Under the pieces are notes generated by a model that saw only the letters and a list, made by a program, of their open reading frames with translations, did not search any database and was not told where the DNA came from. DNA of 64,000 bases from Parabacteroides sp. PH5-46. GTDB taxonomy: Bacteria > Bacteroidota > Bacteroidia > Bacteroidales > Tannerellaceae. The position numbers were made by a program, and so were the translations under genes. This document shows, in pieces, positions 1-64,000 of the stretch. Position 1 is the stretch's first letter, and each line of letters starts with the position of its first letter. Where the stretch lies: contig NZ_JARXXA010000020.1 in NCBI RefSeq assembly GCF_029892785.1, positions 1-64,000 of the forward strand. Direction: 5' to 3'.

Positions 1-16
1 GAATAAATACAAACAA

Positions 17-54
17 AAAATTGCCTATATCATTTTACGGATACAGACAATTTT
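17..54 (+). terminator. Imperfect hairpin with flanking A and T runs
   Basis: Bases 17-31 can pair with 40-54 over 15 bp with two mismatches, around an 8-base loop. A-rich sequence precedes it and TTTT ends the right arm. This resembles a bidirectional terminator for a gene left of the window, but that gene is not visible, so the call is tentative. Confidence 0.3.
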
Positions 55-122
55 ATTAAGTGAAAAACTTAAAGCCGCTTTTTAAGGGGTGACTATTTAA
101 TATTAACAGTAAAAGCAAAGCG

Positions 123-683
123 ATGAGTAAAGAAGTAAACAGGGTGAGTATCATATTAGCTCACCCTAATATAAATGAATCAAGGGCAAACAGAGAATTA
201 ATATCCTCTGTCAAAGAAATGGGAAACGTATCGGTATACAACCTGTATGAGGACTTTCAACAATTCTTCGACCCGATCATCTGGAAGCAAATCATGCTGG
301 AGTCATCCGCTTTAGTATTTCAGTTTCCTATCTACTGGATGGGAGCTCCCTATATGCTAAAGAAATGGCAGGAAGAAGTATTCGCCGAGCTATCCCAAAC
401 CCCTATGGTGATAGGCAAACCCTTGCAGATAGTTACTACTGTTGGTAGTTCCGAAAAAACATACCGCAGCGGTGGAAAATACAGGTTTACAATGGATGAA
501 ATCCTCAGACCGTATCAGGTAAGTGCTATTTATGCTGGAATGAAATGGCAAACACCTATCATTATCTATGATATGGGAGCTGAAGAAATAGGCCGCAACC
601 TCAGCGAAGGGGCTATATTATTCAAAGAGAAAATCGAATCATTTACGAATGCATCACAGTTGAACGTTCTTTCCAACTGGTAA
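123..683 (+). CDS. NAD(P)H:quinone oxidoreductase-like flavodoxin-fold protein
   Basis: The 186-residue protein matches the flavodoxin-like NAD(P)H dehydrogenase (quinone) family that includes KefF and MdaB. A flavin-phosphate loop AHPNINES lies at residues 13-20 after the first beta strand. The family motif FPIYW..P.MLK is at about 68-80, and TTVGSSE at 105-111 matches the second flavin-contacting loop. The expected role is cytosolic two-electron reduction of quinones or similar electrophiles using FMN/FAD. There is no signal peptide or membrane segment. The gene stands alone and is convergent with creD; nothing nearby identifies a substrate or a potassium-efflux partner, so the exact reaction is open. 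Confidence 0.8.
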   Translation: MSKEVNRVSIILAHPNINESRANRELISSVKEMGNVSVYNLYEDFQQFFDPIIWKQIMLESSALVFQFPIYWMGAPYMLKKWQEEVFAELSQTPMVIGKPLQIVTTVGSSEKTYRSGGKYRFTMDEILRPYQVSAIYAGMKWQTPIIIYDMGAEEIGRNLSEGAILFKEKIESFTNASQLNVLSNW

Positions 684-740
684 TGACTTCCTTATTTACT
701 CATTAGATAATAAGCCACCTTTCACCGAAAAGTTACAGCT

Positions 741-2072
741 TTATTCTTCTGCTTCGCCGAGTTCTTCTTGTTTATACCAGTTTATTTTTCTGGAGAAATA
801 CATGATGATTCCTAATATAATGAACAGGCCGACACTTCCGATAAGCAGAGCGATATCTTCCAGTTGTAAAACAACATACAAGAATACATATAATAGGATA
901 AGGACAAAGGCAAGTGTAGCTGATTGAGCTTTATTTTTAAAGATACTATGCGCATATGTAGTTATCAGCCCGATTGTAGCAACACTTGCTATCACATAAG
1001 CCAGTCCGAAGTTTAGCTGTTCCGAAATAGACAGCAACAACGTGTAGAATAATATCAAAGCTACACCCACTAAAAAGTATTGTATAGGGTGTATTCTTTT
1101 TCTGGTAAGGATTTCAACAAAGAAAAATACAACAAATGTAAGTGCTATAAACATCAAGGCATACTTGGCCGAGCGCATATTTTGCTGGTAATGGTCTACT
1201 GTGTTGACCAAGTTCACACCAAAGGTAGAATCATAAAAGCCTGCAATATTATTATCTGTCCATGAATCCGGAATACTACGATTGTACCGGAGCACATTCC
1301 ATGTTGCATCAAATCCTTCCGTATCTGTAGTTTCCGGACTAAAATTACCAATATATCCCGGTGCATCCCAAGCTCCTGACACATGTACATTGGTTGTTTT
1401 TCCTAAAGGAATAAAGTTTATGCTTCCGCTGCCATTCAGGTTTAGCTTGCAATGAAAAGCGATTGTTTCTTTGCCAGATTCAAACAAGGAATCGGCCAAA
1501 TCTACCAGAAGTTCTTTCCCCAGATATTCTTCATTATTTCCGCGAGCTTCAGCCTCGTACTGATTATTGTCGAAAGTGAAGTTGATATTATTGGTTATCC
1601 CGCGTAAGTCTGAAACACCCAAACGTACATAGGCCTTATCCCAATGGATTATGCTGTTTTCAATCTGGCGAAAATTCTTTGTGTCAAATTCGCCAGACAG
1701 CTCTATATCACTTTTATATAAAATTGTTTTATAAATACCATAATGCCTTTCCTCCGGGTATAGCTTCGTTTCTATATTCAGTATTTCAGGTGTAACATTA
1801 AGTGTATGATGCTGGTATTCCGTTTTATTATCCGACGTTTTATAAGAGGTCGTATAAGGGATGGATAAAACCGGCGCACAGATTGTTTGAGCATGACTCC
1901 ATTTCGCATTGATCCGCTCAATGGTTTCTACGCTACGATGTTGACGTTCCCAAATCAGGTTCTGAACCATCAGGCTGGGAATCAGCAACACTAAACTCAG
2001 GATTGCAATTATAACAGCTTTCAGTGTAATTGACTGGGAGAATTTCTCCACTTTTTTCATTTTTGTTTCCAT
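741..2072 (-). CDS. creD: CreD family inner-membrane protein
   Basis: This 443-residue protein has the CreD architecture: one N-terminal membrane segment (about residues 17-38), a large extracytoplasmic beta-rich region with the family segment NLIWERQHR..ETI near residues 38-53, and a cluster of five or six membrane helices from about 305 to 430. E. coli CreD is an inner-membrane protein of unknown biochemistry induced by the CreBC two-component system. No creB or creC lies here; instead a small winged-helix regulator is directly upstream, and both promoters carry the same palindrome. Translation may start at METKMKK or four codons later at MKK. Family identity is confident, biochemical role is not. 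Confidence 0.88.
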   Translation of the reverse strand: METKMKKVEKFSQSITLKAVIIAILSLVLLIPSLMVQNLIWERQHRSVETIERINAKWSHAQTICAPVLSIPYTTSYKTSDNKTEYQHHTLNVTPEILNIETKLYPEERHYGIYKTILYKSDIELSGEFDTKNFRQIENSIIHWDKAYVRLGVSDLRGITNNINFTFDNNQYEAEARGNNEEYLGKELLVDLADSLFESGKETIAFHCKLNLNGSGSINFIPLGKTTNVHVSGAWDAPGYIGNFSPETTDTEGFDATWNVLRYNRSIPDSWTDNNIAGFYDSTFGVNLVNTVDHYQQNMRSAKYALMFIALTFVVFFFVEILTRKRIHPIQYFLVGVALILFYTLLLSISEQLNFGLAYVIASVATIGLITTYAHSIFKNKAQSATLAFVLILLYVFLYVVLQLEDIALLIGSVGLFIILGIIMYFSRKINWYKQEELGEAEE

Positions 2073-2098
2073 AAATCAGTAGTATTAATCAATATATA

Positions 2099-2122
2099 AA
2101 AGTACTTTGTTTTTCAAAGTTA
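2099..2122 (-). promoter_or_regulatory. creD promoter (-7) and AAAGTACTTT operator
   Basis: On the minus strand TAACTTTG (2115-2122) fits the Bacteroidetes -7 box TAnnTTTG. Six bases downstream is the perfect palindrome AAAGTACTTT (2099-2108). The same box, spacing and palindrome occur before the 203-residue membrane gene (3046-3069), so both are probably bound by the intervening winged-helix regulator. Confidence 0.65.
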
Positions 2123-2138
2123 TTAAGCGAAAAAAAAA

Positions 2139-2429
2139 TCATTTCAGCAAAGCTTCCAAAGCATCCAGATGCTCTTGGAATCGGTTCCTCCCTTCTTCAG
2201 TAACAGCATATTGGGTATTAGGCTTACGTCCTACAAATTGTTTATGTGATTGGATATAGCCAATACTTTCCAAGGCTTTCAAGTGGCTTGCCAAATTACC
2301 ATCTGTCAATTCCATCAATTGCTTCATGGTATTGAAGTCAGCCGAATCGTTGACAGAGAGGATCGACATAATTCCTAATCTGATACGACTGTCAAAAGCT
2401 TTATTTAATTTGGCTATAATGTTAGTCAT
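2139..2429 (-). CDS. Winged-helix transcriptional regulator of the CreD module
   Basis: This 96-residue protein is almost entirely one winged-helix domain of the ArsR/MarR-like type found in many small Bacteroidetes regulators. A recognition-helix segment LTDGNLASHLKALE lies at about residues 41-54, followed by the wing with GRKPNTQYAVTEEGR. It has no obvious metal-binding cysteines or sensor domain. It overlaps the preceding membrane-protein gene by 8 bases and precedes creD, so the three genes form one module. The shared AAAGTACTTT palindrome just downstream of both -7 boxes suggests it represses its own operon and creD. The DNA-binding assignment is strong; the inducing signal is unknown. 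Confidence 0.85.
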   Translation of the reverse strand: MTNIIAKLNKAFDSRIRLGIMSILSVNDSADFNTMKQLMELTDGNLASHLKALESIGYIQSHKQFVGRKPNTQYAVTEEGRNRFQEHLDALEALLK

Positions 2430-3033
2430 GTTTCTTCAGATCATATTTCCTATACATCACAAAACCATATATAATATGGCATAACCCGAACCCAATCGTC
2501 CAAAACAACAGTCCGTTACGTTCAAAAACAGCAGCTGCAATACCTAATACAATCTCGGTTAAGCCTAAATAATGCACTTCTTCAAATGTAAATTTAGAAG
2601 CATTAATCAAAGCAATCCCATAAAAGATAAGCGTACCTGCAATCACCATCCGGATATCACCCTTCATCAACAAAATCAGACAGAAAACCCCTCCGGCTAT
2701 CAAAGGAATACCTAAATTATATATCGTGCGGTAAGATATCTTGCTAAACAAACTTTGATTGTTCTTTCTCGCCTTATGCCAGGAGAAGTAAAGCCCAAAG
2801 CTTATCGAAAAGAATAAAACAACCAGCGCATCCGCCAATAAGATCATCAGCTCCTGCATACGGTTATAATCAGTCATGGAAGGATCGCGCAGCAAATAAA
2901 AATAGGCAAAGGCCGCTCCTGCTATAGCTGTTATTCCTGCCAAAATCCCCGACAGCCCGCTCAGGGAAATAAACTTGGATGACTTCTCCATCATCTCCCG
3001 TATGGCTTTTATATCTTCTAATTGCTTATTCAT
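2422..3033 (-). CDS. Six-helix membrane protein of the CreD module
   Basis: I do not recognise a named family. The 203-residue protein has a short charged N-terminus (MNKQLEDIKAIREMMEKSS) and about six hydrophobic segments: roughly residues 22-48, 63-86, 105-122, 128-145, 155-170 and 172-193. There are no clear catalytic motifs. It is the first gene after a good promoter and overlaps the winged-helix regulator by 8 bases. It could be the sensor or target that the regulator responds to, but that is inferred only from gene order. Confidence 0.75.
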   Translation of the reverse strand: MNKQLEDIKAIREMMEKSSKFISLSGLSGILAGITAIAGAAFAYFYLLRDPSMTDYNRMQELMILLADALVVLFFSISFGLYFSWHKARKNNQSLFSKISYRTIYNLGIPLIAGGVFCLILLMKGDIRMVIAGTLIFYGIALINASKFTFEEVHYLGLTEIVLGIAAAVFERNGLLFWTIGFGLCHIIYGFVMYRKYDLKKHD

Positions 3034-3045
3034 ATCAACATAATA

Positions 3046-3092
3046 AAAGTACTTTGAATTGCAAAGTTAGTATTGATTTTCATCTTTCCAAA
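3046..3092 (-). promoter_or_regulatory. Promoter and AAAGTACTTT operator of the regulator operon
   Basis: On the minus strand TTTGG (3088-3092) and TAACTTTG (3062-3069) match the Bacteroidetes -33 and -7 elements with 18 bases between them. The palindrome AAAGTACTTT (3046-3055) begins six bases after the -7 box, the same geometry as at creD. Confidence 0.7.
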
Positions 3093-3113
3093 TAATCACT
3101 ATTATTTTATTGC

Positions 3114-3155
3114 AAAAAAAATGGTTATAATCCGCAAAGAGCAGATTATAACCAT
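3114..3155 (-). terminator. Intrinsic terminator downstream of fba
   Basis: A perfect 12-bp inverted repeat (3121-3132 with 3144-3155) encloses an 11-base loop. On the minus strand it is followed by a run of eight T (3114-3121). It lies 60 bases beyond the aldolase stop codon and reads correctly for that gene. Confidence 0.85.
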
Positions 3156-3214
3156 TCGAGATTTTTTTAAAGGTTGTCTATAAACAAATAAACTTATGCC
3201 ATTATAAGAAAAGT

Positions 3215-4210
3215 TTATAGTTTATTAGCTGATCCAAGCACTTCTTCAATTTTATGCTTGTATAGTTTCTTAGCATTATCACGAGCCGGGCCTAAGTATT
3301 TACGTGGGTCGAACTCTCCTGGTTTAGTAGCAAATACTTCACGGATAGCAGCAGTCATTGCCAAACGGCTATCAGAGTCGATATTTATCTTACATACGGC
3401 AGATCCGGCAGCTCTACGCAATTGTGATTCAGGAATACCGATAGCATCTTTCAATGCACCACCATATTTATTAATGGTTTCCACCTCTTCTTGCGGAACA
3501 GAAGAAGCTCCGTGCAATACGATAGGGAATCCAGGTATTCTTTTTTCTATTTCTTCCAGAATATCGAAGCGCAATGGAGGAGGCACTAAATGACCTTCTG
3601 CATCACGTGTACACTGTTCCGGAGTAAATTTGTTAGCTCCATGAGATGTACCAATAGAAATAGCCAATGAATCGCAACCTGTCTTTGTTACAAAATCCAC
3701 TACATCGTCTGGTTCTGTATAAGTATGATGATCTGAGCTAACTTCGTCTTCTACACCGGCCAACACACCTAGTTCACCTTCTACAGTTACATCATACTGA
3801 TGAGCATATTCAACTACTTTCTTTGTCAATGCAACATTTTCATCATAAGACAGATGAGAGCCATCAATCATTACAGAAGAGAAGCCTGAATCGATACAGC
3901 TCTTACACAATTCAAAAGAATCACCATGATCCAAGTGAAGAACGATTTGTGGTTCGGGGCATCCTAATTCTTTGGCATAAGCTACAGCGCCTTCTGCTAA
4001 ATAACGGAGAAGTGTTTGATTGGCATATTTACGGGCACCGCTTGACACCTGAAGGATTACCGGAGATTTTGTTTCTACAGCAGCCTGAACGATAGCCTGC
4101 ATTTGTTCAAGATTATTGAAATTGAACGCAGGGATGGCATATCCACCTTTCATTGCCTTTGCAAACATATCTTTCGTGTTCACCAGGCCTAATTCTTTGT
4201 AACTTACCAT
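3215..4210 (-). CDS. fba: Class II fructose-1,6-bisphosphate aldolase
   Basis: The 331-residue enzyme interconverts fructose 1,6-bisphosphate with dihydroxyacetone phosphate and glyceraldehyde 3-phosphate in glycolysis and gluconeogenesis. Class II zinc-enzyme motifs are present: HLDHGD at 92-97 (catalytic Asp94, zinc-ligand His95), VEGELG at 143-148, GTSHGANK with His190, and a later VLHGASS phosphate/zinc loop. Length and the N-terminus (AIPAFNFNN at about 25-33) agree with Bacteroidetes aldolases. It is transcribed alone, divergent from rpmE, with its own promoter and a strong terminator. Confidence 0.96.
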   Translation of the reverse strand: MVSYKELGLVNTKDMFAKAMKGGYAIPAFNFNNLEQMQAIVQAAVETKSPVILQVSSGARKYANQTLLRYLAEGAVAYAKELGCPEPQIVLHLDHGDSFELCKSCIDSGFSSVMIDGSHLSYDENVALTKKVVEYAHQYDVTVEGELGVLAGVEDEVSSDHHTYTEPDDVVDFVTKTGCDSLAISIGTSHGANKFTPEQCTRDAEGHLVPPPLRFDILEEIEKRIPGFPIVLHGASSVPQEEVETINKYGGALKDAIGIPESQLRRAAGSAVCKINIDSDSRLAMTAAIREVFATKPGEFDPRKYLGPARDNAKKLYKHKIEEVLGSANKL

Positions 4211-4250
4211 TGTTTAGTTGATGTTATTACGTTAATAATTAAAATCTGCA

Positions 4251-4258
4251 CAAAGATA
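4251..4258 (-). promoter_or_regulatory. fba promoter, -7 box
   Basis: TATCTTTG on the minus strand matches TAnnTTTG, 40 bases before the aldolase start codon. T-rich TTTG-containing sequence lies upstream at 4274-4277, though its spacing is shorter than usual. Confidence 0.6.
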
Positions 4259-4341
4259 GCAACAAACCAAAAACAAATATGCTTTTAAGCATATAAATTT
4301 AAGCTAAAAGTAGTTGTGAATAAAAAAATAATTTCAATTCC

Positions 4342-4372
4342 TTTGTTTGTTCAACTCTATTCCATACCTTTG
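4342..4372 (+). promoter_or_regulatory. rpmE promoter with a ~95-nt leader
   Basis: TTTG at 4342-4345 and TACCTTTG at 4365-4372 are separated by 19 bp, a full match to the Bacteroidetes promoter. Transcription would begin near 4380, leaving about 95 untranslated bases before rpmE. The leader holds a repeated ATTGATAG (4407-4414, 4434-4441), the second inside the palindrome GCTATTGATAGC. Confidence 0.75.
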
Positions 4373-4475
4373 CAAGCCAATTAAATTTACCGGTTACCAG
4401 ACATATATTGATAGACAAGAGTGACAGCAGGCTATTGATAGCGGGATTGAAATTAATAATAATAAATAAATAGCA

Positions 4476-4730
4476 ATGAAAAAAGGTATTCATTCTGATA
4501 ACTATCGTCCGGTTGTGTTCAAAGACATGTCCAACGAAGACGTATTTATCACACGTTCAACTATCAACTCAAAAGAAACAATCGAACTTGATGGTGTAAC
4601 TTATCCATTAGTAAAGGTGGAAATCTCAAACACATCTCACCCGTTCTACACAGGTAAATCTAAACTGGTAGATACAGCCGGACGTGTTGATAAGTTCATG
4701 AGCCGTTACGGAAACCGTAATAAGAAATAA
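4476..4730 (+). CDS. rpmE2: 50S ribosomal protein L31, type B
   Basis: The 84-residue protein begins [17 protein letters not shown] and ends with [11 protein letters not shown], both typical of type B L31. It lacks the CxxC zinc-ribbon cysteines of the zinc-binding form, as type B proteins do. It belongs to the large ribosomal subunit at the intersubunit bridge. The gene has its own promoter, a long leader and a strong terminator, so it is monocistronic. The leader could allow autogenous control as known for other L31 genes, but no specific family structure is recognised. Confidence 0.96.
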
Positions 4731-4761
4731 ATTTTATTTATTTCAATTGATAATGAGACAT

Positions 4762-4796
4762 AAAAGCCTCGGATATAAAATCCGGGGCTTTTTTAT
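4762..4796 (+). terminator. Intrinsic terminator after rpmE
   Basis: A 12-bp stem (4762-4773 with 4781-4792, one G-U pair) closes a 7-base loop and ends in a T run, 31 bases after the L31 stop codon. Confidence 0.92.
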
Positions 4797-4811
4797 TTAA
4801 AGGAGATATTA

Positions 4812-4819
4812 TACCTTTG
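4812..4819 (+). promoter_or_regulatory. Promoter -7 box of the hexosamine kinase gene
   Basis: TACCTTTG matches TAnnTTTG, 66 bases before the start codon. The -33 region would fall in the T run of the rpmE terminator and is not distinct. Confidence 0.55.
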
Positions 4820-4885
4820 CATATGTAACCAAATTGATAATGAAGACTAAACGACATTTTCAATTTTCAAATAAAAAAGAATGCC

Positions 4886-5983
4886 ATGGCAAAAACTAAA
4901 GACAAATTATTACAAATCCTGGATCAATTTCAATTACAAGACAAAGTTGTATCTGTAGAACCGTTTGGAAACGGACACATCAACGACACATTAAAAGTTA
5001 CAACCGACAAAGGGGAAGCCAAATACATCCTGCAACGGATCAATCATCATATTTTCACAAATGTTGATATGCTGCAGAACAACATCCATGTTGTTACTTC
5101 ACATATCCGTAAGAAGCTGGAAGAGCAAGGCGAAAAAGATATCGACCGGAAGGTGTTAACGTTTCTACCGACAAAAGAGGGTAAGAATTATTATTTCGAC
5201 GGAGACAGCTATTGGCGGGTATGCCTTTTCATTCCCCGCAGCAAAAGCTATGAAGAAGTAAATACTGAATTATCGTATGAGGCCGGAAAAGCATTCGGAA
5301 ACTTCCAGTCTATGCTAGCTGATATTCCGGAAGGAAAACTGGGGGAAACTATTCCTAACTTTCACAATATGGAGTTCAGGCTGCAACAGTTCCACGAGGC
5401 AGTTGAAGCAAATGCAGCAGGACGCTTAGAGGAAGTAAAAGAACTTGTAGACGAAATAGAGAAAAGAGCTGATGCCTTCTGCATACAAGAACAACTATAC
5501 CGTGATGGCAAACTAAAGAAACGGATCAATCACTGCGATACAAAAGTAAACAACGTGATGTTTGACGAAGACGGAAAAGTACTTTGTGTAATCGACCTGG
5601 ACACGGTAATGCCGGGCTTTGTTCTGTCCGACATCGGCGACTTTATCCGTACGGGAGCCAATACCGGAGCCGAAGACGATGAAAACCTCGACAAGGTAGG
5701 CGTAAACATGGAGATATTCAAAGCGTATACGCGAGGCTATATGGAAACGGCTCAATCGTTCCTGACTCCACAAGAAATAAGTATGCTTCCATATGGCGGG
5801 CGCTTGTTGACATACATGCAAACCGTACGTTTCCTTACGGATTACATCAATGGTGACACCTATTACAAAATACACCATCCAATGCATAACCTGCAACGTA
5901 CCAAGGCACAGTTCAAACTCCTCCGGAGCCTCGAAGAACATGCCGAAGAAATGGATAATTTCATGAAATCATACATAAAGTAA
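4886..5983 (+). CDS. N-acetylhexosamine 1-kinase-like phosphotransferase (APH fold)
   Basis: The 365-residue protein has the aminoglycoside-phosphotransferase fold and resembles Bifidobacterium NahK along its length. Shared features include EPFGNGHIN near the N-terminus (about 25-33), YILQRIN at about 45-51, RVCLFI, the catalytic-loop HCDTKVNN with Asp218, and the metal-binding IDLDTVMPG about twenty residues later. NahK phosphorylates GlcNAc or GalNAc at C1 to salvage host-glycan sugars. Lacto-N-biose phosphorylase and uridylyltransferase partners are not adjacent, so the substrate is inferred from the family. It sits alone after rpmE and has its own -7 box. An ATG five bases upstream is in another frame. 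Confidence 0.78.
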   Translation: MAKTKDKLLQILDQFQLQDKVVSVEPFGNGHINDTLKVTTDKGEAKYILQRINHHIFTNVDMLQNNIHVVTSHIRKKLEEQGEKDIDRKVLTFLPTKEGKNYYFDGDSYWRVCLFIPRSKSYEEVNTELSYEAGKAFGNFQSMLADIPEGKLGETIPNFHNMEFRLQQFHEAVEANAAGRLEEVKELVDEIEKRADAFCIQEQLYRDGKLKKRINHCDTKVNNVMFDEDGKVLCVIDLDTVMPGFVLSDIGDFIRTGANTGAEDDENLDKVGVNMEIFKAYTRGYMETAQSFLTPQEISMLPYGGRLLTYMQTVRFLTDYINGDTYYKIHHPMHNLQRTKAQFKLLRSLEEHAEEMDNFMKSYIK

Positions 5984-5991
5984 AAGACATC

Positions 5992-6063
5992 CTTCACCCT
6001 TCAGCCTCCTTTTAGTATTTCTTTTTAGAAAACCAGTTTATTATAAGCGGCTGAAGGGTGAAG
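5992..6063. repeat. 15-bp perfect inverted repeat, 42-base loop
   Basis: CTTCACCCTTCAGCC at 5992-6006 is exactly repeated in inverse orientation at 6049-6063. It begins nine bases after the kinase stop codon. The long loop and lack of a following T run make a simple terminator unlikely. Confidence 0.75.
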
Positions 6064-6103
6064 TACATTTCTTTTTCAAATAGATAGTTAGCCAGTAAAA
6101 TCA

Positions 6104-6134
6104 GCTCACGAGCGAATTTTATTTACACACGAGT
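6104..6134. repeat. Short palindrome array, 21-bp period
   Basis: GCTCACGAGC (6104-6113) and ACACACGAGT (6125-6134) have centres 21 bp apart with an 11-base AT-rich spacer. In reverse complement, both elements and the spacer align with the array at 44378-44450, so these belong to one dispersed repeat family. Confidence 0.6.
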
Positions 6135-6241
6135 AAAATAATACTCATCACTAACACAATGGTTTAAGCCTTCGCCGGAACCTTTTATCCCCTCTGCTGT
6201 TATATATTAAAGTAGCTTTATTAACATTAATTCGTAGAAAG

Positions 6242-7126
6242 ATGGATAAAAGAGTTTCACATTGGGCGTTCATCGCCATAATTGCATATATTTTCACGGC
6301 TTGTTCCAGTGAGAATGGCGGGATCGACAAAGAAGATCCGTCCGAAAATACAAGTATCACTCCTAATGAGTTAGTTTTAAAATCTTTTAAAAACCAGTAT
6401 ACAAATGCTCAACATATCACATGGGATACAACAGGTGGTTATTATGTTGCAGACTTTGAGATAGAAAACCAGCCTATCGTTGCATGGTTCAGCGAACAAG
6501 GAAAATGTTTTTTGGAGCAAACAAACATCCCTCATAATCAAATAGGGACAAGCGTTTCCAACTCCTTAGCAAACTCCGCATTTTCGGATTGGGAGATCAA
6601 TAAAACCTATACATTAGAGAAGCTGGGCTTTAGTTCGGTTTATATGATAGAAATGGCAAACAGCAGCGAACAGTCTATGCTGTATTTTACCAAACATGGA
6701 GACTTCATAAAGCGAATAGAGAACTCACAAGGTCATATTGAAACTCCAACCATTATACCGGATGCTATCAGCACAATCATTAATCAGCTATTTGACAATC
6801 CCGAGCTGGTAGACATTACAGAAGTAAATAGTGTTATTGATGAAATATCGGTTGGAGTACTTGACAACACCCTATATAAAGTAGCAGCTTTAGACAGTAA
6901 TTACGAATGGATATCAACCTTCTGGCATCTGGCAAAAGAAGCAGTACCTTCAATTGTATGGGAAGGATTCGTTAACTCAGATTACTACATATACAACCTA
7001 CAGGAAATAAAAGCGATGGAAGACAGCCAAAAGATAAATTATATATTCTATGTTGAAGACAGTGAAGAAAAGATGCACATTCTCAGCTTTGATTCATCCG
7101 GTGTCCTTCACTCAGTTCTGTCGTAA
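6242..7126 (+). CDS. PepSY-like putative lipoprotein
   Basis: The 294-residue protein opens with a lipoprotein signal ending IFTAC, so Cys21 is the predicted lipidated residue. The mature part resembles the periplasmic PepSY-like (DUF2874-type) domains common in Bacteroidetes. Two or three repeats each contain F..QY..A..I.WD...GYYVADFE-like segments, for example at about residues 48-75, and Ala-rich patches before ISTI. The function of this family is not established. It has no operon partner, and its last 44 bases overlap the 3' end of the opposite-strand phosphopantetheinyl transferase gene. The 258-base region upstream holds two repeats. Confidence 0.7.
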   Translation: MDKRVSHWAFIAIIAYIFTACSSENGGIDKEDPSENTSITPNELVLKSFKNQYTNAQHITWDTTGGYYVADFEIENQPIVAWFSEQGKCFLEQTNIPHNQIGTSVSNSLANSAFSDWEINKTYTLEKLGFSSVYMIEMANSSEQSMLYFTKHGDFIKRIENSQGHIETPTIIPDAISTIINQLFDNPELVDITEVNSVIDEISVGVLDNTLYKVAALDSNYEWISTFWHLAKEAVPSIVWEGFVNSDYYIYNLQEIKAMEDSQKINYIFYVEDSEEKMHILSFDSSGVLHSVLS

Positions 7127-7736
7127 AAGCCAGTACAAAATCATCAAATACGCGGTAATTCAAGTGATAAGCAGCAGCCTGTTGGGTTCGGGTTTCCGTA
7201 CCTGTCAGGCTGCCTGACGTATTATACGGAAAGGGCAACAAATGAAGATGCCTGATAAAATCCACCTCCTGTTGTCGCATTACTTTAAACAAGGTTTCCT
7301 TGGCACACCAGCAAATAAGCAAATGCTCTATTTCCTGCTTCGCATCAATAAAATCAGACTCCTCTTCACTCAAAAAACGGCTCCGTACATTTAATATACG
7401 TTTCCCGCGATATTCAATATCTATTCCAACAGGCAGACGGGGGGAAAGAAGAACCGCCACATAGTCTTTGGTATGAGAAATACTGATATTCAAATCTTTA
7501 GCAGAAAGACAAGGAGCCCCATCATCATAATAGGCGATAAGACTTTCCTCTCCTAATAATTCCTTAAGCAAGACACGGACAGCCAGCCATTCTCTCTTCC
7601 GATGTTCAAACTGAACACGTTCCAGAAACGGAAGATAATCAGAGGTATTTTCCAGCATGGAAAGCAAATGATCCGAGCTTTCTTCTACTTTCCAGATTCC
7701 CATAAGAGGGGCTGTTTCTTTTAGGTAAAGAGGCAT
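7083..7736 (-). CDS. 4'-phosphopantetheinyl transferase superfamily protein
   Basis: The 217-residue protein carries the Sfp-type signature: ISISHT at 84-89, GIDIE at 104-108 (magnesium-binding acidic residues) and WCAKE at 143-147 followed by LFKVM. Such enzymes transfer phosphopantetheine from CoA to a serine of a carrier protein. Its start codon overlaps the gldD stop by one base, making it last in ssb-gldE-gldD-PPTase. No polyketide or non-ribosomal peptide genes are nearby, so the carrier is unknown; it could serve fatty-acid ACP or another carrier. Its 3' end overlaps the convergent lipoprotein gene by 44 bases. Confidence 0.9.
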   Translation of the reverse strand: MPLYLKETAPLMGIWKVEESSDHLLSMLENTSDYLPFLERVQFEHRKREWLAVRVLLKELLGEESLIAYYDDGAPCLSAKDLNISISHTKDYVAVLLSPRLPVGIDIEYRGKRILNVRSRFLSEEESDFIDAKQEIEHLLICWCAKETLFKVMRQQEVDFIRHLHLLPFPYNTSGSLTGTETRTQQAAAYHLNYRVFDDFVLAFTTELSEGHRMNQS

Positions 7737-8317
7737 TACTTCTTCCAGCTAAATGATTGGATTAACACTGCAATATCTTCTTTCAGGTATTGTACGGCCG
7801 GTGCAATAGAATCAGCATTTGTAACACTGTTAAACAAAAGAGAACCTCTAAAAAAGTTTTTGGTGCTATCTGTCAAGGTAAACTGGATAGGAGAAACCGA
7901 TGCTCCGTCCAGTTGGTACAAACAAGCATACACCTGTTTATCCAGATCTTCATACGCCTGCTCAATAATACTCATGGCATCTTTAGATTGCCGGGACACC
8001 AGCAGCCGGGATTCCTCTATTACCTTTCCGAGTCCGGCAGGAGTAATCGACAAATACGTACAATAGATCTTGGCTCCCAGCGCAGGATACGATACATTTA
8101 TCCATCCGGCTGTATCGTCTACAGGTGGAAGTTCAATCTCTGCCAATGATGAAACATGAAACGAATAAGGAAGATCCTCCAACGGAAGTTGCACATAAAC
8201 AGCCTGCGGAGGTTCAATACGGAAATAGCCTCTCGGCTTAGGAGCATACTCCGAACAGGCAGATACGATCAGCAAAAGCAGTAGAATCCATAATGTAAGG
8301 AACAGCTTTTTATTCAT
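7736..8317 (-). CDS. gldD: Gliding motility / T9SS-associated lipoprotein GldD
   Basis: The 193-residue protein has a lipoprotein signal (residues 1-20, lipobox VSAC with Cys21) and then the GldD-typical PKPRGYFRIEPP. Flavobacterium GldD is required for gliding and appears connected with the type IX secretion system. The gene overlaps gldE by 8 bases and the phosphopantetheinyl transferase by one, as expected of translational coupling. Its presence together with gldE and sprA in this window supports a functional T9SS, though the organism need not glide. Confidence 0.92.
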   Translation of the reverse strand: MNKKLFLTLWILLLLLIVSACSEYAPKPRGYFRIEPPQAVYVQLPLEDLPYSFHVSSLAEIELPPVDDTAGWINVSYPALGAKIYCTYLSITPAGLGKVIEESRLLVSRQSKDAMSIIEQAYEDLDKQVYACLYQLDGASVSPIQFTLTDSTKNFFRGSLLFNSVTNADSIAPAVQYLKEDIAVLIQSFSWKK

Positions 8318-9641
8318 TTCCTTCCGATTCCTTTATGTAAGAAAACTTTACTTTCTGAATACGGCGATTATCCATTTCAAGTATCTGAAAACGAAAACCA
8401 TTGTATTCTATAATCTCCCTCCGCCTGGGAAAATCTCCTTTTATTTCCAATAACAAGCCGGCAAGGGTATCTACTTCATCCGTCAAGTCACCAAATTCAG
8501 ACGAGTCTACATCTATCACTCTAAAGAAGTCATTCAACAATATCTTCGCTTCAAATATCAGGCTACCGTCGGCCAAGCGGATAAACTGCTGTTCGTCCTC
8601 ATCATATTCGTCTGATATTTCTCCTACTATTTCTTCCAGGATATCTTCCATCGTAACAATACCCGATGTTCCACCAAACTCATCTACTACAATCGCCATG
8701 TGTATTTTATTCGTACGGAAATCTTCTAGCAAATCGTCAATCTTCTTTGTTTCCGGCACAAAGTATGCAGGGCGAATCAAACTTTGCCAGCGAAACGAAT
8801 CCGCTTTGCCTATGTATGGTAATAAGTCTTTTATATATAATATCCCTTTTATATTGTCTTCCGTTTCGGCATATACCGGAATACGGGAATAGCCGGACTC
8901 AATGATAAAGTCAAGTACATCTTTAAAGGAACTTCGTATCTCAACATCTTCCACGTCCAGGCGCGGCGTCATAATTTCACTGGCTGTTTTATTATAGAAC
9001 TTGATGATCTCTTCCAGCATCTCTTTTTCCTCCGGCATCTCCGTAGAAGTAAGTTCCAGGGCTTTCGATAACTCATCAACCGACAGATCATACTTTTTCT
9101 TTGTCAATGCCTTATTTATTATAGAGGTAGAATTAACCAGCACCTTAGAGAGCGGACGGCAAAGCCTTTCTACACTATTCAACAAAGGAGCCACCTTACG
9201 TGTAAAACTCAAGGCGTTTTTCTGAGCATATATCTTAGGCATAATCTCACCAAAGAGCAACAGCAGAAAGGTCAATACAATTGTCTCCAGAACAAAGCCC
9301 AGCAAAGGAGAGGAAGTAAAATCAATTATCCCGTTAATAGCATACGTACAAAGCATTACTATCGCCACATTCACAAAGTTGTTCGAGATAAGAATGGCTG
9401 CCAGCAAGTACTCAGAACGATCATGCAAGCGTAGTATAATTCCATCGGAAGCATATTTCTTTTCTCTTACATCGTTTATATCTACCGGATGAAGGGAGAA
9501 AAAAGCTACTTCCGAAGCCGAAACAAAACCTGAGATTACCAATAAAAGGGCTGCAATACAAAAGGCTACAAGAGTCTCTATTGTAAGCGCATGGATGGTT
9601 ACTTGATCAAATAAACCGGATAAAAAATAGTCTGAGTCCAA
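8310..9641 (-). CDS. gldE: Gliding motility-associated CBS-domain membrane protein GldE
   Basis: The 443-residue protein has the CNNM/CorC-like architecture: an N-terminal DUF21 region of about four membrane segments (roughly 20-150), a pair of CBS domains (about 205-330, including VPETKKIDDLLEDF and MAIVVDEFGGTSGIVT), and a C-terminal CorC/HlyC domain. Position next to gldD and after ssb marks it as GldE, which works with GldD in Flavobacterium. The CBS pair may bind adenine nucleotides; ion transport is possible from the family but untested for GldE. Confidence 0.93.
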   Translation of the reverse strand: MDSDYFLSGLFDQVTIHALTIETLVAFCIAALLLVISGFVSASEVAFFSLHPVDINDVREKKYASDGIILRLHDRSEYLLAAILISNNFVNVAIVMLCTYAINGIIDFTSSPLLGFVLETIVLTFLLLLFGEIMPKIYAQKNALSFTRKVAPLLNSVERLCRPLSKVLVNSTSIINKALTKKKYDLSVDELSKALELTSTEMPEEKEMLEEIIKFYNKTASEIMTPRLDVEDVEIRSSFKDVLDFIIESGYSRIPVYAETEDNIKGILYIKDLLPYIGKADSFRWQSLIRPAYFVPETKKIDDLLEDFRTNKIHMAIVVDEFGGTSGIVTMEDILEEIVGEISDEYDEDEQQFIRLADGSLIFEAKILLNDFFRVIDVDSSEFGDLTDEVDTLAGLLLEIKGDFPRRREIIEYNGFRFQILEMDNRRIQKVKFSYIKESEGNE

Positions 9642-9668
9642 AGGTGAACCGTATTAGTTAAACAATAT

Positions 9669-10151
9669 TTAGAACGGAAGGTCGTCTGCGTCATTCGTCT
9701 CAACAGGATCGATAGGCGAGGTAGGCTGACTTGGTTGGTTCCATTCAGTCGATTGAGCAGTTTGAGTCGGCTGAGCCGATTGAGTAGTTGTAGTAGCTTG
9801 TCCGTCATCACGTCTTGCTCCCCAGTTAAAGAACTCAACCCGGTCGGCATATATTTCGGTAACATAACGTTTCACCCCGTTCTGATCATCATAATTGCGG
9901 GTGCGAATCTTACCTTCTACATAAACACCAGAGCCTTTCTTTACCCATTTTTCCACAAAGGAAACCTGCTCACGGCGCACTACGATATTATGCCATTCGG
10001 TACGTTCGGGAACCACCGTACCATTCGCCAGCGTATATCCCCTCTCGGATGTTGCCAAAGGAAAGTTAGCCACTGCCATTCCACTATCAAAATAGCGTAC
10101 TTCCGGGTCTCTTCCCACATTCCCTATCAATATTACCTTATTTAATGACAT
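9669..10151 (-). CDS. ssb: Single-stranded DNA-binding protein
   Basis: The 160-residue protein has an OB fold over about residues 1-105 (starting MSLNKVILIGNVGRDPEVRY), a Gln/Thr/Pro-rich linker of short near-repeats, and the acidic tip DADDLPF used to recruit repair and replication proteins. It coats single-stranded DNA in replication, recombination and repair. It heads the ssb-gldE-gldD-PPTase run, 27 bases before gldE. In many Bacteroidetes mutY is immediately upstream of ssb; here a divergent membrane gene separates them. Confidence 0.97.
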   Translation of the reverse strand: MSLNKVILIGNVGRDPEVRYFDSGMAVANFPLATSERGYTLANGTVVPERTEWHNIVVRREQVSFVEKWVKKGSGVYVEGKIRTRNYDDQNGVKRYVTEIYADRVEFFNWGARRDDGQATTTTQSAQPTQTAQSTEWNQPSQPTSPIDPVETNDADDLPF

Positions 10152-10189
10152 AATAACAATTTCTTTATTTGACTTACAAAGAAAAACAA

Positions 10190-10227
10190 ATTCAATTACT
10201 TTGCAAAAAAGTAATTGAATATATTTG
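10190..10227 (+). promoter_or_regulatory. Promoter overlapped by a 10-bp palindrome
   Basis: TATATTTG (10220-10227) matches the -7 box of the Imm22/DUF3239 gene, and TTG at 10201-10203 is a possible -33. The perfect inverted repeat ATTCAATTAC (10190-10199) / GTAATTGAAT (10211-10220) brackets the -33 and touches the -7, the layout expected of a repressor operator. A TTG in frame at 10225 lies inside the -7 box and is not a credible start codon. Confidence 0.6.
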
Positions 10228-10257
10228 CCTCCTGATTATAAACTAACCAATAATATC

Positions 10258-11295
10258 ATGCAAGTAAAGAACAAAGTATCCATCTGGCTAGGTCATTTCA
10301 ATAATGAAGAAGAATTCAACCGTTTTATGACCGTAAACTACAACAATGAAGGGGAAGCATATTCTTCATTCACAGAGACTATGGAAATAGAATACACTGA
10401 CGACGACAAACAGGAAATCATATTTAATTCCCAACTAACGAAAGATACACTCCGGCAAGCTTCTTATGCCGACTACTTCCTGGATGGGATTGATTTCCCC
10501 GACCTTTCCCTGCATCATTACAACTGTGTTGTTTTAGTTTATGATTACGAATATAACGGAAAGATAAAAAGCAGCGACAATTTCGTTTTCATCGGTGCAT
10601 TCCAATATACGAAAGAAGAGGGAGAATCTATCAACTTCAGCAAAGCAAGCGTATCACCACATATTGACGGAGATTTGGAACGAATAAAGAAATACGACGC
10701 GCTTGTTGAGGAAAATAAAAAAGCAAAAAGGCAATTCCTCCTGTATTCATTGATAGCTCTCAGCATCACAGGCGGACTTATTCGTACCGGGCATCCCTGG
10801 TGGAGTATTATCCCCGGTATTGTTTTCTTATTTTATCTCTTTTCTTATCTCATGATGCGGGCAGCCACACCACAAAGTATCTATAAGAACGGTCTGTTAA
10901 TACCTTCTGTAGTAACATCTGTCAATCCTATCCAGATTGTTGCGGTAGCCGATATGAGAGCAAAAGATGAGGCAGAAATGATTTACGGAGCAAAACGTTT
11001 CACATATAACGACTGGCCGGAAAAAGTGAATATAGGCGACAAAATTCCTTGCGCCGCCATGTTTGCCTCCGGGCTAAGCGATCACCATAACAATATGGAA
11101 GCCCACCCAATCATCTTTGCAACCGATAATAAAGAGGAAATAGAAAAATGTATTGCCGCTATTGAATATAATGAGTGGAATACCTGTGAAAAACTGGCTC
11201 AACTATCATTAGAAAGCTCATTCCTGGAAAACAAAAAGAATTGCGGCGTAATCTACTACAACGAAAACTTCACAGAAAACGAAGAATTAAACTAG
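10258..11295 (+). CDS. Membrane protein with Imm22-like N-terminus and DUF3239-like C-terminus
   Basis: The ATG at 10258 is chosen because the upstream in-frame TTG is part of the promoter. The 345-residue protein has three parts. Residues 1-130 (KVSIWLGHFNNEEEFNRFM...) resemble immunity protein 22 of polymorphic-toxin systems. Two membrane helices follow at about 160-176 and 184-200. Residues 207-310 (YKNGLLIPSVVTSVNP, later WPEKVNIGDKIPCAAMF and PIIFATD) resemble DUF3239. The domain names come from remembered family patterns. Function is unknown; no toxin gene is adjacent. It is inserted in opposite orientation between mutY and ssb, ending two bases from mutY. Confidence 0.65.
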   Translation: MQVKNKVSIWLGHFNNEEEFNRFMTVNYNNEGEAYSSFTETMEIEYTDDDKQEIIFNSQLTKDTLRQASYADYFLDGIDFPDLSLHHYNCVVLVYDYEYNGKIKSSDNFVFIGAFQYTKEEGESINFSKASVSPHIDGDLERIKKYDALVEENKKAKRQFLLYSLIALSITGGLIRTGHPWWSIIPGIVFLFYLFSYLMMRAATPQSIYKNGLLIPSVVTSVNPIQIVAVADMRAKDEAEMIYGAKRFTYNDWPEKVNIGDKIPCAAMFASGLSDHHNNMEAHPIIFATDNKEEIEKCIAAIEYNEWNTCEKLAQLSLESSFLENKKNCGVIYYNENFTENEELN

Positions 11296-11297
11296 GC

Positions 11298-12365
11298 TTA
11301 AGTAAAATATAACGAATTAGTATCCCTTTCCAGATAAAGCTGTAACAGGCGAGGAACGGCATAGTCGCTGATAGTGTCTGCCGGGATTTCGAGGTAAGGC
11401 TGTAAGCCTTCCGGTTGCTTCTCGGTTTCTATCTTGTAGAAGCTGGCATAAAGTATTTGATGAGAGAGCACATGTTTTATTCCTGATAGTTCAACGGATA
11501 CGGAGAGGTTTCCAGCGTCTTTCAGTAGTTGTTTGAAAGCATCTGTCTCTTGTAATTGGGCGAAGTCCAGTGGCTGCTCTGTTTCTATCATCGGGAATTC
11601 ATACAGACCTTTCCATATATCCTTGCCAGAGCGGCGGTTTAGCCAGATCTTGCCTTCGTGTATTATGTGCAGGTAGTGGAAGTAGCGGTTTCTCGTCTTG
11701 GTTTTGTTTTGCTTTACGGGGTATGCTTGTGGCGAACCGTTGGCATATCCGAGGCATTTAGACTGTAACGGGCAGACAGCGCAATCCGGACTTTGCGGTA
11801 CGCATTGAAGGGCGCCAAACTCCATGATCGCCTGATTATGCAAACCGGCCTTTTCCGGATTCATAACCGAACTAGCCAAATCTGTAAAGGCTTTCTTTCC
11901 TTTGCCTGTGTCGATGGGAGTATCCAATGCAAAGAGGCGGGCCAGCACCCGAAATACATTTCCATCTACTACCGGATAAGGCTTGTTCCACACGAAAGAG
12001 ACAATCGCAGCAGCTGTGTACTCTCCAATTCCCTTTAGCGATAATACATCTTTATATTCCGTAGGGAATTCCCCGCCAAAGCGTTCCATTACCTGATGGG
12101 CGGCGGCATGTAGATTGCGTGCCCGGCTGTAATAGCCTAACCCTTGCCAGTATTTGAGCACTTCGTCTTCTTCCGCCTCAGCCAGGGAGCGAACGTTAGG
12201 GAAACGCTCGGTGAAACGCAGGAAGTAGTCTAAGCCCTGCGCTACACGCGTTTGCTGCAATATAATTTCGGAGATCCAGATCAGATACGGATCATTCAGG
12301 CTTCGCCAAGGGAGGTCTCTTTTATGCTTTTGATACCAGGCGATCAGAATGTCGCTGATTTCCAT
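11298..12365 (-). CDS. mutY: A/G-specific adenine DNA glycosylase MutY
   Basis: The 355-residue enzyme removes adenine mispaired with 8-oxoguanine. It has the HhH-GPD domain with DLPWR at 17-21, ISEIILQQTRV (Glu33 and the Gln-Gln pair), helix-hairpin-helix LKGIGEYTAAAI at about 110-121, and catalytic Asp134 in PVVDGNV. A 4Fe-4S cluster is formed by Cys188, 195, 198 and 204 (C-x6-C-x2-C-x5-C). A C-terminal NUDIX-like domain for 8-oxoG recognition follows at about 220-350. Its start overlaps the mazG stop by one base, placing it last in dsbD-mazG-mutY. Confidence 0.97.
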   Translation of the reverse strand: MEISDILIAWYQKHKRDLPWRSLNDPYLIWISEIILQQTRVAQGLDYFLRFTERFPNVRSLAEAEEDEVLKYWQGLGYYSRARNLHAAAHQVMERFGGEFPTEYKDVLSLKGIGEYTAAAIVSFVWNKPYPVVDGNVFRVLARLFALDTPIDTGKGKKAFTDLASSVMNPEKAGLHNQAIMEFGALQCVPQSPDCAVCPLQSKCLGYANGSPQAYPVKQNKTKTRNRYFHYLHIIHEGKIWLNRRSGKDIWKGLYEFPMIETEQPLDFAQLQETDAFKQLLKDAGNLSVSVELSGIKHVLSHQILYASFYKIETEKQPEGLQPYLEIPADTISDYAVPRLLQLYLERDTNSLYFT

Positions 12366-13153
12366 TACAAACCTTTGGCTTTCGCTTCGTCCCAGATCTT
12401 ATCCATTTCTTCGAGCGACATATCCTTTAGCGGACGTCCTTCTTTGATGGTATGATCTTCTAGGTAGTTAAAGCGGCGGATAAACTTCTGATTGGTACGC
12501 TCCAACGCATTATCGGGATTTATCTTGTACAGGCGGGCAGCGTTGATCAGACTGAAGAATAAATCGCCAAATTCGTTCTCCATTTGGTCGGCATCCACCT
12601 GGTCTATCTCGGCTTTCAGCTCGTTAAACTCTTCCTGTACCTTATCCCATACCTGTTCGCGCTGCTCCCAGTCGAAACCCACATTGCGGGCTTTGTCCTG
12701 GATGCGGTGCGCTTTTACTACGGAAGGCAGTCCGGCTGGGACTCCTTCCAATACGGTTTTATTCCCGCCTTTTTCTTTCAGTTTGATTTGTTCCCAGGAC
12801 TGCTCTACCTGTTTGCTAGTATCCGCAGTAGCATCGCCAAATACATGCGGATGACGGAAGATCAGCTTTTCGCATATGGCATCGCAAACCGATTTTATAT
12901 CAAAAGCTCCCTTCTCCTCTCCTATCTTTGCGTAAAAAGTAATGTGCAACAGCAAATCGCCCAATTCTTTCTTGATCTCTTCGTTGTCATCACGAATAAT
13001 GGCATCGCAAAGCTCATAGGTTTCCTCTATGGTGTTGGAGCGGAGACTTTCGTTGGTTTGTTTTCTGTCCCACGGGCATTTCACTCTCAATTCATCTAAA
13101 ACATCCAGTAGTCGACCAAAGGCTTTCAACTGTTCTTCGCGGGTATTCATCAT
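12365..13153 (-). CDS. mazG: Nucleoside triphosphate pyrophosphohydrolase MazG
   Basis: The 262-residue enzyme hydrolyses (d)NTPs to monophosphate and pyrophosphate, cleaning the nucleotide pool. It has the two tandem MazG domains of the E. coli-type protein. The first shows CPWDRKQT at 26-33 and the metal site EETYE at 43-47 with ELGDLL at 63-68. The second shows a matching EFGDLFFSLIN after about residue 185 and ends with LEEMDKIWDEAK. It directly abuts dsbD upstream and overlaps mutY by one base, so the genes are probably cotranscribed. Two starts (MM) are possible. Confidence 0.96.
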   Translation of the reverse strand: MMNTREEQLKAFGRLLDVLDELRVKCPWDRKQTNESLRSNTIEETYELCDAIIRDDNEEIKKELGDLLLHITFYAKIGEEKGAFDIKSVCDAICEKLIFRHPHVFGDATADTSKQVEQSWEQIKLKEKGGNKTVLEGVPAGLPSVVKAHRIQDKARNVGFDWEQREQVWDKVQEEFNELKAEIDQVDADQMENEFGDLFFSLINAARLYKINPDNALERTNQKFIRRFNYLEDHTIKEGRPLKDMSLEEMDKIWDEAKAKGL

Positions 13154-15214
13154 TTATTCTTTTCCTTTCAATCTATAATTAGCTAGTCCGTCTTGCAGGA
13201 ATTTTACATATTTGGAAACATTCTCGTCATATGCATACGAGGGACCTAAGGGCTGACCTTCGTTATCCAGCAATACGTAGAAGGGTTGTGCATTGGCTCC
13301 GAACTTGCTGCGTTGCAGGTAGCTCCACTTGTCGCCTATCGTTTTCAGCTTGCGCGTTTTGCCATGCTCTTCTATTTCTATTGTTTGCGGAAGCTTTGTT
13401 TTATCATCCACGAAGAGGGTTATCAGTACGTAGTCTTTCTCCAGCAGTTGTTTTACTTTGGGATCTGTCCAGACGGAAGCTTCCATCTTTCGGCAGTTCA
13501 CACAACCAAAACCGGAGAAGTCAATCATGACCGGTTTGCCCGTCCGCTTGGCATAGGCCATACCCGCTTCGTAATCATCATATGGTGCATGCACTTCGCT
13601 TTCGTACAGATTAAAATCCTGCGTATACAAAGGAGGAGCAAAAGCACTGATAGACTTCAGCGGCGCACCCCACAAGCCCGGCACCATATACATAGCAAAG
13701 CCAAAGGATATGATAGCCATAAACAAACGGGGAACAGATACATATTTCAGGTCGCTATCGTGTGCAAACTTAATCTTGCCCAACAGATACAAACCAAGCA
13801 ATACAAAGATCACAATCCATAACACAAGGAATACCTCACGGTCGAGGATACGCCAGCCATACGCCAGGTCGGCAACGGAAAGGAACTTAAGCGCCAAAGC
13901 CAGTTCAAGGAAGCCCAATACCACCTTAACAGAGTTGAGCCAGCCGCCGGACTTAGGCATACTTTGCAGCATATTGGGGAAGATAGCAAATAAGCTAAAC
14001 GGTATAGCCAGCGCAAGAGCGAAGCCAAACATACCAATCGCCGGACCGGCTACACTACCCATCGTAGCGGCCTGCACCAGCAATGTCCCGATAATAGGCC
14101 CCGTACAAGAGAAGGAAACCAATACCAGGGTAAAGGCCATGAAGAAAATACTGATCAGCCCGGTAGTAGAGTCGGCTTTGCTATCCAGTTTGTTCGTCCA
14201 GGAAGCAGGCAATACCATTTCAAATGCTCCGAAGAACGAAACGGCAAATACCACCAATAACAGGAAGAACAGTATATTGAATATCGCATTGGTAGACAAA
14301 TCATTCAACGCACTAGCTCCGAACACTCCGGTAATAATCAAGCCCATCGACAAGTAAATAATAATAATGGCCAATCCGTACAGGATAGCATCTTGTATGG
14401 CTTTCCTTCGGTTGTTCGTACGCTTCAGGAAGAAGCTCACCGTCATCGGAATCATCGGCCACACACAAGGAGTAAGCAATGCGATCAAACCACCCAGAAA
14501 TCCCGCCAGGAATATAAAGATCCACGAAGTATCCGTAGCTGACAGTGTAGCGTCGCCATAACTCTTCATTTCGTCGATAACAGGAGCCCAGAGGTCTACA
14601 TCTTCTGTCAGTTTATCTGATACGGCAGAAGTCTGTACAGGCTTGGATGCATAGACCGGCGTTTCCGCAGCTACGGGGTTTTCTTCTACGGAAGTAGCAT
14701 CCGGCTCTTCAGTCGCAGGCTCTGTATTTACCGTACCGGACGCCACATCAGTCATTGTTATATGTTTGCTGTCAAAAGCGAACTCTTCCCTATCGGGAGG
14801 CAGACAACTTTCATCGTCACAAGCCATAAATTCCACTTCGCCTGCCAGTTTGAATTTCTTCGCATCTGTTACTTTAAACTTCTGTACGAAAGTGACACTT
14901 CCACCATACCAGCGCAAGTCCATAGCAAACAACTCATCGTAAACGGAAGTTGGCTTAACGGAAGCAACAGGTTTCCCTATCAGTTCTGCTCCTGTCAGCG
15001 TTTCAAAAGTAAAAGAGGTAGACACCGGTCCACCGGCAGGCAGATCCATGTCGTATAAATGCCAGCCTTTATCCATAGTAGCGGTAAAAGCAATTTCTTT
15101 CTCGGGAGTACCGGTGTCCAGCAGATTGATTTTCCATTTCACCGGTGTCATAATTTGCGCTTGGGCAGCAATCGTTATCAGCGTTAAAGCAAGAATATTC
15201 AAAAACTTTTTCAT
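13154..15214 (-). CDS. dsbD: Thiol:disulfide interchange protein DsbD
   Basis: Start at 15214 gives a clear signal peptide (MKKFLNILALTLITIAAQAQ). An in-frame ATG 48 bases upstream lies beyond the likely -7 box and is rejected. The 686-residue protein has a periplasmic DsbD-alpha-like domain (about 20-170, with CDDESCLPP), an acidic Glu/Pro/Thr-rich linker, eight membrane helices carrying the redox cysteines in LLTPCVWP and FSCTGP, and a C-terminal thioredoxin-like domain with CVNC at about 570-573. It passes electrons from the cytoplasm to periplasmic thiol proteins. It is first in dsbD-mazG-mutY, which abut or overlap. Confidence 0.95.
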   Translation of the reverse strand: MKKFLNILALTLITIAAQAQIMTPVKWKINLLDTGTPEKEIAFTATMDKGWHLYDMDLPAGGPVSTSFTFETLTGAELIGKPVASVKPTSVYDELFAMDLRWYGGSVTFVQKFKVTDAKKFKLAGEVEFMACDDESCLPPDREEFAFDSKHITMTDVASGTVNTEPATEEPDATSVEENPVAAETPVYASKPVQTSAVSDKLTEDVDLWAPVIDEMKSYGDATLSATDTSWIFIFLAGFLGGLIALLTPCVWPMIPMTVSFFLKRTNNRRKAIQDAILYGLAIIIIYLSMGLIITGVFGASALNDLSTNAIFNILFFLLLVVFAVSFFGAFEMVLPASWTNKLDSKADSTTGLISIFFMAFTLVLVSFSCTGPIIGTLLVQAATMGSVAGPAIGMFGFALALAIPFSLFAIFPNMLQSMPKSGGWLNSVKVVLGFLELALALKFLSVADLAYGWRILDREVFLVLWIVIFVLLGLYLLGKIKFAHDSDLKYVSVPRLFMAIISFGFAMYMVPGLWGAPLKSISAFAPPLYTQDFNLYESEVHAPYDDYEAGMAYAKRTGKPVMIDFSGFGCVNCRKMEASVWTDPKVKQLLEKDYVLITLFVDDKTKLPQTIEIEEHGKTRKLKTIGDKWSYLQRSKFGANAQPFYVLLDNEGQPLGPSYAYDENVSKYVKFLQDGLANYRLKGKE

Positions 15215-15247
15215 CCGGGTAATCATTATATTTGTGAAAAGATCATA

Positions 15248-15255
15248 CAAAGATA
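15248..15255 (-). promoter_or_regulatory. dsbD operon promoter, -7 box
   Basis: TATCTTTG on the minus strand matches TAnnTTTG, 33 bases before the chosen dsbD start codon. A clear -33 element is not seen. A four-copy palindrome array lies about 120-200 bases upstream. Confidence 0.6.
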
Positions 15256-15370
15256 ATGTCATTCATTGACAGTTGGTAATTTTTTTATTGTTTTTCTTTG
15301 TTTAAACAGCATCCTTCTTTCTAAATGACACTTCGTACTATTTTGTTCATTTAGTTATTATATTTTATGC

Positions 15371-15458
15371 TTTTCACACCTGTGAAATAAACTTTTTACA
15401 CCTGTGAAAAAGAAATATCACAACTGTGAAGTATTCTTTTCACAGCTGTGATATGTAC
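15371..15458. repeat. Four palindromes TCACANCTGTGA at exactly 22-bp period
   Basis: Four 22-bp units start at 15371, 15393, 15415 and 15437. Each carries a dyad: TTCACACCTGTGAA, TTTACACCTGTGAA, ATCACAACTGTGAA and TTCACAGCTGTGAT. The core CACANCTGTG is well kept; spacers are A/T-rich and variable. The array lies after gltA and upstream of the dsbD promoter. Units are too short and spacers too small for CRISPR. It may be a set of phased protein-binding sites or a tandem brick-type repeat. Confidence 0.85.
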
Positions 15459-15499
15459 AAAAGTTAAGTGCAAAACAACAAAATCAAAGCACTACTACA

Positions 15500-16843
15500 T
15501 CAACGTTTGCCAATGGGTACGTATTCCTGCTCGTCCAAAATATTCTTGTATGCCGGACGGATAATTCGTTTGCTCTTGAATATCAATTCTTCTATGCGAT
15601 GGGCTGTCCAGCCTACGATACGCGACATAGCAAATAGCGGCGTATAGATTTCCTGTGGCAAGCCAATCATCTCATACACAAAGCCGGAATAGAAATCTAC
15701 GTTAGACGATACCCGTTTCTTTGTTCCTTTATAATTGGCGAAACAGTCAATCGCCCGTTCTTCCAGCAGCTCGAGGAAAGCAAACTCTTTCTCGCGTTTT
15801 TTCTCTTTCGCCAGATCGCGAGCCATTTCCTTCAGCAACAAGGCACGCGGGTCTGAGATGGTGTATACGGCATGACCTATCCCGTAAATCAAACCGGTTT
15901 TGTTGTACACCTCTTTATTGAGCATACGCATGAAGTAAGCATCTATTTCGCTCTTGCTTTTCCAGTCTTTAATATTCTCCTTCAGATGGTTGAACATATC
16001 TACTACCTGGATATTCGCCCCTCCGTGCAACGGGCCCTTCAGCGAGCCGATACCGGCGGCAATAGACGAATAAGTATCCGTACCCGACGAACTTGTTACG
16101 CGAACCGTAAATGTAGAGTTATTCCCCCCACCATGTTCTGCCTGCAACACCAGTAACAAGTCCAACGTACGCGCATCCAGTTCGGTATAGTCGCGTTTCA
16201 GCATATACAGGAAGTTCTCTGCAATAGACAAGGTTTCGTCCGGATGGCGGATGTGCAACGACCGACCGTGGGTGCTGTGGCGATAAATATTATAGGCGTA
16301 AGCAATGATAGTAGGGAACTTGGAAATCAATTCAATTGACTGACGCATTAAGTTGTCGGGAGAGGTATCGTCAGGGTTAGAATCAAAGTTATACATTTCC
16401 AATACGCTACGTGCCAAAATATTCATGATGTTTTGGCCTTCCAGATCAATAATATTCATCTTTGTTTTCTGCTCCAGAGGCATATTATCGTTAATAAGCT
16501 CTTTAAAGCCTTCCAGGTCTGTCTTATGAGGCAATTCACCCGATAACATCAGATAAGCCACCTCTTCGAAACCAAAACGCTTTTCAGCGATCAGGGCATG
16601 CACTAGGTCTTCAATATCATAGCCCCGATAATACAATTTGCCGGGAATGGCATTCAGTCCGCCCTCCGGCAAACGCTCATAGCCCACTACATTCCCTATT
16701 TGTGTTAGCCCAACCAATACCCCTGTTCCGTCTTCGTTTCTTAAACCACGTTTCACATTGTATTGGGTGAACAGGTCGTTATCAATCTTGCAGGTAGTCT
16801 TTACAGACTCCGACAACTTATAAATCAAATACTCTTTTTTCAT
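15500..16843 (-). CDS. gltA: Citrate synthase
   Basis: The 447-residue enzyme condenses oxaloacetate with acetyl-CoA. Motifs include LLLVLQAEHGGGNNSTFT with the first active-site His, GPLHGGAN, and LIYGIGHAVYTISDPRA with the second His and nearby Asp region. PAYKNILD lies near the C-terminus. The protein is of the longer Bacteroidetes form and ends with EQEYVPIGKR. It is last in acn-icd-gltA, 20 bases after icd. This set feeds 2-oxoglutarate (glutamate) synthesis; whether the cycle closes cannot be judged here. Confidence 0.96.
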   Translation of the reverse strand: MKKEYLIYKLSESVKTTCKIDNDLFTQYNVKRGLRNEDGTGVLVGLTQIGNVVGYERLPEGGLNAIPGKLYYRGYDIEDLVHALIAEKRFGFEEVAYLMLSGELPHKTDLEGFKELINDNMPLEQKTKMNIIDLEGQNIMNILARSVLEMYNFDSNPDDTSPDNLMRQSIELISKFPTIIAYAYNIYRHSTHGRSLHIRHPDETLSIAENFLYMLKRDYTELDARTLDLLLVLQAEHGGGNNSTFTVRVTSSSGTDTYSSIAAGIGSLKGPLHGGANIQVVDMFNHLKENIKDWKSKSEIDAYFMRMLNKEVYNKTGLIYGIGHAVYTISDPRALLLKEMARDLAKEKKREKEFAFLELLEERAIDCFANYKGTKKRVSSNVDFYSGFVYEMIGLPQEIYTPLFAMSRIVGWTAHRIEELIFKSKRIIRPAYKNILDEQEYVPIGKR

Positions 16844-16863
16844 ATAATTTAGTCTTTAGGTAA

Positions 16864-18060
16864 TTAAAGTAACCCAATGATAGTTTCACCAAATTGTTTG
16901 GTGCCAAGAGATTTACCGTGTGGCATAAAGCGAGCCAGATCGTGCGTGGCTTCGCCGTTTACAAATGTTTTCTCCATAGCCGACATTATCATATCCGCAG
17001 CCTCATTCCAGCCAATATATTCCAGCAGCATGACCGACGACAGCAGCAATGAAGAAGGATTAACAACATCTTTCCCCGCAATATCCGGAGCCGTACCATG
17101 TGTTGCCTCAAAGATGGCATGCCCACTCTGATAGTTAATATTGGCTCCCGGAGCAATACCGATACCGCCTACCATGGCAGCCAACTGGTCGGAGATATAA
17201 TCGCCGTTCAGGTTTAAGGTAGCAATAACCGAATACTCCTCAGGGATAAGCAATGTGTTTTGCAAGAAAGCATCGGCTATAACATCTTTTATAAGGACTT
17301 TACCTGCTGCATCAGAAGGGTCGGTAGTGGTTTGATCCGGAAACTCACGCGCCGCCAGAGCGTATCCCCACTGCTTGAAACCTCCTTCCGTAAACTTCAT
17401 GATATTCCCTTTGTGAACAAGCGTAACACTCGGTAGTTTATTAGCCAGAGCATACTCGATAGCCGAACGAACCAATCGTTGCGTTCCTTCTATAGACACC
17501 GGTTTTACACCAAAAGAGGAAGTTTCGGGGAAACGTATCTTCTTCACTCCCATCTTGTCTGTCAGAAACTGTAAGAACTTAGCAGCTTCGGGCGTTCCTT
17601 GCTGCCATTCGATTCCGGCATAAATATCTTCGGTATTCTCACGGAAGATAACCATATCTACCTTCTGAGGTTCTTTTATCGGAGAAACGACTCCTTTAAA
17701 CCAGCGAACCGGACGCAGACACACGTACAAGTCCAAGGTTTGCCGAAGCGCTACGTTCAACGAGCGGATCCCCCCGCCAATAGGCGTTGTCAACGGCCCT
17801 TTGATCCCTACAACATATTCGGTAAAAGCAGCCATCGTTTCGTCCGGCAGCCAGCTCCCCGTCTGATTAAAAGACTTCTCGCCCGCCAACACTTCCATCC
17901 ACTCAATCGCCCGCTTTCCACCATAAGCCTTAGACACCGCCGCATTCACAATACGCTGACAAACCGGAGTAATCTCCGCCCCTACGCCATCTCCCTCTAT
18001 ATAGGGTATCGTTACCTGGTCGGGAACCAATAGCTTTTCGTTTTCTTTTACTATCTTCAT
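16864..18060 (-). CDS. icd: Isocitrate dehydrogenase, probably NAD-dependent
   Basis: The 398-residue enzyme oxidatively decarboxylates isocitrate to 2-oxoglutarate. It carries the substrate-binding segment [22 protein letters not shown], and the nucleotide loop HGTAPDIAG at 321-329. In E. coli the last motif is HGTAPKYAG, where Lys344 and Tyr345 bind the NADP 2'-phosphate. Here they are Asp326 and Ile327, the pair found in NAD-specific enzymes. I therefore predict NAD preference, although automated annotation may say NADP. The gene lies between acn (7 bases upstream) and gltA (20 bases downstream). Confidence 0.93.
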
Positions 18061-18067
18061 AATACTA

Positions 18068-20317
18068 CTATTTACTAAGGTAATTTAATGCTGATCCCGC
18101 TTTATACCATTCGATTTGCAAATCGTTGTAGGTGTGATTTACGTTAAATGAGTCTTGTGTCCCGTCGGCATGGTAGAGGATAACAGACAATGGTTCACCC
18201 GGTTTGAACGTTTGTATGCCAATGATGGAGATATGATCTTCTTCGCGCACCTTGTCATAATCATTCTTATTGACAAACGTAAGCGCCAACATGCCCTGCT
18301 TCTTGAGGTTTGTTTCATGGATACGGGCAAAGCTCTTCGCCAGAATAACCTTTACATTCAGGAAACGGGGTTCCATCGCTGCGTGTTCACGAGAAGAACC
18401 TTCGCCGTAGTTTTCTTCGGCGACTACAATGGAGGACTTTCCTTTTGCCTTGTATTGTTTGGCAACAGCAGAAACAGCCTCATATTCACTGTTCAGTTGA
18501 TTCCATACGGAGTTCGTTTTACCGTTAAAGGCATTCACAGCCCCCATCAACATATTATCGGAGATATTTTCCAGATGTCCCCTGAAACGGAGCCACGGGC
18601 CGGCCATCGATATATGATCGGTAGTACATTTTCCTTCGGCTTTTATCAGCAAAGGCATATCGACAAGGTCGTCCGGATTGGCAGGAGGGAAAGGCTGTAA
18701 TAGCTGCAAACGTTCGGAATCCGCTTTAACATGAATCTCTACTTTTCCATCACCGGGCGCCAGATAGCCATTATCTTTCACATCAAATCCATTGGGTGGG
18801 AAATCAGCTCCTTGCGGTTCCTTTAGTTTTACTTCGCGTCCGTCTGAGGTTTTCAATGTATCCGTCAGCGGATTAAAGCAAAGATCGCCTGCAATGGTAA
18901 GTGCCATCGTGAGCTCGGGTGAGGCAACAAACGCATGCGTATTTGGATTGCCGTCGGCTCGCTTCGCGAAATTCCGGTTGAAAGAAGTCACAATCGAGTT
19001 CTTCCGGTTATTATCATCGGTATGACGTTTCCACTGACCAATACAAGGCCCGCAGGCATTAGCCATAATCGTAGCGCCGATCTTTTCGAAGTCACCAATC
19101 ATCCCATCCCGCTCGGCCGTATAACGAATCTGTTCCGAACCGGGATTGATTATCAAAGGAGCCGCAACTTCTATCTGGTCTTCCAATGCCTGACGGACAA
19201 TGGACGCCGCACGGCTCAGATCCTGATAAGAAGAATTGGTACAAGAGCCGATCAATCCGACCTCCATCTGCTGCGGATAGCCATTCATCCTAACTTTAGC
19301 TGCAAATTCGGAAATAGGAGTTGCTGCATCAGGCGTAAACGGCCCGTTGATATACGGTTCAAGCGACGTGAGATCAATATGGATTACCTGGTCATAGTAT
19401 TGTTCGGGGGATTCGATCACTGCCTGATCTGGTTGCAGATAAGAAGCTATTCCTTCTGCCCAAGCGGCTACTTCCGCTCGTCCGGTCTGTCGAAGATAGA
19501 CCGACATGGAATCGTCGAACGGGAAGATAGAGGTAGTAGCTCCCACCTCAGCCCCCATATTACAGATAGTGGCCTTTCCTGTAGCCGAGAGCGATGCAGC
19601 TCCGTCGCCAAAGTATTCGATAATGGAATTAGTCCCGCCTTTCACCGTAAGTATCCCGGCTAATTTCAGGATAACATCCTTTGGAGAAGCCCAGCCACTC
19701 AGGCGACCGGTCAGATGCACTCCGATTAATTTCGGTAGCTTCAGCTCCCACTCCATCCCGCTCATCACATCCACAGCATCGGCGCCACCTACGCCAATAG
19801 CTATCATCCCCAAACCTCCGGCATTAGGCGTATGCGAATCTGTCCCTACCATCATACCGCCGGGGAAAGCATAATTCTCTAATACTACTTGATGGATGAT
19901 ACCCGCTCCGGGCTTCCAGAATCCGATACCATATTTATTGGAGACAGCTTTCAGGAAATCATATACTTCACGATTGTTGTTTGTTGCCGTATCAATGTCT
20001 TCTTTTGCACCGATGTAGGCCTGTATCAGGTGGTCGCAGTGGACGGTTGCCGGAACGGCTGATTTGGTTTTTCCGGCATTCATAAATTGCAATAAGGCCA
20101 TCTGTGCAGTAGCATCCTGCATGGCCACCCTGTCCGGGCGAAAGTTCACATAATCTTTACCTCTCTCATATACTCCGGGAGCATTCACATCATATAAATG
20201 CGCATATAAGATTTTTTCTGATAAGGTCATCGGATGATTGATCCGTTTCCGTACACTTTCAACTTTATCGGCAAACTGCGAATAGAAGTCTTTTAGCATT
20301 TCAATGTCATGCGTCAT
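18068..20317 (-). CDS. acnA: Aconitate hydratase
   Basis: The 749-residue enzyme converts citrate to isocitrate through a 4Fe-4S cluster. Cluster cysteines are in [10 protein letters not shown] and [27 protein letters not shown] and the C-terminal swivel-domain [12 protein letters not shown] are diagnostic. Length and order of motifs fit the mitochondrial-type aconitase common in Bacteroidetes. It is first in acn-icd-gltA, with a -7 box and a well-formed palindrome upstream. The symbol follows Bacteroidetes usage; orthology to E. coli AcnA is not implied. Confidence 0.96.
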
Positions 20318-20372
20318 GGTTATCTAAGTTTATATTGTTGGTTTCTCATGCTCTATATACAAGTGCCACAAA

Positions 20373-20421
20373 CAAATATAAGCAATAATAAAGCTTTTAA
20401 TGTTCGATATTTTCTATCGAA
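20373..20421 (-). promoter_or_regulatory. Aconitase operon promoter with upstream palindrome
   Basis: TATATTTG (20373-20380, minus strand) matches the -7 box, 56 bases before the acn start. The perfect dyad TTCGATA-N5-TATCGAA (20403-20421) sits over and upstream of the -33 position. A direct repeat of TTTTCTATCG (20410-20419 and 20431-20440) follows at 21-bp spacing. This layout suits an activator or repressor of the TCA branch; the regulator is unknown. Confidence 0.6.
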
Positions 20422-20480
20422 TCATAGAGTTTTTCTATCGTACGGTTATACTTCGCCGGCAATTATCTGCTACAAATAAG

Positions 20481-20542
20481 TATTTCCCTATATATAATAA
20501 ACGCAAAACGATGTTTTTTTGTTCATTACATATAGGGAAATA
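20481..20542. repeat. 13-bp perfect inverted repeat between mdh and acn
   Basis: TATTTCCCTATAT at 20481-20493 is inverted at 20530-20542, with a 36-base loop. It begins 22 bases after the mdh stop. The loop is too long for an ordinary terminator; it may be an operator pair or a structured 3' end. Confidence 0.7.
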
Positions 20543-20563
20543 ACACCTTTTCTATTATGAAAA

Positions 20564-21562
20564 TTACAAATTCGGATTAATCGATTTCCACTCTTTTGTT
20601 GGAGGAATAACACCTGATTTGATGAGCTCATCTCTCAAATCACACAAGTGTATATAGCTTTGCTGTAATTCCTGCACCTCTTCCGGCAGGCCTTTCACAG
20701 CCTGATAAAACACTCCGTTCTTATCAAGCCGGGTTTCCATAGCCATCATGATGTTCGAGTATTCACCATTCGACACATATACTCCTACCGGCCAATCAAA
20801 CGCCTGCCCACCCATGACCGCTTGTATCATTTCCAACGACAGATATGCCGGGCTTTGGAAGGAAGAGCGTCCTCTTAATTCTATAATTCGTTTCCCTCCT
20901 TGTATGACTCGTTCTTTAATACCTTCCCATTCTTTATGAGTGAGAGCCGACGTGCCTATCAAGCTATTCAAGGGTTTTCCGTCTACACTAGCCGTAGAAG
21001 AAAATACTGCCATTTGCTCCCCATGTCCTCCATATGTCCTGCAATTTACTATTTTATCGGGATGGATATTAAAGTGTTTGGCCAATTCGTTTCTCAGCCT
21101 TGTACTGTCTAAAGCAGCAAGAGTCGATACTTGCGACGGGTTCAAGCCCGAATAGAGCAAAACCAACAGTCCAGTTATATCAGCCGGATTGAATATCACG
21201 ACAACATGCTTTACATCCGGACAGTATTGTTTAATGTCTTTTCCGAACTGTATGGCGATTTCCGCATTTCCTTTCAACAGGTCTTCACGCGTCATACCTT
21301 CTTTACGTGCCGCTCCTCCGGAGGTAATAATGTACTTGCTGTTTGCCAATGCTTCTTTGATATTACTTGTATAAGTAATGTTTACTCCTTTGAATCCACA
21401 TTGCAACAGCTCTTCTGCCACACCCTCCAACCCTTTGGAATAAGGATCGTATAAACAGATATTAGAAGACAATCCCATTAGGATAGCAGACTGAGCCATA
21501 TTAGAACCGATCATGCCGGCGGCACCGACAATCGTTAACTTTTCAGATGTAAGAGTTTTCAT
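20564..21562 (-). CDS. mdh: Malate dehydrogenase (LDH/MDH superfamily)
   Basis: The 332-residue enzyme has a Rossmann NAD loop GAAGMIGSN at about 13-21, the acidic YDP at the end of the second strand favouring NAD, FNPAD in the central region, and the catalytic-His motif YGGHGEQM in place of the usual GGHG. It should interconvert malate and oxaloacetate. It is upstream of acn-icd-gltA on the same strand but separated by 246 bases with regulatory sequence. A weak -7-like TGTATTTG lies at 21621-21628 (minus). Lactate dehydrogenase activity is less likely from context. Confidence 0.88.
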   Translation of the reverse strand: MKTLTSEKLTIVGAAGMIGSNMAQSAILMGLSSNICLYDPYSKGLEGVAEELLQCGFKGVNITYTSNIKEALANSKYIITSGGAARKEGMTREDLLKGNAEIAIQFGKDIKQYCPDVKHVVVIFNPADITGLLVLLYSGLNPSQVSTLAALDSTRLRNELAKHFNIHPDKIVNCRTYGGHGEQMAVFSSTASVDGKPLNSLIGTSALTHKEWEGIKERVIQGGKRIIELRGRSSFQSPAYLSLEMIQAVMGGQAFDWPVGVYVSNGEYSNIMMAMETRLDKNGVFYQAVKGLPEEVQELQQSYIHLCDLRDELIKSGVIPPTKEWKSINPNL

Positions 21563-21667
21563 ATCATTTTATATTACATAATTAAAACTATTAATATAAC
21601 ATAGACCTAGCCTTTTTGTTCAAATACAATACAACAACAAGGTTTGGTATTAAAAAACAATAAATAC

Positions 21668-21698
21668 TTGTCATACATAAATGTTATTTGTATTTTTG
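21668..21698 (+). promoter_or_regulatory. Promoter of the AraC-type regulator
   Basis: TTG at 21668-21670 and TATTTTTG at 21691-21698 are spaced by 20 bp, matching the Bacteroidetes consensus, 20 bases before the start codon. Confidence 0.65.
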
Positions 21699-21718
21699 TG
21701 TAAGAGATATTTCAAACT

Positions 21719-22573
21719 ATGAAAGATTTACATCAAAACTCCAAACACTTGCCATTTCAAGATGATATATTCGATATAACAGCTGGATTCAAACATTATG
21801 AAGTAGTGGATAATAGTTTTTTTGATGGCAAAAACAAAGAATTCAACCATCTGATATTTATATTAGAGGGAAAACTAAATGTGTGTTATAACGAATATTT
21901 GAATAATAATATAAACGAAATGCATTTTTTCCTGATTCCAAAATCTTCGGAAATATCAATCAAAGCGCTTTCACCTTGTAAGCTCATTATCTGCTCCTTC
22001 AATTCGCTAAAAATCATACTCACCAAAGTATCTCAAAACTATTGGAACTCCGATTCAAAAGAAGAATATATATTCAGACCTCTTCCAATACACTATGCAT
22101 TAAGAGATTTCCTACATCAGATGGTTCGATACATCAAAAATGGAATGGACAGCCATTTAATGGATGAAATTAAGTTTCTGGAACTATTTTTGCTACTAAA
22201 AAAGTATTACAGCAAAGAAGAAATGTCTAACCTGTTTCACCCTATCTTAGGTAAACTTCCAGGTTTTAAAGACAAAATATTACAGAATTATAAAAATGCA
22301 AATAATGTGGATGAGCTTGCCAAGCTAGTAGGAATGGGAAGAACAAACTTTGATATCAAATTTAAAACAGAGTTTGGAATGCCCCCACTACAATGGATGT
22401 TAAAGCAAAAAGCAAAATTCGTATGCTTTAGCATGTCAGAACCGGGTAACACACTCAGTGACATTATGCAAAAGTATAATTTCAATTCTCCGACTCATCT
22501 AAACCGGTTCTGCAAACAGCAATTCGGCTGTACCCCTTCCGAATTAATGAAAAGATTGGGTGAAAAGGAATAA
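21719..22573 (+). CDS. AraC family transcriptional regulator
   Basis: The 284-residue protein has a variable N-terminal region with cupin-like strands (about 30-110) and a C-terminal AraC double helix-turn-helix at roughly 190-280. The latter includes ELAKLVGMGRTNFDIKFKTEFG and a second helix pair with YNFNSPTHLNRFCKQQFGCTPSEL. The ligand is unknown. Its promoter is separate from that of the downstream clostripain lipoprotein gene, which starts 54 bases after it. Regulation of that neighbour is plausible but unproven. The local sequence is noticeably AT-rich, perhaps accessory. Confidence 0.88.
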   Translation: MKDLHQNSKHLPFQDDIFDITAGFKHYEVVDNSFFDGKNKEFNHLIFILEGKLNVCYNEYLNNNINEMHFFLIPKSSEISIKALSPCKLIICSFNSLKIILTKVSQNYWNSDSKEEYIFRPLPIHYALRDFLHQMVRYIKNGMDSHLMDEIKFLELFLLLKKYYSKEEMSNLFHPILGKLPGFKDKILQNYKNANNVDELAKLVGMGRTNFDIKFKTEFGMPPLQWMLKQKAKFVCFSMSEPGNTLSDIMQKYNFNSPTHLNRFCKQQFGCTPSELMKRLGEKE

Positions 22574-22590
22574 AATCCGCACTTTATATG

Positions 22591-22598
22591 TAAATTTG
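22591..22598 (+). promoter_or_regulatory. Promoter -7 box of the clostripain-like gene
   Basis: TAAATTTG matches TAnnTTTG, 30 bases before the start codon. No clear -33 element is visible. Confidence 0.5.
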
Positions 22599-22627
22599 TA
22601 CTTTGATCCAATGTTTTAAACAATACA

Positions 22628-23752
22628 ATGTATAAATATCTTCTTTTACCAATCATATTCTGGATAGTTTTTACATCATGTAGCAATGATGAATATCCTC
22701 CCCAGGAAACGCATAAACGAACAGTTATCGTTTATCTCGGACGTGACAATAATCTGAACGGAGAATCCGAAGATAAGCTCAAATATATGCTGGAGGGCTG
22801 GAACGGCAAAAACGGAAACCTTATCGTCTTCCAAGATATAATAGGCGAAAACTCCAGTCTGCTGGAAGTATATCGTGAAAACGGTATCAATCAGAGCAAA
22901 GTTGTTAAAGAGTATGAGAATGAGAACTCTGCCGACCCGGATGTACTCAACCGGGTAATCAACGAAGCCATATCAAGATATCCGGCAGACTCCTACGGGC
23001 TTATATTTTTCTCTCATGCGTCAGGCTGGCTACCTCAGTCCACCCTTAGCTCCCCGCGATCGCTTGTGATAGATAATACGTCCGGTAAAGATGAAATGGA
23101 GTTGATCGATTTTGCGGCTGCTATCCCTGACGGACTCTTTGACTTTATCGTTTTCGAGGCTTGTTTCACCGCCGGAATAGAAGTCGCATATGAACTGAGA
23201 AACAAAACAGACTATCTAATCGCCTCATCTGCAGAGATACTCTCTCCCGGATATCAAAAGATATATACTACGTCTCTGAACTATCTTTTTGAAAAAGAAG
23301 CCAAGCTGGAAGCTTTCACTAAAGACATCTATAACTTGGTTAGCACAGGCAATGCCCATTATGAATCCGGAACCTTTAGTCTGATTAAAACATCCGGTCT
23401 GTATGAGTTGGGAACTTTTCTGCGTGAAAGCATAGATAGAGAGAAAATAAACTCTGTAAATATATCTGACATTCAGCATTTCGACAGGTATTCGTATCGT
23501 CTGTTCTTCGATTTTGAAGATTATTTTTCCCGTATTCTGAAAGATGACGCATCGCCATTAACGCTAAAATCGTTAATAGCAGATTGTATCCCCTACAAGG
23601 CAGCTACACCTTCTTTTCTGGTTAATTATTCGGGATTCAATATTAACCTACACTCCGGTTTAACTACTTATATCGAACAAGAACGCTTTCCGTACCTGAA
23701 TACAGAATATAAAAAGCTAGCTTGGTATAAAACTGTTTTGTCTGCAGAATGA
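22628..23752 (+). CDS. Clostripain-family (C11) cysteine protease lipoprotein
   Basis: The 374-residue protein has a lipoprotein signal (lipobox FTSC, Cys18) and a C11 caspase-like fold. Catalytic His130 is in FFSHASGW and Cys179 in FEACFTAG, both after hydrophobic strands as in clostripain. C11 enzymes usually cleave after Arg or Lys and may self-process. It is probably anchored in the outer or cytoplasmic membrane and acts outside the cytoplasm. It overlaps the GNAT gene by 4 bases and starts a run of GNAT and UDG-like genes. Its substrate is unknown. Confidence 0.87.
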   Translation: MYKYLLLPIIFWIVFTSCSNDEYPPQETHKRTVIVYLGRDNNLNGESEDKLKYMLEGWNGKNGNLIVFQDIIGENSSLLEVYRENGINQSKVVKEYENENSADPDVLNRVINEAISRYPADSYGLIFFSHASGWLPQSTLSSPRSLVIDNTSGKDEMELIDFAAAIPDGLFDFIVFEACFTAGIEVAYELRNKTDYLIASSAEILSPGYQKIYTTSLNYLFEKEAKLEAFTKDIYNLVSTGNAHYESGTFSLIKTSGLYELGTFLRESIDREKINSVNISDIQHFDRYSYRLFFDFEDYFSRILKDDASPLTLKSLIADCIPYKAATPSFLVNYSGFNINLHSGLTTYIEQERFPYLNTEYKKLAWYKTVLSAE

Positions 23753-24222
23753 ATGACATTGAATTATATAGAGCTACTGTCTTTGACTATAATCAGATCG
23801 CTGAGTTATGGGAAGCATCTGTCCGGGCCACACATCACTTTCTGTCTGAAGAAGATATCTTATTTTTCAAGGATGCTGTATTGAGGGTTTATCTACCTAC
23901 TGCCAAACAGTTGTTTTATATCAAAAATGAAGCGGACTGCATTATCGCATTTCTGGGAATTGAAGATAAAAACATCGATATGTTATTCATCCATCCGTCT
24001 GAAAGAGGAAAAGGATATGGTAAATCGTTGGTATCTTTTGCTGTACATAAGTATCATATAGAAACAGTTGACGTTAATGAGCAAAACGAACAGGCTGTAG
24101 GATTCTACAAAAAACTTGGGTTTAAAGTAGTCAGCCGGGATGAGTTTGATAGTGCAGGAAAGCCCTATCCCATCCTGCACATGCGGCTTCCTCTCAGAAA
24201 ATGGATACAATTATGGAAATAA
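23749..24222 (+). CDS. GNAT family N-acetyltransferase
   Basis: The 157-residue protein is a single GNAT domain. The acetyl-CoA binding strand and loop are seen in MLFIHPSERGKGYGKSLV (about residues 78-95, R-G-K-G-Y-G), followed by VNEQNEQAVGFYKKLGFK. It resembles the YjaB/PhnO-like group, whose substrates are diverse small molecules or proteins. It overlaps both neighbours: the protease by 4 bases and the glycosylase-like gene by 22. The substrate cannot be assigned from sequence. Confidence 0.9.
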   Translation: MNDIELYRATVFDYNQIAELWEASVRATHHFLSEEDILFFKDAVLRVYLPTAKQLFYIKNEADCIIAFLGIEDKNIDMLFIHPSERGKGYGKSLVSFAVHKYHIETVDVNEQNEQAVGFYKKLGFKVVSRDEFDSAGKPYPILHMRLPLRKWIQLWK

Positions 24223-24800
24223 GAAAAACAGAGCAACACCCTTTAGGCTTTTTCTTACCCGAGAACACAAAGCTATTGATGCTGGGGAGTTTTCCGCCTC
24301 AGAAGATACGTTGGTCAATGAACTTTTACTATCCGAACTTCCAGAATGATATGTGGCGTATCATGGGGCTTATATTTTATTCCGACAAGAATCATTTTGT
24401 CGACGTTTCCGGAAAAGCATATAACGAAGCAAAGGCAAGAGCTTTTTGCCATGAGAAAGGCATCGGGCTTGGAGATACAGCTCTGGAAGTTATCCGCTTA
24501 AAGGATAATGCCTCTGACAAATTCCTGGAAGTTGTTACTCCTATCAACCTGAAAGAAGTCTTGGATAAAGTTCCCGAATGTGAAGCTATTGTTGTAACCG
24601 GGCAAAAGGCAATGGACACGCTCGTATCTATCCTCCCGTTGAAAGAACCGAAAGTAGGATTCCACTCATCTTGTTATTATCATGAGAGAGACCTGAAAGT
24701 GTACCGAATGCCCTCCTCATCACGCGCCTATCCAAAACCATTATCCGAAAAAGCCGAAGATTACAAAAAGATGTTTCTCGAGCTAAATATTATTCCTTAA
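24201..24800 (+). CDS. Uracil-DNA glycosylase superfamily protein
   Basis: The 199-residue protein shows the uracil-DNA glycosylase fold. LLMLGSFPP at about 26-34 corresponds to the water-activating GxxPG-type loop, and HSSCYYH...VYRMPSSSRAYP near 154-176 to the minor-groove intercalation loop HPSP/HPSS. The first motif lacks the usual Asp, so activity could be divergent, as in family 4/6 or DUF-type members. It could instead act on other damaged bases. Start is at MDTIMEI (24201) or MEI (24213). It overlaps the GNAT gene and is likely cotranscribed with it. Confidence 0.75.
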   Translation: MDTIMEIRKTEQHPLGFFLPENTKLLMLGSFPPQKIRWSMNFYYPNFQNDMWRIMGLIFYSDKNHFVDVSGKAYNEAKARAFCHEKGIGLGDTALEVIRLKDNASDKFLEVVTPINLKEVLDKVPECEAIVVTGQKAMDTLVSILPLKEPKVGFHSSCYYHERDLKVYRMPSSSRAYPKPLSEKAEDYKKMFLELNIIP

Positions 24801-24813
24801 TCACAATTATTTA

Positions 24814-24821
24814 TACATTTG
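24814..24821 (+). promoter_or_regulatory. Promoter -7 box of the amino-sugar kinase-murQ pair
   Basis: TACATTTG matches TAnnTTTG, 18 bases before the start codon, so the leader would be very short. No good -33 is seen. Confidence 0.5.
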
Positions 24822-24839
24822 TAGGCTTTATAAACCTAT

Positions 24840-25670
24840 ATGATACTAATTGCAGACAGTGGCTCCACAAAAGCCGAATGGTGTATTGCCCACAAGGGAG
24901 TACTTATCAGGCAGGTATTCACTGCGGGAATCAATCCCTATTTCCAAAACAGAGACGATATAGACAGGGAAATCAGGCAAAACCTTCTACCTTTTATAAA
25001 AGGGATCCCTATCGAGGCTGTTTTCTTTTACGGAGCCGGCGTATTGCCGGAAAAGAAACAAATCATTACTGATACTCTTTCCTCTTTACTAAAGGTTCCG
25101 GCAGAGGCAGAAAGTGACCTCTTCGGTGCTGCCCGCGCCTTATTCGGAAAAGAAAGTGGCATTACCTGTATACTGGGTACGGGCTCCAATTCTTGCTTGT
25201 ATAACGGGACAGAGATCGTAAAGAACGTATCCCCTCTTGGTTTTATCCTGGGAGATGAAGGAAGTGGTGCGGTTTTGGGTAAATTACTGGTGGGAGATTG
25301 CTTGAAAAAGCAATTACCGACTCATTTGATTGATAAGTTTTTGCAACAATTTCAACTCTCTCCGGCAACTATATTAGAGCATGTTTACAGGCAACCGTTC
25401 CCCAACCGTTATCTGGCTTCCCTTTCTCGTTTTTTGCTGGAAAACATATCCGAGCCAGATATCTACAAGCTTGTCTACAACAGCTTCAGGAGCTTTTTTA
25501 TCCGAAACGTCATGCTTTATGAAGGCTACGCCGAATATCCTGTTGCGTTTACCGGATCGATCGCGTTTCATTACCGGCAGGTATTGATAGACGCAGCAGA
25601 ATCTCTATCAATACAAATCAGTCGGATCGAACGGACTCCCATGCCGGGACTACTACGTTATCACGCATAA
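24840..25670 (+). CDS. BadF/BadG/BcrA/BcrD-type amino-sugar kinase
   Basis: The 276-residue protein has ASKHA-kinase motifs: ADSGSTKAEW at 5-14 (phosphate 1), ILGTGSNSCLYNG (phosphate 2) and ILGDEGSGAVLGK (adenosine/connect region). The family includes N-acetylglucosamine kinases and the clostridial MurNAc/GlcNAc kinase MurK. Because murQ follows 10 bases later, phosphorylation of MurNAc at O6 to supply MurQ is a reasonable proposal; GlcNAc is the alternative. It has no signal peptide and acts in the cytosol. Confidence 0.8.
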   Translation: MILIADSGSTKAEWCIAHKGVLIRQVFTAGINPYFQNRDDIDREIRQNLLPFIKGIPIEAVFFYGAGVLPEKKQIITDTLSSLLKVPAEAESDLFGAARALFGKESGITCILGTGSNSCLYNGTEIVKNVSPLGFILGDEGSGAVLGKLLVGDCLKKQLPTHLIDKFLQQFQLSPATILEHVYRQPFPNRYLASLSRFLLENISEPDIYKLVYNSFRSFFIRNVMLYEGYAEYPVAFTGSIAFHYRQVLIDAAESLSIQISRIERTPMPGLLRYHA

Positions 25671-25680
25671 ACAAAAAAAC

Positions 25681-26496
25681 ATGACATTCCAAAAAATAAC
25701 AGAATCAGAATCTTTATACAACAACCTGGATCAAAAGTCTGTACATGAACTATTGGAATGCATGAACGACGAAGACCAGAAGGTAGCCCTGGCTGTCAGA
25801 AAAGAAATACCTAAAATAGAACAACTGGTAAACGAGATTGTCAAACGCATGAAATGTGGAGGACGCATTTTCTATCTGGGTGCCGGAACCAGTGGACGAT
25901 TGGGGGTATTGGATGCTTCCGAAATCCCACCCACATATGGGATACCTGATAACTGGGTTATCGGACTGATTGCTGGAGGTGATACAGCCCTCCGGAGTCC
26001 TGTTGAATCAGCAGAAGATGATACGGATAAAGGATGGCAGGAGTTGGTAAATCTACATATCAACACCAAAGATACAGTAATAGGCATAGCTGCATCAGGC
26101 ACTACCCCTTATGTTATTGGCGCTCTTCGAAAAGCCAAAGAGCATAACATATTGACAGCTTCCATATCGTGCAATCCGGATTCTCCTATGGCTGCCGAAG
26201 CAGATATAGCCATAGAGCCACTTGTTGGACCTGAGTTTGTAACAGGAAGTACACGCATGAAAAGCGGGACTGCTCAAAAGATGGTCTTAAATATGATCAC
26301 TACTGCAAGTATGATCAGACTGGAGCGCGTTAAGGGAAATAAAATGGTTAATATGCAATTAACCAATCAAAAACTGATAGAAAGAGGTACTAAAATGCTC
26401 ATGGAAGAGCTACATATCGGCTATGATCAAGCTAAACGCTTATTGTTACTGCATCATTCTGTACAGAACGCCATCGACTCATTCAGGAAAGAATAG
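25681..26496 (+). CDS. murQ: N-acetylmuramic acid 6-phosphate etherase
   Basis: The 271-residue enzyme splits MurNAc 6-phosphate to GlcNAc 6-phosphate and D-lactate in peptidoglycan recycling. It has the SIS fold and the MurQ signatures GAGTSGRLGVLDASEIPP (68-84, catalytic-type Glu81) and GSTRMKSGTAQKM. It is slightly shorter than the E. coli enzyme but complete in motifs. It lies 10 bases after the kinase, forming a two-gene recycling unit. Its last 18 bases overlap the end of the convergent coaE. Confidence 0.96.
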   Translation: MTFQKITESESLYNNLDQKSVHELLECMNDEDQKVALAVRKEIPKIEQLVNEIVKRMKCGGRIFYLGAGTSGRLGVLDASEIPPTYGIPDNWVIGLIAGGDTALRSPVESAEDDTDKGWQELVNLHINTKDTVIGIAASGTTPYVIGALRKAKEHNILTASISCNPDSPMAAEADIAIEPLVGPEFVTGSTRMKSGTAQKMVLNMITTASMIRLERVKGNKMVNMQLTNQKLIERGTKMLMEELHIGYDQAKRLLLLHHSVQNAIDSFRKE

Positions 26497-27060
26497 ACGG
26501 ATAAGATGTGCCAGTTGTGGGATCAAGGCTGATTTTCCGTCATTATAAATCACATAATCGGCACGTTCCTTTTTCTCTTCATCCGGCAATTGATTATTTA
26601 TTCGGCGTATTATATCTTCGCGTGAGGCTTTATCACGTTTCAAAGTCCGTTCAATTCTTAATTCCAAAGGTGCATATACCATCAGGGAGAAATCGACGGA
26701 ACGATCAAAACCTGATTCAAAAAGAATCGCTGTTTCTATTACACAAAGAGACGTTTTGCGACTGGCTGCCCACTCCAGGAAATGCCGATTTACTACCGGA
26801 TGGATAATGCGGTTAACCAGTTTCAGTTGTTCCGGATCATTAAATATGATAGAAGCCAGGCGTTTTTTATCTATTCCGCTGTCCAGATAAAGGTCTTCCC
26901 CATACAGAACTGTTAGTTCATTTCGTATCTGAGGAGAGGTATTCGTCAGCTGCTTGCTTTCCGTATCTGCGATATAAACAGGAACGCCCAGCACCTGAAA
27001 CAGGTCGGCTATGATAGACTTTCCGCTCCCGATTCCGCCTGTCAAACCTATCTTAATCAT
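26479..27060 (-). CDS. coaE: Dephospho-CoA kinase
   Basis: The 193-residue enzyme carries out the last step of CoA synthesis, phosphorylating the 3' hydroxyl of dephospho-CoA. It has a P-loop GLTGGIGSGKS at 5-15 and CoaE family segments such as RIIHPVV and ETAILFESG. It is last in nusB-yajC-ybbR-coaE, overlapping the ybbR-like gene by 8 bases. Its 3' end overlaps murQ tail-to-tail by 18 bases. Confidence 0.97.
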   Translation of the reverse strand: MIKIGLTGGIGSGKSIIADLFQVLGVPVYIADTESKQLTNTSPQIRNELTVLYGEDLYLDSGIDKKRLASIIFNDPEQLKLVNRIIHPVVNRHFLEWAASRKTSLCVIETAILFESGFDRSVDFSLMVYAPLELRIERTLKRDKASREDIIRRINNQLPDEEKKERADYVIYNDGKSALIPQLAHLIRLFFPE

Positions 27061-28066
27061 TCGATGAATTTTGTTCCAGTATAAATTCTATTGAGTCGGG
27101 GGCAAGAGACACCCGGTCTACCCAGTCCGGCTTTCTAGTCAGTATAACCGGTAGCATACCGGATATATTCTGTTCCAGGTCTGCCAAAGATATTTCTACG
27201 GAAAATTCTTCTTCCGTTAACTCCTTAAAACGCGAAAGCGGCACACTACAGGTCACTTTCACAACAGCGGGGAACATCCGGATTGTATATAAAGAAGGTA
27301 CATGAACACTATTTACAGGTATAGAAAGTGTTTTTTCCGTAAATTCCTCAATGGATATGGTTACAGATACACTTTCCAGATTCAGGGCTACACCATTCGG
27401 TTTTTCCAGTTGCACCTTTTTGTTGATAGTTTTAAGTCCTTTCTTTATTTCCGTATATACGGTCTTTATGGATGTCAAAGTATCTAACACCGCTTCTGTG
27501 GCATACACCTTCACTCGTGCCGGTTCCAGCATCACATCATCCGATACCTGGAAACCGGGCTCGGTACGCACCGAACCATTAAACACAACCGGTAGTTCTT
27601 TGTTTTGCAATTTACTGTAAGGAGCTTGGATTTGCTGGGGGTTGAAGCTCAGCAAGCTCGTTGTAGCTATTAAGTGTTTGGTTATGGCAGCCTCAATATC
27701 CTTTGCAGGATATAGAAGTATCCCGCTCTTGGCCGACAACTCTTTTGCATCTATTTCTATCGAAGATATCTTCTTGGTTAATTTATAATTCAGCAAGACA
27801 CTACCTTTGTCTCTTATCCGGATAACGATTTCCGAAGGAGGTGTTTGTACAAAAGCGACATCCTGGGGTACATTATTATAATGTACGGGAATAGACACAT
27901 GTACTTCATAATCTTCCTGCATGCTTTGCAGCACCCAGAAACAAAATGAAAGAATCACAAATAACAAAAAGATTAAAATTTCTTTCCACTGATAACGGCG
28001 CAAAAAGATTTTAATCTTCCTGTATACAGACTTGAAGGATTGTTGTATGTTTTCAAGTCGTTCCAT
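27053..28066 (-). CDS. YbbR-like (CdaR-type) membrane-anchored protein
   Basis: The 337-residue protein has one N-terminal membrane helix (about 29-48) and an extracytoplasmic region built of YbbR-like repeats, for example VSIPVHYNNVPQDVAFV at about 56-72. In Firmicutes such proteins regulate the diadenylate cyclase CdaA; in Bacteroidetes the role is not established, and no cyclase gene is in this window. The gene lies between yajC (11-base gap) and coaE (8-base overlap), a gene order common in the phylum. Confidence 0.85.
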   Translation of the reverse strand: MERLENIQQSFKSVYRKIKIFLRRYQWKEILIFLLFVILSFCFWVLQSMQEDYEVHVSIPVHYNNVPQDVAFVQTPPSEIVIRIRDKGSVLLNYKLTKKISSIEIDAKELSAKSGILLYPAKDIEAAITKHLIATTSLLSFNPQQIQAPYSKLQNKELPVVFNGSVRTEPGFQVSDDVMLEPARVKVYATEAVLDTLTSIKTVYTEIKKGLKTINKKVQLEKPNGVALNLESVSVTISIEEFTEKTLSIPVNSVHVPSLYTIRMFPAVVKVTCSVPLSRFKELTEEEFSVEISLADLEQNISGMLPVILTRKPDWVDRVSLAPDSIEFILEQNSSND

Positions 28067-28077
28067 CTGGTTTTAAA

Positions 28078-28395
28078 TTATTTTTGTTGCATGTCTTCCG
28101 GCGATGCGTAAACAGAAGACTTATCAATACGGATACGTACACCGTCTGTTATTTCAACCACCATATAGGTGTCGGATATTTCCTTTATTCTCCCGTAAAT
28201 ACCACCGGCAGTAACTACCTTGTCTCCGGGTTTCATGGCTTCACGGGCCTTTTGAATATCTTTTTGCTTTTTCTGCTGGGGACGGATCATGAAAAAATAA
28301 AAAATGGCAACAATAACTACCATCATCAGGATACTGGAATAAGGAGATCCTCCACCTGCAGCCGGAGTTTGTAACAAAATACTTAATACGTTCAT
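28078..28395 (-). CDS. yajC: Preprotein translocase subunit YajC
   Basis: The 105-residue protein has one membrane helix (about 20-41, followed by FFMIRPQQKKQKDIQ) and the cytosolic YajC segment PGDKVVTAGGIYGRIKEI. YajC associates with SecDF and the Sec translocon. It follows nusB by 57 bases and precedes the YbbR-like gene. Confidence 0.96.
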   Translation of the reverse strand: MNVLSILLQTPAAGGGSPYSSILMMVVIVAIFYFFMIRPQQKKQKDIQKAREAMKPGDKVVTAGGIYGRIKEISDTYMVVEITDGVRIRIDKSSVYASPEDMQQK

Positions 28396-28452
28396 ATCTT
28401 ATACATTTTTATAATTCTGAGATCGAGATATCTGCAAAAATAAATATAATAA

Positions 28453-29379
28453 TCAATCTTTAAACAATACCTTCTCTTTTTTTAACTCCGCCACGATAGA
28501 ATCCAGCACTCCATTAATAAATGTACCACTTTTGGGTGTACTGTAGTATTTTGCGGTGTCAATATATTCATTCAAACTAACACTAATGGGAATTGAAGGA
28601 AAAGTAATGATTTCCGCTATAGCCAATTGCATAATAAACAAATCCATATTGGCTACCCGTTCTGTTTCCCAGTTTTTCGTATGCTTGTCGATACGGCTAC
28701 GGTATTCCTCTCCGTGCAATACGGCATCCCTAAACAGTTTCACAGCAAAAGACCGATCCTCCTGATCTTTAAACATCGGCAATAATGGTTGATGGATACC
28801 TTCTGCTTCTTCAAAGCGCTTGATCGTCTTCAGCGCAAATGTTTCCACTATTTCAATATCATCATTCCAGTAAATACTTTTATCCTCCAGATAATCAACA
28901 ACCTCATCACTTCCGCAAATAACCCGCTTAAAAGCTGCACGCCAGAATTCCTTATCCTCTTCATACGAATCCTCCGTACTCTTCATATATTCGGCATATA
29001 CATCCGAAGTAAGAATCATATCCAGCAGGCTCTTTATAAAGTCCTGATCATTGGCCCATGATATCTTATTTTCCGAAACATACTTTTTCAATGCCTCATT
29101 ATCTGCCAGTTGAAGGATGAAGCGGTTATTAACAAACTTCATGTTCGGATTCAAATCCTCTTCAGTCGGACGATATTTATGCTTTTTATTGTCCAAAAGG
29201 CGATCCTGAAGCCGAGTAACTTCAATAATCAATAGAAGAAAATAGTGATATAAATCATAGGATTTTTGCAAGCTAAACAGTAGCTCATTTTCCGCAACTT
29301 TTAGATCGTTTGTTCCGTTTTGATAGTAGGCGTATAATATCTGTAGAACTTTAATACGGATTAATATTCTGTTAATCAT
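28453..29379 (-). CDS. nusB: Transcription antitermination factor NusB (long Bacteroidetes form)
   Basis: Start at 29379 gives MINRILIRIKVLQILYAYY, typical of Bacteroidetes NusB; an in-frame ATG at 29427 falls in the -7 box and is rejected. The 308-residue protein is about twice the length of E. coli NusB. An N-terminal helical extension precedes the conserved RNA-binding NusB fold near the C-terminus (about 205-305, with FPSIPISVSLNEYIDTAKYY). It binds boxA RNA with NusE in rRNA antitermination. It heads nusB-yajC-ybbR-coaE. Confidence 0.93.
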   Translation of the reverse strand: MINRILIRIKVLQILYAYYQNGTNDLKVAENELLFSLQKSYDLYHYFLLLIIEVTRLQDRLLDNKKHKYRPTEEDLNPNMKFVNNRFILQLADNEALKKYVSENKISWANDQDFIKSLLDMILTSDVYAEYMKSTEDSYEEDKEFWRAAFKRVICGSDEVVDYLEDKSIYWNDDIEIVETFALKTIKRFEEAEGIHQPLLPMFKDQEDRSFAVKLFRDAVLHGEEYRSRIDKHTKNWETERVANMDLFIMQLAIAEIITFPSIPISVSLNEYIDTAKYYSTPKSGTFINGVLDSIVAELKKEKVLFKD

Positions 29380-29424
29380 CGTTTGAAGGAACTTCTTTGT
29401 TTTGTCATTAATAAAATCAAGTTG

Positions 29425-29432
29425 CAAAGGTA
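29425..29432 (-). promoter_or_regulatory. nusB operon promoter, -7 box
   Basis: TACCTTTG on the minus strand matches TAnnTTTG, 46 bases before the nusB start at 29379. It also rules out the upstream ATG at 29427 as the start. Confidence 0.65.
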
Positions 29433-29442
29433 ATAATTAAAA

Positions 29443-29472
29443 TGAAGAATAAAGAATGAAGAATGAAGAATT
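29443..29472. repeat. GAATGAA-type simple repeat
   Basis: Two to three near-copies of AATGAAGA are strung together upstream of the nusB promoter. Similar sequence recurs at about 36870-36924. The function is unknown. Confidence 0.5.
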
Positions 29473-29604
29473 CTTTCAAAACTGTATGGCGTATTATGAC
29501 TAGCTGACGGGCTGAAAAAGGGGGGAAATTTCAACAATCCATACACCACTGTATATTAAAGGATTACAACAGGACGAAAATTGCAGCCATCCTTTTGAAA
29601 AATC
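29473..29604. other. Part of a 378-base gap without a recognisable gene
   Basis: Between the nusB and thyA start codons the gap holds two divergent promoters, a GAATGAA repeat and a palindrome array. In this central part I see no credible open reading frame, RNA gene or hairpin terminator. Confidence 0.6.
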
Positions 29605-29670
29605 GCATGCATGCGTTTTCGGAATTGCATGCATGCGTTTTCACAAACACATGCATGCAATTTTTTTCGG
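29605..29670. repeat. Three GCATGCATGC palindromes at exactly 22-bp period
   Basis: Units begin at 29605, 29627 and 29649. The first two share GCATGCATGCGTTTTC, and the third has ACATGCATGCAATTTT. CATGCATGC occurs at 29606, 29628 and 29650. The array lies 36 bases before the -33 of thyA. It shares period and copy number, but not sequence, with the arrays at 15371 and 55900. Confidence 0.85.
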
Positions 29671-29705
29671 TTACCCATAGTGCAAAATTCTTTCTGGCGG
29701 GGGAG

Positions 29706-29736
29706 TTGCTTTATTAAAATTGCTTTCGTACATTTG
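29706..29736 (+). promoter_or_regulatory. thyA-folA promoter
   Basis: TTG at 29706-29708 and TACATTTG at 29729-29736 are separated by 20 bp. The start codon follows 21 bases later, giving a short leader. Confidence 0.75.
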
Positions 29737-29757
29737 CAATCCACCAAAATAGCAAGG

Positions 29758-30552
29758 ATGAAACAATATTTGGAATTGCTCGATAAGGTATTGAAGGAAG
29801 GTGTAAAAAAGGAAGATCGGACAGGTACAGGCACATTAAGTATTTTCGGACATCAGATGCGCTTTAACCTGGAGGATGGTTTCCCTTTGCTGACTACCAA
29901 AAAACTACATTTGAAATCAATTATATATGAGCTTATCTGGTTCCTGCAAGGAAACACCAATGCAAAATACCTGCAGGAGCATGGCGTAAGGATATGGAAT
30001 GAATGGGCCGACGAAAACGGAGAGCTCGGACATATTTACGGATACCAATGGCGTTCGTGGCCGGACTATAAAGGCGGTTCTATCGACCAGATAAGCCAGG
30101 TGGTAGAGATGATTAAACATACTCCCGATTCCCGGCGAATGATCGTCAGCTCATGGAATGTAGGGGATCTGGAGAATATGAATCTGCCCCCTTGCCATGC
30201 ATTCTTTCAGTTTTATGTAGCCAACGGGCGTCTGAGCCTGCAAATGTACCAACGTAGCGCCGATATATTTCTGGGAGTACCCTTTAATATAGCCTCGTAT
30301 GCTTTGTTGTTGCAAATGATGGCCCAGGTAACCGGATTACGTGCCGGAGACTTTGTTCACACCCTGGGTGATGCCCACATATACAGTAATCACCTGGAAC
30401 AGGTACAACTACAGCTAACCCGCGAACCGAAAGCACTTCCCTCAATGGAAATTAACCCGGAAAGAACCAGTATTTTCGATTTTGTTTACGAAGATTTCAA
30501 TCTGGTTGGCTACGATCCGCATCCACACATTAAAGGCGTGGTAGCGGTATAA
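29758..30552 (+). CDS. thyA: Thymidylate synthase
   Basis: The ATG at 29758 yields 264 residues, the same length as E. coli ThyA, and follows a good promoter; longer upstream reading is not coding. The enzyme methylates dUMP to dTMP with methylene-tetrahydrofolate. RTGTGT at 21-26, the catalytic Cys146 in [11 protein letters not shown], and the C-terminal HIKGVVAV are present. folA follows 37 bases later, regenerating the folate that ThyA oxidises. Confidence 0.98.
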
Positions 30553-30589
30553 TTCAAGCGAATACAAACTATCTCTAAATTGTAAGAAT

Positions 30590-31093
30590 ATGAGTATAAT
30601 TTCAATTATTACAGCAGTAGACGAAAAGAACGGGATCGGAGGAAAAAACAAGCTATTATGGAGCTTGCCTTATGATATGCAACGTTTTAAAGGAGCAACT
30701 ACGGGACACGCCGTTGTGATGGGACGTCGCACATTCGAATCCTTACCAAAAGGGGCACTGCCCAATCGTAAAAACATTGTACTAACCACTTTACCCCCGG
30801 AAAGCTTTATTGATGTATTTGTGTGTAACTCTATGCAAGACGCTATTGAGTTATGTGAAAAGGAAGATGAGATATTCATGATCGGTGGAGCTATGATCTA
30901 CAAGGAATCGCTCCCTTTGGCCGACAAGCTATACCTTACCCGTGTGCATCATGTATTTGAAGATGCCGACATATTCTTCCCCGAAATTAATTTTGACGAA
31001 TGGATAGAAATAGAAGAAGAGCGTGAATATCACCCTGCCGACGACAGACATGCACATGCTTATACCTTCCATACATACCTTCGCAAGAAATAA
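30590..31093 (+). CDS. folA: Dihydrofolate reductase
   Basis: The 167-residue enzyme reduces dihydrofolate to tetrahydrofolate with NADPH. It begins ISIITAVDEKNGIGGKNKLLWSLPYD (substrate-binding Trp and Asp in the W-x-L-P-x-D motif). VVMGRRTFESL binds NADPH, and FMIGGAMIY is the second nucleotide loop. It is the second gene of thyA-folA and is followed by a strong terminator. Confidence 0.97.
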   Translation: MSIISIITAVDEKNGIGGKNKLLWSLPYDMQRFKGATTGHAVVMGRRTFESLPKGALPNRKNIVLTTLPPESFIDVFVCNSMQDAIELCEKEDEIFMIGGAMIYKESLPLADKLYLTRVHHVFEDADIFFPEINFDEWIEIEEEREYHPADDRHAHAYTFHTYLRKK

Positions 31094-31120
31094 AAAGTAA
31101 CAATACGAGAGAGTAAGAAG

Positions 31121-31150
31121 AAAGAACTCCGCATCAAGTGGAGTTCTTTT
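31121..31150 (+). terminator. Intrinsic terminator after folA
   Basis: AAAGAACTCC (31121-31130) pairs with GGAGTTCTTT (31140-31149), extended inward by a C-G and a G-U pair, with a 5-base loop and a T run. It lies 28 bases after the folA stop. Confidence 0.9.
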
Positions 31151-31246
31151 ATTGTTAATTAACTGCCTGTTTACGTTTTTTTACCTTTTATTTGTATCTA
31201 TAATAACATACAAATTGTTTTGTTTTAAACGAAATTGAACGAAAAT

Positions 31247-34200
31247 ATGAATGTCCGGATTATTATAGCAGTAACCGTTATGCTATGCAGTAGCATTTTA
31301 TCTTCAGCCACATCTGCGGCACGAATCTCAAACAACAGTACAACAATGGAACAGATTACCGACAACAGTACCCCTCCCCTGTTCATTAAAAATCTGATCA
31401 GCCAGATGAAAGAACGAAAGGAAGTAGATGAAGACATCTTCCCTTCCCTGATCGATGAAATTAATTCACATATAAAGCAGATGAGCAACGACCCGATATC
31501 CGTTGCCATATTACATTCCATGTCTGCCGAAATGTATAACACATATTACCAGCAAAACCGCTGGCGGATAGACAGAAGAACACCTATACAGGGATATATC
31601 CCCGAAGATATACGGGAATGGACATCCAATCTGTTTACCCAAAAGATAAAAGAAGAACTGGAAGCCTCTTTGCAACCGGTTAGTGAGCTACAGAGAATTC
31701 CGGCTACAGCATTTAAAGAAATACTGAAAACCGGGAAAGATTCCCCTGCCTTGCGCCCTACCCTATACGAGCTTCTCGCCTATCGGGCAATTGATATTCA
31801 GCCTGTCGAGTCCATATATAAAGAGTTATTGACTTATCTGGCAAAGAAGCATTACCAGAAATCAACGGTATTGGCCGAGTTAAATTACCTGCAAAGCCAA
31901 TACACCCGGACGTACCAACAAGCGGAACAAGACAAATACGAGGCTTCGATAGACAGTTTGCTGGCTATCCATGCTGACGAAGACTATTCGGTAGAGATCG
32001 TAGCTGCCAAATTAAACTTGCTACAAAATAAAACCTATCGTTCTGCATCGCCCGATTCTATCCAGGATGCGGCCTATCGCTTGTGCAAAGAAACAATCGC
32101 CCGCTACCCGAAGTATGAACGGATAGGCATTATTACGAACAGGCTTGCAGAAATGGAAGAAGCCCGGATTCAGAGCCAAGGCAACAGTACGGTTTATCCC
32201 GGACAAAACCTGGAACTAAAGCTGACTTACACCAATATACCCAAGATAACAATAAAAGTGTACAAAAGCCTGAAACCTATTATAGATAAGAATCTCTCAT
32301 ACAGTGAAAACAAAGAAAACACATTGGGAGAATTCGTAAAGGAAGTTAGCTTTCCGCTACAACCCAAAAACTCATACGCAAGCAATGATACAAGCCTGCA
32401 GATCCGGATGGATGCACCCGGACTGTACGAGTATGTAATCACTGTTCCCGGAAAAGAACTAAAAATCAGTAATCCGTTTAGTGTTACCCGTCTGGCTTCT
32501 GCATCCCGCACAACTGTTCCCGGGAAAACAGAGATACTGGTAACAGACTATCAAACAGGTAAACCTATTCATCAATCAACCGTTAATTATTATACACGTA
32601 CCTCCGGGAAATACGTTAAAAAAGGCAGTATCAAAACAGATAAAGACGGTTTAGGCGTTTTACCCAACAGCAAAGATATTGCGGCTTATCAGGTCAACAC
32701 CTCCGGTGATGAATCTTCTTTTATTACCTCTGTTTACACCGGAAGGAGAATAGGAGATGAAGATGCTACCAGAACCGAAGTAGTATTACTAACAGACAGA
32801 GGCCTCTACCGCCCCGGTCAAACCCTTTATTTTAAAGGTATCGCCTACAAGAATGACAGAGATAACCCACAGGTTGTGCCTAATAAGTCGTTTAGTGTAA
32901 GCCTGAGGGATGCCAACTATAAGGAAATAAGCAACAAGACATTTACTTCAAACACCTTTGGCTCTTTTACAGGAGAATTTACCTTGCCGCAACAAACACT
33001 AACGGGAACATTTACCCTTCAGACAGATAATGGCTCGGTATCGGTACAGGTAGAAGAGTACAAACGCCCTACCTTTAAGATAGACCTGCTTCCAGTAAAA
33101 GAAGAGATTGCTTTCGGCGACGAGGTTACGATACAGGGGAAAGCGCAAACCTTCTCCGGTGTTATGTTACAAAGTGGAGAAATAACATACCGGATCGTAA
33201 GAGCCCCCTTCTGGTTCCGGGTATTCTACGACAACTACAACGAGGAGCAGGTAGCTGAAGGAAAAGCTTTGCTAAACAGTGACGGTACCTTCTCTTTTTC
33301 CTTCCGGCCGGAAAAGAGCGAACAATCCTTCCCACTGACCTTCAATAGCTACAATATAACTGTAACGCTGACTGACAGTAAAGGTGAAACACAAGAAGCT
33401 AGATCAACGGTTTCAGTAGGTGACAGAAGTATCATTCTTCAAGCCGAAATGAAAAGCCAGCTAGAGAAAGAATCTCCCGGAATAAAAGTGAAAGCTATAA
33501 CACTAAACGGCGAAGAGGTACAAACAGAAGGAACATATACGATTTGTACACTGGACGATACGAAAAAAGAAAACGTATATAAAGAAGGAAAGGAAGTAGC
33601 ACACGGCACTTTCTCTACGAGAAAAGCCTTTGACAAAAACATATTTGCTCGCGTACCCTCCGGACGCTACAGGATATGCCTGACAGCCAAAGACAGTAAA
33701 GGACGCACCATTACCGAGCAACAAGACTTCATCTTATACAGCAAACAAGATAAACGCCCTCCGGTATTCTCGCACATATGGATGCTGGAAGAAAACACAA
33801 CTTGCTTACCGGGTGAAGATGCTAAGATCATATTCGGAACTTCGGATAAGAATGTATATGTATTATACGAGTTGATTACGAATAAGCAGGTAATCTCACG
33901 GGAGCGCCTGGAACTTAGCAATGAGGTTAAAACGTTCAACATCCCGTTCAAAGAAAGTTATGGAGATGCCGTGACTGTTTCCTTTACGTTTATAAAAGAA
34001 GGTAAGCTATATAATCAACTATCTTTTATTCGTAAAAAACTCCCGAACAAGCAACTGACAATTAAACCGGAGACATTCCGCGACCGCCTGTTACCGGGAA
34101 GTTCGGAAAGCTGGAAGTTCCGTATTCTGGGAGCAGATTCTCTGGCTGTACCTGCGGAAATTTTGGCAGAGATGTATGATGCATCCTTAGATAAGATTAT

Positions 34201-36868
34201 GCCTTTTGCCTGGACATTCGCACCGTCTTACTATCCGGTATTGAACTACAGTCGCTTTACAGAAAGTGATCGCTTCCGGTATCGTTCCGGCTATAGTTCT
34301 CAACAAGTAAAATATGCTACAGTACCAGAGTTCGCTTACGACTATCTGGACTGGCAAGGGCTTCTGGACTTTGCGCGACTTGAAACACTCTCCGGTGCTG
34401 CACCCAGTATGCGCTCCATGAATCAATATGCTAAATCTGCAGATATGGCAGATGATATGGTATTGAATGAAGCAGTTGTTGAACAAGATGCAGAGAGTGG
34501 AGGCATGCCAGTTCCGGGACAAGGACAAGGAAAAGGAGTAAACAGCCCTTCTTCAGATTTGCAGATACGGACAAACTTCAACGAAACAGCCTTCTTCTTC
34601 CCTACCTTGCGGACGGACAAGGATGGCAATGTAACCGTAAATTTCAATATTCCGGAGAGCAATACCACCTGGAAACTGCAAACTTTGGCTCATACGGCAG
34701 ACTTGCAGTATGGACTACTGACCAACGAAGTAATTACGCAAAAGCCATTGATGGTGCTTCCGAACCTCCCGCGCTTTGTGCGAAGCGGTGACGAGCTTAC
34801 GATCTCTACCCAGGTAATGAACCTGTCGGACAAAGAAACCTCCGGAGTAGCTCGCCTGGAACTATTTAATCCGGTCAACGAGCAAGCGATGGCGTTTTCG
34901 GCAAATGCTCAACAGCCCTTCGCTTTAAAAACAGACGGTACAACAGCTGTATCCTGGATCGTAAACATCCCCGAAGGCATCGATTTACTGGGTGTTCGTA
35001 TCATTGCTGAATCCGAAGCCGGCAGCGATGGCGAGCAGCACCTGCTACCTGTGTTACCGAATGAAGTATTAGTAACGGAAAGTACGCCTTTCTACCTATT
35101 GGAAGAAGGTGAAAAACAAATACGCCTATCAGGTAACACAAACAGTGGTAAGCCTTATGCCATGACATTGGAATACAGCAGCAATCCGGTATGGTATGCC
35201 GTTCAGGCACTGCCTACAGTTACTCAACCCACGCATGATAATGTGGTATCGTGGTTTGCCTCCTATTACAGCAGCACGTTGGCCTTGTCTATTGCTCAGT
35301 CTAACCCGCGCATCAAGCAGATCATCGAGCAGTGGGCAGCACAAGGAAACACGGCTTCTACACTCTTGTCTAATCTGGAAAAGAACGAAGAGTTAAAGAA
35401 CGTATTACTGGAAGAAACTCCTTGGGTAATGGAAGCGAAGAACGAAACCGAGCAAAAACAACGCCTGTCGTTACTGTTCGACACAAACCGTACCACTCAG
35501 ATACGCGAAGCTGCCCTCCGGGTATTACTGGAACAGCAACAGGAAGATGGAGGCTGGGGCTGGTATAAAGGCTTCTATCCCGACCGGACAATTACCCTCT
35601 TTATCCTGGATGGTATGACACAACTAGTGCGTTTAAGCGCTGTACAATACGGACAAGAAGAGAAAGAAATGCAAATGAAAGCCCTGCGCTATCTGGATAG
35701 CAGTATACAAAAGGATTATGAAATGCTGATGAAAGCAAAGATGAGCTCTAAAGACCATCAGCCTTCACCCACGCAACTGGACTTCCTGTATGTGAGAAGC
35801 CAATACCGGGATATTCCTGAACTGGGAAGCGCACGCGAAGCCATCCGCTACTTCACCAACCAGGCAGAGAAACATTGGGAGAAAGCCTCGCTGTTAGGAA
35901 AAGGCAAGACCGCTCTATTAATGCACCGGAACGGAAAGAAAGAGGTAGCCAACAAAATACTTACCTGGCTGCGCAAAACAGCAACTACCACAGAAGACAA
36001 AGGTATGTACTGGGCAAACAACAAGAGGGAAAATAACTACTTTGTATCTCCGGTAAATGTGCATTGCCTGTTGATGTCTGTCTTCCACGAGATTAATTCC
36101 AACACAAAGGAAACAGACAAGATGAAACAATGGCTGCTTAACCAGAAAAGGACACAGAACTGGGGTTCTGCCCCCGTAACGCTGGATGCCATTTATAGTA
36201 TTCTGGCTACCGGAAGCGATTGGCTTACCGACAGCAACACCTCCGTAATCCGCTGGGGAGACAAAACACTCAACCCATCAGACGGTGAGCTGGCTACAGG
36301 ATACGTAAAAGAAACAGTAAATGGCAAAGAAATCACGCCTTCCATGCGTACGGTAACTGTAAAGAAAAAAGGGAAGGCACCAGCTTGGGGAGCGCTTTAT
36401 CACCAATATTTTGAAGCAATCGACAAGGTAAACAAACAAAAGGGAGTGCTTAATGTTGAGAAGAAACTGTTTATTGAAAGTAACAGCGGAACACAAAGGC
36501 AGATTACTCCCGTTACAGATGCTCAACCACTTCGCAAAGGAGACAAGGTAATCGTACGACTGACAATACGGACGGACCGCGACTTGGACTATGTCTACCT
36601 GAAAGACCTCCGGGCCGGCTGCTTTGAACCCGCCGACCAGCTTTCTGGAATCATGTTCCGCGACGGATTGTTGTATTATCACGCACCAAAAGATGTGTCG
36701 GAAAACTTCTACTTCGACCATCTGCGTGCCGGTACTTACGTGCTGGAATATCCAGCCTACGTTTCCCGCAGCGGTCAATACAGCGGTGGCTTAGCTACCA
36801 TACAATGCTTATATGCTCCTGAATTCGTATCACATACGGAGGGAACAGTTATACAAGTAAATGAATAG
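31247..36868 (+). CDS. Alpha-2-macroglobulin family (MG2) envelope protein lacking a thioester
   Basis: Start at the ATG 31247 gives 1873 residues with a signal peptide (MNVRIIIAVTVMLCSS...SAA). After a helical N-terminal part come macroglobulin domains. One has TDRGLYRPGQTLYFKGIAY at about 520, the hallmark of the MG2 region. Next come a bait-like segment, the A2M domain with FFFPTLRTDKDGNVTVNF near 1115, and an alpha/alpha toroid with DGGWGWYKGFYPD. The thioester motif CxEQ is absent at the expected position, and no cysteine pair replaces it. Bacterial homologues are thought to trap proteases in the periplasm or outside; without the thioester this one could trap only conformationally. The gene is monocistronic after folA. 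No T9SS C-terminal domain is apparent. Confidence 0.88.
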   Translation: MNVRIIIAVTVMLCSSILSSATSAARISNNSTTMEQITDNSTPPLFIKNLISQMKERKEVDEDIFPSLIDEINSHIKQMSNDPISVAILHSMSAEMYNTYYQQNRWRIDRRTPIQGYIPEDIREWTSNLFTQKIKEELEASLQPVSELQRIPATAFKEILKTGKDSPALRPTLYELLAYRAIDIQPVESIYKELLTYLAKKHYQKSTVLAELNYLQSQYTRTYQQAEQDKYEASIDSLLAIHADEDYSVEIVAAKLNLLQNKTYRSASPDSIQDAAYRLCKETIARYPKYERIGIITNRLAEMEEARIQSQGNSTVYPGQNLELKLTYTNIPKITIKVYKSLKPIIDKNLSYSENKENTLGEFVKEVSFPLQPKNSYASNDTSLQIRMDAPGLYEYVITVPGKELKISNPFSVTRLASASRTTVPGKTEILVTDYQTGKPIHQSTVNYYTRTSGKYVKKGSIKTDKDGLGVLPNSKDIAAYQVNTSGDESSFITSVYTGRRIGDEDATRTEVVLLTDRGLYRPGQTLYFKGIAYKNDRDNPQVVPNKSFSVSLRDANYKEISNKTFTSNTFGSFTGEFTLPQQTLTGTFTLQTDNGSVSVQVEEYKRPTFKIDLLPVKEEIAFGDEVTIQGKAQTFSGVMLQSGEITYRIVRAPFWFRVFYDNYNEEQVAEGKALLNSDGTFSFSFRPEKSEQSFPLTFNSYNITVTLTDSKGETQEARSTVSVGDRSIILQAEMKSQLEKESPGIKVKAITLNGEEVQTEGTYTICTLDDTKKENVYKEGKEVAHGTFSTRKAFDKNIFARVPSGRYRICLTAKDSKGRTITEQQDFILYSKQDKRPPVFSHIWMLEENTTCLPGEDAKIIFGTSDKNVYVLYELITNKQVISRERLELSNEVKTFNIPFKESYGDAVTVSFTFIKEGKLYNQLSFIRKKLPNKQLTIKPETFRDRLLPGSSESWKFRILGADSLAVPAEILAEMYDASLDKIMPFAWTFAPSYYPVLNYSRFTESDRFRYRSGYSSQQVKYATVPEFAYDYLDWQGLLDFARLETLSGAAPSMRSMNQYAKSADMADDMVLNEAVVEQDAESGGMPVPGQGQGKGVNSPSSDLQIRTNFNETAFFFPTLRTDKDGNVTVNFNIPESNTTWKLQTLAHTADLQYGLLTNEVITQKPLMVLPNLPRFVRSGDELTISTQVMNLSDKETSGVARLELFNPVNEQAMAFSANAQQPFALKTDGTTAVSWIVNIPEGIDLLGVRIIAESEAGSDGEQHLLPVLPNEVLVTESTPFYLLEEGEKQIRLSGNTNSGKPYAMTLEYSSNPVWYAVQALPTVTQPTHDNVVSWFASYYSSTLALSIAQSNPRIKQIIEQWAAQGNTASTLLSNLEKNEELKNVLLEETPWVMEAKNETEQKQRLSLLFDTNRTTQIREAALRVLLEQQQEDGGWGWYKGFYPDRTITLFILDGMTQLVRLSAVQYGQEEKEMQMKALRYLDSSIQKDYEMLMKAKMSSKDHQPSPTQLDFLYVRSQYRDIPELGSAREAIRYFTNQAEKHWEKASLLGKGKTALLMHRNGKKEVANKILTWLRKTATTTEDKGMYWANNKRENNYFVSPVNVHCLLMSVFHEINSNTKETDKMKQWLLNQKRTQNWGSAPVTLDAIYSILATGSDWLTDSNTSVIRWGDKTLNPSDGELATGYVKETVNGKEITPSMRTVTVKKKGKAPAWGALYHQYFEAIDKVNKQKGVLNVEKKLFIESNSGTQRQITPVTDAQPLRKGDKVIVRLTIRTDRDLDYVYLKDLRAGCFEPADQLSGIMFRDGLLYYHAPKDVSENFYFDHLRAGTYVLEYPAYVSRSGQYSGGLATIQCLYAPEFVSHTEGTVIQVNE

Positions 36869-36869
36869 T

Positions 36870-36916
36870 GATGAATGAAGAATGGCGAGTGGAATATTCT
36901 TTATTATTCATTCATC
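36870..36916. repeat. GATGAATGAA inverted repeat
   Basis: GATGAATGAA (36870-36879) is inverted at 36907-36916, separated by 27 bases, and more GAATGAAGAAT-like sequence surrounds it. It resembles the repeat at 29443-29472. It starts just after the alpha-2-macroglobulin stop and may help terminate transcription. Confidence 0.5.
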
Positions 36917-36939
36917 ATTCTTCATTTGTATTTTATTAT

Positions 36940-36947
36940 TAACTTTG
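36940..36947 (+). promoter_or_regulatory. Promoter -7 box of the DUF1573 pair
   Basis: TAACTTTG matches TAnnTTTG, 31 bases before the first DUF1573 start codon. No well-spaced -33 is seen. Confidence 0.5.
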
Positions 36948-36978
36948 CAATGTGAATGCTTAACAAAAAGAGTGAAAG

Positions 36979-37359
36979 ATGAAACAGGTTATTTTTATTT
37001 TTATGGCCATTCTGTTAGGAACAGGAACAATTTTGGCACAAGACGGAGGAGCTTCTATCTCATTGACTGAAAATTCATATGATTTCGGTTCTATTAAAGA
37101 GGCTGACGGTTTAGTAACCCATACCTTTACCGTAAAAAACGACGGTGACGCGCCCTTAGTGATTACCCGTGTAATTGCATCTTGCGGATGTACATCTCCA
37201 CAATGGACAAAAGAACCTATTGCCCCGGGACAAACCGGAGAAGTAGAGGTCACATTCAACCCAAAAGGACGTCCGGGCCCGTTCTCTAAATCCGTATCCA
37301 TTTATAGTAATGGAAAGACTGGAAGTTATGCTGTAACAATCCGGGGAGAAGTCATCTAA
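36979..37359 (+). CDS. DUF1573 secreted protein (single domain)
   Basis: The 126-residue protein has a signal peptide (residues 1-20) and one DUF1573 domain, an immunoglobulin/MSP-like beta sandwich. Diagnostic features are YDFGSIKEADG at 34-44, VTHTFTVKN, ITRVIASCGCTSP with Cys69 and Cys71, and GRPGPFSKSVSIYSN. The function of DUF1573 is not established; proteins of this kind are exported in Bacteroidetes. The gene is 24 bases upstream of a longer paralogue sharing nearly all of these motifs, indicating tandem duplication. Confidence 0.88.
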   Translation: MKQVIFIFMAILLGTGTILAQDGGASISLTENSYDFGSIKEADGLVTHTFTVKNDGDAPLVITRVIASCGCTSPQWTKEPIAPGQTGEVEVTFNPKGRPGPFSKSVSIYSNGKTGSYAVTIRGEVI

Positions 37360-37383
37360 ATATTACATGTACTGCCAACCGAG

Positions 37384-38514
37384 ATGTTAAACAGGATAAC
37401 GATTATAGTATTTTTTACCACTCTTTTGCTTTTCTGCGGACAAGCGTTTGCCCAAGGATCAGCAGATATTGATACAGACTCGCCTACCCACGACTTTGGC
37501 ACAATAGCAGAAGAAGATGGGTTGGCGAGCCATACTTTTACAGTTAAGAATACAGGGTATGCCCCTCTGGTTATTACCCGCGTAACGGCCTCCTGCGGCT
37601 GCATGCAACCAACCTGGACCAAGGAGCCAATTGAACCTGGCAAAACAGGCGAAATAACTATCGAATATAATCCCAGAGGACGTCCCGGTCCATTCCTCAA
37701 AAGTGCATCCGTTTATAGCAATGCCTCGGGTGGACGTATGTCGCTTTATTTACAAGGAACAGTAACTCCTCATCCGAAGAGAAACGCTATCCATCCGGCA
37801 ATTGTTTATCCTTATAATATCGGAGATTTGTATTTGCAGACAAAAACCGTTTTGTTTAGCAGTATTCGTCCCGGAGAAACATTGAAAGATAAAGTAGCCA
37901 TTAAGAACGAAGGCGAGAGCCCGTTGACGATTCACTTCGGAAAAACTCCGGCTTACATCATAGCCGAAGCCGGCACGACTGTTTTAAAACCGGGAGAAAC
38001 GAGCGAAATAACACTTGCATTCAAGACGGATGAAGCCAAAAGAATGGGACATCTATCCGCCGCCTTACCTTTATCTATCGAAAGCGAAAACAAGAAAAAA
38101 GCTGACGAAGGAAAAATAGATATCGCAGCTAATATAATAGATAATTTCAGCAGTCTATCGGCAGCTGAGAAAGCTAAAGCACCAATTGCCGAGTTTTCAT
38201 CCACCATGCTGGACTTTGGTAAATTACCCGAGAAAAGCGGAGGAATACTTCCGTTCATCGGAGGAAAAGAATCCGAAGGCTTCACCATTACAAACACAGG
38301 TAAGTCTACACTTCTGATATACAGTGCAACCTGCGACAATGAGTTTATAGATGTATCCGGCGGTAAGAAAGAATTAAAACCCGGAGCATCGGCAAGTTAT
38401 AAAGTAAGCGTCCGCCCAAAAGAAATTAAAGCCAAACTTGAAGCGTTTGTGAATGTTGTATGTAACGACCCGAACGGTCCTGTCCGGCTCATTAAAGTTA
38501 CAGCAGAAAAGTAG
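37384..38514 (+). CDS. DUF1573 secreted protein (long paralogue)
   Basis: The 376-residue protein has a signal peptide (about 1-23) and an N-terminal DUF1573 domain very similar to the preceding gene (ITRVTASCGCMQP with Cys71 and Cys73, and GRPGPFLKSASVYSN). It is followed by at least two more beta-sandwich domains, with DFGKLPEKSG and ATCDNEF echoing the same fold near 275-325. No catalytic motif is visible. Duplication followed by C-terminal extension is inferred. The 3' end is 11 bases before meaB, so cotranscription with meaB is possible. Confidence 0.87.
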   Translation: MLNRITIIVFFTTLLLFCGQAFAQGSADIDTDSPTHDFGTIAEEDGLASHTFTVKNTGYAPLVITRVTASCGCMQPTWTKEPIEPGKTGEITIEYNPRGRPGPFLKSASVYSNASGGRMSLYLQGTVTPHPKRNAIHPAIVYPYNIGDLYLQTKTVLFSSIRPGETLKDKVAIKNEGESPLTIHFGKTPAYIIAEAGTTVLKPGETSEITLAFKTDEAKRMGHLSAALPLSIESENKKKADEGKIDIAANIIDNFSSLSAAEKAKAPIAEFSSTMLDFGKLPEKSGGILPFIGGKESEGFTITNTGKSTLLIYSATCDNEFIDVSGGKKELKPGASASYKVSVRPKEIKAKLEAFVNVVCNDPNGPVRLIKVTAEK

Positions 38515-38525
38515 AGCAAGAACGT

Positions 38526-39626
38526 ATGATGGAACATCCTGAAAATGACGACTTGTATAAAGGTCTGAAAATAAACAAGGGGGTTGCAGACGTGCCCACG
38601 ATCAATCCTTATCTTAAAAGCAGATTACAAAGGAAAGAATACACACCTTCCGAATTTGTGGAAGGTATCCTGGCCGGTAACATCACGATTCTCAGCCAGG
38701 CAGTCACCTTGGTTGAAAGTTCCAAATACGAACATCAGCAAATAGCTCAGGAAGTTATAGAAAAGTGCCTGCCGTATGCAGGTAATTCGGTACGTATAGG
38801 TATCACCGGCGTACCCGGAGCTGGAAAAAGCACATCTATAGATGCATTCGGCATGCATTTGATCGAGAAGGGACGTAAACTGGCTGTCTTGGCTATAGAT
38901 CCAAGCAGTGAACGTTCCAAAGGGAGTATATTGGGAGACAAAACCCGTATGGAAGAGCTCTCTCGTGCAAAGAATGCATTCATTCGTCCGTCTCCATCTG
39001 CCGGTTCGCTGGGAGGGGTAGCACGCAAGACAAGGGAAACCATAGTGCTTTGCGAGGCAGCCGGCTTCAATTCTATTTTTGTTGAGACCGTTGGCGTGGG
39101 GCAAAGTGAAACAGCCGTTCACTCCATGGTAGATTTCTTTTTATTAATCCAACTGGCCGGAACCGGAGATGAGTTGCAAGGCATCAAGCGAGGCATTATG
39201 GAAATGGCCGACGGGATTATTATAAACAAAGCCGACGGGGATAACATAGATAAAGCCAAACTTGCCGCCAACCAATTCCGCAATGCCCTTCACCTTTTTC
39301 CACCATCGGATTCGGGATGGATACCACAGGTTTTAACCTACTCGGGTTATTACAAATTGGGCATCAAGGAGATTTGGAATATGGTGGATGAGTATATCAA
39401 ATTCACCAAGGATAACGGATATTTCGACCTGAAGCGAAACGACCAATCTAAATACTGGATGTACGAGAGCATCAACGAAACCCTGCGGGATACCTTCTAT
39501 CACAATCCTGCTGTTAGAAGCAAAATAACAGAAACGGAGCAACAAGTCTTAAATAATGAGATAAGTTCGTTTGTTGCCGCCAAACAGATGATGGACTTAT
39601 TCCTGGAAAACCTATCGAATAAGTAA
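38526..39626 (+). CDS. meaB: Methylmalonyl-CoA mutase-associated GTPase MeaB
   Basis: The 366-residue protein is a G3E-type GTPase that protects and reloads the B12 cofactor of methylmalonyl-CoA mutase. It has the P-loop GVPGAGKS at 95-102, the family segment DPSSERSKGSILGDKTRM, VETVGVGQSE (Walker B region) and NKADG for base recognition. mutA and mutB are not in this window, so the mutase is presumably elsewhere. The presence of meaB suggests the succinate-propionate pathway. Start may be the first or second of two Met codons. Confidence 0.95.
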   Translation: MMEHPENDDLYKGLKINKGVADVPTINPYLKSRLQRKEYTPSEFVEGILAGNITILSQAVTLVESSKYEHQQIAQEVIEKCLPYAGNSVRIGITGVPGAGKSTSIDAFGMHLIEKGRKLAVLAIDPSSERSKGSILGDKTRMEELSRAKNAFIRPSPSAGSLGGVARKTRETIVLCEAAGFNSIFVETVGVGQSETAVHSMVDFFLLIQLAGTGDELQGIKRGIMEMADGIIINKADGDNIDKAKLAANQFRNALHLFPPSDSGWIPQVLTYSGYYKLGIKEIWNMVDEYIKFTKDNGYFDLKRNDQSKYWMYESINETLRDTFYHNPAVRSKITETEQQVLNNEISSFVAAKQMMDLFLENLSNK

Positions 39627-39647
39627 GCACATCTCCCGTTTATTCCT

Positions 39648-39655
39648 TACATTTG
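39648..39655 (+). promoter_or_regulatory. Promoter -7 box before dxs
   Basis: TACATTTG matches TAnnTTTG, 19 bases before the dxs start codon. No clear -33 is seen. Confidence 0.5.
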
Positions 39656-39674
39656 TGGAAATTTTGAATATTTC

Positions 39675-41570
39675 ATGGCTGAAGAGCAAAATATAAAGAT
39701 TCTACAATCAATCAATTCCCCGCACGATTTACGTCTGTTGCCGATTGACCAGCTACCTCAGATATGTTCTGAATTACGCCAATATATCATTGATGTATTG
39801 TCTGAAAACCCCGGACATTTGGGAGCAAGCTTAGGTACGGTCGAGCTAACAGTGGCTTTACACTGGGTTTTCAATACGCCTTTCGACCGGATTGTTTGGG
39901 ACGTAGGACACCAGGCATACGGACATAAGATATTAACCGGCAGACGTGACACCTTCCATACCTTACGTAAGTTCGGAGGGATCAGTGGTTTCCCCAAACC
40001 GGAAGAAAGCGAATACGATTCCTTTGTTGCAGGACATGCGTCAAACTCTATCTCGGCAGCCTTAGGCATGTCGGTTGTTTCGGCGCTCAGAAAAGAAGAT
40101 CGCCAGGTAGTAGCCGTGATAGGCGACGGAGCCATGACAGGCGGTTTAGCCTTCGAGGGGCTGAACAACGCAGCCATTAATCCGAACAATCTGTTGATTA
40201 TCCTGAATGACAACAACATGGCTATCGACGATAATGTGGGCGCCATGAGCCAGTACCTCGTAGACATCACCACCAGCCAGACGTACAACAAAATGCGCTA
40301 CGATGTCTATCGCGGATTGAAAAAGATGAAACTGATTACGGAAGGCAACAGAGGCAATATCTTACGCTTCAACAATAGCCTGAAGGCCCTACTGACGCAA
40401 CAACACAACCTGTTCGAGGGATTCAGCATTCGTTACTTCGGTCCGATAGACGGGCACGATCTTCCTTACCTGATCAAGGTAATGAATGACATCAAACATC
40501 TGCAGGGGCCCAAGTTGCTACATATCAAAACACAGAAAGGGAAAGGTTTTAAGCCGGCCGAAGACTCGGCTACCGAATGGCATGCACCAGGAAGATTCAA
40601 TAAGAACACAGGTGAGCGCCTGATAGCCAAAAATCTGGATCAGCCACAACTGTATCAGGATGTCTTCGGACATACATTAGTGGAGCTGGCTAAAAAAGAT
40701 GAACGTGTAATGGGCGTTACCCCCGCCATGCCGAGCGGCTGTTCCATGACATATATGATGAAGGAATTCCCCAAGCGGACATTTGACGTAGGTATCGCCG
40801 AAGGGCATGCCGTAACTTACTCCGCCGGGCTGGCAAAAGAGGGAGCGATTCCCTTCTGCAACATATATTCATCCTTTATGCAAAGGGCTTACGACAACAT
40901 GATTCATGATGTAGCTTTGCAAAAGTTACACATGGTGGTTTGTCTTGACAGAGGCGGCCTGGTTGGCGAAGACGGAGCAACCCATCACGGTGTATTCGAC
41001 ATGGCCTACCTACGTCCGATCCCTGATATTGCAATAGCTTCTCCTTTGAACGAGTGGGATTTGCGCAACCTCATGTTTACGGGATACAAGGGCGTTGGCT
41101 GCCCATTGGTAATCCGGTATCCAAGAGGACAGGGTGAGAAGAAAGACTGGAGGAATGAGATGGAAATACTCCCCGTAGGCAAAGGACGAAAATTGAGAGA
41201 CGGAAACGACATAGCCGTACTTTCGATCGGCTCAATCGGCAATGAAGCAATCAGAGCCATCGACAGCCTGGGTGATAGTTATTCCGTTGCTCACTATGAT
41301 ATGATTTATCTGAAACCAATCGACGAAGCTTTGCTTCACGAAGTAGGAAAGAACTTTTCACGGATCATCACGATTGAAAACGGCGTGATAAAAGGCGGCC
41401 TGGGCAGCGCTGTCCTCGAATTTATGGCCGACAACGAATATACGCCTCGCGTGAAGCGTATCGGAGTGCCCGATACGTTTATAGAACATGGTTCGATACC
41501 GGAACTATTTAAGCTCTGCCGAATGGATGCGGAAAGCATAGCCGAAACGATAAAAGAGGTAATGATATGA
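39675..41570 (+). CDS. dxs: 1-deoxy-D-xylulose-5-phosphate synthase
   Basis: The 631-residue thiamine-diphosphate enzyme condenses pyruvate with glyceraldehyde 3-phosphate, starting the MEP isoprenoid pathway. It has GHLGASLG at 48-55, GHQAYGHK at 78-85, the ThDP motif GDGAMTGG at 150-157 with NDNNM at 178-182, and GPIDGHD. In the transketolase central domain it has [15 protein letters not shown]. Its stop overlaps the trkA start by 4 bases, so dxs-trkA-trkH probably share a transcript despite unrelated functions. Confidence 0.97.
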
Positions 41571-42904
41571 AAATTGTAATTGCCGGGGCTGGAGAAGTTG
41601 GTACGTATCTGGCAAAAATGTTGGCACAGGAAAACCTCGACATCATCCTGATGGATCCGGATGAAGAGCGTTTGCAATTTCCTACCTCGGGAGCCGAAAT
41701 CTTACCGATGGTAGGTAATCCTACTTCCCCTCGCGACCTCAACGAAGCGGGTATAAAGAATGCTGATTTATTTGTAAGCGTAACGCCTGAAGAGTCTACT
41801 AACATTGCAGCCTGCATACTGGCTACAAATCTAGGAGCCCATAAAACATTTGCCCGCATCAATAATTTCGAATATCTGTTACCAAAGAACAAAGAACTGC
41901 TCGAAAGCCTGGGTATCAGCTTCATGATCTACCCGGAAATGCTGGCGGCCAGGGAAATTGTCACAGCTATTAAACGCCCGTGGACACGGCAATATTTTGA
42001 ATTATCCGGTGGTGCTATTATCCTGATAGGCGTAAAGATCCGAGAGAATTCCCAGCTGGTAAATATGAAACTTGCCGAACTGCCGGGCGAAAACAAGTCA
42101 TTTCATATTGTAGCTATTAAAAGGAAGAATGAAACAATCATACCGCGAGGCTCAGACCAAGTATTACCCGGCGACCTTGTATTCTTCACCACCACAAAAG
42201 AGCATATAAAAGACATTCAGATACAGGCCGGAAAAGCAAACCCGGAAGTAAAGAAAATATTCATCATGGGCGGTAGCCGTATTGCTCTCCGGGCATGCCA
42301 GTACCTACCGGGGAATATCCGTATAAAGGTTATCGAGCTAAACAAGGAGAAGAGCCATCGCATTGCAGAGGTGGTACCCAGCAATGTATTGATCATAAAT
42401 GGAGACGGACGCAACCTGGATTTACTTATTCAGGAAGGAATCAAAGACGCGCAGGCTTTCGTAGCTCTTACCGAGAACGAAAGTACAAATATATTGGCTT
42501 GTCTGGCTGCCAAACGCTACGGCGTAGTAAAAACAATTGCCAAGATAGAGAACCTGGACTATATTCCCCTGGCCGAGAGTATGGACATAGGAGCTGTAAT
42601 AAACAAGAAACTGATAGCCGCCAGCCATATTTACCAATTTTTGCTGGATGCCGACGTTTCCAATGTAAAGAGTCTGGCGTTTGCGAGTGCCGACGTAGCC
42701 GAACTGGTTGCACGTCCCAACTCCAAGATCACCCGCAAACCGGTAAAAGACTTGTCGCTGCCTAAAGACCTTACCTTGGGAGGATTGATCAGAGACGGCG
42801 AACCGATGATGATAAACGGGAATACGCAGATACAGGCATACGACAATGTAGTTGTCTTCTGTATGGATACGGCTATACGCAAACTGGAAGATTATTTTAA
42901 TTAA
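41567..42904 (+). CDS. trkA: Trk potassium uptake regulatory subunit TrkA
   Basis: The 445-residue cytosolic protein has two tandem RCK units, each with an N-terminal nucleotide-binding and a C-terminal domain. The first has [12 protein letters not shown] at 5-16, the second [15 protein letters not shown] near 231. It binds NAD/NADH or ATP and gates the TrkH channel. trkH follows 2 bases later, giving a complete two-component Trk system. The start overlaps dxs by 4 bases. Confidence 0.96.
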
Positions 42905-42906
42905 TC

Positions 42907-44361
42907 ATGTTGAATTTTCGTTTTGTTATAAAGATGCTGGGTTCCATGTTTATCCTGGAAACATTCTTTATGCTGATGGCATTGGCAGTATCTTTTATTT
43001 ATAAGGAAGGAGACTTTTACCCCTTGCTTATTTCCTGTGCTATTTTGTTTGCGGCAGGCATTTCATTTTACCTGATCGGAAGGCGCGCCAATGAGTTTGC
43101 AGCCGGACGGCGGGAAGGGATGCTTGTCGTCACCCTCACCTGGACGCTACTGTCGCTTTTTGGCATGCTACCGTTTTACCTGGGCGGATATATCAACAAT
43201 ATTACCGATGCTTATTTTGAAACCATGTCGGGTTTTACCACAACAGGCGCCAGTGTGCTGACAAACATCGAAGCGTTGCCTCATGGTATCCTGTTTTGGC
43301 GAAGTCTCACCCAATGGCAAGGTGGCATAGGTGTGGTGGTCTTCACGGTAGCCTTACTTCCTATTTTCGGCGGGGGCGCTTCGCAAATGTTTGACGCCGA
43401 AACGACAGGTATCACGCATGAGCGTTTCCGTCCGCGTGTAACACAAGTAGCCAAGCGGCTTTCTGGCGTTTACATACTGCTGACTATTGTATTGATCGGA
43501 CTCCTCTGGCTGGGACCAATGAACATATACGATGCCGTGAATCACGCCCTGACCACCGTTTCTACAGGAGGATATTCCACCAAGAATGCCAGCGTTGCCT
43601 TCTGGGACTCATCCTACATAGAATACATCGTGATTATATTTATGTTCATAGGCTCAGTAAATATGACCTTATTGTATTTTGTTTTCAACGGCAAGCCTGT
43701 AAAATTATTCCGGGACGAAGAGTTCCGCTGGTTCTTCTTCTTTGTACTGATTGTTGTTGGCATCACAACGGCCTGGCTGTTGTATAATAATATGGCGGGC
43801 GACATGGAAAATTCTTTCCGGAAAGCAGCCTTTCAGGTAGTTAGTATTATCTCATCTACCGGTTTCGCTACAGCCGATTATATTCCCTGGGGACCGTTCT
43901 TCTGGCTGATTGCTATTACCATCATGTTTGTGGGCGGTTGTGCCGGATCTACCAGTGGCGGATTGAAAATGGGACGTTTTGTTATCCTGAACAAAAACCT
44001 CTCCAACGCATTTTTAAAGCAAACCCATCCCAATGCCATTCTTCCGGTACGGATGAACGGACATGTCGTGTCGGCAGATATCGTACACCGTATCCTGGCC
44101 TTTGCCTTCGTGTACATTGCCCTTATACTGGCAAGTTGCCTGATACTAATGCTGGATGGTGTAGGCTTTGAAGAGTCTATTGGTGCCACGGTATCGGCTA
44201 TCAGTAATGTGGGGCCTGGTTTGGGCAAGTTGGGGCCTATTAATAATTACGCAGAAGTTCCTGTGGTTTCCAAGTGGTTTCTTGCCTTTTTGATGATGGT
44301 TGGCCGTCTGGAAATATTCACGGTATTAACAATACTTCTACCGGGCTTCTGGAAGCGGTAG
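42907..44361 (+). CDS. trkH: Trk potassium uptake channel TrkH
   Basis: The 484-residue integral membrane protein has about ten membrane helices with four pore-loop selectivity regions: SGFTTTGAS at 108-116, TTVSTGGYST, ISSTGFATAD and SAISNVGPGLG. The glycine of each loop is expected to line the K+ filter. It forms the potassium-translocating subunit partnered by TrkA, whose gene ends 2 bases upstream. The stop at 44361 is followed by a palindrome array. Confidence 0.96.
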   Translation: MLNFRFVIKMLGSMFILETFFMLMALAVSFIYKEGDFYPLLISCAILFAAGISFYLIGRRANEFAAGRREGMLVVTLTWTLLSLFGMLPFYLGGYINNITDAYFETMSGFTTTGASVLTNIEALPHGILFWRSLTQWQGGIGVVVFTVALLPIFGGGASQMFDAETTGITHERFRPRVTQVAKRLSGVYILLTIVLIGLLWLGPMNIYDAVNHALTTVSTGGYSTKNASVAFWDSSYIEYIVIIFMFIGSVNMTLLYFVFNGKPVKLFRDEEFRWFFFFVLIVVGITTAWLLYNNMAGDMENSFRKAAFQVVSIISSTGFATADYIPWGPFFWLIAITIMFVGGCAGSTSGGLKMGRFVILNKNLSNAFLKQTHPNAILPVRMNGHVVSADIVHRILAFAFVYIALILASCLILMLDGVGFEESIGATVSAISNVGPGLGKLGPINNYAEVPVVSKWFLAFLMMVGRLEIFTVLTILLPGFWKR

Positions 44362-44377
44362 CAGAGGGTAGAAAACG

Positions 44378-44450
44378 GCTCGTGTGCAAAATAAAATGTC
44401 CCATGAGCTATTATTTTTCGTTCGTGTGCAAAAAAACATAGGAAACGAGC
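44378..44450. repeat. Four imperfect GCTCRYGAGC dyads at exactly 21-bp period
   Basis: Elements GCTCGTGTGC (44378), TCCCATGAGC (44399), GTTCGTGTGC (44420) and GGAAACGAGC (44441) have centres 21 bp apart with 11-base A/T-rich spacers. The first two and their spacer align with the reverse complement of 6104-6134. The array fills much of the gap between trkH and ruvA. Confidence 0.75.
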
Positions 44451-44526
44451 TATTTTTCAGGGAAAGAAATAATATTTCATCTGCTTTCTACGTTATAATG
44501 GTTACGAGTTACAAAGAAAAGATAAA

Positions 44527-45111
44527 ATGATTGAATATATAAAAGGCGAGATTATCGAGCTTGCGCCTGCAAGGATGATTTTAGAGTGTGGTGGGATTGG
44601 TTACGAGTTGAACATTTCGCTTAACACTTATAGCGCTTTTAATGGTAAACCGACAGGGAAGGTTTTTGTGTATGAAGTCATTCGTGAAGATGCTCACTTA
44701 CTCTATGGTTTTGCAGAAAAGGCCGAACGGGAAATGTTCCTGATGCTTACCTCTGTTTCCGGAGTAGGTCCAAACACGGCGCGTATGATCCTTTCGTCTC
44801 TCCCCCCTGCCGAATTAGTACAGGTAGTAGCTTCGGGTAATGAAACAGTATTGACCGGTGTAAAAGGTATAGGCCTAAAAACAGCCCAACGTATCCTGGT
44901 TGATTTGAAAAATAAAGTAAAACCGCTGGAAGCCATTCCGGCTGCCGGAACATCTGCTGAAAATATACGGGTAGCAGACGAAGCAATAGCCGCTTTAGTG
45001 ATGCTGGGTTTCCAAAAGGCTGCTTCGCAGAAAGCAGTAACGGCTATTTTAAAAAATTCTCCTGCTTTACCTGTAGAGCAAGTTATTAAAAGTGCGCTCA
45101 GAATGCTTTAA
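44527..45111 (+). CDS. ruvA: Holliday junction branch migration subunit RuvA
   Basis: The 194-residue protein has an OB-fold domain I (starts MIEYIKGEI), a domain II with two helix-hairpin-helix motifs (SVSGVGPNTARMIL and GVKGIGLKTAQRIL), and a flexible linker before domain III. RuvA binds four-way junctions and loads RuvB. ruvB is not adjacent. The stop codon overlaps the sprA start by one base, an arrangement seen in other Bacteroidetes. No convincing Bacteroidetes promoter is seen upstream. Confidence 0.96.
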   Translation: MIEYIKGEIIELAPARMILECGGIGYELNISLNTYSAFNGKPTGKVFVYEVIREDAHLLYGFAEKAEREMFLMLTSVSGVGPNTARMILSSLPPAELVQVVASGNETVLTGVKGIGLKTAQRILVDLKNKVKPLEAIPAAGTSAENIRVADEAIAALVMLGFQKAASQKAVTAILKNSPALPVEQVIKSALRML

Positions 45112-48100
45112 TGAAGAGAAGATTCACATATATAGCCATCTTAGCCCTTGTGTTATCCGGTGCCGGTTTATTCTCCCTTAATGCCGATTACCTGATTTAT
45201 TCCACCGCCTTGCCGGAAATAGAACTTATCCAGGAGGAAGATACCATTCCTGCTCGCTTTCCGGTTGCCAAAACCATGCCGGAAGAGTATGAAGACTTAC
45301 TAAAAAACTCTCCTGCCGATTTACGAGATCCCGACAACGTAAAAACCGATATAGAATACGATATTAAAACAGGGATCTATATCGTCCGGACCAAAATAGG
45401 CGACATGGAGATAGGAACTCCGCTTTCATTGACTCCCGAAGAATACCAAAACTATAGTTTACAGGAGTCTATCCGTTCTTATTTCCGTAAAAAAAATGAA
45501 GAAGAGTACCTGAAAGCTGCCGACAATCAGTTTAATATCACGGATATGCAATTCGACATCGGCCCGGCAGACAGGATATTCGGCCCCGGTGGTGTACGCG
45601 TACGTACGCAAGGTTCGGCAGAAGTTACACTGGGTTTGAAACAAAACAAAACAGACAACCCTTCTCTACCGGAACGTTCAAGAAAAAGTACCTATTTCAA
45701 CTTTGATGAAAATGTACAGCTAAACGTGCAGGCTACCGTAGGTACGAAAGTGAATTTCGGCATGAACTACAATACCGAGACCACCTTCGACTTCGATTCG
45801 CAGAAGTTAAAACTGGCTTATGCTGGTGACGAAGATGAGATTATCAAGACACTGGAAGCAGGTAACGTATCTATGACGACCAACAACTCCCTAATTAACG
45901 GAGGAGCGGCCCTGTTCGGGATTAAAGCAGACCTGCAATTCGGGAAGCTGAGAGTAAATACAATCTTTGCTCAACAGAACTCCGAATCAAAAACAGTCAA
46001 TTCCAAAGGCGGCGTGCAGACGCGCTCGTATGAAGTAGCAATTGACAAATATGATGAGAACAGACACTTCTTCCTGGGGCATTACTTCAGGGATAATTAT
46101 GATTATGCCCTGGAAAAACTGCCATATATCCGCTCGTCTATTACCATTAATCGTGTGGAAGTATGGATCACTAATAAACAAAGCACGTACGACCAGGCAC
46201 GTAATATCGTAGCCTTTACCGATTTGGGAGAATACAACCGGATTGGGAATCCAAGCGTTTCCCCTTCAGGTTCAAGAGCTATTCCGTATAACGGGGCAAA
46301 CACCCTATACTCTACACTTCAGGGGATGGAAGATGTAAGAGACATCGGAAAAGTGACGCAAACACTAAAGACCTTCATGGAGAGCGGACGGGAATTTGAA
46401 GAAATAGAAAGCGCCCGCCGTTTGTCCGAATCCGAATATACCGTTAATAAGCAGTTGGGATATATTTCGCTAAAGGTACAGTTGCAACCGGACGAGGTAT
46501 TGGCTGTTGCTTACGATTACCAATATAACGGAACAGCCTACCAGGTAGGTGAATTCTCAACCGATAACTCTACAAACACAAGCAACTGTTTATTCGTCAA
46601 ATTGCTGAAAAGTACGTCTATGTCTCCCGACATGATGTTTTGGGACCTGATGATGAAGAACGTCTATTCACTGGATGCTTATTCGGTAGAGAAAGAAAAA
46701 TTCCGCCTGAATGTTATGTACCAGAGCGACACCACCGGTACATATCTCAACTACATTCAGGAAGGGAACATTAAGGATACCTTGCTTCTACGGGTGATGA
46801 ATCTCGACCGTCTGGACTCAAAGAATGAGCCTTACCCCGACGGAATCTTCGACTTCGTAGAAGGTATTACGGTGTTACCGGACAATGGGCGCGTGATATT
46901 CCCGGTGGTAGAACCTTTCGGCTCGCATTTGAAAGCGAAGATAGGTAATCCGGCAATTGCCGAAAAGTATGTTTACCAGGAACTGTACGACTCTACACTT
47001 ACCGTAGCCCGGCAGATTGCAGAAAAGAATAAATTCATCCTGCGAGGAGAATACAAAGCGTCTTCCGGTTCCGAAATTCAGCTAGGAGCCACCAATGTGG
47101 CACGGGGATCTGTCCGCGTTACGGCTGCCGGTGCGGTATTGACTGAGAATGTAGACTATGTGGTAGATTACACCTCCGGTACGGTTACTATATTGAATGA
47201 TAATATTATTTCCAGTGGTACGGATGTAAGTGTGAGCCTGGAAAACCAGTCCACATACAGCATGCAGCGCAAAACGATGATGGGACTTGATCTGAACTAC
47301 GACTTCAGCAAGAATTTCTCTCTGGGGGGAACCATCATGCATTTGTCTGAAATGCCAATGACTACCAAGACATCTTTTGGTGAAGAGTCGGTAAAAAATA
47401 CCCTGTGGGGATTGAACACGTCTTACAGGGGAGAAAGCCAATGGCTGACCAATATGCTGGACAAACTTCCGTTACTGACACTTACCAAGCCGAGTCAGAT
47501 TACTTTCAATGCCGAGTTTGCTCATTTGATAGCCGGGCATTATGAAAATGAACACACAGGCGGTTACTCCTACCTCGACGACTTTGAATCTACGCAAAGC
47601 GGTTTCGATTTGCTGAACCCCTACCCCTGGAACCTGGCCAGTACGCCCTACGAAGAAGGAGGGAACGCTAAGTTTCCGGAAGCTGACTACAGCAACGATG
47701 TTCGCTACGGTATGAATAGGGCACTTTTCTCGTGGTACTACATAGACGGGATGTTTACCCGACCCACTTCGTCGCTGATGCCGGGACACATCAAAAGAAA
47801 CTATCGCGATCTGTTATCCAACCATTACGTAAGAGCTATTTACGTAAAAGAACTGTTCCCCGACAAACAGTTGTCTTACAACGAAGCTACCATGATACCG
47901 GCACTAAACGTGGCATATTATCCCAACGAGCGCGGACCATATAACTTGGATGCAGACGGCATGAACCCGGACGGAACGTTGATGAATCCCGAAAAACGCT
48001 GGGGAGGTATGATGCGGCGAATAGACCAGAGCGATTTTGAAACAGCCAACATAGAATATATCGAGTTCTGGATGATGGATCCGTATATTTACAAACCCAA

Positions 48101-51100
48101 TTCATCGGGAGGCGATTTGTATTTCAATCTGGGCGAAATATCAGAAGACATATTAAAAGACGGAAAGAAATTCTTCGAAAACGGATTACCTATAGACGGA
48201 GATACATCCAAAGTAGAAACAACCGTCTGGGGAAAAGTGCCAAAGCAGCAGAGTACCGTTTACGCCTTTGATAATACAGCCGGAGCCCGTAAGCTGCAGG
48301 ATGTCGGACTAAACGGTCTTTCATCCGACGAGGAAAGGGACTTCCCCGCTTACAATGAATTCAGACAAAAACTGGAAGGAAAGCTGTCTAACGAGGCTAT
48401 GACGAAGATTTACAACGACCCTGCCGGAGATAACTTCCATCACTACAGAGGCTCGGACTTTGACGAAGCGGAGACCGGTATCTTAGACCGTTACAAGTAT
48501 TACAACGGAACGGAAGGCAACTCGCGTTCTTCGGAAGATTCGGGCGAACGCTATGACACCTCGGCCAAAACGATTCCTGATGTAGAAGATCTCAATCAGG
48601 ACAATACAATGAACAAAAACGAGAAATATTTCCAGTATAAAATCTCTTTGCGTCCGGAACACATGGTAGTTGGAAGCAACTACATTGTAGATAAAAGGGT
48701 AGCAAATGTAGATCTGGAAAATGGAACGAGCGAAGACGTAGCCTGGTATCAGTTTAAAATTCCGGTAAAGGAATATAGCGATGTGGTAGGTTCTATCCGC
48801 GACTTCAAGACCATCCGTTTCATGCGTATGTATATGACCGGATTCCAGGACACAACCATCCTTCGCTTTGGCAAGTTTGAGATGGTGCGTGGCGAATGGA
48901 GAAGCTACCAACAAGACTTATACAATCCCTCTACTCCGCCTGCCGAAATAGGTAGCTTGGACGTTGCAGCCGTCAACATAGAAGAAAACGGTAAGAAGGT
49001 ACCGGTGAATTATGTTCTGCCTCCGGGCGTAACACGTATGACAGATCCGGGACAGCCTCAGCTGGTGCAGCTTAATGAACAGGCATTGTCTATGAAGATT
49101 ACCGGTCTGGCCTCGCAGGATGCCCGGGCGGTATATAAAAATACCAGCTTCGACTTACGCCAGTACAAACGCCTACAGCTCTTTACACATGCCGAGGCTT
49201 TTGCTACGTCTGCTCCGGGAGCAACGTCGGTATCCGACAATGATTTTTCAGTATTCATCCGCTTAGGATCCGACTATAAGAATAATTACTACGAATACGA
49301 GGTACCGCTGAAGCTAACACCTCCGGATAATTATCTCAACAATAACCCAGCCCACCGGGAAGCGGTTTGGCCGACAAGCAATTTGCTAAACTTTCGTTTT
49401 GAAGTATTGACCAATCTGAAGCTCAATAGAAACAAACACAAACGAGGTGGGATAAACGGCGTGACCTACCAGACGGTTTATTCGGAATATGATCCCGACA
49501 ACACAAAAAACACCATCAGTGTAATAGGTAACCCCAGCCTGTCGGAAGTAAAAGTGATTATGATTGGGGTACGAAACAAAACCGGAGTGACCAAAAGTGT
49601 GGAAGTTTGGGTTAACGAGTTACGACTAACCGATTTCAACGAAGAAGGTGGTTGGGCAGCCAATGCCAACTTAAACGTAGCGCTCTCCGATCTGGGAACC
49701 GTTAACCTGGCGGGACGAATCGAAACAGCCGGTTTCGGAGGCTTGGATCAGTCTGTCAACGAACGCCGCATGGACGATTATAAACAGTACAGCGTAGCGA
49801 CCGATCTGGAGCTGGGTAAATTCTTCCCTGAAAAGGCAAAAGTTAGTATCCCCTTGTATTATGCGTATTCAAAAGAGATTATCGATCCAAAGTATAATCC
49901 GTTGGATCAAGACATTAAGCTAAAAGAAGCAGTAGATGCCGTTGAAACAAAGGCCGAGAAAGACTCGATTACCAGCTTTGCCCGCGAACGCTCGATCGTG
50001 AAAAGTGTAGCTGTAAATAACGTACGGGTAGATATCAAAAGTAAAAACCCGATGCCTTACGACCCAGCCAACTTCACTATCGGATATTCTTTCAGCGAAA
50101 CGCAACGGAATACACCGGATACGGAGTATGAAACAACCAAAGACTACAGAGCCAATTTTGGTTATAGCTATTCTCCTTACGTAAAGCCCTACCGCCCGTT
50201 TGATAAGCTAAAGACCAACAATGGCTATACCCGTTACATAAAGCAATTATCGCTTAATTATGTACCGGCCAGTATCAACTTCCAGACAGTTATGATGCGT
50301 AACTATTACGAAACCCAGCTACGCAACGTAGATAATCCCGGCGAGAACAATATCCCGGTTTCGTTCAGCTCTGAATTCTACTGGGACCGGGCATTCAGCC
50401 TTTCCTGGAATTTCACAAACAGCCTGCGGGCTACCTTCTCTTCGGGAACGAATGCCCGTATAGAGGAACCGCATGTGCAGGTAAACAAAAAGCTTAATTA
50501 CGATTCGTACCAGCTCTGGAAAGATTCGGTAAAACAAAGCATTACTGATCTGGGGCGCCCCATGAAATATGACCAGTCCTTCAATGTTTCGTATTCGCTT
50601 CCGTTCCAGTTTATTCCGGTTCTCGACTGGATAAGCAGTACGGTTACTTACAATGCTACTTACAACTGGGAGCGGGGAGCTGAGGTTGACGAAACGACAG
50701 AAATAGGAAATACTATCCGTAACCAGCGGCAAATCAACACACAGGGTAGCTTTAACTTCCTGAACCTTTATAATAAGAATAAATTCCTTCGAGGGGTAAA
50801 TCAGAAATACGGTTCGATCAAAAGCGCACCTACCAATACACGGAATAACCGGGATCAGGCTCAGCAGCAGAAGAAAGAACCGAAAAAGAGGGAAATGGAA
50901 GTGCAGTTGAGTCCCGACTCTGCCATACTGGTGAATCACGGTATGCTCACAAAAAGGATGCGCATAACAGCTCGTGGTGAAGACGGCAAGTTATATCGGA
51001 TCAAGTTCAAAGCCCGTGACTTCAGCAATATCATAATAGAAAACAAAGATACGGTTAAACTAAAGCTTACATTAGTGCCCGAACCCCCAAAAACAGAAGG

Positions 51101-52535
51101 GGTAGCCTATAAAGCTCTTGAATATTCTACGCGTTTTCTTATGATGGTAAGGCGTATGAATATACAGTATGGGCTGACGGACGGTATGATGGTTCCCGGT
51201 TTCCGTCCGGAAATAGGCGATATATTCGGACAGGGAAGGATGAACAGTGCCTTCGCTCCCGGTTTGGGCTTTGCTTTCGGAAGCGTAAGAAGAAGCTACA
51301 TTGACGAATTGGCAGATAGAGACTGGCTGGTCATGTCGCAAACCAATGTGAATCCCGCAATCGTAAACAGTTCTAAAAACCTGACTGTAAACATGAACCT
51401 GGAGCCTTTGCCCGGTTTGAAAATAGACCTGAACGCGCTTCGCACTGATACCCGAAATACGGAAATACAGTATATGTACAACGGCGTACCTGAACTGTTT
51501 GGCGGTAGCTTCACCATGACAACAGTAGCCATTGGCTCTATGTTTGAAGGAATGGGAAGCCTGGAGAACGGTTATGCCTCGAAGACATTTGATAAGTTCC
51601 TGAACAACCGCTCGGTTATAGCCAGCCGCCTGGAGAGCCAATATGCGCAAACGTCCTACCCCAACGCAGGATTCCTAGAGAATACCTCTTTGGGCGGACA
51701 GCCATATGATCCGGAAAACGGAGCGGTAGGCCTCAACTCTACGGATGTACTGATCTCTGCTTTCCTGTCGGCTTATACAGGAAAGAATCCTAGCAGTATC
51801 GCCATCACAGCCTTCCCTTCTATATGGAGAATGCTTCCCAACTGGCGGATCACCTACGAAGGGCTGATACAGATACCTTTGGTACGACGTTACTTCAAAT
51901 CACTGGTATTAAGCCACCAATACCGGGCTTCATACAGTGTAGGCTCATTCAGCTCCTTCCTGAGTTGGGTAGACAGCGGTAAAGACGGACTTGGTTACAT
52001 TCGGGATGCCTTGAACAACCCGACCCCTTCTTCTCCGTACGATATATCTGCTGTCAGTATATCAGATGCGTTTAATCCTCTGATTGGAATAGACGGAACA
52101 TTACTGAACAATGTTACATCCCGCATGGAGTATCGTAAGACAAGGAATCTTAACCTGAATATTTCGTCCTATCAGCTGGTAGAAACACACAACAACGAAT
52201 TCATTATCGGCTTAGGATATAAGCTGACGGAGTTTAATAAGGTATTAAAACGGAAAGCCTCGCAAGGATTCAGCAATGATCTGACTGTCAATATGGATTT
52301 CTCATTTCGGAAGATGCAATCTTTGATCCGCAAAATAGAAGATGCCAGTGCGCAAGCCACCAGTGGAAACATAGCGAAGACAATTCAGTTCTCGGCAGAC
52401 TACGGCCTGAGCCGCGCCCTCTCCGTAAAAGCATTCTACGATTTGCAAATCAACGAACCCCTGGTGTCCAGCACGTCTTACCCCACATCCAACTCCAGTT
52501 ATGGCGTAAGCCTTCGCTTCTCCCTCGCCCAGTAA
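45111..52535 (+). CDS. sprA: Type IX secretion system outer-membrane translocon SprA (Sov)
   Basis: This 2474-residue protein has an N-terminal signal peptide (MKRRFTYIAILALVLSG) and the length typical of SprA/Sov (about 2400-2500). Most of it is beta-rich. Segments include DFDSQKLKLAYAGDEDEIIKTLEAGNVSM near 225-250, SYLDDFES and SVEVWVNELRLTDF. The C-terminus ends in an aromatic outer-membrane beta-strand signature, SLRFSLAQ. In Flavobacterium SprA forms a 36-strand barrel through which folded T9SS cargo passes. It overlaps ruvA by one base. With gldD and gldE at 7.7-9.6 kb it indicates a T9SS, although no clear cargo C-terminal domain is seen here. Confidence 0.95.
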   Translation: MKRRFTYIAILALVLSGAGLFSLNADYLIYSTALPEIELIQEEDTIPARFPVAKTMPEEYEDLLKNSPADLRDPDNVKTDIEYDIKTGIYIVRTKIGDMEIGTPLSLTPEEYQNYSLQESIRSYFRKKNEEEYLKAADNQFNITDMQFDIGPADRIFGPGGVRVRTQGSAEVTLGLKQNKTDNPSLPERSRKSTYFNFDENVQLNVQATVGTKVNFGMNYNTETTFDFDSQKLKLAYAGDEDEIIKTLEAGNVSMTTNNSLINGGAALFGIKADLQFGKLRVNTIFAQQNSESKTVNSKGGVQTRSYEVAIDKYDENRHFFLGHYFRDNYDYALEKLPYIRSSITINRVEVWITNKQSTYDQARNIVAFTDLGEYNRIGNPSVSPSGSRAIPYNGANTLYSTLQGMEDVRDIGKVTQTLKTFMESGREFEEIESARRLSESEYTVNKQLGYISLKVQLQPDEVLAVAYDYQYNGTAYQVGEFSTDNSTNTSNCLFVKLLKSTSMSPDMMFWDLMMKNVYSLDAYSVEKEKFRLNVMYQSDTTGTYLNYIQEGNIKDTLLLRVMNLDRLDSKNEPYPDGIFDFVEGITVLPDNGRVIFPVVEPFGSHLKAKIGNPAIAEKYVYQELYDSTLTVARQIAEKNKFILRGEYKASSGSEIQLGATNVARGSVRVTAAGAVLTENVDYVVDYTSGTVTILNDNIISSGTDVSVSLENQSTYSMQRKTMMGLDLNYDFSKNFSLGGTIMHLSEMPMTTKTSFGEESVKNTLWGLNTSYRGESQWLTNMLDKLPLLTLTKPSQITFNAEFAHLIAGHYENEHTGGYSYLDDFESTQSGFDLLNPYPWNLASTPYEEGGNAKFPEADYSNDVRYGMNRALFSWYYIDGMFTRPTSSLMPGHIKRNYRDLLSNHYVRAIYVKELFPDKQLSYNEATMIPALNVAYYPNERGPYNLDADGMNPDGTLMNPEKRWGGMMRRIDQSDFETANIEYIEFWMMDPYIYKPNSSGGDLYFNLGEISEDILKDGKKFFENGLPIDGDTSKVETTVWGKVPKQQSTVYAFDNTAGARKLQDVGLNGLSSDEERDFPAYNEFRQKLEGKLSNEAMTKIYNDPAGDNFHHYRGSDFDEAETGILDRYKYYNGTEGNSRSSEDSGERYDTSAKTIPDVEDLNQDNTMNKNEKYFQYKISLRPEHMVVGSNYIVDKRVANVDLENGTSEDVAWYQFKIPVKEYSDVVGSIRDFKTIRFMRMYMTGFQDTTILRFGKFEMVRGEWRSYQQDLYNPSTPPAEIGSLDVAAVNIEENGKKVPVNYVLPPGVTRMTDPGQPQLVQLNEQALSMKITGLASQDARAVYKNTSFDLRQYKRLQLFTHAEAFATSAPGATSVSDNDFSVFIRLGSDYKNNYYEYEVPLKLTPPDNYLNNNPAHREAVWPTSNLLNFRFEVLTNLKLNRNKHKRGGINGVTYQTVYSEYDPDNTKNTISVIGNPSLSEVKVIMIGVRNKTGVTKSVEVWVNELRLTDFNEEGGWAANANLNVALSDLGTVNLAGRIETAGFGGLDQSVNERRMDDYKQYSVATDLELGKFFPEKAKVSIPLYYAYSKEIIDPKYNPLDQDIKLKEAVDAVETKAEKDSITSFARERSIVKSVAVNNVRVDIKSKNPMPYDPANFTIGYSFSETQRNTPDTEYETTKDYRANFGYSYSPYVKPYRPFDKLKTNNGYTRYIKQLSLNYVPASINFQTVMMRNYYETQLRNVDNPGENNIPVSFSSEFYWDRAFSLSWNFTNSLRATFSSGTNARIEEPHVQVNKKLNYDSYQLWKDSVKQSITDLGRPMKYDQSFNVSYSLPFQFIPVLDWISSTVTYNATYNWERGAEVDETTEIGNTIRNQRQINTQGSFNFLNLYNKNKFLRGVNQKYGSIKSAPTNTRNNRDQAQQQKKEPKKREMEVQLSPDSAILVNHGMLTKRMRITARGEDGKLYRIKFKARDFSNIIIENKDTVKLKLTLVPEPPKTEGVAYKALEYSTRFLMMVRRMNIQYGLTDGMMVPGFRPEIGDIFGQGRMNSAFAPGLGFAFGSVRRSYIDELADRDWLVMSQTNVNPAIVNSSKNLTVNMNLEPLPGLKIDLNALRTDTRNTEIQYMYNGVPELFGGSFTMTTVAIGSMFEGMGSLENGYASKTFDKFLNNRSVIASRLESQYAQTSYPNAGFLENTSLGGQPYDPENGAVGLNSTDVLISAFLSAYTGKNPSSIAITAFPSIWRMLPNWRITYEGLIQIPLVRRYFKSLVLSHQYRASYSVGSFSSFLSWVDSGKDGLGYIRDALNNPTPSSPYDISAVSISDAFNPLIGIDGTLLNNVTSRMEYRKTRNLNLNISSYQLVETHNNEFIIGLGYKLTEFNKVLKRKASQGFSNDLTVNMDFSFRKMQSLIRKIEDASAQATSGNIAKTIQFSADYGLSRALSVKAFYDLQINEPLVSSTSYPTSNSSYGVSLRFSLAQ

Positions 52536-52550
52536 GGAAGGGAGAGGAAG

Positions 52551-53576
52551 CTACTTACCTCTCAATTGTGAGAAGCGTTTCAGGCCTTTCAGATAAAAAG
52601 AAAGGATCAAGCTTTGCTGCATAAGCTCCGGAACCGGATTAATGATTGTGCGTCGAAGATTTTCCTGCCGGACGGGTTTGTAAACAGGTAAAAGACGATA
52701 AAACTCTTTCCGTGCTCTATATACGGCTCGGGCATTTCTTGGATGGCCTGTTAGTAAGAATTTTAATGCTGCAATGTAATCAAGCCAGAAGCGGGCGCGC
52801 ATAACATGTTTCAAGTCTTTCTCCGGCAGATTCTTGTAAACCATCAACAGGCTATTTCGGAAATTCAGAAATGTTTTTCGCGGATTTTCTGTTGTCAAGG
52901 TAGCTCCGCCCACATGATAGACTACCGATTGAGGGATACACATCAAACGATATCCCCGGCAACGCAGGCGCCAGCACATCTCCACCTCTTCCTGATGCGC
53001 AAAAAAGCGGCCATCAAGGCCTCCCTCCGCCTTGAATACGGCGGTACGGATGAACAAGCAGGCTCCGGTTGCCCAAAGCACGTCTGTCGGCGTATCATAC
53101 TGTCCTTTATCTTCTTCTACATGGTGCAAGACTCGTCCCCGACAAAAGGGATAGCCATATCTATCGATATACCCTCCTGCTGCTCCGGCATATTCAAAAT
53201 AACCCTTATTATGATAGGCTAAGATCTTAGGCTGTACACAAGCTATTGCAGGATCGGCATCCAGGGCTTTCAGCGGAGCCTCAAGCCAGCCGGGAGTTAC
53301 TTCCACATCGCTATTCAGCAACACGGTGTATTCGGCATCTATCTGCTCTATAGCACGGTTATAGCCTTCAGCAAAGCCATAGTTTTCAGCTAAACGCAAA
53401 ACGCGTACGCTTGGAAATTTATCTTGAAGCATTTGGATAGAATCGTCCGTAGAACCATTGTCGGCCACTATAACCTCCGCATATTCCGCAGGAGAATTCG
53501 CCACTACAGAAGGTAGAAAACGCTCCATTAACTCCCGTCCGTTCCAATTTAATATAACAACAGCGACTTTTTTCAT
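52551..53576 (-). CDS. Family 2 glycosyltransferase
   Basis: The 341-residue protein has the GT-A fold of family 2. It starts VAVVILNWNGRELMERFLPSV, has ADNGSTDDS at 38-46 for nucleotide binding and NSDVEV at 88-93 as the DxD-like metal site, then a later CWRLRCRGYRL and PQSVVYHVGG acceptor region. It probably adds a sugar from a nucleotide donor to envelope glycan or lipid; the donor is unknown. It overlaps the acyltransferase gene by 4 bases and is last in mtaB-acyltransferase-GT. It is convergent with sprA. Confidence 0.9.
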   Translation of the reverse strand: MKKVAVVILNWNGRELMERFLPSVVANSPAEYAEVIVADNGSTDDSIQMLQDKFPSVRVLRLAENYGFAEGYNRAIEQIDAEYTVLLNSDVEVTPGWLEAPLKALDADPAIACVQPKILAYHNKGYFEYAGAAGGYIDRYGYPFCRGRVLHHVEEDKGQYDTPTDVLWATGACLFIRTAVFKAEGGLDGRFFAHQEEVEMCWRLRCRGYRLMCIPQSVVYHVGGATLTTENPRKTFLNFRNSLLMVYKNLPEKDLKHVMRARFWLDYIAALKFLLTGHPRNARAVYRARKEFYRLLPVYKPVRQENLRRTIINPVPELMQQSLILSFYLKGLKRFSQLRGK

Positions 53577-54460
53577 ACCGATTCACGTTTATACTTCCAG
53601 CGTTTATGCGTCCATAACCAGTAAGCGGGATTCCGCATAATACACTCTTCCATCATTCGGGCATATTGCTCTGTAAGCCAAAACTCGGGTGTATCTTTGG
53701 CAGATTCTACCATTGGTATCATTTCCACCTCATAGTATCCTCGTTTTAGCTTCCGGATATCAACAAAAACAACCGGCAAATCCAATTTCCGGGCAATGCG
53801 TTCGGCTCCGGTAAAGAAAGGGGTATCCTGATTAAGGAATGAAGTCCAATAATGAATATTCACTTTACTGGGCGTCTGGTCAGACATAAATAGGACAGCT
53901 GATTTTTCTTTATTTTTTTCCAAACGCACAATCTCTCTTCCCGTATTATTCTTTTTAATCCCTCTGGCGCCAAAACGTGTTCGCAGATAGATAAACAAAC
54001 GATCAAAGGCTTCACTCTTTAACGGGCGATATATTTGATATTGCTGGGTATGTTTGAACAATACATTTACTGAAGTGAACCATTCCCAGTTACCATAATG
54101 CCCCATATACAGGATAACGCATGAATGCTCTCCTTCCGACAGACGATCTATCACTTCCGGATTCTTCAAATGGGCTCGCTTTAATACTTCTTCTTCTGAA
54201 ATATGCGCCAGCTTGATTGTCTCTACTATGTAATCGCAGAAATGGTGGTAAAATTCCCGCTCCATCCGGCGTAATTCACTATCCGTTTTCTCGGGAAAAG
54301 AGGCTTTCATGCTTCGCCTTACTACCCGTAAACGATAGCCTACCACCTTATATACCAATATGTATAATACATCGGACAACACATACAGCAAACGCATGGG
54401 AAGTATAGCGTGCAACTTTACCCATCCGTACAATAAAGCATAAGCAATTTTATTCCACAT
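53573..54460 (-). CDS. LpxL-type lysophospholipid / lipid A acyltransferase
   Basis: The 295-residue protein has an N-terminal membrane segment and the H-x4-E catalytic motif HYGNWE with His121 and Glu126. Downstream it has RFGARGIKKNNTGREI and MSDQTPSKV, as in the LpxL/LpxM/HtrB group. It probably transfers a secondary acyl chain to a lipid A precursor on the cytoplasmic face of the inner membrane; other acyl acceptors are possible. It overlaps the mtaB end by 11 bases and the glycosyltransferase by 4. Confidence 0.9.
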   Translation of the reverse strand: MWNKIAYALLYGWVKLHAILPMRLLYVLSDVLYILVYKVVGYRLRVVRRSMKASFPEKTDSELRRMEREFYHHFCDYIVETIKLAHISEEEVLKRAHLKNPEVIDRLSEGEHSCVILYMGHYGNWEWFTSVNVLFKHTQQYQIYRPLKSEAFDRLFIYLRTRFGARGIKKNNTGREIVRLEKNKEKSAVLFMSDQTPSKVNIHYWTSFLNQDTPFFTGAERIARKLDLPVVFVDIRKLKRGYYEVEMIPMVESAKDTPEFWLTEQYARMMEECIMRNPAYWLWTHKRWKYKRESV

Positions 54461-55781
54461 AGTCTATTATTTTACAGGTCAGAGCTGTTTGCTCATCATT
54501 CCACCCGGCAAGCAATACTTTTTGAGGTTTGTTTATCAGAGATGCGTTATACGCAGTCTCAACCTTTACATAATTAGCAGTAAAGCCATGCATCATACCT
54601 CCGTGCCTGGTATGTTCAAAAAGTACATCTGCCGACTGACCGATAAACGACTCATAAAATGCATGCAACTTTCGATCGGAAATATCCAGCAGTTGTTTGC
54701 TACGTGTATGTTTCACCTTAGGATCTACCGAATGAGCGATCTTCAGCGCCTGCGTACCCGGACGTTCCGAATAGCTGAATACATGCAACTGCGAAATATC
54801 GAGCCCTTCGATAAAAGTCTGCGCTTCTTCAAACAACTCATCCGTTTCTCCGCGAGTACCTACTATTACGTCTACTCCAATGAAGGCATGCGGCATAACG
54901 CTTTTTATTTTATCTACCTTATAACGGAATAAGGCTGTGTCATATTTTCGTTTCATCAACTTTAGCACCTCATCGCTCCCACTCTGTAAAGGTATATGAA
55001 AATGCGGAGCAAAGCGCTTACTGTTCGCCACAAAATCAATAACCTCATCCGTAATCAGATTCGGTTCGATAGAGGAAATGCGGTATCGGACAATACCTTC
55101 TACTTCATCCAACGCACGAACCAGATCGACGAAGGTTTCTCCTGTGCTCTTGCCAAAGTCGCCGATATTTACTCCCGTCAGTACAATCTCTTTGCCACCC
55201 TGGGCGGCTACTTCTTTTGCCTGCTCTACCAAGCTGGCAATAGTACCATTACGACTCCGCCCCCGGGCAAAAGGTATGGTGCAATAGGTACAGAAATAAT
55301 CACATCCGTCCTGTACTTTCAGGAAATGTCGCGTCCGGTCGTCAGACGAGCAAGACGGAGCAAAGGTGCGAATATCTTTCGTAGCCGAAGCAACAATGGC
55401 TCCCGCTTCCTGTTTTTTATTCAGATTTTCCAGATAGGAAAGAATATCCAGTTTTTGTTCGGCACCCAATACCAGATCTACTCCCTCGATGTGGGCAACC
55501 TCTTCGGGCTTCAGTTGGGCATAGCAGCCGGTAACTACTACGAATGCTCCCGGATGTTGTTTGCTGATCCGGCGAATGGCCTGACGACATTTTTTGTCTG
55601 CCAATTCAGTCACCGAACAGGTATTAACTACACAAATATCAGCTTTTTCTCCAGCTCTTGCTTTACGAACACCCTGCTCGGCAAGGACCTTTCCAATCGT
55701 AGAGGTTTCGGCAAAATTCAGCTTACAGCCTAAGGTATAATAGGCGGCTGTCTTATTCTCAAAAACGGAATTATCTATCAT
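54450..55781 (-). CDS. mtaB: tRNA threonylcarbamoyladenosine methylthiotransferase MtaB
   Basis: The 443-residue radical SAM enzyme adds a methylthio group to t6A37 of tRNA. The N-terminal UPF0004 domain holds cluster cysteines Cys19 (TLGCK), Cys55 and Cys86. The radical SAM cluster is C160-x3-C164-x2-C167. The C-terminal part includes IGQSADVLFEHTRHG, a TRAM-like region. Motifs favour MtaB over MiaB and RimO. It is first in mtaB-acyltransferase-GT and divergent from the acyl-CoA synthetase gene, with a repeat array between them. Confidence 0.93.
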   Translation of the reverse strand: MIDNSVFENKTAAYYTLGCKLNFAETSTIGKVLAEQGVRKARAGEKADICVVNTCSVTELADKKCRQAIRRISKQHPGAFVVVTGCYAQLKPEEVAHIEGVDLVLGAEQKLDILSYLENLNKKQEAGAIVASATKDIRTFAPSCSSDDRTRHFLKVQDGCDYFCTYCTIPFARGRSRNGTIASLVEQAKEVAAQGGKEIVLTGVNIGDFGKSTGETFVDLVRALDEVEGIVRYRISSIEPNLITDEVIDFVANSKRFAPHFHIPLQSGSDEVLKLMKRKYDTALFRYKVDKIKSVMPHAFIGVDVIVGTRGETDELFEEAQTFIEGLDISQLHVFSYSERPGTQALKIAHSVDPKVKHTRSKQLLDISDRKLHAFYESFIGQSADVLFEHTRHGGMMHGFTANYVKVETAYNASLINKPQKVLLAGWNDEQTALTCKIIDYVE

Positions 55782-55803
55782 TATACTGCGCTGTTTAAAG
55801 ATG

Positions 55804-55811
55804 CAAAGGTA
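55804..55811 (-). promoter_or_regulatory. mtaB operon promoter, -7 box
   Basis: TACCTTTG on the minus strand matches TAnnTTTG, 22 bases before the mtaB start. TTTG-like sequence at 55825-55828 is too close to be an ideal -33. Confidence 0.55.
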
Positions 55812-55899
55812 GTGATTTCCATTGCAAAAAGAAAAAGCGTATCAATTGCGGATAAACTTCCTTGGAACAGACAGACTTCTGCCGATATTTTTGTTGGCT

Positions 55900-55987
55900 G
55901 ACGGCCGTCGGCCAATTGGTTGATAATTGTCGGCCAGTTGGCAGACAGCTATCAGTCAACTGGCCGATAGCTATCGGTCAACAATTT
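55900..55987. repeat. Four 22-bp units of two alternating palindromes
   Basis: Units begin at 55900, 55922, 55944 and 55966. Each has a GAYNNNNRTC dyad (GACGGCCGTC, GATAATTGTC, GACAGCTATC, GATAGCTATC). In the first three a CCANNTGG-like dyad follows (CCAATTGG, CCAGTTGG, TCAACTGG). Dyad centres fall every 11 bp. The last unit decays to TCAACAATTT. The array lies between the divergent mtaB and acyl-CoA synthetase promoters. It is distinct in sequence from the other arrays but shares the 22-bp period. Confidence 0.85.
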
Positions 55988-56037
55988 TATATGCTGAAAA
56001 TGAGCAAAAGTAGAGGAGTAATTTCTTATTTGTACTG

Positions 56038-56068
56038 TTGGATATCTGCTATATTGTGCTTACTTTTG
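56038..56068 (+). promoter_or_regulatory. Promoter of the acyl-CoA synthetase gene
   Basis: TTG at 56038-56040 and TACTTTTG at 56061-56068 are separated by 20 bp. The in-frame TTG at 56038 is thus the -33 element and not a start codon; translation begins at 56092. The 310-base gap between mtaB and this gene otherwise contains the mtaB promoter and the palindrome array. Confidence 0.75.
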
Positions 56069-56091
56069 CACAGAATTCACATATTTGTGCT

Positions 56092-57756
56092 ATGATCAAA
56101 GAGAACTTTATTAAGCTTTACGAGGAGAGTTTCCATGACAATTGGGATTTACCTGCCTTAACAGACTACAGCAAAGGAACAACTTATACATTTAAGGATG
56201 TAGCAACTCAGATAGCCAGAATACATATTGTTTTTGACGAGTGCCAGGTGCGCCGGGGAGACAAGATCGCTTTAATCGGCAAAGATTGCTCTAACTGGTG
56301 TATCGTATATATGGCTGTTGTAACGTACGGAGCCATCATTGTTCCTATTTTACAGGATTTTAATCCCAACGATGTTCATCATATCATCAATCATTCCGAT
56401 TCGACATTCCTTTTTGTCGGCGACAAGATATGGGATTCGCTAGAAGAAGAAAAAATAGAAAATATCCGTGGCGTATTCTCTCTCAGCGATTATCGTTGTC
56501 TGCATCAGCGTGACGGAGAGAACATCCAGAAACTGATGAAGCAGCTGGATGAAAAAATGGCTAAAAAATATCCCAACAGTTTTGCAAAAGAAGACATTAA
56601 ATACGCAGAGCTGGAAAACGACAAAGTGGTATTGATTAATTATACCTCTGGCACTACCGGTTTCAGTAAAGGGGTGATGCTTACGGGTAACAACCTGGCG
56701 GGGAATGTTACTTATGCTAAAACGCTGGATGTGATCTTCCGGGGAGAAAAGATGCTATGCTTCCTTCCTTTGGCACATGCGTATAGTTGTGCCTTTAACT
56801 TTCTGGTGCCGATGGCCTTTGGGGCACATGTATACTTCCTGGGTAAAACCCCGGCTCCGAAGATTCTGCTCAAGGCATTTGAGGAAATCAAACCCAACCT
56901 GATCATTACAGTTCCACTTATCCTGGAAAAGATATACAAAAAAATGATCCTTCCCCAGCTGAACAAACGTTCGTTGAAACTGGCATTAAATATTCCATTA
57001 TTGGATACACGTATTTATGCACAAATACGTAAGCACCTGATGGATGCTATGGGTGGACGTTTCCGTGAAGTAATTGTAGGGGGTGCAGCCATGAACCAGG
57101 AGGTAACAGACTTCCTGTATAAGATCAAGTTTCCGTTTACCATCGGATACGGCATGACCGAATGCGGCCCGCTGATCAGCTACGACAGCAACAAAGAATT
57201 TATCCCCGGCTCTTGCGGACAGGTACTAAAAGGTATCATGGAAGTACGCATAGACTCGGATGACCCATACAACACCGTTGGAGAAATACAGGTAAAGGGT
57301 GAAAATGTAATGAAAGGTTACTACAAAAACCAGGAAGCAACCGAGAACACATTCACCGAAGACGGCTGGCTACGTACCGGCGACCTGGGAACGATTAACG
57401 AAACAAAGCGTATCTTCATCAGAGGCAGAAGCAAAACCATGATCCTGGACTCTGGCGGCCAGAACATCTACCCGGAAGAAATAGAATCAAAACTCAATAA
57501 CCTTCCTTTTGTGATGGAAAGTATCGTGATTGAGAAAAACGGCAAATTAGTCGGTTTGGTTTATCCGGACTATGATTCGGTAGACGGAACAGGTTTGTCG
57601 CATGAAGACCTGCCAGCCGTAATGGAGCAAAACCGATTGGAGTTAAATAAACTGCTGGCACCCTATGAACACGTCAGCCAATTACAATTATATCCTATGG
57701 AGTTTGAAAAAACGCCTAAGAAAAGCATAAAGCGTTATTTGTATAGCAACTATTAA
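56092..57756 (+). CDS. AMP-forming acyl-CoA synthetase-like enzyme
   Basis: The 554-residue protein belongs to the adenylate-forming (ANL) superfamily. It has the ATP loop YTSGTTGFSKG at 184-194, GYGMTECGP, and the hinge region LRTGDLG. The C-terminal KTPKKSIKRYLYSNY includes the conserved lysine. It most resembles long-chain fatty-acid-CoA ligases: fatty acid plus ATP and CoA gives acyl-CoA. The start after the promoter removes an 18-codon upstream extension. The next gene is a TonB-dependent receptor 39 bases downstream, possibly coexpressed. Confidence 0.88.
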   Translation: MIKENFIKLYEESFHDNWDLPALTDYSKGTTYTFKDVATQIARIHIVFDECQVRRGDKIALIGKDCSNWCIVYMAVVTYGAIIVPILQDFNPNDVHHIINHSDSTFLFVGDKIWDSLEEEKIENIRGVFSLSDYRCLHQRDGENIQKLMKQLDEKMAKKYPNSFAKEDIKYAELENDKVVLINYTSGTTGFSKGVMLTGNNLAGNVTYAKTLDVIFRGEKMLCFLPLAHAYSCAFNFLVPMAFGAHVYFLGKTPAPKILLKAFEEIKPNLIITVPLILEKIYKKMILPQLNKRSLKLALNIPLLDTRIYAQIRKHLMDAMGGRFREVIVGGAAMNQEVTDFLYKIKFPFTIGYGMTECGPLISYDSNKEFIPGSCGQVLKGIMEVRIDSDDPYNTVGEIQVKGENVMKGYYKNQEATENTFTEDGWLRTGDLGTINETKRIFIRGRSKTMILDSGGQNIYPEEIESKLNNLPFVMESIVIEKNGKLVGLVYPDYDSVDGTGLSHEDLPAVMEQNRLELNKLLAPYEHVSQLQLYPMEFEKTPKKSIKRYLYSNY

Positions 57757-57795
57757 GCTCACATATACGCCATTACTAATTAACACCTTATTCGC

Positions 57796-59862
57796 ATGAA
57801 ACTAATATTTACGATTATTCTATTGTCTATTATGACAATACAGGGAGCATTGTATGCACAGGAAAAGGCAGATACAACGCTTCAGCTGAAAAACATAACC
57901 GTGCATGGAAAGCGCTTTGGCGGGCTCAGTGGAGGAGATATCCGGAAGCTGGATGTAGAAAGCAGTCAGAGCGTCTTCGGGGCGACTACTGCAGAGGCCA
58001 TACGCCAGCTACCTTCCCTTATTACAGACATAGAAGGAGGCGTTACATACCGGGGAACCGGCAAAAGCGGCATATTACTAAACGGAGTACCTTATGGGCT
58101 GTTGGAAGAATACAGCGGCGATGTACTAATACAGCTTCCGGCCTTATTCTTCAATCACATTTCACTAAGCTCCTACCCTGCCATCGACCTTATTCCCGAT
58201 GGGGAAGCCGGCATGTTAAATCTTGCCTCATCTACCTACTCTCCTTCCGACCCTCTTATGCAATTAAGCCTTGGAGCCGGGCTACAGGAAAGGTATAATG
58301 CAGGAGCTATCCTGAATCTGCATCCGGGCAAGTTCCACATTACAGGGAAATACAACTATCGCAGGGAATATCGTGAACGAAGCTTTCAAAAAACAACAAC
58401 CAATGTCTCCGGCACAACGGAAATGAACAACAATGCCTCCGCACGCCCGGATATACACCTGGCAGACCTGAATATAGGGTATGATATCAGCCCGAAGGAT
58501 GTAATTTCTGTTTACGGACTCTATCACCTGATGGAATACGACCGCTACGGAGGGATTAATAATACGCGGAAAAATCCGGCAGGAGAGGTTATGAATAAGA
58601 TGCTACGCCACCGTTTCAATCGGCAGAAGCAAGATGCCTATGCTGTAGAAGCCCGCTGGTCGCATCGCTTCAACCATCCCTCTGAAAAATTAGATATTGT
58701 ATTCAATTACAACAACAACCTGTATGATGAAAACAATGACTACAAAAACGAGAAGCCGGAAACTGGTGTAATCCTGGCAGAGGATCAGCTTTTTGTCGAT
58801 CATGAGAAAAAGAATTACTACGCATCTGCCACTTACCAAAAGACATGGAATGAAACATTCTCATTCAAAGGGGGATACGCTGGCCGCTTCCGTGACGAAT
58901 CATACACCTCAAAGGCATATAATAAGGTAGAAGACAAGTGGGTCGAGAACACAGGAAAATCCAACATCTACACCTTCAAACGCTACACCAATATGCTTTT
59001 CGCCTCTCTGGAAAAGAAACTCGATCGCCTGACAGTCGAAGCTGGTGTACAGGCAGAGCATCAGAAACAAGAAATGGAAAATACAGATCATTCCCGTTTC
59101 CGCCTGTATCCACGAGTGAAAATAGCCTATCAAACAGGGAATACAGACGAAATAAGCCTCAAATACATCCAGCGTAGCGTACGCCCCTACGGTATGGATC
59201 TGAATCCGTTTGTAGACATGAGTGATGCCACCTATATAAAACAAGGAAATCCGCATCTAAAAGAAGAACTCATTCATTCCATAGAAATTGGATATCAGCT
59301 AAACAGCCGAAACGTCCATATATCTCCAACCCTCTATTACCGGAATCGCCAAAACCGCATCATGGACATGGCAACTGAGCTGGACGGACAAGCAATCTGG
59401 AAAAAAGAAAACATAGGAAACACCCAAACATTCGGAGCCGAACTGGCTGGATATTGGAGTCCGGTCAACCCACTATCGCTTATGCTCTCTTATAACATCT
59501 ACAGAGATGAAATAGACGGCCGGATCGCAGGCTATACCGAAAAGAAATCACTCACATGTATGGACATCAAAGGCCATATCAACTGGGCTATCACACGGCG
59601 TACCGATCTGCAGATAGACGGTTTTTATATCTCCGACCAATTAACGCCACAAGGCAAAATCAAAAACCGTTACAGCATCAATGCCGGTATCTCACACGAT
59701 CTGCTACCAAACAGACTACAAGCCAACCTGAGTATTCAAAACATATTTAACAGCCTGGAGGAGACAACCATCATAAATTCAGCACAAACACAAATGACGC
59801 AAATACGCAACCGCGACTCACGCGTTACATGGCTTACGCTGATTTATAGGTTAAAGAAATGA
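57796..59862 (+). CDS. Orphan TonB-dependent outer-membrane receptor
   Basis: The 688-residue protein has a signal peptide (MKLIFTIILLSIMTIQGALYAQ), a TonB-box-like LKNITVHGKR just after it, and a plug domain with TAEAIRQLPSL and GKSGILLNGVPYGL. The beta barrel ends RDSRVTWLTLIYRLKK. There is no CarboxypepD-like N-terminal domain, unlike most SusC proteins, and no SusD partner or regulator nearby. The substrate could be a metal complex, vitamin or other solute. Cotranscription with the acyl-CoA synthetase is possible. Confidence 0.9.
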   Translation: MKLIFTIILLSIMTIQGALYAQEKADTTLQLKNITVHGKRFGGLSGGDIRKLDVESSQSVFGATTAEAIRQLPSLITDIEGGVTYRGTGKSGILLNGVPYGLLEEYSGDVLIQLPALFFNHISLSSYPAIDLIPDGEAGMLNLASSTYSPSDPLMQLSLGAGLQERYNAGAILNLHPGKFHITGKYNYRREYRERSFQKTTTNVSGTTEMNNNASARPDIHLADLNIGYDISPKDVISVYGLYHLMEYDRYGGINNTRKNPAGEVMNKMLRHRFNRQKQDAYAVEARWSHRFNHPSEKLDIVFNYNNNLYDENNDYKNEKPETGVILAEDQLFVDHEKKNYYASATYQKTWNETFSFKGGYAGRFRDESYTSKAYNKVEDKWVENTGKSNIYTFKRYTNMLFASLEKKLDRLTVEAGVQAEHQKQEMENTDHSRFRLYPRVKIAYQTGNTDEISLKYIQRSVRPYGMDLNPFVDMSDATYIKQGNPHLKEELIHSIEIGYQLNSRNVHISPTLYYRNRQNRIMDMATELDGQAIWKKENIGNTQTFGAELAGYWSPVNPLSLMLSYNIYRDEIDGRIAGYTEKKSLTCMDIKGHINWAITRRTDLQIDGFYISDQLTPQGKIKNRYSINAGISHDLLPNRLQANLSIQNIFNSLEETTIINSAQTQMTQIRNRDSRVTWLTLIYRLKK

Positions 59863-59967
59863 AATTTATAGGCAATTACGTAAATAATTCGTTCTTTTGC
59901 AAAAAATTTGGGAGTTCTGTACCCTGTACACTTCCTTATTTGTATAACACAATTATAGTATACGTTA

Positions 59968-60846
59968 ATGGCAGATAATAAAAAGATTGGTTACGTTTCT
60001 TTTTTCAATTCCCGTTTTACATCTATAATTAGTATAGCATTGGTACTTTTCTTGCTGGGATTAATCTTTCTTATCGGATTACTTGGCAATAAATTATCCG
60101 ATTATGTAAAGGAAAACATCTCCTTTTCGGTTATACTAAAGGATGGCCAGAAAGAGGCAGACATTAAGCGAATCCAAAAAAACCTGGACGACCTGCCTTT
60201 TATTAAATCTACGGAATATATATCTAAAGAACAGGCTGCAAAAGAATTGGAAGAAGAACTGGGTGAAAATCCGGAAACATTTCTGGGCTTTAACCCTCTG
60301 CAAGCATCTATCGAAGTAAAATTATTCTCCGAATATGCCAATGCAGACAGTCTTCAGGTTATCGAACGAAAAATCAAATCATATACTTCTGTTTCCGAAT
60401 TGCTTTACCGCAAAGATATGATGCAGGTTGTAAATGACAACATAACAAGAGTCGGTTTTGTGTTACTCACATTGGCGCTGATGTTGACAATCATCTCTTT
60501 TGTACTGATCAGCAATACCATCCGGCTACTAATCTACTCTAAACGCTTTCTGATTCATACCATGCAATTAGTTGGAGCAACGGCCGATTTTATCCGGAGG
60601 CCTTTTATCAACTATAATATTGTGAGTGGCATTTTAGCTTCAATCCTTGCAATTTTAATGTTGGTAGGTTCGTTATATTATTTACAGCAAGAATTGTCGG
60701 GCTTTGTACAGCTACTCGACATTAATTTACTGATACTTGTTTTTACTGCCGTATTCGTATTAGGTATTCTGCTATCGTATTTAGCTACTTATCTGGCCGT
60801 AAACAAATATCTGCGCATGGAAGCAGACAGGATGTATTATATTTAA
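59968..60846 (+). CDS. ftsX: Cell division protein FtsX
   Basis: The 292-residue protein has four membrane helices (about 17-40, 165-190, 215-245, 255-280) and a large extracytoplasmic loop after the first, as in FtsX. With FtsE it controls peptidoglycan hydrolases at the septum. ftsE is not adjacent. It leads the phylum-typical run ftsX-DUF3098-uppP-truB-queA-folK, 11 bases before the DUF3098 gene. Confidence 0.93.
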   Translation: MADNKKIGYVSFFNSRFTSIISIALVLFLLGLIFLIGLLGNKLSDYVKENISFSVILKDGQKEADIKRIQKNLDDLPFIKSTEYISKEQAAKELEEELGENPETFLGFNPLQASIEVKLFSEYANADSLQVIERKIKSYTSVSELLYRKDMMQVVNDNITRVGFVLLTLALMLTIISFVLISNTIRLLIYSKRFLIHTMQLVGATADFIRRPFINYNIVSGILASILAILMLVGSLYYLQQELSGFVQLLDINLLILVFTAVFVLGILLSYLATYLAVNKYLRMEADRMYYI

Positions 60847-60857
60847 AATTATAACAA

Positions 60858-61100
60858 ATGATGAAAACAGATTTTGCTTTCGGAAAAATGAACTTTATAC
60901 TGGTGGGCGTTTCCGTTGTGATCATAATTATTGGCTTTGTATTAATGAGTGGAGGAGCTTCGGTAGATGGTGTATCATATAATCCGGAGATATTCAGCAC
61001 CCGCCGCATTGTGGTGGCACCAATAGTATGTATGATTGGCTTCTGTATGATGGTGGTAGCCATTCTGACAAATAGCAAAGAGAAAAAGACAGAAGAATGA
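60858..61100 (+). CDS. DUF3098 small membrane protein
   Basis: The 80-residue protein has two membrane helices (about 12-30 and 50-72) joined by a loop containing [15 protein letters not shown]. It matches DUF3098, a family of unknown function found between ftsX and uppP in Bacteroidetes. Its stop overlaps the uppP start by 4 bases, so the two are probably translated together. Confidence 0.9.
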
Positions 61101-61894
61101 GTTGGCTGGAAGCCCTGATCCTGGGGATCATACAAGGACTTACTGAATTTCTTCCTGTTAGTAGCAGTGGGCACCTCACAATAGGAAGTACACTCTTTGG
61201 ATTAAGCGGAGAAGAAAACCTGACATTTGCTGTAGTAGTTCATGCTGCTACTGTATTAAGCACAATCGTGGTTCTCTGGAGTGAAATATCGAAACTGTTC
61301 ATCGGTTTCTTTCGTTTCAAATGGAACGATGAGACAAAAATGGTCTGCAAAATTCTGTTATCTATGATTCCGGTGGGTATCGTGGGCGTATTTTTTAAAG
61401 ACTATGTGGAACAGCTTTTCGGAAGCGGCTTGTTACTTGTAGGCTGTATGTTGTTGGTTACAGCGGCATTACTCGCTTTTTCCTATTACGCAAAGCCAAG
61501 AGTAAAAGAAGAAATATCGTTTAAAGATGCATTTATTATAGGAATAGCGCAGGCATGTGCTGTTTTGCCGGGCTTATCCCGTTCAGGCTCTACCATTGCC
61601 ACCGGTTTATTGTTAGGCAATAAGAAAGAACAGGTAGCACAGTTTTCTTTCCTGATGGTGATTATTCCCATTTTAGGAGAGGCCTTTCTCGATTTAATAA
61701 AGGGAGGGTTTTCACCGGAAACTTCCGGAATCTCGACTACAGCTTTGGCTACCGGATTCCTGGCTGCATTTGTTTGTGGAGCTATTGCCTGTAAATGGAT
61801 GATAAACCTGGTAAAGAAAGGGAAGTTGATTTATTTTGCGTACTATTGTGTAGCAGCAGGATTATTAGCCATTACATTTTCGTTTATTAATTGA
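61097..61894 (+). CDS. uppP: Undecaprenyl-diphosphatase UppP (BacA)
   Basis: The 265-residue integral membrane enzyme dephosphorylates undecaprenyl diphosphate, recycling the lipid carrier for cell-wall and glycan export. It has [11 protein letters not shown] at 17-27 and GLSRSGSTI near 157-165, both active-site regions of BacA, among about eight membrane helices. Overexpression of such proteins can give bacitracin resistance. It lies between DUF3098 (4-base overlap) and truB (5-base gap). Confidence 0.97.
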
Positions 61895-61899
61895 TCAGA

Positions 61900-62607
61900 A
61901 TGGATTTTTTAGAAGGAGAGGTTCTATATTTTAACAAGCCATTAAAGTGGACATCATTTGATTTGGTAAACAGATTTCGTTACAAATTATCACGAAAACT
62001 GAACGTAAAAAAAATAAAAGTAGGGCATGCCGGCACATTGGATCCATTGGCCACGGGGGTTATGATTTTATGCACAGGGAAGGCAACAAAACGTATTGAT
62101 GAATTTCAGTACCAGACTAAAGAATATGTTGCGACTCTCAAACTGGGAGAAACAACACCATCCTTTGATCTGGAAAGAGAAGTTGACGCCACCTACCCGA
62201 CAGAACACATTACCTGCGAAATGGTAAAAGAAGTACTGAAACAGTTCATAGGAGCCATACAGCAAGTGCCGCCGGTATTTTCGGCCGTAAAGATAAATGG
62301 GAGAAGAGCGTATAAGTTTGCCCGCAAAGGAAAAGAGGTTGAGCTGAAAGCCAAGACATTGGTGATAGATGAAATAGAATTACTGGAATGTAATCTTCCC
62401 GTAATTAAGATACGAGTGGTTTGCAGCAAAGGGACATACATCCGTGCACTTGCCCGCGACATCGGGGAAGCACTCAACTCGGGAGCTCACCTGATCGGAT
62501 TGGAGCGGACACGCATAGGAGAGGTAACATTGGATATGTGTATGAATGCCGACGACATCGACGCTTTTTTAGAAAATATCGAAACAGACACAAAAGAAAA
62601 ATTATAG
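61900..62607 (+). CDS. truB: tRNA pseudouridine(55) synthase TruB
   Basis: The ATG at 61900 is preferred over an in-frame TTG at 61891 that overlaps the uppP stop. The 235-residue enzyme makes pseudouridine 55 in the T loop of tRNAs. It has KPLKWTSFD near the N-terminus, the catalytic motif [15 protein letters not shown] with Asp48, and [13 protein letters not shown]. It is two bases before queA, another tRNA modification gene. Confidence 0.96.
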
Positions 62608-62609
62608 TT

Positions 62610-63659
62610 ATGAAGCTTTCTAAATTCAAATTCAATTTGCCGGACGAGCTAATAGCTTTGCAGCCGACAAAGAACAGGGACGAATCCAGAATGATGGTTG
62701 TCAACCGGAAGACAGGAGATATTGAACACAAAACATTCAAGGATATCCTGGATTATTTCGACAAAGATGATGTCTTTATCTTTAACAACACCAAGGTTTT
62801 CCCTGCGCGCCTATATGGAAATAAAGAAAAGACAGGCGCACGAATTGAAGTATTCCTTCTTCGTGAATTGAATGAAGAATTGCGCCTATGGGACGTATTG
62901 GTAGATCCCGCCCGTAAAATCCGTATAGGCAATAAGCTTTATTTCGGCGAAGACGACTCTATGGTTGCTGAAGTGATAGATAACACCACTTCACGTGGAC
63001 GGACGCTTCGCTTCCTTTATGACGGTAGCCACGACGAATTTAAAACAGCCTTATATGCATTGGGAGAAACCCCTCTGCCTAAATACATCAATCGACCGGT
63101 GGAAGCCGAAGACGAGGAACGCTATCAAAATATTTTCGCAACAGAAGAAGGCGCAGTTGTTGCACCAGCAGCCGGCCTACACTTCAGTCGCGAATTGATG
63201 AAGCGCCTTGAGATAAAGGATTGCCGCTTTGCTTTTCTGACAGTTCATTCCGGTCTCGGCAACTTCAGAGACATAGACGTAGAAGACCTGACTAAACATA
63301 AAATGGATTCGGAACAGATGATCGTCAACTCCGAAGTTGTTAAGATTGTAAATGAAGGCAAAGACAGCAACAAACAGATATGTGCAGTAGGTACATCGGT
63401 TATGCGAGCTATTGAAACAGCTGTCAGTACGGACGGCCATCTGAAGGAATTCAACGGATGGACAAACAAATTCATCTTCCCGCCTTATGACTTCAGCGTA
63501 GCAACAAGCATGGTTACCAATTTCCACCTGCCTCTGTCTACATTATTGATGATGGCAGCTTCTTTTGGAGGGTACGACTTAATCATGAATACCTACGATG
63601 TAGCTGTCAAAGAAAAATATCGTTTCGGCGCGTATGGCGACGCCATGCTTATCATATAA
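62610..63659 (+). CDS. queA: S-adenosylmethionine:tRNA ribosyltransferase-isomerase QueA
   Basis: The ATG at 62610 gives 349 residues, the usual QueA length; longer upstream reading runs through truB and is not real. The enzyme makes epoxyqueuosine in tRNA from preQ1 and SAM. It begins [24 protein letters not shown] and has [11 protein letters not shown] and [11 protein letters not shown]. Later it shows [23 protein letters not shown], where the long motif is the family signature. It lies 2 bases after truB and 9 before folK. Confidence 0.97.
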
Positions 63660-63668
63660 ATAAGGAGA

Positions 63669-64000
63669 ATGGCAAAAGTCTACCTCAGCCTCGGAACAAA
63701 TTTAGGAGATAAAAAAAGAAATCTGATAACAGTATCCGGACTGTTGGCTGAAAGGGTGGGAACGATTCTCGCCCTTTCAACTATGTATGAAACCAAGCCT
63801 TGGGGATTCGAGTCCGAAAACACATTTCTAAATGCTGCCATTATTCTAGAAACCTCTTACCCCCCCTTTGAACTATTAGAGATTACTCAGAAAATAGAAC
63901 TCGAAATGGGGAGAAAAGAAAAAAGCAATGGCTCATACAAAGACCGGATTATAGATATTGACATCCTTATGTATGAGGATCTGATCGTTACAACTGAAAA
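63669..64000 (+). CDS. folK: HPPK (folate biosynthesis kinase), cut by window end
   Basis: About 110 residues are visible. They match 6-hydroxymethyl-dihydropterin pyrophosphokinase: VYLSLGTNLGDKKRNL at the N-terminus, YETKPWGFESENTFLNA, and DRIIDIDILMYEDL. The last holds the metal-binding Asp-x-Asp motif. The enzyme transfers pyrophosphate from ATP in dihydrofolate synthesis, linking to thyA and folA elsewhere in the window. It has an unusually good Shine-Dalgarno (AAGGAG) for this phylum. The 3' end lies beyond the window. Confidence 0.94.
   Translation, partial: MAKVYLSLGTNLGDKKRNLITVSGLLAERVGTILALSTMYETKPWGFESENTFLNAAIILETSYPPFELLEITQKIELEMGRKEKSNGSYKDRIIDIDILMYEDLIVTTE

Follow-up and report, generated by a model that had tools for sequence, protein, structure and literature searches.

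The window, the 64,000-nucleotide stretch of Parabacteroides sp. PH5-46 analysed here, carries groups of short palindromes in the gaps between genes, and their regular spacing raises the question of what such arrays are and which factor, if any, reads them. Five loci had been claimed in an earlier note. Three of them were clear (15371-15458, 29605-29670 and 55888-55987), and the other two (6104-6134 and 44378-44450) turned out to be weak, with imperfect palindromes. They are listed below; F numbers denote sequence families, of which there appear to be about ten among the host arrays as sorted by us.

15371..15458, F8 array: four TTCACANNTGTGAA dyads at 22-bp spacing, between the minus-strand genes 15500-16843 and 13154-15262
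29605..29670, F3 array: three GCATGCATGC dyads (the last one imperfect) spaced 22 bp apart and joined by TTTT/AAAA linkers, in a gap between divergent genes
55888..55987, F7 array: four GAYRRYYRTC dyads at 22-bp spacing, interleaved at the half-way points by a second dyad set and flanked by the divergent genes 54450-55781 (minus strand) and 56038-57756 (plus strand)
6104..6134, weak: two imperfect sites, GCTCACGAGC and ACACACGAGT, with a spacing of about 21 bp and F9-like by eye
44378..44450, weak array resembling F9: the scan recovered two GCTCGTGTGC-like sites 42 bp apart, and the others were picked out by eye

The array class in intergenic DNA

The 22-bp-period palindrome arrays were found to be a genome-wide, intergenic class in the 864 kb of host DNA that were sampled. 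The intergenic sample consisted of 277 pieces with 59,224 bases (C1 1-399744, C2 and the window). Palindrome pairs at lag 22 numbered 38 in these pieces, compared with 4.3 ± 2.0 in ten first-order Markov controls, and lags 21 and 23 gave 6 and 3 pairs, which is the background level. The outcome named as refuting in the earlier note, arrays no commoner than in shuffled intergenic DNA, was not seen over the 864 kb. Pairing was also elevated at lags 11, 33, 44 and 55, because a mirror-symmetric 22-bp repeat demands such lags. When arrays were scored by period, 42 were obtained at 22, 8 at 14, 4 at 21 and 0-2 at each remaining period from 15 to 34, and five Markov controls yielded 0-1 period-22 arrays each. 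At a slightly lower score cut, 28 of 44 arrays had exactly four units.

The F3 array at 29605-29670 was not called by the chain detector that scored the period-22 arrays; its sequence groups it with six arrays of C1 and C2. Further F8 arrays of the host lie in C2, C11 and C14. No even-centred palindrome reaching 5 of 6 matched pairs was found at either weak locus, and by eye both resemble the GCTCGTGAGC-like family F9. The F9 scan of the 864 kb returned 300 matches, which form five pairs at lag 21 and one at any other lag between 12 and 34, and it did not recover the 6104 locus.

Sets of about four short palindromes with a spacing of exactly 22 bp occur in other gut-type Bacteroidales genomes. 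Small intergenic samples gave five 22-bp arrays in 17.9 kb from the family, one in 20.9 kb from the order and zero in 3.5 kb from genus-mates. Rfam detected nothing in the window at gathering scores. As a separate observation, GGCTACACCC repeats are common to five Bacteroides loci; they may be terminators and were not counted as evidence.

HU-HIG genes and their upstream arrays

The arrays are associated with genes for HU-HIG proteins (NCBIfam HU_rel TIGR01201, Pfam PF18291), a large family of the DNA-packaging HU type with an HU/IHF-type domain. In most of the relevant members this domain is fused to a winged-helix-like C-terminus. Burroughs et al. are said to have predicted in 2017 that HU-HIG proteins have roles against invasive DNA, and a search of the open-access literature found no DNA target for them. 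Matches to PF18291, ordinary HU included, number 12 to 34 per genome in four named genomes.

Long HU-HIG genes were defined as those encoding at least 190 aa, all 31 of which are matched by both models, and an array was counted if it lay within 260 bp of the gene start. Across 11 Bacteroidales genomes, a 22-bp array was found upstream of 28 of the 31 assessable long genes, including 7/7 in the host, although the genes are related by descent and the counts are not independent. The same 31 upstream windows gave 0/31 at every other period from 15 to 30, and shuffling of the 30 windows without N produced no array in 20 rounds. As background, 36 of the 654 genes in the host sample have an upstream array; the host comparison of 7/7 long HU-HIG genes with 33/651 other sampled genes (Fisher p = 1.8e-9) includes seven long genes of which only three fall inside the sampled DNA. 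The long gene L300 had no array, L253 had a degenerate one seen by eye, and the sequence upstream of L280 was masked. A further long gene, L295, had no array in its 95 bp of upstream sequence.

Among the short HU-HIG genes, 24 of 30 lacked an upstream array, the exceptions being the five-member L228 clade (5/5 with an array) and L266, which has a 23-bp array. The re-framed short genes L287 and L291 had no upstream array. Arrays of the F3 type 419-507 bp and 373-439 bp upstream of the short HU genes L219 and L221, respectively, were too distant to be counted. Ten HU-HIG loci from outside Bacteroidales, mostly encoding short proteins (L331-L340), showed no upstream arrays.

The eight host operators consist of eight different palindromes, and each long gene of the host has its own. 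In the L228 orthologues of G029, G024, G025 and G027 the 22-bp arrays are kept while the palindromes diverge stepwise. Over 33 operators, protein similarity and array similarity were correlated (Mantel r = 0.21, p = 0.0002; rank correlation 0.14, p = 0.016), and the correlation was weak among the 28 operators outside the L228 clade (r = 0.115, p = 0.047). The proteins L274 and L277 are 71% identical, and the score between their arrays is -0.07. L228, whose array family is F2, has no winged-helix tail. C/G swaps account for 47% of the substitutions in F2 versus 0-21% in seven other families, a tolerance that minor-groove reading by the tail-less L228 would predict.

The position of the arrays relative to the promoter was also regular. 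In 12 of the 28 long-HU operators the first base of a TAnnTTTG sequence (-7 box) lies 20-25 bp ahead of the array edge, compared with 10 other such boxes over 150 bp; an exact box at the fixed distance is absent from the remaining 16, and from 4/5 operators of the L228 clade. Many operator arrays lie right after the -7 box, in a probable transcribed leader, as would suit arrays that act as RNA, with hairpins stacked in a leader or 3' end and serving as attenuators or terminators. In F5 and F7, moreover, a few mirrored positions paired above chance. Against this, mirrored positions in F1, F3, F4 and F8 paired at no more than chance, and the variable S positions of F2 paired worse than chance (z -1.7, -3.6 and -0.5), with one outer position above it (z 2.8); the units in this test had been pre-filtered by likeness to their family. 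The spacing is exact across unrelated families, and arrays occur in all gene orientations. Since the mirrored bases mostly do not co-vary and the spacing does not shift by even one base pair, the RNA hairpins considered earlier found no support, and we regard this explanation as very improbable.

Ordinary regulon operators, by which dispersed arrays would switch their neighbour genes, were judged unlikely as well, though less so than hairpins. Judged by orientation, 31 of 39 arrays are upstream of at least one gene, but no clear dependence on orientation was seen (14/52 divergent, 9/45 and 5/37 tandem, and 4/16 convergent gaps). At dispersed arrays the -7 box was found at 0/72 ends in the -26 to -19 window, where 1.2 were expected. 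Of 46 array-facing genes 43 were scanned, and among the 25 of 100 Pfam families listed, HU-HIG and the overlapping general HU model were the only two to reach three genes, the others occurring in at most two. A regulon defined by neighbour function was dropped, there being no common theme among the Pfam families listed.

Dispersed arrays, operators and known repeats

Dispersed arrays were compared with the operators of the same genome. Matches were obtained for 19/36 in the host, 7/7 in G029, 3/11 in G062 and 0/2 in G061. The host matches had profile scores of at least 0.79 and the rest at most 0.59, with the cut chosen after the scores were known; matches scored at least 0.91 in G029 and at least 0.97 in G062. 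In the window, the F8 array scored 0.79 to the array upstream of the HU-HIG gene L220 (G000:C2:38072), with 0.55 for the next-best host operator, and the F7 array scored 0.96 to the array upstream of the HU-HIG gene L224 (G000:C6:30322). Of the options raised at the outset, phased protein-binding arrays are thus supported, and HU-HIG is named as the candidate protein family by gene position in the 11 genomes together with the array-to-operator matches.

The other 17 of the 36 host arrays match no operator, and the window F3 array is likewise without an operator match or a partner gene. Eight of 11 arrays in G062, with 7/17 of its HU matches examined, and the two weak arrays in 200 kb of G061, with 8/34 examined, had no operator match. 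None of the 18 PF18291 matches in the host could be identified as a partner for family F1, F3, F6 or F9, a PF14848 search gave no additional HU gene as partner for F1, F3 or F6, and no HU-HIG position coincides with an F1 position among the matches listed. One genome, G034, carries F2 arrays although its best match to L228 (53.9 bits) falls short of a close orthologue.

The dispersed copies behave like a dispersed repeat, and the arrays could be mobile repeats of the MITE or REP kind, with a 22-bp build that serves their own movement, the proximity to HU-HIG being incidental or due to hitch-hiking. The F7 copies start and end alike and agree over about 14 bp of flank. The window F7 array is missing in four genus-mates, where the flanking genes are at most 100 bp apart versus 270-292 bp for its own gap; identity in this empty-site comparison was about 75%, at which the edges could not be placed. 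F2 arrays were present in 3/60 genomes, host counted. One of the three Y1-type transposase genes (PF01797), L137, has an array of the orphan family F3 197 bp upstream. However, the other two have no array within 3.3 kb, and one in three is not far from the background of 36/654. Divergence among the F7 copies amounts to 10-27% of bases, with dyads and spacing preserved, and incidental placement would not yield arrays at 28/31 long HU-HIG genes versus 0/24 short ones. Behind gene 15500-16843 the comparison between species was uninformative: arrays there vary or are absent, and in L057, the closest relative, no gap could be aligned, hence no empty site. A purely mobile repeat was considered rather doubtful, and the two readings can be compatible, with arrays spread by copying and used by HU-HIG.

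REP/BIME palindromes, which are associated with RAYT transposases and recognised as hairpins, are likewise dispersed, intergenic and of several families, whereas the stem bases of the arrays mostly lack covariation. We know of no REP/BIME element with a fixed 22-bp, four-unit build. The BrickBuilt elements of Porphyromonas gingivalis, also suggested earlier, share with the arrays their occurrence in Bacteroidales, intergenic location and tandem units of near-equal length, and they number 19 in one genome (PMC4596501). As described there, they have a 23-nt unit, 18 full repeats in one element and IS-type terminal inverted repeats, and the passages used mention no protein partner. The arrays, in contrast, have 22-bp and usually four units, many unrelated families and a place as HU-HIG operators; by inspection their units do not match the published BrickBuilt consensus, and F7, the family inspected for its ends, terminates in GCAGAAAATTGTTGGC-like flanks rather than the GAGACC-type terminal inverted repeats reported there. 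The arrays are accordingly not BrickBuilt elements, although their dispersed copies do resemble a repeat in behaviour.

A proposed role as private HU-HIG binding arrays

The most likely role of the arrays is that of private HU-HIG binding sites. Judging from gene position and palindrome matching, each paralogue probably recognises a private four-dyad array, through which it represses its promoter, and also occupies the dispersed copies. Every paralogue would read its own palindrome, and four adjacent dimers, one per 22 bp (two turns of 11 bp each), would form one phased nucleoprotein. One copy stands at the paralogue's own promoter, often with its edge about 22 bp beyond the first base of the -7 box; occupancy there would block transcription, and tens more copies between genes would be chromosomal binding sites of the same protein, for architecture or titration.

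In parS-ParB, matS-MatP and IHF, too, a DNA-binding protein that is autoregulated or architectural has sites scattered over the chromosome. Each of these has one protein and one site type, whereas here one genome would hold many paralogues, each with a private set of sites. The new element is the pairing between an individual HU-HIG paralogue and its array.

More tentatively, and by analogy with KRAB zinc fingers tracking vertebrate repeat families, Bacteroidales may carry parallel chromosome-marking systems. Each paralogue would build a four-dimer nucleoprotein, with two turns per dimer, on its own tens to a hundred dispersed arrays and would repress itself at an operator built in the same way, and protein-array pairs would be gained, diverge and be lost as units between species.

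HU-HIG is an expanded, unexplained family of gut Bacteroidales, and most of its long members now have a predicted target that can be synthesised. Arrays paired with HU-HIG would explain a class of intergenic repeats. If true, several mutually private nucleoprotein systems would exist in one cell, which would change the view of how chromosome architecture diversifies.

Palindrome arrays in host and relatives

The genome of Parabacteroides sp. PH5-46 comprises 4.42 Mb on 39 contigs, and the window lies on contig C20. For a 447-aa protein encoded in the window, the best matches among named genomes were from Tannerellaceae. Contig C2, most of contig C1 and the window were sampled (864 kb), and a simple ORF rule for gene prediction gave 277 intergenic pieces (59,224 bases). 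In these pieces 38 palindrome pairs were found at lag 22, compared with 4.3 ± 2.0 expected; lags 21 and 23 were at background, and lags 11, 33, 44 and 55 were raised. Direct repeats agreed with the palindromes, with lag 22 in 56-68 regions, lag 21 in 8-9, lag 14 in 12-15 and few at other lags except 42 and 44. When dyads were chained at a fixed period, period 22 had 42 arrays; period 14 had 8, period 21 had 4 and the remaining periods between 15 and 34 had 0-2 each. Markov controls at period 22 yielded only 0-1. The array class is real, and the intergenic palindrome spacing proposed in the earlier note, 21 or 22 bp, was upheld at 22 bp but not for lag-21 palindrome pairs. Period 14, with its 8 chains and 12-15 direct-repeat regions, formed a second excess in the intergenic DNA of C1, C2 and the window.

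At a lower cut 44 arrays were scored, of which 28 consist of exactly four units, 10 of five, 3 of three, 2 of two and 1 of six. We sorted the arrays into about ten families (F1-F10), which have period and unit number in common but not sequence. The five loci named in the window were as follows.

Array loci in the window
6104-6134, weaker, F9-like by look; missed by the F9 scan
15371-15458, F8 array
29605-29670, F3 array
44378-44450, weaker, F9-like by look; only two sites, 42 bp apart, in the F9 scan
55888-55987, F7 array

Three of the five were clear arrays. In the scan, lag 21 accounted for five pairs of F9 matches, and any other lag between 12 and 34 for one. A short AATGAAG tandem repeat lies near the F3 array (29441-29471).

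Other Bacteroidales share the array class with different sequences. The loci surrounding one gene, 79 in all, yielded 32 chains of period 22, 11 of period 21, 6 of period 23 and 0-4 of other periods. Within 200 kb of Parabacteroides bouchesdurhonensis, 11 arrays were found at period 22 and none at all other periods from 15 to 30; 200 kb of B. xylanisolvens gave only 2 weak arrays at period 22 and 3 at period 21. Very long arrays were seen at three loci of Tannerellaceae MAGs (L064, period 23, 19 units; L070, period 21, 20 units; L097, period 21, 14 units), four units being usual. Five Bacteroides loci (L103, L104, L122, L125 and L127) carry GGCTACACCC repeats with 22-bp spacing at an identical position, which are possibly terminators.

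Arrays upstream of HU-HIG genes

In a Pfam scan of 43 of the 46 genes facing arrays, the top family was HU-HIG, found in three and tied with the overlapping general HU model. A PF18291 search of the host genome gave 18 hits, comprising long (at least 190 aa, with a winged-helix-like tail) and short HU-HIG proteins, fragments and ordinary HU. All seven long genes (197-215 aa) and the 139-aa L228 had a 22-bp array of four or five units upstream, between 24 and 187 bp from the start codon. Each of these eight operators was of a different family.

Operator arrays of host HU-HIG genes
L220, F8
L224, F7
L227, F4
L228, F2
L229, F5
L225, F10
L217 and L218, two further palindromes

Two paralogous short genes, L219 and L221, are preceded at a distance of about 370-510 bp by F3-type arrays, which may hint at the partner of F3.

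HU-HIG loci were also collected from genomes G029 and G034, Bacteroides fragilis, B. xylanisolvens, Parabacteroides bouchesdurhonensis and Parabacteroides sp. Marseille-P3160, and by protein search in relatives, using the best-scoring part of the hits. After duplicates, misframed and very short rows were dropped, 31 long genes (11 genomes) and 30 short ones were retained. Among these best-scoring hits, 28 of the 31 long genes had an array within 260 bp upstream (18 with four units, 6 with three, 3 with five and 1 with six). The three misses were L253 (degenerate array by eye), L280 (masked upstream) and L300 (none). Scanned at the remaining periods of 15 to 30, the same 31 windows gave no array, and 20 rounds of shuffling the 30 windows free of N gave none. 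Six of the 30 short genes had an array, namely five members of the L228 clade and L266, and the remaining 24 had none upstream. When dropped rows were re-framed, the short L287 and L291 had no array, L293 was an incomplete gene, and the long L295 had none within the 95 bp covered upstream. L266, a 166-aa HU-HIG of Bacteroides fragilis with a tail unlike the Gly-rich type, has a five-unit 23-bp array, AACATCCGGATGTT.

Upstream arrays at any gene were found in 36/654 cases in the host, 12/133 in G062 (P. bouchesdurhonensis by its array counts), 4/165 in G029 and 0/143 in G061 (likewise B. xylanisolvens). The contrast between 7/7 long HU-HIG and 33/651 other host genes gave a Fisher p of 1.8e-9, although such p-values are too small because the genes are related by descent.

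In 12 of the 28 long-gene operators, the Bacteroidales -7 box TAnnTTTG begins 20-25 bp ahead of the array edge, and ten further boxes are spread over 150 bp. One of five L228-clade operators (L285) has the box at this distance. At 72 ends of dispersed arrays, none occurred between -26 and -19 (1.2 expected). Many operator copies therefore begin near the expected start of transcription, and no comparable link to a promoter is seen in the dispersed copies.

Probable pairing of HU-HIG proteins with their palindromes

The RNA hairpins suggested in the earlier note were not borne out. Among units pre-filtered by family likeness, mirrored positions showed no co-variation in F1, F3, F4 and F8; in F2, three variable S positions matched less than chance and one outer position above it; a few were positive in F5 and F7, and F10 had too few units for the test. 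This suggests that the arrays act as DNA, not RNA. C/G exchanges made up 47% of substitutions in F2; the range across the seven remaining families was 0-21%. An HU arm reading the minor groove would allow these exchanges, as judged from this one family, whose paired protein, L228, has no winged-helix tail. All 31 long proteins matched PF18291 and TIGR01201, and their HU portion can be aligned to known structures of HU and IHF. Weak matches (E up to 0.1) to DIP2311-like_C (7/31) and HTH_DeoR (6/31), together with a conserved C-terminal pattern, support a putative winged-helix tail.

Arrays of four L228 orthologues diverge stepwise, and all keep the 22-bp spacing.

Arrays of L228 orthologues
G029, 67% identity; palindrome same
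G024, 74%; arms same, centre new
G025, 60%; centre same, arms new
G027, 45%; palindrome largely new

Across 33 operators, protein identity correlated with array similarity (Mantel r = 0.21, p = 0.0002; rank correlation 0.14, p = 0.016), with mean similarity 0.56 above 50% identity and 0.27 at or below 35%. Much of this is supplied by the L228 clade, without which r was 0.115 (p = 0.047, 28 operators). As a counter-example, L274 and L277 are 71% identical with an array score of -0.07, each having three weak units.

Dispersed copies and a proposed model

Of 39 host arrays, 22 match an operator of the same genome; three are operators themselves, leaving 19 of 36 dispersed arrays. Matches score at least 0.79 and the rest at most 0.59. 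Dispersed arrays matched an own-genome operator in 7/7 cases in G029 (at least 0.91), 3/11 in G062 and 0/2, both weak, in G061. The strict F2 pattern, with 36 matches per strand in the host, 102 in G029 and 6 in G034, was absent from the other 57 genomes, 17 of the same genus; G034 has F2 arrays and no close L228 orthologue.

New copies may arise by a MITE-like copying route. F7 has twelve further host copies (73-90% identity over 67 to 111 bp) with edges and a little flank in common. At the window F7 site, the flanking genes are 270-292 bp apart in the host compared with at most 100 bp, without an array, in four genus-mates (G003, G004, G009 and G017); in G012, outside this comparison, matches to the two genes lie 1.8 kb apart. 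Gaps of every orientation held arrays (14/52 divergent, 9/45 and 5/37 tandem and 4/16 convergent). Orphan families such as F3, which has no HU-HIG partner, may be linked to a transposase, since a Y1-type transposase gene is preceded, at 197 bp, by an F3 array (L137, 1203-1291; similarity 0.93-0.95 to the six sampled F3 arrays). However, the other two of the three host Y1-type loci had no array, and one in three is near background.

Among the matches listed in open-access literature (titles and abstract beginnings), none concerned DNA sites for HU-HIG or the array class. HU clades were reportedly studied by Burroughs et al. 2017.

From the observed arrays, their spacing, their association with HU-HIG genes and their matching to operators, we infer that one HU-HIG dimer would read one dyad, and that four dimers at two-turn spacing would bind cooperatively as a single phased complex. 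Such a complex would repress transcription at the protein's own promoter; at dispersed arrays it may mark or shape the chromosome, or titrate the protein.
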